In this document: positions 1-64,000 of the stretch, piece after piece
Numbering within the stretch: position 1 is the first letter of the stretch
How the letters are laid out: each line of letters opens with the position of its first letter
Assembly (NCBI GenBank): GCA_914767715.1
Contig: OU612072.1
Coordinates: 21,018,001-21,082,000 of the forward strand
DNA: 64,000 nt
Direction of reading: 5' to 3'
Origin: Membranipora membranacea
Lineage: Eukaryota > Bryozoa > Gymnolaemata > Cheilostomatida > Membraniporidae
Notes under the pieces: model-generated
Databases searched by the model: none
Told to the model about the DNA's origin: nothing
What the model saw: the letters and a program-made list of their open reading frames with translations, nothing else
Position numbers and translations under genes: made by a program

Positions 1-686
1 TAGCACGAGTCTGACCTAATACCACAATTTCAAACAATATGTCAAACTTTTAATTGATACTGATACAAACATGACAATTCACACCAGTGGGTTGCTGGCT
101 GCATAACCACACAGGAGATAATACTACTTTGATAATATGGACAGGCTAAAACTGCAGTTCAAGAAAACATCCCAATACATTAGAGAAATTTACTGGGAGT
201 TTTTACCTAGGTAATACATACACATGTAATAATAGTATTCCAAGTGGTGCGGAGGTTTTTGCAAGGGCCAGCCTCTACTAGGGTAATTATTTTAGTAAGA
301 GCGGGTGTCATGAAATAGAATTGAATCTGGTCAGATGCCAGCTCTTTGTTTTCTATGAGGTTTTATTGCTTTGCATCAGCAGAATGTTATACATTTTTGT
401 TAGCAATCTGACTCATACATACTCAGACTCATACATGATAATAGCTTAGCTTCAGCGTATAGCCTAACGAAATTTGTGAAAGGATGGGTCCAAAGAGAAT
501 GAGACTTTCTGTCTGTTGAGGCAATCAACAATTTTTATGATGATTCACTTTTCACATTTATGTGCTGGATGGGTTTAGAATCCAACATACATGAAGAAAT
601 AATAATCTGTCTAGAAAAGCAAACAGTCTGGGGAAAAACAAACAGGGTCTCCCAGTATAAACCAGTTTAAATAGAGATTTCTGATA
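1..686. other. No gene recognised
   Basis: No open frame or splice-bounded exon that I can support is visible here. The stretch is AT-rich with scattered short duplications, for example a local repeat of a 'ctcatacat' phrase near 412-436. I see no RNA gene or element boundary before the MITE that begins at 687. Confidence 0.4.
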
Positions 687-1035
687 TACCCTATAGGAGT
701 TTAATTTAGCTAGAGTCTAATTTCGCTATCTTGACCTGGTACTAAATTTCACTAGTACTTAATTTCGCTAGTAGGCTTACTAGTGAAAATTAAAATAAAC
801 GTCCTAGCTGGGATACGAACCCAGGGTATAAATCTCCATCTGATTGCTAGGCAGGCACTTAGACCCCTACACCACGCTAGCTTGCATGCTTAGGGAAGGC
901 GTATTCCTGTATAATTCTACATTGTTTATGAAACTATGGTGAGTGAGTTTAATTTAAGTTACACTAAATTTTGCAACCTAGACAATAACCGAAAAGCGAA
1001 TCCTAAATGCCGCGAAACTAAACTCCTATAGGGTA
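687..1035. mobile_element. 349-bp MITE with TA-type terminal inverted repeats
   Basis: The left end TACCCTATAGGAGTTTA (687-703) is the exact reverse complement of the right end TAAACTCCTATAGGGTA (1019-1035). Removing a TA on each side as a putative target duplication leaves a 345-bp non-coding element. Sub-terminal copies of a 'taatttcgct' phrase lie on the left and 'gcgaa' phrases on the right. Short size, perfect ends and no ORF fit a non-autonomous DNA transposon. A TA target suggests the Tc1/mariner mobilisation group, but that is inference from family habits. A tRNA-like sequence sits inside. Confidence 0.7.
808..893 (-). other. tRNA-like sequence (probable pseudo-tRNA) inside the MITE
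   Basis: Read on the minus strand there is an A-box-like stretch (TAGCGTGGTGTAGGGG) followed about 45 bases later by a B-box-like stretch (GGGTTCGTATCCC) in a perfect 5-bp T stem CTGGG/CCCAG. The spacing would suit a tRNA with a long variable arm, as in Ser or Leu tRNAs. The acceptor stem does not pair cleanly and I cannot assign an anticodon. I therefore call it a tRNA-derived relic, not a working tRNA gene. Running tRNAscan-SE or Infernal would settle it. Confidence 0.45.
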
Positions 1036-1231
1036 GCTGTTCGAAATGTTTGGGAGAAACGTATTGTCCATGCTGTGTGACTGTGGCCTTGATAAAGACC
1101 GCCATGCAGTTCTATTGCAAATCATTGATGATGGATTGAAATGAAAGCCTATTGACTATGAACTATTGGTAGACTGAGGACCTACATAAATAGCAATATA
1201 TAATACAGGGTGGTTGATATCAATGGAGCGC

Positions 1232-1349
1232 AAAAGTTTGATTCGGAGTAAAAAAGTTTGATGCAGAGTAAAAAAGTTTGATGCAGAGTAGAAAAATTTG
1301 ATGCAGAACAGAAAAGTTTAATGCAGAACAGAAAAGTTTGATGCAGAGA
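1232..1349. repeat. 20-bp minisatellite, about six copies
   Basis: Six near-identical units of the form AAAAGTTTGATGCAGAGTAA follow each other directly, with substitutions in the first, fourth and fifth units and a truncated last unit. The repeat is AT-rich, non-coding, and lies in otherwise unassigned sequence. Confidence 0.85.
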
Positions 1350-2062
1350 AGTTTGATTAAATTCACTGAAATGTTTAATTCAATTCAGGCCTTTTTAAAT
1401 TAAATTCACAGCAGATAAGTTTAGTTTTATCCGGCTTTCTGGGCCACAGTAGAAAAGTCATTAGGAGATATGAAATAAAACAGCCTGTGAACCAGTAAAA
1501 CTGCTGCAAAGTCTGAAAATTTGGATCATAGCGGATCAAAGTGAATTATTGCCTCCCCCTGACCACTATGATCCCCTATGATCCTTGCTAAAATAATTGA
1601 AAAAAAACTAATTGCTATACCACTTTTCTAATAGGACTGACCGTTTAAGGAGTTGATAGTTTGAGATTCAGTTGTTTCCATCAAGTCAAGTGGCAAACAT
1701 CAAAACTAGGAAGCGTGCGAAACATCTAACATGATAGTCCTTTAGGTCACAAGAAAAAGAAACTAGATGAGAGTAACCTTTATTTTGTGTCAGCAAACTC
1801 ACATGCTATCAGACTTTTCCTCTTAGTCATATACATGTTGAAGGGAATTACTTCAAATTTTTTTTTGGACCAAGAACATAAATGAACTGTATCGCAAACC
1901 TCTAAAAGGTGTACGAAATATCCTCCCATATTAAATTGGAGTTGTGCTTACTTTGGCATTCACTGATTTTATGACTTACTGCCTCAATGACTCACCTACT
2001 TAGTGAACTGGTGACTCATCTACACACCTATCTGATTACTTAATGACAAATCTTCTTATTTA

Positions 2063-2621
<559 letters not shown>

Positions 2622-5068
2622 CTAAAAATAGAGGATATACATTAGATACCAGCTCTACTGACTCTTCATGGCAAACATCAATTCTCCCAGCTGAAATGAA
2701 CTGTGACTTTCTCCTCAGGTTTTACCTGAGTCAGAAGCCTAAGCTGACAGGCAAATCATCTTTTTAACTATCAAAGTATACAGTCATTGGCAATCCCCGC
2801 CATAAGTTCGGTCGATGAATTTAACTGAATTTTTTGACTATGAGGCTCAATATAACTACGCCATCCAAACCTCTTACTCTACAGGATAATGCCTGCTTTC
2901 CCAGAGCAAGTGCAGTCGATGAAAAACATAATTTCACACTGACAAGGACAAAATTTGAACTTATTAATTCTGATCAAATATAACATAGTTGTGTACCGTA
3001 AACTAACATGTTAAGTAAATAAATTTATTTTAATAATCAGCTCATAATGATTATTTCATTGTTTTGATCGGTGTTTTGACTACACAGATATGATAGTGTT
3101 AAAATACTGGCCAACAACAACGACAGTGGAATGTATTATCATGCCTTGACATGTACCTCAGCCAAGATCACTCAAACTCGCTCTCTCTTTCTCGACTCCC
3201 TCCTCCCTCCTCCCACATTGGCCCCGAGCAGTGCTTGATGGTTAATATGGGGTAAATTATCATAACTTTAACACGAAAAAGAATCCACTGAATTTAAGAC
3301 ATTGTGGCCTAGGTAGGTTTTTTAGGTATTGAATCGTTGAAGCGAAATTTCATATAACAATTAAATCATCATAATAATCACCTGACATTGAGTGCTTTGC
3401 TGTCTTTCTGTTACATCTAGGCCTTTGGGGCTCAGGTGGTAGTTGGGGCGGGAAGTTTCAATTTTCATCTGTCAAGTAGCTTGCCTAGGTTTTCAAAAGT
3501 AAGTTACTAGGACATCAGTCAAATGCGTTGAAGCTGGCAGAACTTTAGCTAGATCCATTTACCGACACAAAGTTATAATATATACTAATGAATTTCTTGC
3601 GTGTATCAATTTTAGCTAATTTATTATTAGCTATTTTCTATTTTGTTGCGTTGCAAGCACGTCATTACCCCAAATTACTTCAACTTCTCATACTAGTGAT
3701 ATGAGTTTGGCAGTATCTAACTATAAGCAGTACACTGCAGTAAATATGTACTGCCATGAACTTTTAGAAACCAGTAATGATGAAGTCATATACCGAATCA
3801 CAGTGACACAAAATCATGTGCAAGCCAGGAATATTGATTCCGTTGGTACAAGCTTACAAAAATTGTTGACCTTTCACTAATTATCGGGATGGCCTCATCA
3901 GCATTGTCACACAGCTACCTAATAAGTAGCCATGTGACGAAGCTATGGGGTCAGAGCTATGCCCCTTCCCCTCTATCAATAACTCCACCTCAACCCTGAT
4001 ATAATATTATGAATTTTTGTCTCGATGAAAATCGAACACCAAGATATACGGTCTTCTTTCTTGTTGTTCAGAAATCCAATCTTGTCATCAAAACATATAT
4101 CCATAGCATGCATCTATGGGAATGGCAGGATTGGGATAATCAACTGACAAGTGCTGCACCCATTGGACATAAGTCATTTCAACTTTTATACAAATGACTT
4201 GCTGAAAGTGCACGACTCTAACGGTATAGCTCTGACTGCAGAGTTATGTGGCTAGTACCAACTTTATATAACCTGGTATTTTTTATGCGCCACCCGATTG
4301 CATGAGAGATGTTATACAGAGAGCATACCTGCCATGTAAAACGATGCTAACACATTGATACACAGTTGTTCAGTAGATCAGTTTCACTTTACCTTAATTT
4401 TGTATGGCAAGTCTGTGATCTCCAAACATTTAACCAAGGTCAGCTTGTCTCAGCTATCAATATGCTATGCGTACATATTTAACAAGTGACATAATATTTG
4501 GAAAAGCATCCAAGTTTTGTAGGACGGCTGGCTGCACCTTATTAGGGAGCATGATGTTTGATTGTTTTTAAAAGTCAGTGGCACTTATGGGTTACTATAA
4601 GACAAAATAGCTCGACAAGAAAAAACAATATTATGTTTCGTAAAAACGACGGTCATTTTAGCATCGCTTACAATCATATGTGATTATTTAGTGCATGATG
4701 GATTGATATTTTTTGATATTTGTAACAGGCTTCATTGTTTGTTTACATGCTCCGTTTATATAAAGGTCGAGGAATACCCGAGTACAGGTAGTACGTCAGG
4801 GTTGAGGTAGACTGGAAAGTAATGTGTAAACATTGCATTGTGGGATACCATATCCCTGTTGTACTATGGGGTCTGGGAGGCCAGCACTGAGAGCACAGCA
4901 CACACCCCTCCTCTCCCTACATTGAAGTTATTATTTATTCTCAGGGGTGTAAACACAAAGCTCACTCAAACTCCAGCATATTGTGTGATCCGACCTCTCC
5001 TTCTCAATTAACCCTTATTTGGATTTCTACATATGTATCCTGGCGATGTTTTTTCCCATCATAATCAT

Positions 5069-6296
5069 GATAAGAGCATCAACTTCACTGTCACTGCGGG
5101 AGTATTATAGCATTGTTGGCGTAAGGATGTCTTATCAATGCAAAGTCCGTAGCCAGCGAAGTAGGAAAAGTCACACATTTTGCTCTACATGAATTCTTAT
5201 TATTTCACCACTTAGCGCTAAGTTCACTAATCACCTGATAAGAGAACCAGGTGAAACGTTCACTTTGTGTAGTTGAATACTGATGAATCAAGTATCTATT
5301 ATCAATGGTAATATTGCAAGGTCATTAATACAGACAATATGCAGTCTCATGGTAGATAATTCACAATATATAACCAGACCCAGATATTTGTGTCTCAAAT
5401 CTGCTAACAGCATAAATTTAATCACTCACAATATTGCTGATGAGTGCGTCTTATTGGTCGAAGTGATGCATACTTGGCAACACACACCGTGTTTTGATTT
5501 TTGGCTTTATCAATAATATATCTAACTCAAATATAATGCTTCATCCTCTACTGTGTTATGAAGTGTGTCACATTATTAAATGCACTCTTCATATAATTGA
5601 AAAGCAGTGAATGAACCCTTGTCACGCGGCTACATGAGAGCCACAGCTACTTTTTTGTGGCTGGGAAACAAGCCTACAGTCGCGAATAAGACCATTAATC
5701 GATGCCTGATAAGGGTAAAACAGTAATATGATTCAGGATTAATTTGGCAAAAAAATTGATGGGTTGTACGTGTTGCATATGAGAGAAAGCATGAAGGTCG
5801 ACGGTCTGAAATTTACGATGAATATAAACTAGTTGTACCCTGGAAGGGCACAACTCTTACGTTAATGTGTTTGCTAGAATACCTAGGGTACATTTTAACA
5901 TTTGTCTTTCTAGACTATACCATATTTGAATTTTAAACAATGTAACCTGGCAAAGAGTACTTGCAGGATATTTATGATAAGAGTGTCAAATATGCACTTT
6001 GTGGCGGGAGTATTTAATATCGGTGACGTGAGAAGGTCTTCTCAATGCCAAGTGCCCTATTAAAAGTAATGCTTGTTCTACGTAAGTTCAAAATATTCAC
6101 CGCTTATGACTAGATGCATCAAACATTTGATAAGAGAACCTTTTACTGGATAGTATTGGCAACTGTTGCACAAGTTTCTCTTATCTATGTAAATATTACA
6201 ATGTCAGTAATACAGACAAAGTCACGTCTCATGGTCTCCCATGATTAAACATTCATAACCAGATGGCGACGATTACCGTCACACAACTGATGAGAG
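5069..6296. repeat. Array of inverted-GATA modules, locus 1 (two groups of three)
   Basis: Copies of GATAAGAG start at 5069, 5237 and (degenerate) 5403, then again at 5976, 6129 and (degenerate) 6289. Each of the better copies is followed about 50-60 bases later by the reverse complement CTTATC or a variant, usually in a context like 'cttatcaatgtaaatatta'. Within a group the units are about 150-170 bp apart and the groups are 907 bp apart. The block aligns with 18056-19313 and with 39398-40630. It lacks coding content. Confidence 0.8.
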
Positions 6297-6819
6297 CAAG
6301 CAATTCACCATTCACTGCCTGTAGCGGAATATATAATTCCTGGGACTGCATCTTTGCAGGGGAATTAATTTATAAATGGCAACAGCACTGCGATGAATCA
6401 TAGCCTGCATGCGCCTATGACACAACACAAAAATCATAGCCACACACAAACCTTGCATCTGACGCGATGCCAAGCTTCTCGATCTACTGTATTATGATTT
6501 GAATTACATTATATTCATGCATTGTTTGTAATTGAAGGGCAGTGGATGAAGCCATGTCACGCGACTGCACAAAAAGTAAACGCGTGACAAGGCTGTACAG
6601 TCAATGCAGGTAAGAGAATGACATCATGACATCCCGGAGAAATTTGGTGAATAAATTGATGAGTCACATGTATTGGATATGTTATTTAGCAAGAGGGGCC
6701 AGGGTCTTGAAATGTGCAATGATTAAGGAATAATAATACCTGATAGGGCACAGCTTTTATGTTCTGCTTGAATCTGTCCTCAATTTGTAAGCAAATGGGA
6801 GAATACCTGGAGATAAGAA

Positions 6820-7051
6820 TTGAGTTAAAACTTGGGATTTGGGGGTTTTGACTTATACCGAATCTAATGATATAATCAATTTTCATGTCACATGACCCGA
6901 TATACAAAATGGCCGCCATAAACAGGGAATTGCTGCCGATTAACAGTTCTTATCTTGCGATTGAGTTAAAACTTGGGGTATGGGGGTTTCTATATATACC
7001 GAATCTTATGACATCATTAATTTTCATGTCACATGACCCGATATACAAAAT
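6820..7051. repeat. Two direct copies of a 92-bp unit
   Basis: The sequence from 6820 to 6911 (from 'attgagttaaaacttggg' to 'cccgatatacaaaat') recurs at 6960-7051 with a few substitutions, an offset of 140 bp. No frame of interest runs through both copies. Confidence 0.8.
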
Positions 7052-7165
7052 CATTGTAATTCATAATACAAACGGATAATGTTATAATGGAAAAATTGCG
7101 AAAACACAAAAGAAGGGAGTTGTCATAGCTGAGCATGCAGGCTAATTGTGGATTGCGTGAGCTTA

Positions 7166-7206
7166 CGAGGGAGGGAAGGAGGGACGGTGGGAGGGAGGGA
7201 GGGACG
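7166..7206. repeat. Short GGGA-rich low-complexity tract
   Basis: An imperfect run of GGGA and GGGAC units on the plus strand. Frames that cross it are artefacts of low complexity. Confidence 0.8.
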
Positions 7207-7577
7207 TAACCCACTGGTGCCTATAACTATGCCTCAGTGCAGCTGTCATGTATGATTGCGGAAAATGCTGACATCTCAGAATTACAGTCAGTTTATTATC
7301 TGATAGATTAATCTTGTGAATATTTTTTCCCAGTTGAGATCACATTTTTTTAGATCACACTTGTACTGACATCATTTCTATCTTTTGTCTACAAGGTCGT
7401 TCATTGACCCACAATGGGAATACTGTTTTGTTAAATCGAGAAGGATCTGGACTAAAGATAGCGATCCTACAGAAAGTATCTCCAAATATATACTTCACAG
7501 TGTAGTTAAGGTCAGATTGTTGTCCAAGATGAGAAGTTTTGAAGCTTTTACCTCGAACACAAAAATCCCTTCCCTAC

Positions 7578-7656
7578 CTGGGAGTCGAACCCAGGACCTT
7601 GTGCCTTCTCAGCCAACGCCATACCACTGCGCTATACATGACACGCTATCACAAGA
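7578..7656 (-). other. tRNA-like sequence, probably a SINE head
   Basis: On the minus strand an A-box-like stretch (TAGCGCAGTGGTATGGCG) is followed by a B box, GGTTCGACTCC, in a strong T stem CCTGGG/CCCAGG. Flanking acceptor-stem halves do not pair, so this is more likely the tRNA-related head of a SINE or a tRNA pseudogene than a functional tRNA. The plus-strand frame 7385-7684 that crosses it has no recognisable domain. Confidence 0.45.
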
Positions 7657-7816
7657 AAAAATACACAGCATAACGTCCAAGTGATCATCTCCATACAAGT
7701 ACTTGTGGTTAGGGCATTGTGGTTAGTGCTATGAATAGTTGTGGTTGTGGTTAGAGCGATGAATAGCGATGAATAACTACGATATGAAGCTTACGCTATG
7801 AAATATTTTGTGAGCA

Positions 7817-8301
7817 GTGACATTGAAAAATGTTTGCATTTCCCTGGCAAACTGTTGTTTGATACCAGAGACTATTATCTATAGTCTCTGATGATACTAC
7901 GATCAAGCAGTGACCATTAAACTGAGCTGGAAAGTCGTGGGGTCGATTGTGTTGAAATGCTCAAGCCAGAGATGAAACTGAGGCTCTTAATAAAAACTCT
8001 CTGGCATCAAAAGACCGCCTGCATTGCTCTGAGGGCCGGATGGAAACAGGGATCTAGTATTGGAGTATGAGGTTGCCCAGTTAAAACCTCTTCATGATCT
8101 GAAGACAATGATAGGTATAAATCAGTTATAATCCTACACTATGCGAGTTTTTGAGGCTGTTTGATTGAAATCTCTTTTATTGTGTATAATATTGGTGACA
8201 TTGAAAAATGTTTGCTTTTGTCTGGCAAACTGTGGTATGATACCAGAGACTATTATCTATAGTCTCTGATGATACTACGAGCAAGCAGTGACCATTAAAC
8301 T
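7817..8301. repeat. Pair of near-identical 106-bp direct repeats with a hairpin
   Basis: Positions 7817-7922 and 8195-8301 are nearly identical, from 'gtgacattgaaaaatg' to 'gtgaccattaaact'. Each copy contains AGAGACTAT, five bases, then ATAGTCTCT, a perfect 9-bp-arm hairpin. The intervening roughly 270 bases are unrelated to the repeats. Function is unknown; it could be a mobile-element remnant or a structured RNA. Confidence 0.75.
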
Positions 8302-8302
8302 A

Positions 8303-8813
8303 AGATACCAACCTTCAACCGGACAAAACAGAATCAAACAGTCTTCCTACCCGGTGACGGTGTTGCCTTGATTCCAGCCAAGGTTGTGGCTAAAGAAAAC
8401 GCACAGCCTAGCAGCAAACAATTAGTGGCAGGCCAGTCATAGGTATACGGTATCAAGAATACTGACCCCCTTTCCCCTTTGTTTAGTCAGACTAACATGC
8501 CAAACCTCGTTGTAAATCTAAACTACATGACAAATGATAATCCGTCATATCACCAACTCCTATCATCAGGGTTGACATAGACCAAGCTTGGTCCATTTGC
8601 CTGCATTCCAAGTCGATCCCAATCCACTGGTCACGCCGCAGGCCTGCGGCGTTACCAGTGGAAGGGAGCAACAGGAATGCAGACAAGTGGATTAATCTTG
8701 TTCTAGATGACAAAACTAAATCTGAATCAAAACTCGAGAATATCGTTGTCTGACTCTATAATACTAAGATTTATTTGCTGAATATGGAGAAAATAGAATA
8801 GTGAGTATGGATT
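8303..8813. other. Possible decayed coding remnant, otherwise unassigned
   Basis: On the plus strand the first part reads without a stop for about 45 codons (PTFNRTKQNQTVFLPGDG and onward), ends at a TAG near 8440, then continues in a nearby frame with further stops. Base composition is less AT-rich than the surroundings, as expected of an old coding segment, perhaps from a retroelement. I cannot match it to a family, so this is a weak call. Confidence 0.25.
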
Positions 8814-8818
8814 TAAAA

Positions 8819-8860
<42 letters not shown>
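8814..8860. repeat. Poly-A followed by (TA)n microsatellite
   Basis: A run of A from 8814 passes directly into about sixteen TA dinucleotides ending near 8859. Such A-then-TA tracts can mark the tail of a retroposed element, but no body is recognised upstream. Confidence 0.9.
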
Positions 8861-11858
8861 TTCAAGAGAAAGTTTCGCTCAATAACTGGCAGTACCTGCT
8901 AATGAGGAAGTCATGGTAATATAATAAGTTGCAAAACCATTTTCATATTTTCATTGAACAAGTTTTGTAAGACAGCTAACATCGAGCAAAGAAAACACAG
9001 CCTAATCCCTTGAAGAAGTGTCTTTTATGCAACAAAAGTACGGCTCCTTGCAAAAACACAGAGCCAGGCATAGGGAGTCGTTCGAGCAGCATCTTGAGAT
9101 GAAGTCATTCATCGGGAAGCACTGTAAAGGCTTTGTTTAGGCGATAGAGTAATCGATCTCGGCTCTTGCACAGTACTGTTTTTTTCAAAGCGCAATAGGT
9201 CCAGTCATATAAGATGTCCACTAAAATCTCAATCTATAAAAAACAACATCATACAAGGTATTACCTCACCAGTTCATTCAAAAGATATGCAGAAAAAATT
9301 CTCACGGCATTGACCATTGGACTACACACAGTTTTCGTGTGCGTGTCCTCTCGCTTTCAACATGATAGAAATCTCCCCAGCGGTCTGTCAAGTTATTTAT
9401 AAATCTCAACAATAGTAAGTGAAGCACCCAAAGTTAAATAATACCCAGCCCTAACTTCTTATGATCTTAGTAGCTGCAAAAAAAAAAAGATAGCGCGTCT
9501 ATTTGACAGAGAGGTATTATTAAATTGCGCAAGCACTATGAAAAGAAAGTCAAATATTTACTATATTATCTCAGCATGATTCCTGTTGAACTGTAATAGC
9601 CAAACTGTTATTGGAAAACGATCAAAGGATGCCAAAAAACTCTCCCCTAATTAACAGAAATAGACCTGAGGGCTTGTTTATTTATGTATGTCATTCAAAA
9701 ATAATTGTGATTTTCTCTTCTCTGAGACAGATATAGCTCCGTGGCTTTTTTTCATGGTACATGGTACAATGGTTTTAGTTTTGAATTCCTCTGTCCACCA
9801 ATTACTGATAAGGGTGCTTTAGTCCGGATTTTACAGAGGTTTATCTATGTCATGGTAGATCCAATTAACAAGCACCGGATCGTAGATGAGTTTGATCACA
9901 AAAAAACAAATGCCTGATGATTTTTCCTCCCGCAGACGATAACCAATACTTATTTACGAATGGTGTCAGGGCTTCATGAAATGTAAATAAAGTTTTTCAA
10001 TTGCTGATAGAAACAAAAATGAATTCGCATAAATGGTTTCTGAAATATTCAGACGCAAAGCCAATTTCTCCACTAGAGTAAACAACATCGATGTACAGCA
10101 GGGATCAAGTTGAAATCTGGATAGAACACCGCTATCTGCATCCCATAGATGTAGGTGATCACAATAGTTAAATTGGAAAGGAGTGGTAAACAGTATTCAG
10201 CCAATGCCACTTTTTCTAAAATTACCAGCATTACAATGTTCCCATTAACCTGGTCTCTCTATAAAATCCAGAGAACTGTGTTACAAGTTATATCAAAATA
10301 TTCCTATAATGGAATTATAATTAAGTTATAAATGTGAAAAGATAAGTTGCAGGAGAAAATACCTCTACAGAAGTTTTCTGCTTTGTAGTTTGATTACATA
10401 CCCTTATACGCAAGGCCGAGTGTATCAGAAATCTTTAGTGATTGCAGCTGCGCCAGAAGTTCTTCCGAGCCTCATGTCCTCAGCCTAAAGATATATAAAA
10501 TACCCATCATCATAACATTTAGAAATGGAAAAAAAAAGCGAGAAAATGTAACTAATCATGAAGAGAGCAACGATATGTTCATCATAGCATGGATGCCCGG
10601 GAGATGTCAATGCCCTTATCAACAACAAGATGGACACTACCGCTACAAGTTCATACCAGTGAAAAAAAACAAATTGATTTGTTAAGGCTCATAAAATCGA
10701 TAAGCATCCTTTTAGCAACTTTGTATTTAGAGCTTATGAGTGGCACTGTCACTGTGAAAAAGGCAGGCTCCGTTCCAAAGATCTGAACCTGTTTATGTTT
10801 GTTCTCTACATACATGCGAAATTGCGATCTGGCAGCAACAGCTTCACTTCTCAGTTGGATACATCATATTATATGGTGTCAATGCTCACGTAAAAAATGA
10901 TGACTATCAATAAATGTTTAATTGAGGAAACTTCTATATTAAAATACAATTTAATAGTAGGCCTGCGATTCGACTGTCCTAACATTTGATTCAGTTTGTC
11001 ATTGTACTTACCCTGAAATTGGTACATCCTCCACTGATCTGATATCATCATGAGACTCGATATGATTGCCCGGTGGTGTACTGTATTTAGTAAGAAGAGC
11101 CATCCCATACAAAACATACATAGTTCCTAGTTCGTAAAATCCGATTCAATCTATATCAGCAAGTCAGAGTACAATCGTTCTCAATTTATAGCAACTTCCC
11201 TATCCATAATCAGTGATTGCTGGAGCAATTTAAGTTCTTCCCTGAGCAGCCGGCCTAAATACTGTAGAATGATTATCACCACTGGACAGTCTTGCAAAAT
11301 AGGCAGTTACTAGCTGCATCTAGCATGCTCTGCAAGTGTGATCAAGGATGATCAACAAGTGCTCAATGGACCATGAATTAACACACCACTTCAGTTACAG
11401 CATATAACGCATTCAATAGGCAGGCGTGCTACAATATAAATTATCATTGCCCAAATAATGGCTAAAAAATTTATCATGAAAAAATGGATGTTACTCACCT
11501 ATGAAAGCCTCTCACCCCTTCAATATTATATCAAATGGCATAAGATTAAAAAATGTACAAAAGATAAATATGTTTACTACCATCTGAGAAACATCCATAG
11601 TTATAAGTTCAACAGGAAAGAAATTAAATCAGGTGGGTTAAAGGCATGTTTTTTGACCCTAAAAATACCCTTTTTCCCCCAAAAGTGATAAAAATATTGG
11701 GTCAACCCTCATGAAAGACAAAATGTACAATGACCCATTGAAAAACCCTTCGAATGATAGCTCAAATGTCCAAATCGGACAACAACTGCTCAAGTTATCG
11801 CAGGTGGGTTAATCTCCATTGAAGTCTATATGTCGCAAAAAAAGGCACAGATCTGACC
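8861..11858. other. About 3 kb with no gene recognised
   Basis: Only short frames (under 90 codons) are present and none shows a domain, a signal peptide with a matching splice context, or conservation within the window. There is a short A-run at 9479-9489. I see no RNA gene or repeat boundary I can support. Confidence 0.4.
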
Positions 11859-12540
11859 TTAAAGGGATAATACACTTCTGATCTCTGTTTGGCAGCCAAT
11901 GGAGCACAGAAAAATGTATGTACATACAAAAACTCCTTATTTGTAATTCAAAACCCCTTGTTCTGCTCAAATGTGCATTCTAAATTGTAGTTGTGCATCT
12001 CCAACAAGAAATAAGACAACTAACAGAATTGCTTGTGATCTGAAAAAAGCTGATTTTGTGAGCAGTTGTGTGCTCCTACCTCTTGGTTAGTGTTTCAATT
12101 GTCCAGATACTCAAAGTGCGCATGTGCAATAAGGATGACCTTTTGACTTTAGCTTGTTATTTTCTAACAGCCCAGCTTAACACTATTATTACCATATCCG
12201 GTTATGGTAGTAAAAGTGTTAAGCTGGGCTGTTAGAAAATAACAAGCTAAAGTCAAAAGGTCATCCTTATTGCACATGCGCACTTTGAGTATCTGGACAA
12301 TTGAAACACTAACCAAGAGGTAGGAGCACACAACTGCTCACAAAATCAGCTTTTTTCAGATCACTGGCAATTCTGTTAGTTGTCTTATTTCTTGTTGGAG
12401 ATGCACAACTACAATTTAGAATGCACATTTGAGCAGAACAAGGGGTTTTGAATTACAAATAAGGAGTTTTTGTATGTACATACATTTTTCTGTGCTCCAT
12501 TGGCTGCCAAACTTAGATCAGAAGTGTATTATCCCTTTAA
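11859..12540. mobile_element. 682-bp foldback element with TTAA ends
   Basis: Two arms of about 325 bp are almost perfect inverted copies, so the whole element is essentially a hairpin. The left end reads TTAAAGGGATAATACACTTC and the right end is its reverse complement, finishing in TTTAA. The centre (about 12185-12212) is a short spacer containing 'accatatccggttatggt', itself self-complementary. TTAA at both ends could be a piggyBac-type target duplication; alternatively TA is the target and the element belongs with Tc1/mariner MITEs. The arms differ at a few bases and small gaps, implying a fairly young insertion or arm homogenisation. No transposase is encoded. Confidence 0.8.
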
Positions 12541-12726
12541 CTACACTGTGTTCAGAACATCTCAAGAGTCTAATTGATGAGATAAAGAAGCTGGCTGCTT
12601 TGTAAATACTTCTCTATGAATCACAAAGTTTATGCGTCGTAGACGAGTTTAATGTAACAGATTAACCGAAAGGACTTACTATCTCACAGTCGGCCACTTT
12701 GTAATAGTTCATGGTACAAAGTGGAC

Positions 12727-14765
12727 TCACTGCGTTTCATACCCAAGAATTGTCTGACAATTCTGTACAATTCTAGAATTGTCAGAAACTGACCTATATA
12801 TCATTACCCAACCAGCAACCATTATTGTGTAATTTACCCTGCCTGCTAAATAAATTACTTTCATTATTGTTATTATATAGTCATAGTATAAGCCTTTACA
12901 GTTCTAGTCAATATCATACAATTGGATTGACATTGTATTCAATGAGTTTGTATTTAGATGACCAGGCAAGATATGCTGTAATGAATAGATATTGCTGTGC
13001 AAGGTAGCATCAAAATCTGTATTGCGGGAGGCCTAGGTTCAAATCCCGCCAGGGCAAATCTTTTCCTTTTGTTTCATCATGATGGAAAATGAAAGCATTC
13101 CCTTCGAATTGTTGGCTCACAATTTTTGTAAGCACAGAAAACTCTTAATAATGAGTATGATGACCCGACAAAATACTTATTTTCAACTCTTCTGTGTTGT
13201 ACCATACCCTATGTTATATTTTGTGCAATCTGTTAATATTGGCAGCAACTGCATAAATATAATACATCAGCTAAACTATGCTAGCAGAATTATCAGAAAA
13301 CTTTGCTACTAATATAAATGTACAACATCGCTCCCAAGATGAGCGAGGAATTACTTTGTATCAACCGTCCTACATGCCTAAGTGGAGAGAAGTGATATGT
13401 GAATGAGGCCATATTATCCACAGAACCACTGACTACTGAAAACATGCTGACTGATGCTTAAAAACTCAAACTTGGTGTCACAGCAAGTAGTATGAGTACT
13501 GATTATTGGCATAGTCTAAACTACGCTCCTTGTGATTATTGAGAGTGAATGGGTTTCAGCTATTTCTATTTGTTGGCCAAAGATGCTCTGAGCATGGAGT
13601 TAGCTCTGAATGTTATGGTATGTGGGCTGAGGGAGGCAAAGGTAAATCAACTATCGTAAGCCTGGTATATATTCATTACCTGTCTACAAAGGAGCTCTTG
13701 ATGTTATACTATATCATTCCCAGCCATCTCAGTTATATGGTGTACAGGAAGCAATGTTGGCATATTTCTTTCTCACTCTTGGATGGTAGTTCCCTAGTAG
13801 GTGTTGGCACTAGTACAGATAGTATTAAAATGTTAGACTAGTGCCAACACCGTTTAAAGTAATAAATTTTAATCTGTCAGCTTGAGAGCCACAACCAGGG
13901 AGGTTAGCCAATAACAGGCATAATTACATAATTAACTTGATATATTTGTTGTCAAAATTTTTAATTGTACAATTAAGTATAATTAACACTGTTTGTTAAT
14001 CCTTCATACACATTCCATTGCGCTTGTAACAAGTCATCATGTCACACTTGTGGAATCAGAGAGACAGGAGTCATTGTAAGCTGACCTAACTTCCTGTCTT
14101 TTGCTGCTGATAATGAATGCGGTGAGTTTTGAATTTCGCGAACATTCATTTTTATAATGATGGTTGTTTGGGTGTAATTGCAATCATAAGCATTCTTTGT
14201 CAGAAGAGTGAGGGAGGGGCGGGAAGTTGTAACATTTTATGCAAAGAGCTAGATAATTGTCCAAATTACATTTGTATAATTTTATCAAATTATTTCATCA
14301 AACTCTGCTTCAAAGCTCATCATTGTACAGAGTTATTATGTCAAGAATGAGATTGCCTCGCAAAAAAACCTTAAATTCTCTGGCGCCCTTATTCTCCAGT
14401 ATTTACAGAAAAGTTTCATTGATTTTCCGCGCTTCTTGGTCAACTTCAAGAGTTGAGCCAGCATTTACCCACAGGGTTGTCCATTTTAAAATCTACTGGT
14501 ACCTTATAAGTTCTGTGAAGGTTGCCTATGAATGCCAGTGTAAACAAAATGAACATTCTGACTGGCTTATTTTGATTATGACTTCATGGGTAAATAACTT
14601 GGATACCAACAATACATCCAATTATGCTTGGCTAAGATGTTGATGTCAATTGAAAGGTAAACAATTATTGGCAAATGGCACTGTGAGAATCTTGTTCAAA
14701 TTCAATAAGCTAATCTCATTGAAAATGATCAGGCAGATTAAACTGTACATTGTAGCCATTAATTG
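12727..14765 (+). repeat. Left arm of a 4.4-kb inverted repeat
   Basis: From 'tcactgcgtttcataccc' at 12727 to 'gtagccattaattg' ending at 14765, the sequence is the near-perfect reverse complement of 15073-17127. The arms are 2039 and 2055 bp with a 307-bp spacer. The left arm carries a 100-codon frame (13539-13841) whose counterpart in the right arm has many synonymous-looking and a few residue changes. Neither shows a known domain, and their parallel presence is explained by the inverted duplication. A shorter 128-codon frame (14257-14643) is not kept full length in the other arm. I do not call these genes. Confidence 0.85.
12993..13057 (+). other. tRNA-like 3' half in the left arm
   Basis: A B-box-like GGTTCAAATCC sits in GCGGGAGGCCTAGGTTCAAA and is followed by a CCCGCCAGGGCA stretch and then a short T-rich run. 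It resembles the T arm and acceptor 3' strand of an alanine-type tRNA, but the matching 5' acceptor strand is missing. Its right-arm counterpart (16796-16861, minus strand) has diverged in exactly this stretch. Probably a tRNA-derived relic. Confidence 0.35.
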
Positions 14766-15072
14766 AATTTTATGGTATATGAGTAGAGAGAAGCATGAGT
14801 AAATCAAACAGGCCTATCATTCAATGACACAATAGAACTCGTTTGTATAGAATGTCTGGTGGTCACTGGAAATTCTAAATTTATCAATGCAGCTGATAAT
14901 AATAATCTGAGAGCTTTGAAAGATTATCTGCCAAGAGGCTGTCCAGGCAATAATTTATCGCTTTAAAATTTAACAGCTGTAATGGCCCTGCAAGCCCCTA
15001 ATGTGAATTTGTTGAAATGATTGGAATTTCAGGCTGATAGAACCTTTAACATACCAAACTCTTTGATGCATG
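14766..15072. other. Spacer between the arms of the 4.4-kb inverted repeat
   Basis: Unique 307-bp AT-rich sequence between the two arms. It encodes no protein of note. If the locus is transcribed this would be the loop of a 2-kb hairpin RNA. Confidence 0.7.
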
Positions 15073-17127
15073 CAATTAATGGCTACAGTGTACAGTTTGA
15101 ACTGTCTGTCTGTCTGATCATTTTCAATGAGATTAGCTTATTATTGAATTTGAACAAGATTCTCACAGTGTCTATTTGCAAATTGTTTACCTTTCACTTG
15201 ACATCAACATCTTAGCCAAGCATAATTGGATGTATTGTTGGTATCCAAGTTATTTACCCATGAAGTCATAATCATGATAAGCCAGTAAGAATGTTAATTT
15301 CGTTTACACTGGCATTCATAGGCGACCTTCAAAGAACTTATAAGGTACCAGTAGATTTAAAAATGGACAACCCTGTGGATAAACACACAGATTATCATAT
15401 AATGCCGGCTCAACTCTTGAAGTTGACCAAGTAGCGCGGAAAATCAATGAAACTTATTTGTAAATACTGGAGAATAAGGGCGCCAGAGAATTTAAGGTTT
15501 TTTTTGCGAGGCAACAATCTCATTCTTGGCATAATAACTCTGTACAATGTCGAGCTTTGAAGCAGAGTTTGGTGAAATAATTTGATAAAAATAAATAAAT
15601 GGAATTTGGACAATTATCTTGTATTTTGCATAAAATGTTACGACTTCCCGCCCCCTCACTCTTCCGTCAAAGAATGATCATGATTGCACTAACACCCAAA
15701 CAACCATCATTATAAAAATGAATATTCGCGAAATTAAAAACTCACGGCATTCATTATTCGCAGCAAAAGACAGGAAGTTAGGTCAGCTTACAATGACTCC
15801 TGTCTCTCTGATTCCACAAGTGTGTCATGATGCCTTGCTACAAGTGCAATGGAATGTGTGTGAAGGATTAACAAACAGTGTTAATTATACTTAATTGGAC
15901 AATCAAAAATTTTGACAACAAGGAAATCAAGGTAGTTATGTAATTATGCCTGTTATTGGCCAACCTCCCTGCTTGTGGCACTCAAGCTGACAGATTAAAA
16001 TTTATTACATTAAACGGTGTTGCCACTAGTCTATCATTTTAATACTATCTGTACTAGTGCCAACACCTACTAGGGGACTACCATCCAAGAGTGAGAGAGA
16101 ACTATGCCAAAATTGTTTCCTGTACACCATATAACTGAGATGGCTGAGAATGATATAGTATAACATCAAGAGCTCCTTTATAGACAGGTAATGAATATAT
16201 ACCAGGCTTACGATAGTTGATTTACCTTTGCCTCCCTCAGCCCATATACCATAACATTCAGAGCTAACTCCATGCTCAGAGCATCTTTGGCTAACAAATA
16301 GAAATAGCTGAATGTCATTCACTCTCAATAATCACAATGAGCGTAGTTTAGACTATGCCAATACTTGCTGTGACACCAAGTTTGAGTTTTTTTTAGCATC
16401 AGTCAGCATATTTTCAGTGGTCAGTGGTTCTGTGGAAAATATGGCCTCAATCACATATCACTTCTCTCCACTTAGGCATGTAGGACAGTTGATACAAAGT
16501 AATTCCTTGCTCATCTGGTGAGTGATTTTGTACATTTTTAGTAGTAGCAAAGTTTTCTGATAATTCTGCTAGCATAGTTTAGCTGATGTATTATATTTAT
16601 GCAGTTGCTGCCAATATTAACAGATTGCACAAAATATAACGTAGGGTATGGTACAACACATAGGAGTTGAAAATAAGTATTTTGTCGGGTCATCATACTC
16701 ATTACTAAGAGTTTTCTGTGCTTACAAATATTTTCAGCCAACATTTCGAATGGAATGCTTTCAATTTGTATCATAATGAAACGAAAAGAAAAGATTTGCC
16801 CCGGTGGGGGTTTGAACCTGGGCCTTCTGCAATATAGATTTTGATGCTACCTTGCACAGCAATATCTATTCATTACAGCATATCTTGCCTGGTCATCTAA
16901 ATACAAACTCATTGAATACAATGTCAATCCAATTGTATGATATTGACTAGAACTGTAAAGGCTTATACTATGACTATATAATAACAATAATGAAAGTAAT
17001 TTATTTAGCAGGCAGGGTAAATTACACAATAATGGTTGCTGGTTGGGTAATGATATATAGGTCAGTTTCTGACAATTCTAGAATTGTACAGAATTGTCAG
17101 ACAATTCTTGGGTATGAAACGCAGTGA
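15073..17127 (-). repeat. Right arm of the 4.4-kb inverted repeat
   Basis: Reverse complement of 12727-14765, ending at the 'cgcagtga' that mirrors the left outer end. The 100-codon frame on the minus strand (16026-16328) mirrors 13539-13841. A 60-codon frame (16847-17029) is identical to its left-arm mate (12825-13007), so parts of the arms have not diverged at all. No convincing target-site duplication flanks the pair. Confidence 0.85.
16796..16861 (-). other. tRNA-like 3' half in the right arm
   Basis: Minus-strand counterpart of 12993-13057. The B-box region now reads CCAGGTTCAAACCCCC. Changes relative to the left arm are clustered here, while neighbouring sequence is nearly identical. 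Confidence 0.3.
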
Positions 17128-17989
17128 CTGTGGGTAGTTTTTATGACGAGGCTTAGCTCCATATCCTGTAACGCAACAGCAGAGAGAACTGATATCCGGC
17201 TTTAGAATGCAGTCTTACCTAATTGGTTACCCACGGTGATATCCTGATTTAGATATCACTGTTCATTTCCTCGGGTAACACAAAAGCCAAGGTGTACAAT
17301 AAATCATTTTAAAGACTGTTTCCTTGTGAAAAAAACGATTGATGACTGATATTGTAATACCATACTTATGCTGTTTAACCCACACATGTACATAGACTAA
17401 AGAAAATGAGCCATACCTCTTTGAGAGAATATGGTTGATGATCAGCTCTGGACGACCATCTCATCATCAAAAAATACATGCAGTTGATCCGGGAGGGAAA
17501 TGTTAGGGGGAGATACATGTTTACTGTTTGTGTAGCTGATGTAAATCTGTACAAGAATACCATGTTTTTTGAGGTATAAAGAAGCCGAATTGAGCGATAG
17601 AAACCATCACTTCATCAAAAAAATACATAAAATGATTAATTTGAAAGTGAGTTTGTGAGAAGAAATGTACTGCTTTCAAATACAACATATCACATATCAC
17701 ACTGTACTGATAACCATACATTTCATGAACTTCAGTCACAGAAGAGTCACCTAGTGTATTTTCTCTCTCCATGAATTTATGATCTCCCACAACTTTTGGT
17801 CTTCAAAAAGATTCAAATTGTCTTCCCCTATCTCATTAAGATTATAGGGAGTTGTCCTCTCAGAGGAAAAGTGGGAATAACTTCTTCAATCTTTCAAATA
17901 CTCCAATAGAGAGAGGACGCTGTTGGTATGAAAAGAAGGCAAGGTTTCGTCACTCACTGCATCCTGGAGAATGCATGGTGAGGTAGGGG
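17128..17989. other. No gene recognised
   Basis: On the minus strand two frames (17375-17563 and 17521-17790) contain loosely similar stretches around 'MYF', as if a 100-bp segment had been duplicated locally near 17440-17500 and 17565-17645. I recognise no domain. The duplicated GATA-module block begins just to the right. Confidence 0.35.
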
Positions 17990-18055
17990 GTGTGCTAACC
18001 ATTATTTGGATTTCAATATATGTATCCTGGCGACGATTAACCGGATCATAATTAT

Positions 18056-20238
18056 GATAAGAGCATCAACTTCACGTGTCACTGCAGGAGAATTATAGCA
18101 TTGTTGATGCGAGGATGCCTTATCAATGCTAAGCTCGCATGGCTGCTAATTAGGAAAAGTCACACTTCTTGTTCTACATGAACTCTTAATATTTCACGAC
18201 TTAGCGCTAAGTTCACCAATCACCTGATAAGACTGCCAGGTGAACCTTTCACTTTGTGTTGTTGATTGCTGATGACGCAAGTATCTCTTATCAATGTAAA
18301 TATTGCAAGACGCGGATGTTCGTGTTACACATCTGATAATAGCATAGAATTCACCTCTCACAATACGGTTGATGAGTGCGTCTTATCGGTCGAAGTGCTG
18401 GATACGTCATGGCAACACACGCTGTGTTTGCTTTTTGGCTTTAGCATGCCTATCAATATATCTAACTCTAATATCATGCTTCATCCTCTACTGTATTATG
18501 AATTGTGTTACGCTATAAAATGCACTGTTCCTACAATTGAATAGCAGTGGGTGAACCCTTGTCACCCGGCTACATAAGGGCCACAGCTATTTGTTTGTGG
18601 CTGTGCAACAAGCCTACAGTTTATGCGAATAAGACCATTAATCCATGCCTGATAAGGGTAGAACAGTAATAATAATGATTCAGGATATATTTGGCAAATA
18701 ATTTGATAGGTTGTTTGTGTTGCATATGGGATAAAGCATGAAGGTCGAGGGTCTAAAATGCACAATGATTAGGAACTAATTGTACCCTGAGAGGGCACAA
18801 CTCTTAGGTTAATCTGTTTCATTTTGGAGGTGAGTTCGAGCATAGCTAGATTCAAGCAGTCACTGAGGGTACATTTTAACATATCCCTTTCATGTGTATA
18901 CCATATATGAATGTTAAACAATGTAACCTGGCAAAGGGCGTGTTTTTGTTGTTGGCAAAAAGTACTTGCAGGATATTTATGATAAGAGTGCAAAATACAC
19001 ACTTTGCGGTGGGAGTACTAAATATTGGTGACATGAGACGGTCTTATCAATGATAAGTGCGCAAGACAGCGCCCTATTAAAAGTCATGCTTGTTCTATGT
19101 AAGTTCCAAATATTCACCTCTTTTGGCTAGATGCGTCTAACATTTGATAAGATATCCTTTCACTGGATATTATCGAATACTGTTGCACGAGTTTCTCTTA
19201 TCTATGTAAATTCTACAAGGTCAGTAATAAAGACAAAGTCACGTCTCATGGTCTCCCTTGATTAAACGTACATAACCAGATGGTGACGATTCGCGTCACA
19301 CAACTGATAAGAGCAAGCAATTGACCACTAACTTTGATTTTTTCTGATTTTAGGGCTGCGCCAATACCAAAATCTTATTCAGCTTATACTGTGCAACTCA
19401 CTTCAAGTTCATTGAACAATGCTCATGAGCTGCTGGACATAACCTCCAATATCCAAGGAATTGGGAAGAAGTCTAAGTCAATTTATTTTCAAAATGGTAT
19501 GCCAAAGGGAAAAAATATCTATTTCAATGCTCAGCCCTAATCTTGGGGAGAAAGTTGCAGTTAACTCACTGTGTTAGATTAAATTCAGAGTCACAAAGCT
19601 ATTGGTATGTAATATCATGCATTACAGTGATGAACCAATGGTATCCAGGAGACATGAACTGATAGCACAGCCCATCCCTCCACCCTCTGAAGTTATTCAT
19701 CATTCTCAGAGCTGTAAACGATGAACTCACTCTAATTTCAGCAGAATGTGTCATCCCACCTTTCTTTCTTGACTATACCTTGTTTTGATTTCTAACTATA
19801 ATCCTGGTTGAATTGTTTGCATCATCTTTGTCTTAGGAGTGTCGAATTCATATTTTGCTGCAGGAGATCTAAACATTGTTACGTGAGAAGGTCTTATCAA
19901 TGCTTAGTTCAAGAGGCACTGAAATAGGAAAAGTCAAAGATTCTATTCTACATGAATTCTAAATATTTAACCACTTACATGCAGTGTACATGCATCTGAC
20001 ATCTGATAAGCTCACCAAGTAGGCCTTTCACTTGTTCTTATGGAATACTGTTAATCCTGTTGACGCAAAGTTTCTCTTATCAATGTTATTATTGCAAGGT
20101 CAGAAATAAACACATCGTCCCATCGCATGTTCAGTAATTCAATATATTACCAAATGGCTTGCGTCACACATTTGGTAAGAGCACAGTAATTAACCACTCA
20201 TCGCTAGTTGCCGAAAATAATTGATGTCTCTCCTTATC
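18056..20238. repeat. Array of inverted-GATA modules, locus 2 (three groups), 3' of NHL gene A
   Basis: GATAAGAG or close variants start at 18056, 18226 and 18334, then 18981, 19146 and 19306, then a degraded set near 19834, 20005 and 20174. Most are paired with CTTATC 50-70 bp later (18119, 18287, 18382, 19043, 19197, 19893, 20076, 20233). Group spacing is about 925 and 855 bp. The first two groups align with 5069-6296; the last part aligns with 41740-42850. The array ends about 460 bp beyond the stop codon of NHL gene A, so it may include its 3' flank. No coding sequence is supported. Confidence 0.8.
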
Positions 20239-20698
20239 AGTGCAAATAATAGCACATTCCTTCATTTAACTGCCAAGCATGACTAAGCTCCTTTCTCCCT
20301 GCTTTAAAATTTGCATTGTATCATAGGCATAAAGTTGTGACCATCGAGTCTTGTATTTAGATTGATTATAAGGTAATATAATATAGGTAAACATTTTTTT
20401 CCTACAATTAATTCAGATTAACGGCCAATGTTGCTGGAAAGTTTTTATGCAAATAATTAAGGAATAATCACATGTTATAAAAAGAAAGGAAGTGAGAGTT
20501 CTAGGATGTAGGTAGGGTAGCACAGCCCCCTGACTTACCTCTGCCACTATCCCCTATGAACTAAGTTTAAATCAAGCATCATGCAATGAATCAATGTAAT
20601 CACAAGGTAGATTAATTATGTAAGTAGCTTCTGTCATTTTAATCCCTACTAAAGGCCCATACTGTGAAGTGACGCAACCTGGTTTAACGTGTTACTTT

Positions 20699-23600
20699 TT
20701 AGACACAGGAATCTGTTCTCTTGTCATACTTTTCATTATGAAGACATAAAGAAGTTAGCACCAGCTCAGCGTACGCCCCTGTCTTTGTCTTTGTTGGATA
20801 GACCAGCCTACAAGATGGGAAAACAGAATAACATCAATTGACTGTTGGGTTTGGTGTTTCAGAATTATCAGAATCTGACTAGCATATCTTTTCATGACAA
20901 ATATAAAAGAAAATAAAGTGAAATTCGGGACAACAATATTAGAATCACTCACGGAGGCGTTCTACTGATGACCACAATATTCAGTATTGGGTATCTGCTC
21001 TCTTCAAGGAGACTGTCTGTTAGTCTCTGCTTCAGTCCTACAGGGATTTCTGTAACTGTGCCATCAAATGTTACATCAGTAGACCAGGTCACTGTCAGGG
21101 TATCATTGTCACAGCTCAGCTTTGCCTTAGAACCAACCTTAGGGATGCAGTCTACAAATCAAATTCCATACAATATGGATGGTCTGGTATTAAAACATAC
21201 ACTGTTTGATTCTTTTTGCCTGCTCCATCATTCAACTCCTCCAAAGCCTAATTACATGTTCAACACTGGCTTTGAGTTTGCTAGTTCTGGCTCTGAAGAT
21301 TTTAACCTTTGTAATATCTATATTGCCATTTATATGCAGTTTTGACATTGTAAACAAATTGTTAGCTAGCATGAAAGGTAAATTAACCATTCGTTTCAAT
21401 ATTAGGTATCAACCAGTCTATAATCATTCTTTGTGAACGTATGATAAGGTATATCCTTCGTAAATAAAAGTACTGAGGTTTAGTCTGAAGGTAACGGTCA
21501 TGTTCTATGTCCTATCCTGTGTATTTGCTAAGTGAAGATATCTGTAATGAAGCACTTACCCTGTTTACATATTTCTCTTATCTGGTTGTCATTACCATCG
21601 GCGGTGACTTTTAGAGTAGATAGCGCGACCGTGTCAGTCAGTACTGTACACTTTATATTATCATACCTAGCAACGAGATCTACTCCTCTCACCAACAAGT
21701 AATCTGCAATATTACTAAACCATGGTTAATACCACTCAGGGCATGACTGTAAGAATTATACAGGGATTTGCAGTTTTCTGTATGGTATTGGAGCTATTTT
21801 CAATAAACTGGCACTACCTTGGAATATAATACTGGCATTAGGTATTGAAATAAATACTGCATTCTCTACCTTTGATTTCTACTTCTAGTGAACAGTTGGT
21901 ATTTCTCCCTTTTATACGATAATTGTAAACCCCCACAGGTAGTTCTAGTGTATGAGTAGTGCCATCCAGTGTGAGGTCAAGCGCTGATAACCCAGTAGAA
22001 GGAGAGGCAACTCCTCTGATTACCTCTGGACACTCTTCATTCTTAGATATTGTACCTGTAAAATTATATTACTCATAATAAAGGTTGAACAACATCTAGT
22101 AGATATAGGTAATGAAAAGTCACCAATTTTGTCCTAAAAGGAACAAAAAACACATGGTCTTGGCGGCTACCAGCAGTATTTAACATATAGCTGAGCTACA
22201 TTATGATACTGATAAGTTATTAAAGCCCAAATGGCCAGTAAGTCATATCGGATTAGGTGCATGTGTACCGAGTTATGCAGGCCTAGATGACTGTGTCTTT
22301 GTTTTCAAGCACAAAAATGGATGATCATGAGCGGCCAAAAATTTGAATATGATGAGGTATGTGTATAATCACCATTATTTATCACCAAAACTTTTATGGG
22401 TGGCTTAAAATGGCTATAAATTATTTATATTATACTCACTGTTGTTTATGACTATAATATTTATAGTGCAGTTGTCTTCATAAATCACATGAGTACCGAC
22501 AGGTAAACTTGTGTTTACACTTGGAGTCACCTCGACTAATGCTCGCCCCTCATCAGATGTCACAAAGAGAGTCATGTTTCTGTCCTGACAAGGCACCCTA
22601 GGAGTAGTTCCTGCAGTTGAAATAAATATTGATTATTTCTGTGAGGATACTATTCAATATTATAGGAGAAAAAATAGTGTCTGGTAGACATACATTTAGT
22701 TTGGGTTCTGAGTTTAGGTACTTGTGAACCAAGTATTTGAGATGGTATAATTCATTCAACGGGCAGCAAGGTATTTTAATGGATAGCTTGAATTAATTGG
22801 CAATCAATTATTTATATTTATACCCACCGTTATTAATGACTATAATGTTTATAGTACAGCCGCTTATATGGATCACATGTCTACCCACAACAAACTCAGT
22901 CTGTATGTCAGGAATTATGTCCACTTGTGCTTTCTCCTCATCGGATGCCACATAGAGAGTCAAGTTTCTGTCCTGACAAGGTCTTTCGGTGGTAGTTATA
23001 TGGGTAGTAGTTGATGGTGTGGTAGTTGTAGGTATTGACATAGTTTTCGGTTTTGGATCTAAAAAATAAACGAGTTTGATTTGGTTGGGTTGGTTTGAAC
23101 ACCTCATTCAAATAAAACAAAAATGTGGTGAAGTGGGATTTTTACATGCTCCATCCACCGATGACTGCACTGCTAGCCGGTCAGTCACATATCGAGGTAC
23201 CAAAAATTCACCACATACTACTCTGCTTTATGATTTAGTTATTTCCAATATCCTTTTATTGAGTTATCTTTTCATGTGAGGCAATGAGGTAAATCTTATC
23301 GAATATCTACTATTTATTGAAAAGATCTATTTTCCTCTAACATGAATATCAGGCAGGGATAGGTAAAGTAATAGAAATGACCAGCATGTACTTACCTATA
23401 AACTCAACATGAGATAGCAATATATATATTGTGTACTCACATATGAACTGCTGGATCCTCTTGTTTTGTCCGACAAACAGTGAGTTATTTGTGATGAGTA
23501 GAGACCAGGGGAAGAACACACATCCTGAGCAGGGATCCAGTGTGGATACTCTGTCTGTATTCATTTCTACGAGTCGGATCTTGTTATTGCCCCAGTCAGC

Positions 23601-25344
23601 CACAAGCAATGTCTGATTACCTATGAATAAGGGGCCACATGGGTAGTTGAATAGTGAGTTTAGTAGAGTGCTGTCTGTGTATCCTGAGGTCCTTGGTGAT
23701 CCTGAGATCAGTGTTATTGTTTTCTCTCTATATGTGACGCGGTGGAGAGCGTGATTACTGTATGCTGTGACATACAGATTCCCGTTGTCATCCTGTGTCA
23801 GGTATGAGATAGACTGGAGGCGGTCGGACTTGACGAAAGTACCAACAGAGGCTGAGCTTACATCGACTGTCCTCACAGCCTTGTTAAGCCGGTCAGTGAC
23901 GAGAAGCTGACTGACATCTTTATTGTCTCTGATTACAGACAAGGGATAGTAGAACTGACCGGGGAGACCGTCTGTGTATCCTCGTGACTGACACTGTCCA
24001 GAGAAGACAGAGGTGATCCCTGTGTGACGGTTAATCTCTCTCAGACAGTGATTACTATAGTCAACTACAAGTATACGCCTATCTGTGACTTGTGTGAATC
24101 CTCGGATATAGTTGAACCTAGCCTCAGTTCCTCTCCCCTCTCTGTATCCACTCTTAGAAGCATTCCCGGCTATGTTCGCAGATGTTGTTCTATTGCTGGT
24201 CTTCAGTGAGTGCTCGTCAGTGTACAGTATGTGACCAGGTTTGAAAAGATCTTTTTCTAGGTGATAAACATAGTAAGAGGTGGTGGTGAAGTTTGTAGCT
24301 GTAGATCTCTCTAATCTGTAAGATTAATATTGTAAACATATAAATATATGTAAATGGATGATGTTGGTTAATTTGATCGTATTAACCCAGTAATTATTGA
24401 ACAAAAAAACCACAGATATTGCAAATGCAATATTTTAAATTCATAATTTAAATGAAGTGTATTTTTCGTATTCTAAGTATTCATGTGCTGGTGGGTGAAT
24501 CAAATATATCAGAATTATTAATTTTCCCAAAATTGATTCAAATGGATAATTGTGTTTTCTATCAACCAATAAAATTTAAATGCAGGTTATGCACCAGACA
24601 CCAAAAAATAAAATATTTTACATGCGGCTTTTGTTCACAGTAAATTTTGGTTATTTGGAGTTGTCTCATGTTGTACACCATGAGGAGGCAATACACAAAA
24701 TTTCCATTAAGCGACCTAACTTCAAAACCTTGATTAAAACAGATATTTGCTTCAATTAATCAACAAAAATGTTTGCATTGTATAAATTACAAAAAAGTAA
24801 CAGCTTGTACCAAAAGTAATGTGTAATATCACAAAACACAAGAAGGAATGAAACGATCAAATGATTAGTTCACTGTACATTGCCTACCCTGAATCTGATA
24901 TTTTTACTAAAGGATATTCTAGCATAGAACTCAGAAGGCTTTCAAACCCATATTTATCACATCAATGGGAAGTGACTCACCGATCAACTAGAGACTGGGT
25001 ATCCTGTTCCATACACCACCCGGTCTTTAGTGTCACACAACATAACACCTGTCAAAACAATGATGGTAATAATTAAGTTTGTTACAAAAGAAATAAGCAA
25101 TGTACTGTAGGTTAGGGGGGGGGAGGCACCTCCCATATAAAGAGAATACTGATTCCCCATTGAGACACTCTGCACACTCATCATATAAGTGTTATGTCAG
25201 GGTTAAAGTATGTCACGCTTGTAATCTTCCGTACTATAACTACTTCTTTTTTTTCAGGATTATTACATAATATCAATTTTAAGGTTATAATTGAATTGCA
25301 ATTCACATTGTACTTACAAGGAAAAGTGCCAGTCTCAGCTCCAT
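20699..25344 (-). CDS. Secreted NHL-repeat protein, paralog A (complete, 9 coding exons, 669 aa)
   Basis: Coding exons from 5' to 3' on the minus strand: 25344-25318, 25048-24981, 24315-23441, 23058-22828, 22610-22440, 22055-21870, 21703-21560, 21151-20953, 20807-20699. All junctions are AG/GT and the phases run 0, 2, then 1 through five introns, then 2, giving 2010 nt with no internal stop. Exons 1-2 encode the hydrophobic signal peptide MELRLALFLVLCCVTLKTG. Exon 3 (about residues 32-324) holds at least four NHL-type strands, for example YSNHCLREINRHTG, LLVTDRLNKAVRTVD, NLYVTAYSNHALHRV and WGNNKIRLVEMNTDRV, expected to fold as a beta-propeller. Exon 4 starts with a Thr/Pro linker (about 326-350), then a module beginning PCQDRN and ending CTINIIVINN; exon 5 repeats that module. 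Exons 6-8 are further small Cys-containing segments, and exon 9 ends in KYDKRTDSCV. No membrane segment follows, so it is probably secreted. NHL propellers usually bind protein, carbohydrate or RNA ligands; the ligand here is unknown. Confidence 0.9.
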
Positions 25345-25520
25345 GATTTTCAACAGGCCTAATATCTTCGTCGGACTATAGCAATATTGATTATAAACCT
25401 CTAGTCTCTCCTCAGTACGGTAAATTAATGAACTGGCAGTGAACATAAACCCGCTGCGGAGGTATTTAGCTAGCGGCAACTAATATTTAACCAGTTATCT
25501 TTTATGTGCGTCAACCTTCA

Positions 25521-25587
25521 GATAAGAGAGCCGAGTAAACCTTTCTCTGCCTGGTACTAAATACTGTTGACGTAGGAATCTCTTATC
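25521..25587. promoter_or_regulatory. Inverted GATA-site pair upstream of NHL gene A
   Basis: GATAAGAG (25521-25528) and its exact reverse complement CTCTTATC (25580-25587) bracket a 51-bp interior, at 177 and 236 bp upstream of the start codon. TGATAA/AGATAAG cores are the classic GATA-factor site. Gene B has the same pair at the same distances. A degraded second module lies about 170 bp farther upstream (near 25688-25785). That it drives transcription is inference. Confidence 0.5.
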
Positions 25588-25599
25588 AGTGTAAACATT

Positions 25600-26450
25600 T
25601 AAAGGTAGCTATATCGGACAAAATCGTGTGTCCTGTTTTAACATAGTCCCCATTATTGAACCAGGGTACTGCTGTGTGCGTCAGAGACCTGATTAGAAGG
25701 ACAAGTGAAACTTTCAGTGCTCAGTACTCAATCATGCTGATACAATGATTCGTATATCACTGTAAATGTTACAGGAGGCAACAAACTTAAATTCCATGAA
25801 AAAGGATGTAAATGTTGGCATGCCTACCTGAGTTTTACTTGATGAGGCCCGATATTTACAAGTCTATGTCTGTTGCATCAATTAAGCTATAATGATAATA
25901 AGGAGTGACAACTCTTTGTTTCTCATCAATATCTCTCTAACGGCACACAATTCTTGTGGTGTTGTTGATGGTGTAACAATTATACCTGTTCCTGTAATTG
26001 TTGATGAGGTTTATCAAGGGGCCTGATGTTTACAAGTCTGAGCTGGTTCGATCAACTGAGCTACAATGATATTAACAAAGGATGACAGCACACACTTCTA
26101 GCGCGTATCAATTTTAGCCAATTTATTAATAGCTATCTTTTATTCAATTGCATTGCATGGATCTCATGACATCAAACTACCTTAACCTTACATACTAGCA
26201 ATAATAGATTTGCAGCGTCTAACTTCTATACGTAAACTGCCGTAAATACCTGATGCCCTTAACTTGTAGAAACCATTAATGATAAGCTCAATGAGAAAAA
26301 GTACTTTATGTGTACGTACAAAGAACCCGTCAATTCAGCATCGCTTACAATTATACAAAGCCTCCGTGATTATTTAGTACATGATGGATTGATAATTTTT
26401 TATGTTTGTAACAAACTTCATTATTCATTTACAAGGCATCCTTGATATTT
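25600..26450. repeat. Duplicated 5' flank of NHL gene A
   Basis: Closely similar in the same orientation to 49240-49900 upstream of gene B, including phrases around 'ggcccgatatttacaagtc' and 'ttagccaatttattaat'. The part from about 26100 also resembles 3590-4740 and 36540-37690. No gene is seen. The similarity stops abruptly at about 26450, where a SINE-like sequence begins. Confidence 0.7.
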
Positions 26451-26452
26451 AC

Positions 26453-26680
26453 AAAGGTATTGGTAAAGGCGTTCACCTCTCAACGCTTCTGAAGTGAATG
26501 GGTTTGAGTCCCGCCGCTGACTAAGAGTAGGATATACTGGTTGTGTAAGGGTTGTGCCGCACAGACTCATCCAATGCCATACAAACAGAACCAGCGGTAA
26601 GATGAGTGATAGACTAAGAGACTCTGCTTGCAGAGTACGGGAGTAGCTAAAGCTACAACACCTTCCTTCTTACTTTACTG
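26453..26680 (+). mobile_element. tRNA-derived SINE-like element
   Basis: Starts with a tRNA-like head: an A-box-like TTGGTAAAGGCG and a B-box-like GGGTTTGAGTCCC about 35 bases apart. About 150 bases of tRNA-unrelated body follow, containing 'gactctgcttgcagagt' (a short hairpin), and a pyrimidine-rich end ttccttcttacttt. It sits exactly where similarity between the two NHL flanks breaks, as expected of an insertion. A clear target-site duplication was not found. Confidence 0.5.
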
Positions 26681-27101
26681 TTTAAAGTTTGCCTAGCTGG
26701 CTGTCCTCTGGTTTTCAAAAACAATAACATTAACATCAGGTTTATATGCAATAGAAATTAATTGACATAAAGTTTGAAATTCTCTTTGCAAAATCATTTT
26801 AGAATGATCAATGCATACGGATGGGTTGATGTAAATTTGACCGGAAATATTTGAAAATTGCAATGGTCTTATATAAGGGGCCACTGAAAAATTCTGACAA
26901 GTAAACATAGTTTGCATATAAAGCAATGGGGAAATATTTAGAGGTGTTAGACCTAACAGTAGCACTAGCAGACAACTTGCACAATCAGCTGATTGCAGTA
27001 AATATAGCTACTTTAAAGGAAACATATTTTTCAGTGGCCTGCCTGGGTAGGTTACGGAACATTTAAAAGTTGGTGAAACTATGAGCACTGGTAGGGCTGG
27101 G

Positions 27102-27119
27102 TGGGGGGGGGGGGGGGGC
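27102..27119. repeat. Poly-G run
   Basis: A run of about 16 G, with one T near its left end, in otherwise AT-rich DNA. Shorter G or C runs occur at 25116-25124, 29358-29366, 42581-42590 and 63975-63984. Confidence 0.9.
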
Positions 27120-27227
27120 TGGTGGCTTGTCCTTTATTAACTAGGTAACATAAGCATAACTCTTGGTTCTGAATAGATATGTGTTGGAAAAGAGTGGTAG
27201 GTTATTTGGGTACTATGTCGCTGTGTT

Positions 27228-27690
27228 GAACCCAAACTGTTGACCCCTGAATCCACATTTGGACCCCAAAAACCTAAAACTGTCATCTGCAAACCCAAAA
27301 CTTCAAGCTACAAACCCCAAAATGGGAACCGCGAAAAAGGGGAACTGCGAACCCTTAACTTCATTCATGGTGCAAACCCCAAACTCCGAGCTGCAAGCCC
27401 GAAGCTGCGAGATGAAAACCCCAAATGTTGTCCCTCAAACCCCAAAATCTGACCCCCAAACCCAAAAAACTGACCCCTAAACCCCAAACTCTCTTTATTG
27501 ATCCCCAAACCCCAGAACGTAGGCCGTGAACTCCAAAGTGTAGACTGTATACCCCAAACTGCAAGCTGCAAACCCCAAATTTTGACCCCGAACCTGACTC
27601 CTAAACCCCAAATGCTGACCCCGAAAACCAAAATTTGTATTCCATACCCCAGCCTGCCAACCGTAAACCCCAATATCACACCTCAAACCT
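27228..27690. repeat. Degenerate CCCCAAA-rich tract
   Basis: The motif AACCCCAAA or a variant recurs about two dozen times over 460 bp, separated by spacers of roughly 8-20 bases such as 'ctgcaagctgca' and 'tgacccc'. The complement is TTTGGGG, and several runs of four C/G lie close together. The tract is open in several frames on both strands (27240-27746 plus; 27361-27686 minus) because it lacks stop triplets, which gives artefactual proteins full of GFG/WGL. I treat it as a non-coding minisatellite. Confidence 0.8.
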
Positions 27691-28075
27691 CAATTAAGAT
27701 GACTATACTATCTCTTAACCTCATAAAACACTTCGTCTGGTGCTAAGCTAACAGCACATGGATTTGTACCTGCTGGGCAAGTCCGGACTTGTTCTATCTT
27801 CTTCTTTAAAAGACTTTAAGTAGGTTTGAGCGTGTTGAATTATTGAGTGTCACCTTGAATATATTTTTAAAAGTCAACATCCCACCCCATCACTCAATAA
27901 ACACAATATCTTCAGTAAGTGGGTAATTATTTGAAGTTAGTCCCTGCATGACAAGGAAAAGTTGCTTCCAAATGGCATGTATACGTCACACTGTAGCTTA
28001 ACATCTCTTCTGTCTTATGTCTGCAGACAACCTGAGCCATCGCTGCAGACTTTGCCGATGATGGTCATGGACATG

Positions 28076-28280
28076 GTAGGGAGAGAGAGGGAGAGAGAGA
28101 GGGAGGGAGAGAGAGAGGGAGGGAGGGAGGGAGGGAGGGAGGGAGGGAGGGAGGGAGGGAGGGAGGGAGGGAGGGAGGGAGGGAGGGAGGGCGAGAGAGG
28201 GCGAGAGAGGGCGAGAGAGGGCGAGAGAGGGCGAGAGAGGGCGAGAGAGGGCGAGAGAGGGCGAGAGAGGGCGAGAGAGA
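28076..28280. repeat. GGGA and GGGCGAGAGA tandem repeats
   Basis: A mixed GGGAGA/GGGA microsatellite (28076-28190) passes into about nine copies of a 10-bp unit GGGCGAGAGA ending near 28279. The long frames through it on both strands (28015-28328) are Pro/Ser/Leu or Arg/Glu/Gly low-complexity artefacts. Confidence 0.95.
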
Positions 28281-28576
28281 GATGATCGTCAACTTTGGCA
28301 CCCAAAAACTTAAAAAACTTTTATGCATTGATACAAGCGTCTTTAAAAAATAACAGGATTTAAGATAAAATTCATTACTTCAGTTTTGTCATGTGATGTA
28401 AATTGACATACATTTTATCAAAGATATATTTTAATATGAGGTTTTGTTCAATTTCAAAAGACTACCCACCAGTAATAGGCAAAGTAAAAATATTGACCAG
28501 CATGTACCTACCTATAAAATCAGATCGAGAAAACATAGATAATCATTATTTATTAGTGTATATACAGTGTACTCAC

Positions 28577-30368
28577 ATATAAACTGCTGGATTCTCCGAC
28601 GTTTTCGACATACAGAGAACTATTAATGATTAGTAGAGACCAGGGTTTCGTCAGACATCCTGAGCAGAGATCTAGTGTGGATACTCTGTCTGCGTTCAGG
28701 TCTACTAGTCGTATCTTGTTGTTGTACTCATCGGCCAAAAGTAGTGACAGATTACCTGATGTGCAGGAGGCCATTTGGGGAGCTAAATAGAGAGTTTAGG
28801 AGAGAGCTGTCTCTGTAGCCTAATGACATTTCGATGATAAGTGTAATTATCTTCTTTTTGTATGTGATATAGTAGAGGGAGTTAGTTACTATGAAATACA
28901 GGTCACCTTTGTCATCCTGTGTCATCTGACTGATTTCCCAGAGGATAACATCTCTTACAAAAGTACCAACAGCTTTTGAGCTGATATTTACTGTTCTCAC
29001 AGCCATGTTAAAGCATTCGGTGACGAGAAGCTGCATGTCAACATTGTTGTCCCTTATTACAAACCAGGAACTGTCGAACTGACCGGGGTGACCATCTGTG
29101 TATACCTGTGACCATCACTGTCCAGAAAACTGTGAGGTGGCTCCTGTGAGACGGTTAATCTCTCTCAGACAGCTATTACTGATGTCAACTACAATGACAT
29201 GTTGATCTGTAATCTCTATGAATCCCATGGGTCCTTTGAATTAAGCCTCAAATCTCTGTATCCTCTCATTGTAGTGTTCCCTGCTATTGTGGTAGAGGAC
29301 GTATCATCGCTAGTCTTTAGTGAGTTCTGATCGAGGTAGATCACATTGTTGCAAGGGGGGGGGATGAGGTCACATGGCTAATAGAGGTCTACCTCCATGT
29401 GATAAACATTGCTCGAGATGGTTACTGTGAAGTTTGTGGCTATAGACCTCTTTAATCTATAAAATTGATATAATTTTGTAAACGTAATGTTACAAGTCCA
29501 GTAATTTTTGACCAAAGAAATTGCATATTCTAGTGATGCAATGATATAATTAAAATTAATTAATCAAATGGGATGTTTCATAATTATAATTTGGATGAAG
29601 GGTGTTTGGCATATGATAATTGTAAAAGCGATGTTTTCAACGGGAACAATTCAGGGTTTCATGATATATTACAACTCTTAAGAAACTGGCAATTCAAATA
29701 TGACCACAAAAAACTTTTTCATGCAATTAATACCGATGAAGAAATGCAACTTTTTCCAAACAACTAAATTGGGCAAACGCATTAGATATATAAAATATAA
29801 GCATTTTCGAGCAAACTTTGTTCGCAATACACTTCTCTCATCAGCAATCAGCAGTAAATAGGTATCACAGCTAACAAGGAGTACTGGTTTTGAACCAATA
29901 CCATTTATGGCCAGTTCCCTCAGCATGGCCTCCCGAATCCGATTTTTAGTAGAGGGTTTTTTTAGAGTCAAACGTTGAAGACTTTCAAAAAACTCATATT
30001 TATTATCACAGCGTCCTGGATACGTGAATAGAATTTACATTGACGGAAAGTGACTCACTGATCAACTAGAGACTGCACATCCTGATCGTTACACCATCCA
30101 GTATCCAGAGTCACACAACATAACACCTGTCAAAATGATACCCTTGATTTAATCTGTTACAAGAGAAATTACCAAATTTTTTTGTTCAGGAGAGGGGACA
30201 ATTCTGAAAATTCATTTGAATTAGTTTCATGTCAGGGTTAAAGCAAACCTGCTAAACATCACAAGTGCTTCAACTACCTTTTCTTCTTCAGAATTACCAA
30301 TTTCAAGGTTATTTTGGAGTCTCAGTTTATATTGAACTTACAAGGAAAAGTGTAAGTCTCAGCTCCAT
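28577..30368 (-). pseudogene. NHL-repeat gene copy C, truncated and broken
   Basis: Three exons homologous to exons 1-3 of genes A and B: 30368-30342 (MELRLTLFL before a GTAAGT donor), 30126-30059 (VLCCVTLDTGWC and onward, ending in VDQ rather than VDR), and 29456-28577. The third is damaged: after HMEVDLY comes TAG, the following stretch contains a poly-C expansion, a further TAG occurs near 29228, and the reading frame shifts around 28760 between 'SPNGLLH' and 'LLLADEYNNKIRLVD'. Exons 4-9 are missing, replaced by GGGA repeats and the CCCCAAA tract. Upstream it lacks the conserved GATA pair of the intact genes. Confidence 0.85.
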
Positions 30369-33300
30369 GATTGTTAACAGACCGAATGTGTTTATGGTAC
30401 TGTAGAAAGATTTGATCCACACCACGAGGCTCACCTCAACAGGGAGAGCAAAGAAAGCTTTAGCTATTGTCATTGTTAAGCAAGCACTTATGACACGTAC
30501 AGTTTTGGTTTCATAGAACACTGTTATTCCGGTTTTAGAGCATCACGGTATTGGCAATGAGTCAGAATAGCTCAGAGAGCGCACAGCTCTGGCTGTGATA
30601 TTAATTGATGTACAGACTTCATTAAATGCTGTTGTTGTGAGCTTGTTTATATAATTCATGCCTAGTGTGATGAAAAGTGAGAGGTAACTAGTGGGAGCTG
30701 AGTAGAACTACGGAGGAACTACTGGAAAACAATTGTCATCGGATTCTTTACAAAAAATGTGTAAAAATGATTGATCATATCCAGATATCGATAATATTAC
30801 AAATCTTCAATCATACTATTACAGATCTATTTTTCTGCATAAATGTTATGATCATCATGCACATATTTGCATAATTTGATAATGCAAAATAACTCAAAGG
30901 CCCTTCGGCGGAACTTATTGGACATGGTCTGCTTAAAACGAAACCACTTATCAACCGGTATCAGCTTATCTGTATTACCAAATACTGTCTCACTCAAAAA
31001 GTGCTACATTCAAGAACCCAATTAAAAGGTTATGAACAGTTTTTGTTTTTAGTTTTTTTTATGTTAGGTTTCTGCAATAACTAAATGATAACAAGATCAG
31101 ATTCTAATAGTGAGTGGTCGGTAACGGAATGCCGCTCCCAGCACTCCTGGCTCACAAATATTGTTGTGCTTAGTTGATGGGTTGTTTTATTATAAAATTA
31201 TGTTTGATATTATATTGAAAAATTATAGACTTGGACAATTTAATAATCGTTGTGTAATTATAAAAATTTGAATATGATTTATATAAACAGTTTCCATTTG
31301 TATATATCAACTTTTAGAATACATTTTTAACCAAGAATCGGCAAAGGGCCGTTTGGACGGTAACTCAGCATGGGTGAATCACGGTGCAAAAAACTTGAAA
31401 AATTATTTTGCGAAAAAATAAAGTTATAAAAATATATCATAGCAATGAAATGGACAAAAGACAATCATTGTTTCGAGGGACGGTGATGTTACAGACTCAG
31501 ATAGGATATACACGGACGGATAGGTACCTGGACTAGCAGTAATATGAGCAGCAGAAAGGAAAATGATGGAGATGGTTGCAATTAACCTTAAGACAAAATT
31601 TCTAGGAAAGCAGGCACTCTAAAAAATTACACCAAACATACAAAATCCAAAATTTAGTTATTCGATTGTACTACTTAGCAGTAAAAATCTATCGGTGATG
31701 TTTTACGTCCTGCCAAAAAATTGTACCTGCAACAACATTAATTTGGGGCCACAGTCCTAAATCTAGTTTGAAATCATTATTAATTCATCTAGGAGAATGA
31801 TAATGACGGAAAAAGGTGCAAAATCTTACTATAAGAAATACAACATGTAAAACATGATCCAAAAAAAACTTATAAGCGAACAGTCACCTAAGCTGCCTTA
31901 AGGTAGGAAAGTTGGAACTTCTTGTAGTGTCTTGTTGACAGTTGCAGTACCGGCAGACTCAAGTGCCTGATTGAAGTTTCACAACTCCCACAGCAACATT
32001 GCCAAGTGTGAGAAAAAGATTACACAACACAAAAGTAATGTCGGGTAAGACAATACGGCGATCGGTAAAATATTGTTTCCAGTAAAGAAATAAGAAAAAG
32101 CCGTTAGAGATAAACAAATCTAGGAGACTTGACATCCCAGGGGGACAATCACCAGTACAATAAGAATAAAAGGAAACACAGCTGTGTACGCATAGTCAAC
32201 TGAATCAACTTTTTCCAAGTTGTCCACATGTTCACATCTGGAGTTGCCCTCTCACAAGTGTACTTGACTGTGACTCGACCCTGTTAGATGTTACGGAGTT
32301 AAATGGAGATGATTATTCCTTTTATATCCAGTCATCAGTAACCTTGATCTTCTACTCATATATTAGGTAGATGCGTCGTCCCAGCTCCCTACAAGCAGAA
32401 TTAAAGGCATGTCAATAAATAAAACATAATCGTTTTTCTAAATAAATGGATAGCTTTACACTACCAGTCCTTATATACAGCCTATTTTTCTGGAGGGTAC
32501 GGTCTCACACCACTACCCCTACCCCTCCCCCCACAAATAAGGCAAGACAAGATATTGTACACAGCCTCTGATCAGCCTTATACAAATGTTTCATGTTGAA
32601 AAGATTGGCGAAGGTGAAATGGAGTTGGCTTTGGCGTTAGCAATAGGTGCAAGCCCGCTACCTCCGAGATGTGATTAGCAGGCATGCAACATAGTGCCAT
32701 TAAAATACTGGAGTCCTTGAATTTTACCTGTTACTATTATTTCTAGCCGCATTACCCTCGGCTGCATCAATTCTTAAGAATATACTGCTCTACTGACACA
32801 TGACACTAGTAAGCACTCAATTCTAGCTGTCTCAGGTGGGAGTTTATATGAAAGAGATCAAATTTAGGTAACATTCAAATTAGTTATTCCACGCCAATGC
32901 AACCGAGTGAGCTCTTCCTAGCACGACTATTTTACTTCTCTAGGGTGATTTTACTCCGGATAAATAAAAATGCCTTCGTCTGATTCTCTGGGTAAAGTAA
33001 AACACAAACTTGAATAGATGATTGGTTTGGGTGAATTGATTGCATGTATTCCTACTTAATTCTGAGAAGTGAAACAAACACCAGAAGGGAAGGATTGAGT
33101 AATGGTTACCTTAGTCTTATGGTACTGCTGTCCTTACCTTATTCTTATGGTACTGCTGTTCTTTATTCTGAGGCTGCTTGTGGGTTAGTACTGGGGATTT
33201 TGATTGTTGCGGGTAACCAGAGATATTCGGTAGATTCTAAAATACACAGATCAAGAATATGAGTCATCAAGTAGGTTAAATTTTTCAAAAAAATAAATTC

Positions 33301-33917
33301 AATACTTGAAGCCATAAGTTTTCACATGGCCTTTAAGTGCAAAGAGACATGAATAGCATATTTACATCATCATAAATTTGGAAATGACGGTTTCACTTCA
33401 GTGCAAACAGAAGTTGTCCCTTCTTTGATGTAGATTGGACAACTTCTATATACGAGAAGAAATCTTAACTATATCAACCAGTAGGCAGGGAGGGTTGGGG
33501 GTCAGGGCGGAGGGTGTCCCACCCTTTCTGCTAGAGGTAATATTATACCTAAACAGGACATTGTGATGTTGCACCATTGAATTGTGTAGTACCAAAGGTG
33601 GTGTTGTTGATTTGAAGTCAAAAGTCCAGATTAGTTAATAACTATATCAATTTTGAAGGCATTTCAAGTTTGAAAATTGAGTTCTATACAAAATACCTGG
33701 ACTGAAGACTGCACTACATATGGACTGTCAATGATGATATCATTGTTACTTTGTTAAAATAAATGGTACTGTAACTTAGTGCCATAGAGCTAATGCTCTA
33801 TATAAAACCCTGTCAAAGTTTATTCTTCGATCCATGATCATGGAATCAGACAAGTCAAGAACACACTTTTTGTTAAGATTCTCACCGGCCATGTCGGGAA
33901 GTGGTATGTGATTATAA
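30369..33917. other. About 3.5 kb with no gene recognised
   Basis: AT-rich sequence with only short frames. There is a small hairpin, AAGTTGTCC at 33411 against GGACAACTT at 33438. I see no exon, RNA gene or element ends that I can support. Confidence 0.4.
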
Positions 33918-33983
33918 TACAATATTATACGTAATAATATAATACTTAACAATATAATACGTAATAATATGATATAATATAAT
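33918..33983. repeat. AT-rich short tandem repeat
   Basis: Irregular repeats of 'aatataatacgtaataat' immediately 3' (in gene sense) of the last visible kinase exon, inside what would be its downstream intron. Confidence 0.8.
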
Positions 33984-33986
33984 TAC

Positions 33987-37695
<3,709 letters not shown>

Positions 37696-37938
37696 TATTT
37701 GTTTACAAGGCACCTCGGGTCATTACACAGCTGCTCGATAGAAATTTGCCTAGCGGCTGCTGTCTGGCCTCCAAAATATAGACATTGTCTACGGCAATGA
37801 TAGGTTTAATAGTTTGTAAGGTAACAAGTCATTGTTTGTATAACTTATCCCTGTGACAGCGGCTCTAACTCTGAATCTCTAAATTTGTGATATTGATACA
37901 TGCCTCAATTTTGATCAACATGATCGCTAATGTCAGTT

Positions 37939-38187
37939 TTAAATTTGTGACAGCATATGTTTACCACAACACCAGTCACATAAAAGTTTGATTTGATTTG
38001 TCTGAAAAAAAACGGCAAGGTGCTCGAAGTCCTCGTACTGAGAGTGTGATACATCCCAGAAAACTAGAATGCATCCTAGAGGAGACGCCATGGTGTACCT
38101 CCTAATCGTGAGTGTGCAGCAAGCCATTGGCAGTGACACTTTGATCTTAGCCAATAGGCCGAGAAGCGATCTGTTCCTACCATACAC
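37939..38187 (-). CDS. Short unassigned ORF with a possible SEFIR/TIR-like start
   Basis: An 82-codon frame in the 1.36-kb segment that is absent from the first copy of the block. Its second half reads GCILVFWDVSHSQYEDFEHL, then AVFFQTNQIKLLCDW. A hydrophobic strand, a D/S-rich turn, an amphipathic helix and a second strand in that order loosely resemble the first half of SEFIR (IL-17 receptor type) or TIR domains. No splice partners are identified and there is no second copy to show conservation. It could be a decayed exon or chance. Confidence 0.2.
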   Translation of the reverse strand: MYGRNRSLLGLLAKIKVSLPMACCTLTIRRYTMASPLGCILVFWDVSHSQYEDFEHLAVFFQTNQIKLLCDWCCGKHMLSQI

Positions 38188-38302
38188 CGCAAGTTGTTTG
38201 ATACAATGCTTAGTGACTGCTCACTGTCACAGAGCAGCCAAATCTAGCAGTGCTATAAAACTAAGGTCAGGCCTGTCAAAGTTAGTTGCTCTTACCAGAT
38301 AA

Positions 38303-39060
38303 AATACTGGGAACTTAAATTGTACAGAGTCATGTTCCTTGCTGCTATATACTATATATATCCTGAGAGCTGCACGGTGTGTATTTATCATGTGATAATG
38401 CTAACGCGGGCGTAGGGACGACAACTCCAATTCTTGCAATTTTTCATGAAATCATAATTAACTGTTCCTAATGTGCACAATAATTATCTTAAGGTCTGGA
38501 AAATCAACCATTTCTTCCATTCTAACTAGGGTAAGCAGTGTTTGGATGTATGAAAATAGTAGAGCCGGAGGTGTAATTTCTGCTAAGTACTAGCATCGAC
38601 TTTGGCAAATTAAAACGGTCCTAACATGGAAGACATGCAAAAAGCACCATTTTGCAACTTACTTTGCAAGTAATTTAGACATTACATGTTCCTAAATAGG
38701 GATTCTTTGTCAATAGATTAAGAGAAAGGAAGGCCAGCAAACTAGAAAAGGGATGATTGATAGCGTCATTCAATCATCTGTCATCGCCCATGACTGTCTT
38801 ATGAAATCAACCAAAACTTGTAACTTTAAAAATATTAGCAGGCCTTACCAATCTAAAGATGTTGTAAGCAGTGTCTTTGTTTTAGGAGCGATACAAGACT
38901 GAGTAATTTGGTGAGAGCGGTGTTGGGAAATATAGGAATATGATCCCAAAAATGTCGCAACTTTGTATGGTTGGATCACATACTATTGGATAGGCTATTG
39001 AGCATGCCTGAATATTGAAGTGTGCCAGGATTAATTATATCCTGCGTTTAGCTTAACTCC
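38303..39060. other. No gene recognised
   Basis: Right part of the segment unique to copy 2. AT-rich, no frame or repeat that I can support. Similarity to copy 1 resumes at about 39060 with 'ggtcgaggaatacccgagta'. Confidence 0.4.
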
Positions 39061-39397
39061 ATGCTCTGTTTATATATAGGTCGAGGAATACCCGAGTACA
39101 GGTAGTACGTCAGAGTTGAGGTGGACTGGAAAGTAAAGTATAAACATTGCATTGTGGGATACCATATTACTGTAGTACTATGGGGTCTGTGAGGCCAGCA
39201 CTGAGAGCACAGCACACACCCCATCCTCCCCCTTCATTGAAGTTGTTATTATTATTCTCAGGGGTGTAAACACAAAGCTCACTCAAACTCCAGCATATTG
39301 TGTGATCCGACCTCTCTTTCTCAATTAACCCATATTTGGATTTCAATATAATAATAATAATATGCATCCTGGCGATGATTATTCCCATCATAATTAT

Positions 39398-42300
39398 GAT
39401 AAGAGCATCAACTTCACGTGTCACTGCGGGAGTATTTTAGCATTGTTGATGTAAGGACGTCTTATCAATGCAAAGTCCGTAGCCAGCGAAGTAGGACAAG
39501 TCACACATTTTGCTCTACATGAATTCTTATTATTTCACCACTTAGCGCTAAGTTCACTAATCACCTGATAAGAGTACCAGGTGAAACTTTCACTTTGTGT
39601 AGTTGAATACTGATGACTCAAGTATCTATTATAAATGTAAATATTGCAAGGTCATTAATACAGACAATATGCAGTCTCATGGTTGAAAATTCACAATATA
39701 TAACCAGACCCGGATATTTGTGTCTCAAATCTGATAATAGCATAAATTAACCACTCACAAAATAGCTGATGAGTGTGTCTTATTGGTCGAAGTGATGCAT
39801 ACATGGCAACACACACCTGTTCTGATTTTTTGGCTTTATCAATATATCTAACTCCAATATAATGCTTCATCCTCTACTGTCTTATGAACTGTGTCACATT
39901 ATAAAATGCACTCTTCGAATAATTGAATAGCAGTGAATGAACCCTTGTCAAGCGGCTACATGAGGGCCACAGCTACTTTTTTTGGCTGCGCAACAAGCCT
40001 ACAGATGCGAATAAGACCATTAATCGATGCCTGATAAGGGTAAATCAGTAATATGATTCAGGATTAATTTGGCAAATAATTTGATGGGTTGTATGTCTTG
40101 CATATGAGAGAAAGCATGAAGGTCGACGGTCTAAAATTCACAACATATGAACTAATTGTACCCTGGAAGGGCACAACTCTTACGTTAATCTGTTTTCTAG
40201 AATGCCTAGGGTACATTTTAACATTTGTCTTTCTCGACTATACCATATTTGAATTTTAAACAATGTAACCTGGCAAAGCGTATTTGCAGGATATTTATGG
40301 TAAGAGTGTAAAATACGCACTTTGTGGCGGGAGTATTTAATATTGGTGACGTGACAAGGTCTTATCAATGCCAAGTGCACGGGACTGCGCCCTATTAAAA
40401 GTAATGGGTGTTCTACGTAAGTTCCAAATATTCACAGCTTATGACTAGATGCGTCAAACATTTGATAAGAGAACCTTTCACTGGATAATATTGCCAACTT
40501 TTGCACAAGTTTCTCTTACCTATGTAAATATTACAATGTCAGTAATACAGACAAAGTCACGTCTCATGGTCTCCCTTGATTAAACATTCATAACCAGATG
40601 GCGATGATTTCTGTCACACAACTGATGAGAGCAAGCAATTCACCGTTCACTGCCTGTAGCGGATTATATAATTCCTGGGACTGGGTCTTTGCAGGGGAAT
40701 TAATTTATACATGACAACAGCATTGCGATGATTCATAGCCTACATGCGCCTATGACACAACACAAAAATCATAGCCACACACAAACCTTTCATCTGACGC
40801 GATGCCAAGCTTCTCGATCTATTGTATTATGATTTGAATTACATTATATTCATGCATTGTTTGTAATTGAAGGACAGGGGATGAAGCCGTGTCACGCGGC
40901 CCACACACAAAGTAAACACGTGACAAGGCTGTACAGTCAATGCAGGTAGGAGAATGACATCATGACAGCTAAGGGTAAAATAAAAAAACAAAATCCAGGA
41001 CAGTTTTGGTGAATACATTGATGAGTTACATGTCTTGGATATGTTATATAGCAAGAGGGGCCAGGGTCTGGAATGTGCAATGATTAGGGATAAATAATAC
41101 CACATAGGGCACAGCATTTATTTTCGGCATGAATCTGCCCTCAATTTGTAAGCAAAGGGGAGAATAACCGGAATCAAGCATTCAGGGCTTAGTGTTATCA
41201 ATTGAGTTAATAATTAAAATGTTTAGCTTGAGGTAAATTTGAATCCATTATCATGCGGCACAGAGAGGAAGCAATGATATCTAAGAGGTCAGGAGCGAGA
41301 TTGGGAACATCCTATACCCGTCTGAAGTAATTCACCAATCTCAGGGGTGTTTACAACGAGCTCACAGGGACCTCAGCGGCAAATCTCATCCCACCCCTCT
41401 TTCTTGACTATACGTTATTGGATGTTCAACTTAAGGTCTTATCAATGCTAAGCTGACAGAACAGCTCCCTAATGAAATTCACATTGTTTGTTCTACATCA
41501 GTTCTAAATAATACATCACCACTCATGGCTAGATGCGTCATACATTTGATCGAGAGAATCTTTCACTGGTTACTATTGAATATTGTTGACGCAAGTTTCT
41601 CTTAGCAATGTAAATATTACAAGGTCACTAGTACAGACAAATTCACGGCTCAATAAACAAATTATAATCAGAAGACGGCTGTTTGCCTCACACAACCGAT
41701 AAGAGCACCCAATAAACTACTAGCCTTGATTTTTCCTGATTTTAGGGCTTGGCCAATACCAAAATGTTATCCAGCTCATACTGTGCAAGTCAATACAAGT
41801 TCATTGAACAATGCTTATAAACTACTGGACGTAAACTCAAATATCCAAGAATTTGGGATTAAGTCTGAATGAATTTCTTTCAACAATGTAACGCCATAAG
41901 GAAAAAATATCTATTGCAATGCTCAGCCCTAATCTTGGGGAAAAATGGCATGTAATTGACTGTGTAAGATAAAACTCAGAGACACAAAGGTATTGGTATG
42001 TAATATCATGCAATACAGTGATGAACCAATGGAATCCAGGAGACATGACCTGATAGCACAGCCCATCTCTCCACCTGAAGTTAATCATCATTCACAGAGG
42101 TGTATACAATGAGCTAACTCTAACTTCCGCAGCGTGTGTCATCCGACCTCTCTTTCTTGACTATACCTTATTTGAATTTCTAACTATATAGCCTGGAAAA
42201 ATTGTTTGCATCATCTTTGTGATTAGACTGTCGAATTCATTTTTCGCTGTGGGAGATCTAAACCTTGTTGACGTGAGAAGGTTTTATCCACGCTAAGTTC

Positions 42301-42850
42301 AAATGGTTGTGAGATAGGAAAAGCCACACTTCCTATTCTACATAAATTCTAAATTTTTCACAACTTCAGTGAAGTGAATGATACATGGCAACAAACACTG
42401 CTTGGATACAATGTTATGTGATTGCTTTTGATTCATAAAGTCCATAGCAGTGCATTACAACCAAAGTCAGGCCTGTTGAAGCTTGTAATTCCCATCATAT
42501 ATAGTGAGACATGGAAGCAAAATTGTGACGCTTCGTGCTAACATAATTGCAGCCTGGCTTGAAAAGCTTTTTTTGGTTGGGGGGGGGGGTGCAGTGTACA
42601 GGCATCTAACATCAGATAAGAGCACTGAGTGGGCCTTTCACTTGTTATGGAATACTGTTGACACAAGTTTCTCTTATCAAAGTTTTTATTGCAAAGTCAG
42701 AAATAAACACAACGTCCCATTGCATGGTCAGTAACTCAATACAAATAAACCCAAATGGCTTGCGTCACACATCTGATAAGCGTACAGTATTAGCCATGGC
42801 GCTTTGCTAGTCACTGAAAATAGCTGATGTGGTTATATCTTTATCTGTGC
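39398..42850. repeat. Array of inverted-GATA modules, locus 3, 3' of NHL gene B
   Basis: GATAAGAG-type starts at 39398, 39567 and about 39736, then 40299 (GGTAAGAG), 40464 and about 40624, then degraded copies near 41549 and 41698, then 42615 and 42775. Partners of the CTTATC type lie at 39461, 40355, 40515, 41600 (as CTTAGC) and 42673. It aligns with 4760-6840 (via 39065-41180) and with 17990-20290. It is the longest of the arrays and lies about 1 kb beyond the stop of NHL gene B, the same arrangement as locus 2 and gene A. Confidence 0.8.
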
Positions 42851-43859
42851 AATTAATAGTACATGAAAAAAGCACACACTATCCTTCATCTATAGAAAAA
42901 GCCTTTTTTATGAATACACATAGATACGTCAATGGCTTCTTATTGCTTCTTTTCTTTTTTGTTTTTCTTTTCACATGGTCTAATTTGCTTCATGCATTGA
43001 TCGGTGGTTAATAAAATTCATAATAATCTAACCGCCAAACATGACTAAGCTTCTTTCTCCCTGCTTTATAATCGGCATTGTATCATAGGCACGAAGAAAT
43101 GCTTTCTAAAATTTGAAGACGTAGCTTCCATTGACTAATCAAAAACTGAAAGTGACAGCTGAGCAAATTCGCAGTAACAAGCGTAAGCATGCCTTTATAG
43201 GCAGATCAAAACAGTGTTTATGACCAGAATTAGGTCAAAGACCAATCATAATATACCCCCATCTCTTACTCTAGCTTCTTTGTGCTATACACGAAAACAT
43301 CCTTTTTGATAGCAAACGTCCTGAATCATCAAATTTTCCATGCAAAAACATATATCTGGATTAAATCTGATTCCATATGTATACTGAACCTGGCCATGGA
43401 GATCACAAGTCCCAAGAGCTAAGAGGGCTTTTGATCGACCTGATTCTCCGGGTACAAAGGAAAAGCTGAGAATTTGTAATTTTTTTTGGTTGTGTTATAA
43501 CTAAGTTTTGTATTTAGATTGATCATGAGGTAAAATTTAAGAGAGTACATCTTTTTCTACAACTCTGAGTTTACTGCCAGTGTTGCTGTAAAGTTATTTT
43601 TGCATTTGATTACGGAACAATATAGTGCATTATATTATGAAAAGTAAGGAAGTAGGGGTTCTAAGAAGAAAGTAGGGTAGCACAGCAACCTGACTAACCT
43701 CTGACACTATCCCCAATGATCTAAATTTTAATCAAGCATCACACAATGAAACAATCGAATCGCGAGGTATATTAACTATTTAAGTAGCTTCTGTCCTTTT
43801 AATCACTACTAAAGGCCCATACTGTAAATTGGTTCAACCTGGGTTAACTCGTTACTTTG
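42851..43859. repeat. Duplicated 3' flank of NHL gene B
   Basis: Similar to 20250-20698 beyond gene A, for example 'gactaagcttctttctccct' at 43041 and the 'gcatcaca/tcatg' phrase before 43745, but with an extra roughly 420 bases (43100-43500) not found beside gene A. The 3' untranslated region of gene B must lie at its right end. No other gene is seen. Confidence 0.6.
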
Positions 43860-46800
43860 TTAGACACAAGAATCTGTTCTCTTGTCATACTTCTTATTAT
43901 GAAGACATGAAGAAGTCAGCACCAGCTCAGCGTACGCTCCTGTCTTTGTCTTAGTTGGATAAACCACCCTGCATGAATCATAGAAAGAGAGAAAAGTTTG
44001 GATACTGCTCAGTTTGTCTCTATATTACTTACTCCCTTCACTTAGGTACAAAAAATCTGAGACTTGCCACAGAGACTAATCTTAGCATAGAATTCCATAA
44101 GGATCATTGCACAATTAAAACAATTGAAATCAAAATACCACGCTTTTAAATAAAATCACTCACGGTGGTATCCTAGTGATGACCAGCATGCTCAGAGTAG
44201 GATATCTGCTCCGTTCAATGAGTCTGTCTGTCAGTCTCTGTTTCAGTGCGTTCGGTATTTCTGTTACTGAACCATTGAATGTGACATCAGTAGACCAGGT
44301 TACTGTCAGGGTATCATTGCCACAGCTCAGCCTAGCCTGAGAGCCAGCCTGTGGACTGCAGTCTAAAAAATGTAAATTCAACCATCTTAAGAGAGTTTCT
44401 TGAATGAATGACAAAAGATGATTGTCACCATATCAGTATACAGTCAGTAGTATACTCATACTTTTCAAAAACTGAGTCTAAGACATTGCGTAGCTTGTTG
44501 TACTATTTTATATAGATAGCACACATTGCTGAAGAGAGCTACCTTATTTAACACTATCTCATAAAACGAGAAAGTCATAGCACCATGCATGAAATCGACC
44601 GAAGTTAAGACTTATGGGTGTATTTGAGTCATATTTAAAGATCAGTGCAGTGTATATTACAAAGAAACAACATAACACGGTGGACTTAGCACAGGCTTAT
44701 TTAAACCTATGCAACAACTTCTTCTTTGCCACATGGTGTAGCTTGGCAGCAATCATTTACTATCAGCAATTTATAGCTCTATTTATAATTTCGCGATTAT
44801 GGGAAATTTGGCACGGTTGCCTTCAAACTAGAATTGCCTCGGTAAGATTATATCTTTAGTTCAATTGGTAAGAAAGCACTTACTGTGTTGACATATTTCC
44901 TTTATCTGGTTGACATTGCTATTAGCGAGGCTTGTTAGAGTGGCGAAGGCAACCTTATCAGTCAGCACTGTACACTTAATATCATACTCAGCAACCAGCT
45001 CTATCCGTCTCAGCAACAAGTAATCTAAAATGTCAATAAATTAGTGATGACAGGTATTAATGTTCTGCATAATATGTTGAATTCACAATCTGCCCAGTTT
45101 TGACTGAATAGGTTCAAACATGAGTGAATGAGTTGACTTGACGTCAAAACTTACTCTACCATAGAGAGCCCAATAGGCCAAGATTGATCATATTCTGTAC
45201 CTTTGATCTCTACTTTCAGTGAGCAGTTTCCATTTTCTCTATATATGTGATAATTGTAGACCCCAACAGGTAGTTCCAGTCGATGTACGGTGCCATCTAG
45301 TGTGAGATCAAGTGCTGATAGCCCAGTAGAGGCAGAGACAACTCCTCTGATTACTTCCGGACACTCATTGGATTTGGAGGTTGTGCCTGTTTAATCAAAA
45401 AACGATGCTGTTGTTAAAAAATTCAACTGGCTAGATTACAGAGAGTTGCTCAAATTATCTGTCAAATAAAAAAAATTGATTGAAAATCTACAGCAACCTT
45501 CCAGAGGCTTTGAACTATGCAAGCTAAGCTTAACAAACGATAATACCATAAGAGTGGGTTCACAACTCCGGTTGAAATATATTTGAGAAGGCTGTGAGTA
45601 TGTTATGTTCTGTGTACAACAAGGTATTAAATTGACAAGCTCAAATTAGCAATGAATCATTCATAATTATACTCACCATTATTTATGACTTTAATATTTA
45701 TAGTACAGTTGTCTTCATAAATGACATGAGTTCCGACAGCTAAACTTGTGTTTACACTTGGAGTCACCTTGAATAGTGCTCGCTCCTCTTCAGATTTCAC
45801 AAACAGAGTCATGTTTATGTCCTGGCAAGGCACTCTAGTGGTAGTTCCTACAGAGTAAAATAAAAAATGCATCATTTGTGTGACTTTATTGTTTATAATG
45901 GGCCCAGTGCGAATAATATCTACTAGTAATATTTTCGATGGGGTGTGGAATTTGAGAATATGTGCTTTTGTACCAAGTAGGATTATGATAACAATATCAA
46001 TTTTGTCTGTATCTGACCTTCAATGAACGAGGAGGTATTAAACTGACAAGCTCAAATTAGCAATGAATTATTCATAATTATACTCACCATTATTTATGAC
46101 TATAACATTTATAGTACAGTTGTCTTCATAAATCACATGAGTTCCGACAGCTAAACTTGTGTTTACACTTGGAGCCACCTCGACTAATGCTCCCTCCTCA
46201 TCAGATGTTACGTACAATGTGATGTTTCTGTCGTGACAAGGCACTCTAGTGGTAGTTCCTACAGATTAAAATAAAAATTCATCATTTCGATGAGGATTCT
46301 ATTCAATATAGGAGAACAAATAATGTATGGTACAATTACATTTAGTTTTGGATACAAGTTTAGGTGCTTGTGTACCGGGTATTTGAGGTGGTAGGCTTCA
46401 TTTAACGGACAGCAAGTTATTTTAATAGCTAGCTCAAATTGGCAATCAACTATTTTCATTTGTACCCACCGTTATTTATGACTATGATGTTTATAGTACA
46501 GTTGTCCCTATAGATGACATGACTACCCACTGCAAATGCAGTCTGCTGGCCAGGAGCTGTATCGACCAGTGCTCTCCCCCCATCAGATGTCAAATAGAGT
46601 GTCTCGTTACTGTCCTGACAAGAGGCTCTGGTGGTAGTCATCTGTGTAGTAGTTGATGGTGTGGTAGTTGTAGGTATTGGCGTAGTTGTAAGTTTTGGAT
46701 CTAGAAAATTTGAATATTCAATATCATGGAATCAATTTTTAAACACCTTTGAAACAAAATCAAAAGAATATTAAAAAACTTGGTTCAACATGAATATAAA

Positions 46801-48983
46801 CAGAATTTCCAAGGCTGCTACTCTACTTTATAATTTAATTATTTCATATCTCATTTATTGGGGTAATCTTTTTATGTGAGGCAAAAGTGGTAAATTTGTT
46901 CATTGATATAATATTTAGTAAAATCAGCTATATGTTGTCTCACAAGATTATCAGGCGGGAATAGCTAAAGTGATAAAATGGACCAGCAAATATCACCTAT
47001 AACTTCAACTTGAGATAACAGAGATAGCATTAAACTATCAATATATATATACAGCGTACTCACATATGAACTGCTGGATCTTGTTGGATTGTCCGACGTA
47101 CAGAGAAGTATCAGTGATAATTAGAGACCTGGGAGAACTCAGGCATCCTGAGCAGAGATCCGGTGTGGTGACTTTGTCTGAGTTCATGTCTATAAGTCGG
47201 ATCCTGTTATTGTAACTGTCAGCCACAAGCAGTGTCTGATTACCTATGAATACGAGGTCATCTGGGTAGTAGAATAAAGAGTTTAGTAGAGAGCTGTCTG
47301 CGTAGCCTGAGTTCCCTGGTGACCCGGAGATAAGTGTTATTATCTTCTCTCTGTATGTGATACGGTAGAGAGCGTGGTACGCTGCTGTGACATACAGATC
47401 CCCGTTGTCATCCTGTGTCAGGTATGTGATAGACTGGAGTCGGTCGGACTTAACGAAAGTACCGACAGAGGCTGAGCTTACATTGACTGTCCTCACGGCA
47501 TTGTTACCGTCATCAGTGACGAGAAGCTGATCGACATCATTCTTGTCTATTGTTACAGACCAGGGACTGGTGAACTGACCTGGGAGACTGTCTGAGTATC
47601 CTGCTGACTGACACTGTCCAGAGAAGACAGAGGTGAGGCCTGTGTGACGGTTAATATCTCTCAGACAGTGATTATAAGTGTCAGCTACAGTTACACGCTT
47701 TTCTGTTATCTGTGTGAACCCTTTGATAATTTTAAATCTAGCCTCAGATCCTCTCCCCTCTCTGTATCCGTACTCAGCAGTGTTCCCCGCTATGGTCGTA
47801 GATGTTGTGCTATTGCTGGTCTTCAGTGAGTAGCGGTCTGTGTGCAGGATGTGACCGGGTTTGAAGAGATCTTCTTCCATGTGATAAACATAGTAAGAGG
47901 TGGTGGTGAAGTTTGAAGCTGTAGATCTCTCTAATCTGTAAGATTAATATTATTATGTAAATGGACGATGTTTGTTAATTTGATCGTATTAACGCAGTAT
48001 TTATTGAACAAAAAAACCACAGATATTGCAAATGCAATTTTTTAAATTCATTATTTAAATGAAGTGTATTTTTCGTATTCTAAGTATTCATGTGCTGGTG
48101 GGTGAATCAAAATAATACAGGATTATTAATTTTTCCCAAAATTGATTCAAATGGATAATTGTGTTTTCTATCAACCAATTAAATTTAAATGCAGGTTATG
48201 CACCAGACACCAAAATATATAATATTTTACACGCGGCTTTTGTTCACAGTAAATTTTGGTTATGTTGAGTTGTCTCGTGTTATACATAATCAGAAGGCAA
48301 TACACAAAATTTCAATTGAGCGACCTAAATTCAAAATCTTGAGTAAAACAGATGTTGCTTCAATTAATCAACAAAAATGTTTGCAATGTATACATTACAA
48401 AAAAGTAACAGTTTGTACCATAAGTAATGTGTAATATCACAAATCACAAGAAGGAATGAAACGATCAAATGATTAGTTCACTGTACATTGCCTATCCTGA
48501 ATCTGATAATTTTACTAAAGGATAATCTAGCATAGACCTCAGAAGGCTTTCAAACCCCTATTTATTATCAAAGTGACCTGGATAGGTATATAAACATCAC
48601 ATCAATGTAAAGTGACTCACCGATCAACTAGAGACTGCGTATCCTGATCCATACACCACCCGGTATTTAGTGTCACACAACATAACGCCTGTCAAAACGA
48701 TGATGGTATTAATTAAGTTTGTTACAATAGAAACTAACAAGGTACTTTAGGTTTCGGCGAGTGGACATCACCCATATGAAGAGAATACTGATTCCCCATT
48801 GAGACCCTCTGCACACTCGTCATATAAGTGTTATGTCAGGGTTAAAGCATGCCATGCTTGTAATCTTATGTACTATATCTACTTCTTTTTTTTCAGGATT
48901 ATTACATAATATCAATTTTAAGGTTGTAACAGTATTGCAATTCACATTGTACTTACAAGGAATAGTGCCAGTCTCAGCTCCAT
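43860..48983 (-). CDS. Secreted NHL-repeat protein, paralog B (complete, 10 coding exons, 724 aa)
   Basis: Coding exons on the minus strand: 48983-48957, 48688-48621, 47935-47064, 46700-46470, 46258-46088, 45847-45677, 45386-45201, 45024-44884, 44362-44164, 43968-43860. They sum to 2175 nt, in frame, with AG/GT at every junction and the same phases as gene A. The signal peptide exon is identical at the protein level (MELRLALFL). The propeller exon gives DTYNHCLRDINRHTG, LLVTDDGNNAVRTVNV, DLYVTAAYHALYRIT and SYNNRIRLIDMNSDKV. The Thr/Pro linker (PKLTTTPIPTTTTP) precedes the first PCQD/CTIN module, whose start has become SCQDSN. Compared with A there is one additional 171-nt module exon, one codon less in exon 3 and one less in the exon homologous to A exon 7. 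It ends in KYDKRTDSCV. Introns are also similar to those of A, so the duplication is fairly recent. Probably secreted; ligand unknown. Confidence 0.9.
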
Positions 48984-49159
48984 GATTTTCAACAGGCCGA
49001 ATATCTTCATCGGACTATAGCAATATTAATTCTACCGCTCTAGTCTCTCCTCAGTATGGTAAGTGAATGAACTGGCAGTGAACATAAGCCCCCTGCCGAG
49101 GTATTTAGCTAGCGGTACCTAATATTTAACCAGTTATCTTTTATGTGCGTCAAACTTCA

Positions 49160-49226
49160 GATAAGAGAGCTGAGTAAACCTTTCTCTGCCTGGTACTAAA
49201 TACTGTTGACGTAGGAATCTCTTATC
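49160..49226. promoter_or_regulatory. Inverted GATA-site pair upstream of NHL gene B
   Basis: GATAAGAG (49160-49167) and CTCTTATC (49219-49226), 177 and 236 bp upstream of the start codon, identical in spacing to gene A. The bases between are also conserved with A, so the pair may be kept by recent common origin alone. Confidence 0.5.
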
Positions 49227-49239
49227 AGTGTAAACATTT

Positions 49240-50800
49240 AAAGGTAGCTATATTGGTTTTAACAAAGTCCCCAATATTGAACCAGGGTACTGCTGTGTGC
49301 GTCAGAGACCTGATTAGAAGGACAGGTGAAACTTTCACTGCTCAGTACTCAATCATGCTAAACAATGATTCGCTCATCACTGTAAATGTTACAGGAGGCA
49401 ACAAACTGAAATTCTATAAAGATGAATGTACATGTTGGCATGCCTACCTGAGTTTCACTTGATGAGGCCCGATATTTACAAGTCTGAGTCTGTTGCATCA
49501 ATTGAGCTAAAATGATAATAAGGAATGACAACTCTTTGTTTGTCATCAATATCTCTCTAACGGCACACAATTCTTGTGGTGTTATTAATGGTGTAACAAT
49601 GACACCTGTACCTGTAATTGCTGACAAGGTTTATCAAGTGGCCTGAGATTTACGAGTGTGAGCTGGTTTGATCAACTGAGCTACAATGATATTAACGAAG
49701 AATGACAGCACACAATTCTTGCGTGTATCAATTTTAGCCAATTTATTAATCGCTATTTTTTATCTAATTGCATTGCATGGATCCCATGAAATCAAACTAT
49801 CTCAACCTTACATAGCAGCGATAAGATTTTGTAGTGTCCAACTTCGATCCTTACACTTCTGTAAATACCTAATGCCGTTATCTTGTAGAAACAATTAATG
49901 GTGAGATCATATGATTGTTATCAAAGTGACGCAACTCAGTCATGTGGAAGCTGGGAATATTGAATTCATTGACGCAAACTATACAAATACTGCTGATCTT
50001 GTGCTTATTATTGGGAGGGCGTTATAGCTCAGCCCCTCCCATATTTAATCAACATCAACCCAGTGAATGTTATGGATTCTTATTCTCGGTCACAACTAAA
50101 CAACAAGATACTATCTAGAGATATCCTCTGACTCACTCTTCAGATATCAGATATCAAACCATATATCCATAGAATGCAGGATTAAAGACATTGAAGGGTG
50201 CGAGGGATTGAATAGGCTATCAAGAATTGCCTCCCAATTGGACACAAAATTATCCCTGAGCCAGCGATCGCCTGGCAGTTAATCTCACGCAGGGTAAACA
50301 ATTACAATTTCTTCATAAACATGGGATGATGGGGCTGCTTAGAGAGCATGTTGCCGAAGCTATGGGTAAAATTCAATTTTAAAGCAAACAGTTTACTGAG
50401 ACTGCGCAATCTAGCAGTATTATTGCTGCAGTGTTATGTGGCTAGTACAAACTTTATATAACCTGGTATCTTAACCAGAGAGCATACCTGCCATGTAAAC
50501 CGATAGCAACTATGTGATACACAGTCATTCAGAAGAGCAGTTATTTTAAAAATTTATTCAAGGCTGCCGTTTGTCTCAACTATTAATAATCTGTACGTTT
50601 TTACCAAGTGACATAGTATTAGGAAAAGCAGCTAATTTTGTATGACCGCTACGCGCGCATAATTAGGGAGCTTGATCATTTTTAGTAATCTGTGGCATCC
50701 ACGGGTTGTTGAAAGACATGAAAGTTCAATAAGAAAAATGAACTTTATGTTTCTGTCAAAAAGACAGTCATCTTAGCATTCCTTACAATCAGTGGCGTAT
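49240..50800. repeat. Duplicated 5' flank of NHL gene B and block resembling 3590-4740
   Basis: Left part matches 25600-26450. From about 49720 it matches 3590-4740 and 36540-37690 in diverged form, for example 'ttatgtggctagtac' and 'actttatataacctggtat' at 50434-50469. This shows that the duplicated unit repeats: flank block, GATA array, NHL gene, flank block. No gene is recognised. Confidence 0.65.
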
Positions 50801-52370
50801 ATTAGCACTCACGGCCCACATGATGATGCAATATAACAAACACTTATTGGGACATTTAACCTCTAGTAGTTTGACACCCCCATACTTTTGGTAAGCAGTA
50901 ACAATGCCGTAATAATCCAAGACTTTGTTTTATTGTGTTTAGAAAGCTATACCAGACCCTCCCCCTTCAATGTTTGTGTCAGTGGTCCTTGCTTTTCGCG
51001 GTGGAGAAAATTAATATTATGTATTTTTTAATTTGGCGATAGCCTTGAATTTCTAATGCGCTTCAAACCTCTGATAGGAGAAGGAAGTAATCCTTTCACT
51101 GCTTAGTAATCCTAGGCTGTTGACATATTATTTCTCTTATAACAGATCATTCAGAGATCACAGACCAGCCTCTTTTAAAAAGTATTTCGGGAAAAGTAAT
51201 GACTATAAATGTTTTAGACTACATTAGACTATAATTTCATGAAATAATGTTGAGCTGCGATGCATCGGTCTTGTGATTAAAAAAGTAATGGTGCTGGTAG
51301 GGCATGGCCATTACGTCCAACTTTGATTTGAGTTGTTACCAAAAAAATGCATATTGGAAGGCAGACTCTCATAATTACTTTGTATTTACACAATTACTAT
51401 CTTATCTCGATCCATAGCACCATGAAGAGTGAAGGAAAGAATGCATGTGTGCATTGCATTGTGCGATACATAAAAATTTAGTTATCACAATTTTGACAGC
51501 CAAAAAACAAAATGATTGAAGAAAGGAAGACCAAAGTCGTGTCCTCTTCCACTAGCAATGGTAAGCCTTATATCCAACCCAACGGCAGTCATTATTTGGA
51601 GGACTTGAATAAATAGAGACGATGCTGGGGACTAGGGAACTAATACAGAAATTCTCCTCGATAATACTCATTATATTCATAAACTGATTGTCTCGGTCTG
51701 AAGCAGGACATCTGACCACTCATTGCATCAAGACAAAAGGTAGGTGTATGAAGCTAAATATGCAGCCTGTTAACATATTTTGATCTGTTCCTGCAATACA
51801 CCGTAATCATTCAAAGTAACGCTAAGTGATTGCTTAGAATTATCAATTTTATAGAGCAGCCTACACAGCTTTCCTATTAAATCAAAGTCATGCTTAACAA
51901 ATTTTGTATCTCTTATCAATCAAGTTTCAAGGAAGCGAAATTGGACCGACTCATGTTCCTTGTCACTGACCAAATTCTTTATATAGTTTCAAAGCTGCAT
52001 GGCGCCTAAAGTATGTGATGAGAGCACCAAGTTAGCTTTTTTACTGCTTGGCACTGAACCCTGCTAATGCGTATGTAGGCAGATAACTCTATTTTTTGCT
52101 ATCTTCGTCGCATATTGGACCCACTAGGGGCCGAATACCCAAGCAGAACAGACACACAGGCTCAACTCAAAAGGCCGCAAAATATATTTCAGGGCTAAAA
52201 TTTGAACTGGAGTAGCAGATTTATGTCTAAAAACTGTAGTGTGTTGCGAAAACCATCAACTCAGCAGAAATACTAGTTTATCTAGTCTTCTTGAGTTTTG
52301 TGACGTCATTTTACCTCAAGATTTTATTGTGCATATTTCTGCATCCCGTTGTTTCAGTGTATGACAAAAC
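50801..52370. other. No gene recognised
   Basis: AT-rich sequence. A diverged single GATA module is visible at 51070-51142 (gataggag, later 'tttctcttataac') and a lone 'tatctcttatcaat' at 51908. Otherwise nothing I can support. Confidence 0.4.
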
Positions 52371-52556
52371 GCAGGGTGGGTGCGGGAGGGGTGCGGGAGG
52401 GGTGCGGGAGGGGTGCGGGAGGGGTGCGGGAGGGGTGCGGGAGGGATGCGGGAGGGGTGCGGGAAGGGTGGGGGATGGGTGCGGGAGGGGTGCCGGAGGG
52501 GTGCGAGAGGGGTGCGGGAGGGGTGTAGGAGGGGTGCGGGAGGGGTGCTGTAGCCC
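52371..52556. repeat. 11-bp GC-rich minisatellite, about 16 copies
   Basis: Unit GGTGCGGGAGG and variants in tandem on the plus strand, followed by two copies of 'tagcccctccca'. Eleven bases is not a multiple of three, so all frames stay open and code for Gly/Arg/Cys or Pro/His/Arg repeats; the frames 52291-52566 (plus) and 52311-52652 (minus) are artefacts. Confidence 0.95.
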
Positions 52557-52599
52557 CTCCCAGTAGCCCCTCCCAGGAGTGAAAGTGTAAATAATATTC

Positions 52600-53590
52600 A
52601 TACAGGGACTGTTGTGATGGAAATTTAGGTATTTTTTCGCGCAGGGGAACAATTTTTTGAACAGCTTTTGCGCCCTGTTATACTGTTCAAGTTACAGCAC
52701 TCATCCTCCCGCGAACGGGGAAATTTTCGCAAATGATTGTGAAATGAAAAATTCAATATTGTACATTTCAGCCATAATGCAGGAGCACTTGTCACAAAGG
52801 GAATTTTTGATATAAATCTGCCTTTCGTCGACAATGACTGTTTTGCAAGAAAAAATAATGATTATAATGTTGGAGAATTTTGTAAAATTAACATTCAAAC
52901 GTTACTGTTTTGTGTTATTTCGAAAGGACAGAAACTTGAAAAAGTAGTAAGAATGGCTGAGAAGATTAGCTACATGCATAATACAGAATGACCACTCCAC
53001 TATTTTGAAATATCTTGGCTTGCAGAGTGCTATGCATACTCGGTTCTCCACATAACAAAAGGGGAATCAAAAATAATGTGTAATAACCTTTACAGGCATG
53101 AGGCCACAATTAGGCCCCCGCAAAATATTACCAATTAGGCCGCAAAATATTACCAATTAGGCCGCAAATTATTACCAATTAGGCCGCAGGTTACCCACAG
53201 CTGCTTTACATTATAGTTGCATGTTGTTGGTAGGAAATGACCTCTTGACCTCTTGATAGTTGAATCAGCTTGAGGAGAAAAGGAAAGAGGTGTCAACTTA
53301 CTGTGACCTACTGTGACTTACAAGCCTTTTGTCATTTACTGGCGTCCACCAACCAAATCCGACAGCCTACTGGAAAATCCATTCAACCATTCATCTCACA
53401 CGACTCATCACCAATTAAACTATTCAAAAATATAGAGTTTATTATTCTTCCCCCTGATGTTTTGTGGCATTTGTTCATGTGGCATTTCTAGTTCTTATCA
53501 GTAATCAGAGGAAACAATAATGCGGTCAATGTGTGCTGCCTGTGTAACTCAGTATCAAGAGTTAAATTCAAGAGGTTAACAACATTTTAC
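52600..53590. other. No gene recognised; one short tandem repeat
   Basis: Within it, 53107-53188 is a 22-bp tandem repeat of the type CCAATTAGGCCGCAAAATAT, plus two bases, about 3.7 copies. Minus-strand frames at 52625-52898 have no recognisable domain. Confidence 0.5.
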
Positions 53591-54092
53591 TTTAATTGTA
53601 CAAAAATGTAGCCTGAGGCCCGGGCCGGTTTGTGCGTAGCTGCTGCTACTTGATATCCCAATATAACTATAAAGTTTGTTGGCATCAACTTAACAGGACA
53701 AAATGTTGAAGGAAGTGACAGATTTTAATCCACATGATTGTTTTAGGCTGGCAGGCTGCCAGATAAAAAGGTTTTGCAATGCAAGTGTGCAGCCAAGCCA
53801 TTAATATCTACTGCCATCCAACAATATCAGATTAATATCAAGGCATTCCATTCATACCCAGCAGGGAGCGAGGAAGTTCAGCAGTTACTAAACTTATCTG
53901 GTCGGTAGGAGAAGCACATCACATAACAAAATAATATCTTAACACCAGAACTAAGCCAAAGGAATCAGAACGCAGTGCATCGTCTGTAGATAAGAGACTA
54001 TAATGTAACTATAAATATTAATCTGTAAATATTAAACAGATTACTGTCTAAGGAGGAGTGATTGAGCGGAATCGTTTTAAGCTTTACCTGAG

Positions 54093-54216
54093 GGATCACA
54101 GGGGACCAGCTCGATACTCTGAAGGATCACAGGGGACCAGTTCATTACTCTGAAGGATCACAGGGGACCAGCTCATTACTCTGAAGGATCACAGGGGACC
54201 AGCTCAATACTCTGAA
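54093..54216 (+). repeat. Four exact-length 31-bp tandem units
   Basis: Units begin at 54093, 54124, 54155 and 54186, each starting GGATCACAGGGGACCAG and ending in ACTCTGAA. The same position in the related block (60944-61005) has two units and the other family members (near 56490, 57910 and 63590) have one, so the unit number varies among copies. A splice-donor-like GTAAGT follows 27 bases after the last unit. Confidence 0.9.
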
Positions 54217-54250
54217 GGATTCAAGCCTCAATTATCTGTTATGGTAAGTG
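54217..54250 (+). other. Conserved splice-donor-like site (first of five)
   Basis: The phrase 'attatctgtta', a few bases, then GGTAAGT or GGTAAGC recurs after the 31-bp unit at 54244, 56549, 57979, 61033 and 63648 (position of the GT). The match to a metazoan 5' splice site is good at each. This could mark the 3' end of a non-coding first exon in each repeat, transcribed left to right, but no partner acceptor or coding exon is identified. Confidence 0.35.
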
Positions 54251-57200
54251 TAGTTAAACTTAGCTGCAAAGGTTGATACCATAGTATAGTGCAGCGCTCT
54301 ACACCGAAGCTGTGAAGAGTCCCAAGCCAAGTGACTAAGTTTTCTGTAGGTAAAACAGTATGGAGTGAGCGATGTAAACATTAAACAAGCTTGATCTGCT
54401 AGTTTTCCTCTCTAATGCTGCCATCACATTCTTATCACATTGAAGTCAGTAGCTTTCTCTTTTGCTGTTTTGGCAATAGAGAGCCCTTTGTATATAAAAC
54501 GTTCTGTGATTACACGTAAGACAAATTCTCTCTCTCAGATAAACACTTCGATAAACACACTGACCTCTATAATTAGCTGCCGGACGTAATACAGCGTAAC
54601 TTGGTTCTGAATGCTGGGTCATGAAAGGCTATCAGATATGATTATCATATGGCTTTAGTTGCCACGCATCCAAATCCCCTGACACCCTCCAAGATTACTT
54701 ATGTAACATACTGCTGTTTTTTATAAACCTAAATGTTGTTAAATGGCATGATTCTGCGAACTACTATTCTGGTTAACACTGACGGTGGTACCCGAAGCCA
54801 TCAATGGTGCAGCAGGACACTTCAAATATAGCCATTCCAAGGCTACACACAGGTTAAGGTGGAAATATGGCAAGGACCGAATACAAGTGTGATGCATCAT
54901 AAATGTGCATGATATAGTTGAGAGTTGTCCTCTCACAATAGAAGGAAAGATAACTAAATTGCCTAGAAGATGTTGTGATGGTATTGTGATTGGAGGGTAA
55001 AAAATATATGGAAGCATAACTACCTTTTGCTTAGGATGAATAAGCAAGGAAAGCAGTGACCAGAAAGCCTTAAAATATGGATAAAATAAGGAAGGAATTA
55101 TTGTCCCACACTGTCATTCAGTGGTCTGATAGATTTTTCCCTATTTCAGTATTTAAATATGAATGACCAATCACAATGACATGCCTGGGATATCACTAGT
55201 TATCACTATTATTAGTACCAGTCTTATGTGATGTTGAATTTAATCAGTTACTCATAGCTGTATTTTTAATCAACCACAGTTTAATGCTATACTTATCAGG
55301 TTCATGTTGTTTATGAGAAACGACCTCTGGGTTTTAAGATTTCCGAATTAGCAGGCTACATTTAAATGACATCATATTGGGGTAACATAACAAATGTACT
55401 TTTCGAATGCTATGGGTTTTGGTTTCGCCCTTTGTATATAAACTATTCCAATACTAGATCGTGTATGAGGTGGCATTTCATCTTGAAATAATCTAATAAT
55501 AGTTTCTGTCATTGATGTAACAGAAAAATGTTGTCATGAGGTCAAAGTGTGATGTCTGTGTTTCGTCCAATTGAGTCAAAGTCAAACTGTAACTAAGTCT
55601 GAATAAACATGTATGTAAAAAGCCTTAGATACTTAACAAGCCAATAGAAATATCAAGTTATTTGGCATCAATTTAATAGGAAAAGATGTTGTTGTGACAG
55701 ATTTTGAGCTGAATCATTTTTTAGACTGGTAATCGGCCAGATAAAAGGGTTTTGCATTACAAGTGTGCAGCCAAGCCATTAATATCTACTGTCATCCAAC
55801 CATATCAGATTAATATCAAGGCATTAGATTCAATGATTGATTGATATTGATTTAATTTGCCACATAGGAATGCCTAGCATTATATAAATGTGTGTGTACA
55901 ATAAAAATTTAAACTTTTGGAAAAAAGGAGAAAAAAACAGTTGTATTAAAAATGATTGGATCAGGCGGTGAAAAACGATAAAATCCATGCTGCATGAGAA
56001 AGAAATATATTGTTGAGACATTACAGGCGCCTGTTCATACCAGAAACTGAAAACGAGTTCTTGAATCTCTCCTTTCTACATATTGGTGGATAGAAAATGT
56101 CAGATTTGTCCTTGTGACGTTGGCGCCTGACTAAGAATTGTTGCAACGGATGGCTTGGGTTTTTGGCGACTTTGTCAAAGTGCCTGTCAGTTAAAACCTG
56201 TAGAAAATCTAAAATCGGAACCACATTTGATTTGGCTAGTCTCTGACGGTAACAGCCCAGTTCACACACAGCAGGGAGCGAGGAAGTTCAGTTACTAAAT
56301 TTATCTGGTCGATAGGAGAAGCACATCACATCACAAAATAATATCTTAACACCAGAACTAAGCCAAAGGAATCAGAATGCAGTGCATGGCCTGTAGATTA
56401 GAGACTATAATGTAACTATGAATATTAATCTGTAAGTATTTCACATATTACTGTCTCAGGAGGAGAGATTGATTTTAAGGTTTACCTGAGAGACCACAGG
56501 GGACCAGCTCAACACTCTGAAGGATTCGACCCTCAATTATCTGTTAAGGTAAGTAGCGTACAACTAAGCTGCAACCATTGATACCATAATTTAGCAAAAC
56601 ACTCTACAGCAAAGCTGATTGAGTCAGAAATCATGCCGAATTTCTGATTTAAAGCTCTCTTCTCCTCTTCTCCAGATTGAAATCAAATTTCATCAGTAGC
56701 AATACCTCACATGAATTGTTTGGCTGTATAGCCTTTGGCTTGTAAGAAAAATATGTTTATGGGTAGCCGCTGCTACTAGACTAAGCACACCAATAAAAAT
56801 CTCAAGTTTTTGGCAATTAAAATGTTGATGTGACAGATTTTGACCCACATGATTAACTCGAATTGGCAAGTGGCCAGATGAAGTGTCTGTTAATATCAAC
56901 TGCCATCTAACAAAATCAAGCTAAAATTTTAGCATCAGGTTTATCACATAGCATGGAGCGAGGAATGTCAGTTTCATTATTTGGCAAATTTTTTCGTAGG
57001 AAAAAGACATGAGCTCCACGTGTGATGTCTGCGAATCATTATACCGAAAGTCAAAGTCAAACTTTGTGTCCCTCAAGCTGCTTGGGCAGGTTATAGTTGC
57101 TTCTATCAACCACTAATTATCATACAGCACCGGTCAGACTAATATTTTATCATAAGACAGAGTGACCAGTGATGGTAGACCATCAGTATTTAGTGCACAC

Positions 57201-58325
57201 CATAATATGACCTAGAGTTTTTAACTTTTGACTTAATTAGCTACTAACAGCTGTGTTTGTTTTTATTGGCTAATCCTTGTGATCTCATGATCTACTGGAT
57301 ATATAAGATTCTTTTAGGATTAACTAATACTGTCTTTGTGGCCTGATGATGTTTAATTCAGCTGCCTATTGAATGATTTACAAGCTGATGTTATATCATT
57401 TGTGATTTGTATGTGACAAATTATTCGGTCGGTATGAGAGAACCCTTGCAGGGCCGTAGTTTAGAAAAAATTGTAGGGGAGACAAAAGTGTCAGGCTAGT
57501 CAAAGCATCACCAGGTGGGATGCTGTAAGCTCCTCCCTAAGCAATTTAAGGAATACAATTAGCAAATGGGAATCTCAGAGGAGCTGATTCTGACATGGAA
57601 TATTCAATTATAGTTTATTAAGGCAACTGTGTTTAGCTTTCCAGGGGAGACAGTGCCTCCTTGCTTTCTTGCCTCCCCTACAACTAGGAGCCTGCCTTGT
57701 ATTCAAAGCAGTATATTCTAACATAGCAGGGAGTAATGAAGTTCAGCTACGATACCTGATTGATCTTATTCGATTGGTAAGAGAAGCACATTTGCAATAT
57801 AATCACACACATATCGCAACTTGATATCCATCAGGATGCAGCACACATCTGTAGGTGAAAGGGGATAATGTAACTATGTCTTATTTGTAAATATTACACA
57901 TGTTACTGTATCAGGAGGACAGATCCAGGGAACCACCTCGACACTCTGAAGGATTCAACCATCAATTATCTGTTAAAGGTAAGCTACCTGAAATTAAGCT
58001 GCAATCATGGATACTGTAGTAAAGTACACTTCACTCTTCATCAATGCTGTGTAGAGCCAGAGGTCATGTGATTTAGTTTTCTGTAGGAAAGACAGGGTGG
58101 GATGAGAGGTAGATACACTAAAAGAAATTGGTCTGATAGATTTTGGTTTTAATGCCGTCTTCACCTAGTTAGCGCACTGAATGAGTACAAACTATCAGTC
58201 GTTTTCTCTCTTGTTGATTTGTTCATTAGACCAAGCATTTCTCAAAGAAAGTTTCTTTTTAACATAAACATTTACATTTGGTAATGCTATCTGATTTGAA
58301 TCCCTCCCCCCGACACCCTAGCAAA

Positions 58326-59010
58326 TTACTCGTGTAACATACTGCTATTGTTTTTTGGAGCTGAAATGATTGTTAAATCGCATTATCTGCTAAATACTAT
58401 TCTGGTTAACACTGAAGTTGGTAACTGAAATGGTGCAACAGGTCATCAAACAACCGTTATAACTATTCATAGGTTACACAATAAGTAAAGGTGGATATTT
58501 GGCAAGGACCAAATACAAGTAGGATGTATCATATTTATGATATAGTTTAGAGTCGCCCTCTCTCAATAGAAAGATTGACAACTCAATTACCTAGGATGTA
58601 TAAGCAAGGAAAGCAGTGATCAGAAGGCCTTAAAATATGGATATACTAGGGAGGAATTATTGTCTCAGACTGTCATTCATTCGTCTGATAGATTTTTCCC
58701 TATTTCAGTACTTAAATATGAATGACCAATCACAATGACATGCCTGGGATATCAAAAGTCAATATTATTAGTGCCAGTCTTATGTGACTTTGAATTTAAT
58801 CAGTTACTCACAGCTGTCTTTTTAATCAACCACAGTTTAATGCTATACTTATCAGGTCATGTTGTTTATGAGAAACGCACTCTGGGTTTTAAGATTTCCG
58901 AATTAGCAGGGTAACATAACAAATGTACTTTTTGTAGGCTATCAGGTTTGGTTTGACCCTTTGTATATAAACTATTCCAATATAAGATTGTGTATGAGGT
59001 GGCATGTCTT
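58326..59010 (+). repeat. Third partial copy of the long-repeat family
   Basis: Aligns with 54700-55490 and 61420-62130, for example 'catgttgtttatgagaaacg' at 58858 and 'gtatataaactattccaat' at 58963. It is interrupted at 59011 by a nested inverted-repeat element and resumes at 60251. Confidence 0.7.
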
Positions 59011-60250
59011 CACAAAGTAAGGATATTCAAAGGGGACACTTCAATGATAGTTATAGTGCCTGTGGTTTTTGATTCACTGGGGGAAAATTGTGCACAGCTA
59101 GATGCCAAAAACTCATTATCTCTATATGTAATAATGGCATATTTCTTGCAGACTCCCTACCTTTGATGGGCCATAATTCATTCTGTATTTATCCTAAAGA
59201 CTGATTTCCATCTTTGTTGGAATATCCAACCTTCAAGCTATACACCTTATTATTGTCATTTTTTGCTAGGATACATAGGCTATGAGCTATCTGTGTTTTT
59301 AAAATGAGTTATATCATATAGACTTACGTGTGGCCTAGGTCAATACATGGACATTTCCTAATTTTGATGACCCGAAGTTTATCAATTGTCACATGTAAAT
59401 CTATATGATAAAACTCATTTTACAAATGCAGGTAGCTCTAAGCCTATGTATCGTAGCAAAAAATGACAATAATATTGTATTGGGATGGGATGGGATTTGG
59501 ATCGTAGACTGTCCACAGGAAATGAGCTTTGTAGCGATTCATTTTAATTGTAACCTGCAATCACGTAAAAACAATGCATAGAAACTATTCCCATTTGAGT
59601 AGGAATTAACTTGCTTCTACATCAAATAAACAAGAGTAAAATGTGACATCAAAGTTACAGGTACATGCATAGAAATCAAATGCACCAGTTATCCGGAAAA
59701 ATACTTACAAGTTTTTGATCCAATATGCATTTGATAATCCGCATCCACAGTAGGAGTATATAAAAAACTCTCACTTTAAAATAGACGAAGTGATGGCAGG
59801 CTAAACTAATAGTATCGCCATCTGAGCCAACACTGATTTAACCAAGAAAAATTGTACCAGAAAGTATTAGTCACAAATAGCTAGGAATAACAGAAAGCTG
59901 TACTCTTGGTTACAAAAGAAAGCAGGATAATTAAGTGTTACTGTTAACAAATTTCTATATCCATCAATACAATAATAATCGTTCATGCTTGTCAGGGCAT
60001 AGTGAAACAAATATGGTGTATAGCTTGAAGGTTGTACATTCCAACAAAGTCAGTCTTACTTAGGATAAATACAGAATGAATTACAGCCCATCAACGGTAG
60101 GGATGTCTGCAAGGGAAATGCCATGGTAACATAATATAGAGATAATTAGTTTTTGGCATCGAGCTGTGCACAATTTTCCCCCAGTGAATCAAAAACCACA
60201 GGCACTATAACTATCATTGAAGTGTCCCCTCTGTATATCCTTACTCTGTG
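59011..60250. mobile_element. 1.24-kb nested inverted-repeat element
   Basis: The left end CACAAAGTAAGGATATTCAA (59011) is mirrored at the right end (…TATATCCTTACTCTGTG, 60250), and the inverted match runs about 240 bp inward on each side. Inside, a second inverted pair (about 59250-59331 and 59399-59476) continues the left arm. The remaining 530 bases (59477-60010) appear to have split the right arm; they begin with 'attgtattggg' and end with 'atcaatacaat'. Compared with 55480, where the flanks are joined (ggcat|ttcatcttga), the whole element is an insertion. No clear target duplication and no ORF. Confidence 0.65.
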
Positions 60251-61215
60251 TTTTCATCTTGAATTAATCTGCAACATGATCCATGTATCTGCATAGTATT
60301 GTCATTGAAACCAGTTTGTGCATAGCTTCATGTACTGAACAAGCCAAAAGAAAAATCATGTTTCTGGCATCATAGTAACAGAAAAATGTTGTCATGAGGT
60401 CAAAGTGTGATGATGTCGGTGCATTGTTATATCAATTCTAAGTTGAACTGTAACTAAGCCCATATTAAAAATAGCCTTAGGTCCTTCAGGAAAACAGGTT
60501 TGGGCGTAGCAGTAGATACTTGATAAACCAATAGAAATATAAATTTTGTTGGCATCAAACTAACAGGGAAAAATGTTGAAGTGACAGATTTTAACCCGAA
60601 TAATTATTCTAGACTGGCAAGCTGCCAGATAAAATGGTTTTGCAACACAAGTGTGCAGCCAAGCCATTAATATCTACTGCCATCCAACAATATCAAATTA
60701 ATATCAAGGCATTCGATTCATACCCAGCAGGGAGCAAGGAAGTTCAGTTACTAAACTTATCTGGTCGGTAGGAGAAGCATTCACATCACAACATAATATA
60801 GAACTAAAGCCAAAGGAATCAGAACGCAGTGCATCGTCTGTATATAAGAGACTGAATGTTACTATGAGTATTAATCTGTAAATATTAAACAGATAACTGC
60901 CTAAGGAGGGGAGATTGAGCAGAATCTTATAAGCTTTACCTGAGGATCACAGGGGACCAGCTCATTACTCTGAAGGATCACAGGGGACCAGCTCAATACT
61001 CTGAAGGATTCAAGCCTCGATTATCTGTTAAGGTAAGTGTAGTGAAACTTAGCTGCAAAGGTTGATACCATAGTATAGTGCAGCGCTCTACACCAAAGCT
61101 GTAAAGAGTCCCAAGCCAAGTGACTAAGTTTTCTGCAGGTAAAACAGTGTGGAGTGAGTGATGGATACATTAAACAAGCTTGATCTTCTGGTTTTCTGAT
61201 CTAATGTTGCCTATA

Positions 61216-61251
<36 letters not shown>

Positions 61252-64000
61252 ATAAACACTTTGATAAACACACTGACCTCTATAATTAGCTGCTGGACGT
61301 AACACAGCGTAACTTGGCTCTGATTGCTGGGTCATGAAAGGCTCTCAGATATGATTATCATATGGCTTTAGTTGCCACGCATTCAAATCCCCTGACACCA
61401 TCCAAGATTAATTTTGTAACATAATCCTTTTTTTTATAAACTTAAATGTTGTTAAATGGCATGATTCTGCGAACTACCGAACACTGACGGTGGTACCCGA
61501 AGCCATCAATGGTGCAGCAGGACTCTACAAATATAGCCATTCCAAGGCTACACACAAGTTAAGGTGGAAATATGGCAAGGACCAAATACAAGTGTGATGT
61601 ATCATGAATGTGCATGATATAGTTGAGAGTTGTCCTCTCACAATAGAAAGAAAGATAACTAAATTGCCTAGAGGATGTTTTGATGGTATTGTGATTGGAG
61701 GGTAAAACATTATATGGAAGCATAACTACCTTATGCTTAGAATGAATAAGCAAGGAAAGCAGTGATCAGAAAGCCTTAAAATACGGATAAAATAAGGAAG
61801 GAATTATTGTCTCAGACTGTCATTTAGTCGTCTAATAGATTTTTCCCTATTTCAGTATTTAAATATGAATGACCCATCACAATGACATGCCTGGGATATC
61901 ACTAGTCAATATTATTAGTGCAAGTCTTGTGTGACTTTGAATTTAATCAGTGACTCACAGCTGTCTTTTTAATCAACCACAGTTTAATGCTATACATATC
62001 AGGTTCATGTTGTTTATGAGAAACGACCTCTGGGTTTTAAGATTTCTGAATTAGCAGGCTACACTTAAAAGACATCTTATTGGGGTAACATAACAAATGT
62101 AATTTTCATAGGCTATGGGTTTTGGTTTCGCGACTAAGTTTTCTGTAGATAAGAGCAACTGCTCTGCCGAATTTCTGATCTAAAGCTCTCTTCTCCTAGT
62201 TAACAGGTTGAAATCAAATTTCATCAGAAGCCGTTTTGGGCAGCCCAAAGCGTGTGATGTCTATATATCCCTGTATCAATGTAACAATATCTCACATGAA
62301 TTGTATGGCTGTATAGCCTTTGGCTTTTAAGAAAAATATATTATGTTTATGCGTAGCGAAGCGTAGCGGCTGCTACTAGACTAAGCACTCCAATAAGAAT
62401 CTCAAGTTTTTGGTAATTAAGTGACAGAAAAGTGTTGATGTGACAGATTTTGACCCACATGATTAACTCAGATTGGCAAGTGGCCAGATGAAGTGTTTGT
62501 TGATATCAACTGCCATCTAACAAAATCAAGCTAAAATTTTAGCTTCAGATTTATCACATAGCATGGAGCAAGGAATGTCAGCTTCATTATTTGGCAAATT
62601 TTTTTGTAGGAAAAAGACAGAGTTCACCGTGTGATGATCGCGTATCATTATACCGAAAGTCAAAGTCAAACTATGTGTCCTTAGCTGCTTAGGCAGGTTA
62701 TGGTTGTTTCTAGCAAACACAAATTATTTCACAGAACCTGTCAGACTAATATTTTATAAAAAGACAAAGTGACCGGCAATGGTAGATATCAGTATTTAGT
62801 GATGACCATAATATGACCTAGAGTTTGTGACTTTTGACTTAATTAGTTACTAACAGCTGTGTTTTTTTTTTATTGGCTAATCCTTGTGATCTCACAGTCT
62901 AGTGGATATTTAAGATTTTTTTACGATTAACCAAGGAGTCTCTGTAACTCCCTGGATTAACTAATACTGTCTTTGTGGCCTGATGATGTTTAATTAAGCT
63001 GCCTATTGAATGATTTACAAGCTGAGACTATATCATTTGTGATTTGTATACGACAAATCATTTAGTTGGCATAAGAGAACCCTTGCAGGGCCATAGTTTA
63101 GAAAAAAATTGTAGGGGACACAAAAGTGTGAGGCTAGTCAAAGCATCACCAGGAGGGGTGCTGTAAGCTCCTCCCTAAGCAATTTAAGGAATACAATTAG
63201 CAAATAGGAATCTCAGAGGAGCTGATTCTGACATGGAGTATTCTATTATAGTGTTTAAGGCCACTGTATTTAGCTTTCTAGGAGAGGCTGTGCCTCATTG
63301 CCTCCCCTACAACTACGGGCCTGCCTTGTATTCAAATCTGTATATTTTAACATAGCAGGGAGTAACGAAGTTCAGCTACGATACGTGATTGATCTTATTC
63401 GATTGGTAAGAGTAGCACATTGGTAATGTAATCCAACAAATATTGCAACTTGATATCCATCAGAATGCAGCACACATCTGTAGGTGAAAGGGAATAGGCC
63501 TAATGCAACTATATCTTATTTGTAAATATTACAGAGATTAGTGTATCAGGAGGACAGATCCAGCAGGATCTCATAAGGTTTACCCGAGGGATCACAGGGA
63601 ACCACCTCGACACTCTGAAGCATTCAACCATCAATTATCTGTTAAAGGTAAGCTACCTGAAATTAAGCTGCAAACATGGAATCTGTAGTTAAGTACACAT
63701 CACTCTTCATCAGTGCTGAATAGAGTCAGAGGTCATGTGACTTAGTTTTCTGTAGGAAAGACAGGGTGGGGTGAGAGGTAGATACATTAAAAGAAATTGA
63801 TCTGTTAGTTTTTGGTTTTAATGCCGTCTTCACCTAGTTAGCACACTGAAGTGAGTACAAACCATCAGTCGTTTTCTCTCTTGTTGATTTGTTCATTAGA
63901 CCCAAGCATTTCTCAAAGAAATTTTCTTTTTAACTCAAACATTTACATTTGTTAATGCTATCCGATATGAATTCCCCCCCCCCCCGACACCCTAGCAAAT
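60251..64000 (+). repeat. Diverged long-repeat family, right block
   Basis: Repeats the order seen in 53591-58325. Kinship is clear at 60655 ('gtgtgcagccaagccatta'), 61884 ('cacaatgacatgcctggga'), 62360 ('gctgctactagactaagca') and 63356 ('cagggagtaacgaagttca'). It lacks about 1.1 kb found in the left block between 55600 and 56700. The window ends within it. A (CT)n tract at 61218-61249 replaces sequence found in the left block near 54430-54535. Confidence 0.75.
61218..61249. repeat. (CT)16 microsatellite
   Basis: Pure CT dinucleotides, preceded by 'acat' and followed by 'cagataaaca'. The left block has only 'ctctctctc' at this point. Confidence 0.95.

What the first reader, a model, noticed from the sequence alone, without database searches (positions are those of the whole stretch)
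5069..42850. Hierarchical repeat made of inverted GATA-site pairs
A module with GATAAGAG at one end and CTTATC at the other, about 57-77 bp long, recurs in groups of about three at 150-170 bp spacing, and the groups recur every 850-930 bp. It is seen at three loci totalling at least nine groups. Interiors have diverged, but the inverted GATA cores and the following 'aatgtaaatatta' phrase are often kept. This two-level periodicity is not explained by a known element type that I recognise. It could be an amplified promoter module, a satellite built from a transposon end, or a protein-binding array.
Basis: partly seen in the sequence, partly recalled or inferred. Interest (0 to 1): 0.75.

Follow-up and report, generated by a model that had tools for sequence, protein, structure and literature searches.

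The report
Decayed array of GATA-site promoter modules
A roughly 168-base DNA unit carrying two opposed GATA-type binding sites, probably once a gene-control element, was copied in groups of three into arrays between duplicated animal genes, and most copies now appear to be wearing away.

Summary
A ~168-bp unit, GATAAGAG...~60 bp...CTTATCAATG, is found 32 times, each time on the + strand. It forms a two-level repeat: three units (a, b, c) and a spacer make a ~900-bp group, with 2, 3 and 4 groups in arrays A, B and C. Copies resemble each other more by position in the group than by neighbourhood. A, B and C are paralogues of one array in blocks duplicated with minus-strand NHL-repeat genes. Across old divergences the GATA cores changed about 0.4 times as fast as the rest (0 of 152 shifted masks as extreme); among recent duplicates constraint is unclear. 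Coding, RNA-hairpin and Rfam readings failed. Best explanation: a GATA-factor promoter/enhancer module, amplified in tandem while functional, then duplicated with its gene; promoter-proximal copies may still work, array copies look like relics. Binding is inferred. Genome-wide copy number could not be tested, because the genome search did not complete, so a satellite or transposon origin stays open. The organism was not identified.

The parts
5023..6407 (+). Array A: units A1a-A1b-A1c (5023, 5192, 5358) and A2a-A2b-A2c (5930, 6085, 6244); two higher-order groups
   Evidence: six profile hits, E 4e-31 to 7e-19; tree
18010..20257 (+). Array B: three higher-order groups (units at 18010, 18181, 18313; 18956, 19102, 19261; 19789, 19955, 20140). 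The last group matches group 4 of array C
   Evidence: nine profile hits; paralogous to C at 78-84% in four pieces; tree
39356..42890 (+). Array C: four higher-order groups (units at 39356, 39522, 39688; 40253, 40420, 40579; 41508, 41654 with a partial a-unit at 41433-41502; 42176, 42589, 42755)
   Evidence: eleven profile hits plus the partial one at E 0.0035; paralogous to A at 90%
25480..25795 (+). Promoter-proximal units P1 (25480-25640) and P2 (25645-25795), 136-451 bp 5' of the start codon of NHL gene B (minus strand, ATG at 25344)
   Evidence: profile hits E 1.4e-34 and 5.4e-25; start codon; opposed sites at -244 and -181 from ATG
49116..49414 (+). Promoter-proximal units Q1 (49116-49247) and Q2 (49266-49414), 133-431 bp 5' of the start codon of NHL gene C (minus strand, ATG at 48983)
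   Evidence: profile hits; start codon; opposed sites at -244 and -181
51057..52071 (+). Two partial units (51057-51140 and 52013-52071), starts 956 bp apart: possibly the remains of a further array 5' of gene C
   Evidence: profile hits E 2e-11 and 1e-8
4886..5022 (+). Spacer stretch next to unit a, shared by groups 1, 3 and 4 (further copies 19613-19785, 39215-39340, 41249-41432, 42057-42175; group 2 shares only about 25 bp of it with group 4)
   Evidence: pairwise BLASTN of spacers cut free of units, 71-76% over 101-175 bp between groups
5547..5824 (+). Second spacer stretch, shared by the spacers of group 2 (also 18487-18799, 39873-40132) and group 3 (40818-41113)
   Evidence: pairwise BLASTN of spacers, 68-74% over 65-156 bp between groups
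23349..25344 (-). NHL-repeat gene B, 5' part: exon 1 encodes MELRLALFL and ends at a GTAAGT donor; exon 2 at 25048-24980; NHL exon 24323-23349
   Evidence: Pfam NHL E 7e-7; exon positions; splice sites by eye
47038..48983 (-). NHL-repeat gene C, 5' part (same layout as gene B)
   Evidence: Pfam NHL E 3e-10
28752..30368 (-). Gene D, a more diverged relative of genes B and C (no Pfam match of its own in the piece scanned); its 600 bp 5' of ATG hold no unit of the family
   Evidence: self-BLAST to genes B and C; Pfam 0 families; start codon; upstream scan; no profile hit

Best explanation
The unit is a cis-regulatory (promoter or enhancer) module built around two opposed high-affinity GATA-factor sites about 60 bp apart. 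It worked at the 5' side of tandemly duplicated, minus-strand genes for secreted NHL-repeat proteins. Read in gene orientation, a unit runs: ACTGATAAGAG-like site, inverted CTCTTATC site, TTGACGCA-like site, then a TTAAATA-like A+T block. Local unequal crossing-over multiplied the unit to trimers, the trimer plus spacer to ~900-bp groups of up to four, and later segmental duplication copied the array together with the gene. While units multiplied, the GATA cores were kept. After the array was duplicated, most array copies lost that constraint and now decay, while the promoter-proximal pair next to genes B and C may still act. Shown: anatomy, higher-order structure, duplication of the blocks, gene starts, old core conservation. 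Inferred: that a GATA factor is the binder, that the units drive transcription, and the crossing-over mechanism.
For: Higher-order structure: mean identity 0.635 for the same position in different groups (78 pairs), against 0.490 for different positions in the same group (67 pairs) and 0.484 for neither (158 pairs); ML tree by position. The best-kept 8-mers are GATAAGAG and, away from it, TCTTATCA (0.82 and 0.71 mean pairwise identity; core mean 0.739, rest 0.473). A profile with cores masked recovers 32 of 32 copies and no other at E <= 1, with the cores still among the best-kept stretches. Old divergence (JC) 0.32 in cores, 0.86 elsewhere, 0 of 152 shifted masks as extreme; recent divergence 30/327 in cores, 224/1939 elsewhere, 26 of 152 shifts as low. 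TGATAAGA density 2.96/kb in arrays and pairs, 0.07/kb outside (arrays were defined with a profile that contains the cores). Units P1/P2 and Q1/Q2 lie just 5' of two ATGs, with the site pair at -244 and -181 in both. P1 against Q1 differs at 3 of 143 sites plus 18 gap columns, the intron stretch 24340-25300 at 73 of 952 plus 43 gap columns (p 0.012 on substitutions, picked after the fact). ACTGATAAGA, exact in P1 and Q1, is the motif that one study links to the GATA factor ELT-2, about 100 bp upstream of start sites (PMC12270918, passages seen).
Against: No expression, chromatin or binding data. The third NHL-family gene with a visible start (D) has no unit upstream, so the unit is not needed in this family. 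Array pairs A-C and B-C show no core constraint (Fisher p 0.56 and 0.82), against p 0.019 for A-B (pairs not independent). When the promoter stretch is taken whole (25372-25640) it is no more conserved than the intron (16/251 against 73/952, p 0.59). In P2/Q2 the right core differs at 3 sites. The block from intron 1 to P2 is more similar between genes B and C than the NHL exon is (dS 0.26), so gene conversion could explain the low P1/Q1 divergence. The 23 seeds of the first profile were chosen mostly by their cores, so some ascertainment bias remains despite the masked search. The reading of the other blocks as a bZIP-like site and a TATA-like box is by eye and recalled.
Confidence: 0.45

Rival explanations
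1. A local higher-order satellite (minisatellite-like array) with no regulatory role: a 168-bp monomer amplified by unequal crossing-over in a gene-cluster spacer. The cores were kept by a satellite-binding protein or by chance of amplification, and the copies near the gene starts are leftovers of the same array.
For: Classical monomer/higher-order pattern and one orientation; array copies evolve at one rate over cores and rest in recent pairs A-C and B-C; gene D lacks the unit; the promoter stretch as a whole is not more conserved than the intron.
Against: Cores are kept far better than the rest across old divergences, at a sequence matching a known factor motif; four copies sit at the same place 5' of two start codons, although genes B and C are themselves duplicates, so this is one origin and not two.
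Confidence: 0.3
2. A small inverted-repeat transposon (MITE-like) whose ends are the GATA-like inverted motifs, inserted in a promoter and then amplified in tandem, as MITE-derived promoters are known in nematodes.
For: 9-bp inverted ends TGATAAGAG/CTCTTATCA, extended weakly to ACAT...ATGT (consensus). MITE inverted repeats carrying factor motifs became germline promoters in Caenorhabditis (PMC9757741, passages seen).
Against: Conserved blocks exist outside the inverted motifs, for instance ATATTTAACCAG and TGCGTCA; flanks of the consensus are inverted, not direct, so no TSD is seen; 32 of 32 copies share one orientation.
Confidence: 0.15
3. Decayed protein-coding exons: CTGATAAGA reads L-I-R, TCTCTTATC reads S-L-I, and one copy at 49262-49459 is open for 66 codons.
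For: tblastn of that open copy matches several other units in frame (its duplicate at 25.6 kb, then E 1e-5 to 0.02 within the window).
Against: No three-base periodicity of conservation outside the cores (p 0.25); three stops in that frame of the consensus; core-to-core distances of 51, 61, 62, 63 and 71 bp do not keep one frame; no homologue found for the open copy (a word-based search with limited reach) and no significant Pfam family (best E 0.17).
Confidence: 0.03
4. A structured RNA (hairpin, ribozyme or miRNA-like precursor) with GATAAGA/TCTTATC as its stem.
For: The cores are complementary by construction (209 of 264 pair cells are standard pairs).
Against: 0 compensatory double changes among those 264 cells; folding z-scores -1.35 to +0.93 for 8 of 32 units; no Rfam match at gathering score in the window, and in arrays B and C one weak minus-strand match each, far below its gathering score, E 4.1 and 4.5 (array A was not searched in that mode).
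Confidence: 0.02

Closest known systems
GATA-factor target promoters, e.g. C. elegans ACTGATAAGA motif of ELT-2-dependent genes (PMC12270918, passages seen)
   Same: P1 and Q1 carry exact ACTGATAAGA, 244 bp from the ATG; in the study the motif lies about 100 bp upstream of start sites
   Different: Here the sites come as opposed pairs in 168-bp units repeated in higher-order arrays; no binding data; organism unknown
MITE-derived promoters CERP2/CELE2 of Caenorhabditis (PMC9757741, passages seen)
   Same: Paired motifs in a repeated short element that lies at promoters of many genes
   Different: Those are dispersed MITEs; here head-to-tail copies in one gene cluster, no TSD seen, genome-wide spread untested
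Higher-order-repeat satellites (general knowledge, e.g. alpha satellite of 171-bp monomers; recalled)
   Same: Monomers of about 170 bp, more alike by position in the higher-order unit than to neighbours
   Different: Only 2-4 higher-order units per array in the window, a non-monomeric spacer in each, located between genes, with two sharply conserved binding-site-like cores

Membership tests
Higher-order tandem repeat (satellite type) | head-to-tail monomers in one orientation | tested here: met
   32 of 32 profile hits on +, mostly contiguous in threes
Higher-order tandem repeat (satellite type) | monomers more similar by position in the higher-order unit than to neighbours | tested here: met
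   0.635 (78 pairs) against 0.490 (67 pairs); tree
Higher-order tandem repeat (satellite type) | large arrays of many homogeneous copies | tested here: not met
   2-4 diverged groups per array in the window; rest of the genome not seen
GATA-factor promoter/enhancer module | conserved WGATAR-type sites above the rest of the sequence | tested here: met
   old divergence 0.32 against 0.86, 0 of 152 shifted masks; recent divergence inconclusive
GATA-factor promoter/enhancer module | position at gene 5' ends | tested here: inconclusive
   two of the three NHL-family genes whose start was found, and these two are duplicates; array copies are not at any start found here
GATA-factor promoter/enhancer module | binding by a GATA factor and effect on transcription | not testable with these tools
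   needs ChIP, ATAC-seq or reporter assay
MITE (miniature inverted-repeat transposon) | terminal inverted repeats | tested here: inconclusive
   9-bp inverted motifs exist but are internal to a conserved 168-bp unit
MITE (miniature inverted-repeat transposon) | target-site duplications flanking the copies | tested here: inconclusive
   consensus flanks are ACAT...ATGT, inverted and not direct (by eye); single old copies could have lost a TSD
MITE (miniature inverted-repeat transposon) | many dispersed copies in the genome | tested here: inconclusive
   none outside the cluster layout within the 64 kb; genome search unanswered (12 calls)
Decayed coding exons | codon-phase pattern of conservation or homologous proteins | tested here: not met
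Structured non-coding RNA | covariation or a known family | tested here: not met

The most novel reading that the evidence does not exclude
The arrays were, or in some tissue still are, a regulatory hub of tandem opposed GATA-site pairs (up to about 12 units per array, phased at ~168 bp, near a nucleosome repeat) shared by a cluster of tandem secreted-protein genes. Promoter modules would then have grown into a higher-order satellite by selection for GATA dosage, a route from promoter to satellite.
Probability: 0.12. Interest if true: 0.65.

Novelty: new variant of a known kind. Interest (0 to 1): 0.42.

Why it matters
If the unit is a promoter module, the window shows one cis-regulatory element in several states side by side: at two gene starts, as arrays of trimers, and decaying. 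That would show how a control element turns into satellite-like DNA, and would allow a direct test of whether repeated opposed GATA sites add up in strength. If it is a plain satellite, it is still an unusual higher-order repeat between genes with two well-kept cores.

Tried and rejected
Coding exon idea: attractive at first because the cores read L-I-R and S-L-I and one copy is open; dropped after no 3-base phase, no homologues and no significant Pfam match.

RNA hairpin and ribozyme: no covariation, ordinary folding energy, no Rfam family.

Decayed duplicate of the gene's 5' end in each group: a leader profile matched only the three genes it was built from, and the two signal-peptide exons gave good tblastn matches only there.

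Spacers: a profile of nine hand-cut spacers found its own nine members again, which proves nothing by itself; pairwise comparison then showed that spacers are only partly shared, one stretch by groups 1, 3 and 4 and another by groups 2 and 3. Hidden further units in the spacers: one weak match in the spacer before group C3 (its partial a-unit, E 2e-4); four others at E 0.25 or worse.

External copies: no viral-contig match to the site-pair pattern or to peptide patterns of the NHL exon; genome contigs gave ten loci of bacterial MAGs with distant NHL propellers (24-36% identity), not examined further. The bacterial-type promoter scan is of no use for a eukaryote.

Literature (listings only unless said otherwise): terms sponge/GATA/tandem repeat/promoter, 66 papers, 8 listed; TGATAAGA/GATA, 697 papers, 12 listed; satellite DNA/GATA/higher-order repeat, 9 listed of 9; satellite/tandem repeat/GATA binding sites/array/intergenic, none. 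The titles and abstract starts shown describe no such array; this is far from proof that none is in print. Other searches. I had guessed a sponge; nothing here tests that, and the two sponge papers looked at (PMC4773876, PMC4021757, passages) bear on the finding only if the guess is right.
Full report
What is there. A profile built from 23 hand-picked copies and iterated finds 32 copies of a unit of about 168 bp at E <= 1e-3, 32 of 32 on the + strand. The consensus holds TGATAAGAG on the left and TCTTATCAATG on the right. By location: array A 6 copies, array B 9, array C 11, pairs at 25480-25795 and 49116-49414 with 4, and two partial copies at 51057 and 52013. The pattern exceeds chance widely: 26 GATAAGAG against 2.25 expected, and 11 exact inverted pairs against a mean of 0.18 in 200 dinucleotide shuffles, maximum 2.

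Two levels. Units come in threes (a, b, c), followed by a spacer; groups are mostly 845-935 bp apart, with steps of 1.07-1.09 kb in array C. Among the 26 array copies, units at the same position of different groups are 63.5% identical on average (78 pairs), different positions in the same group 49.0% (67 pairs), neither 48.4% (158 pairs), and the same group and position in different arrays 85.6% (21 pairs). An ML tree of 30 copies (the two partial ones left out) groups them largely by position, with several deep forks weakly supported, and pairs group 1 of A, B and C, group 2 of A, B and C, and the last group of B with group 4 of C. Unit B2c goes with C2c/A2c and C3c, and BLAST joins the stretch after it to group 3 of C, so array B seems to have fused or lost a group. 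Array C shows the fullest form and A keeps two groups. Spacers are only partly common: a stretch of 101-175 bp next to unit a is shared by groups 1, 3 and 4 at 71-76%, and another of up to 156 bp by groups 2 and 3 at 68-74%.

Larger setting. Self-BLAST shows that arrays A, B and C are parts of larger duplicated blocks: 2552-6824 matches 35498-41185 at 88-90%, with extra DNA at 37.7-39.1 kb, and 17996-26294 matches 39326-49914 in pieces at 71-89%. The blocks hold minus-strand genes with NHL repeats (Pfam, genes B and C). Exon 1 of genes B, C and D encodes MELRLALFL or MELRLTLFL before a GTAAGT donor, and exon 2 continues with a cysteine-bearing stretch, as in a signal peptide; start codons lie at 25344, 48983 and 30368 (splice sites and signal peptide by eye). 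A search with the NHL exon gave 134 proteins at E <= 0.001, of which 120 were listed; the first 96 of these are 46-66% identical, the rest mostly bacterial-looking at about 30%. The species was not identified. Arrays B and C lie on the 3' side of genes B and C (3' ends not mapped), and the pairs P and Q lie directly 5' of these genes.

The pairs at the gene starts. In genes B and C the opposed sites lie at -244 and -181 from the ATG, followed in gene orientation by TTGACGCA, ATAAAAGATAA and GGTTAAATATT. Gene D has no unit in its 600 bp upstream. Unit P1 against Q1 differs at 3 of 143 sites with 18 gap columns, while the intron stretch 24340-25300 differs at 73 of 952 with 43 gap columns (Fisher p 0.012 on substitutions, picked after the fact); P2 against Q2 differs at 9 of 150, and the leader between P1 and the ATG at 13 of 108. 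Taken whole, 25372-25640 differs at 16 of 251 and is not distinguishable from the intron (p 0.59) (all). The NHL exons differ more (dN 0.16, dS 0.26) than this non-coding block, so gene conversion is a live alternative to constraint. Genes B and C are themselves duplicates, so the two promoters count as one origin.

Conservation of the cores. Over copies clustered at 75% identity (14.8 effective copies) the cores average 0.739 pairwise identity, other columns 0.473; 6 of 20,000 column shuffles gave a 9-column window as conserved as the left core. A profile with both cores masked still finds 32 of 32 copies and no other at E <= 1, and the cores remain among the best-kept stretches. This limits but does not remove the bias from choosing seeds by their cores. 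Splitting time into old and recent with 30 of 32 copies (the two partial ones dropped): old Jukes-Cantor distance is 0.32 in cores and 0.86 elsewhere, and none of 152 shifted masks is as extreme; recent changes are 30 of 327 in cores and 224 of 1939 elsewhere, a difference reached by 26 of 152 shifts. Pair by pair, core against the rest of the unit: A-C 6/119 against 56/822 (p 0.56), B-C 24/168 against 157/1015 (p 0.82), A-B 8/108 against 109/691 (p 0.019), 25-49 kb 3/40 against 9/252 (p 0.22). The pairs share lineages and are not independent. The simplest reading is constraint in the past and little or none on most array copies now. A mutation cold spot at the cores is unlikely, since it should slow recent change as well.

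What it is not. The unit shows no three-base pattern of conservation (p 0.25), and its open copy at 49262-49459 has no homologue found (a search that needs shared exact words) and no significant Pfam family. The complementary cores show 0 compensatory double changes in 264 cells; 8 of 32 units folded gave z between -1.35 and +0.93; Rfam gives nothing at gathering score for the window, and one weak chance-level match each in arrays B and C. No copy of exon 1 or of the leader was found in the spacers.

Mechanism. I take the unit to be a GATA-factor promoter or enhancer module. TGATAAGA has 23 occurrences in 7783 bp of arrays and pairs and 4 in the remaining 56 kb. ACTGATAAGA, exact in P1 and Q1, is the motif found enriched about 100 bp upstream of start sites in genes that depend on the GATA factor ELT-2 in C. 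elegans (PMC12270918, passages seen). Tandem growth by unequal crossing-over and later block duplication are inferred from the order of similarities. Binding and promoter activity are inferred and untested. A plain higher-order satellite and a MITE-like origin remain; for the latter, the nematode precedent of MITE inverted repeats becoming promoters is close (PMC9757741, passages seen), but no target-site duplication is visible in the consensus and no dispersed copy in the window.

Verdict. Interest is moderate: the structure is unusual and well defined, but its parts are of known kinds and its function rests on inference.

Noticed in passing
12727-14768 and 15070-17127: A 2-kb inverted repeat at 92% identity with a ~300-bp centre, lying between arrays A and B; possibly a fold-back element or an inverted duplication.
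   Followed up: no
23318-24317 and 24318-25917, compared with gene C: NHL coding exons of genes B and C are more diverged (9-24% per 100 bp; dN 0.16, dS 0.26) than the adjoining introns and promoter (2-12% per 100 bp): patchy gene conversion or exon exchange.
   Followed up: partly
22403-23067, 45617-46709: Internally repeated Thr-rich linker plus Cys-containing domain exons in NHL genes B and C; the stretch is longer in gene C.
   Followed up: no
54088-54220 and 60936-61009: The same 31-bp minisatellite unit (CTGAAGGATCACAGGGGACCAGCTCAATACT and its rotation) within a second duplicated block, 53.6-64 kb.
   Followed up: no
33912-34205 (minus): ORF fragment MDPPQRLTCEQLLNHQYFD, resembling the end of a protein-kinase domain (by eye, recalled), in an ORF that overlaps a 23-bp tandem repeat.
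   Followed up: no
6819-7051: Two 92-bp copies 141 bp apart at 89%, starting within 6 bp of where homology of array A to array C stops (6824); may mark an insertion or deletion breakpoint.
   Followed up: no
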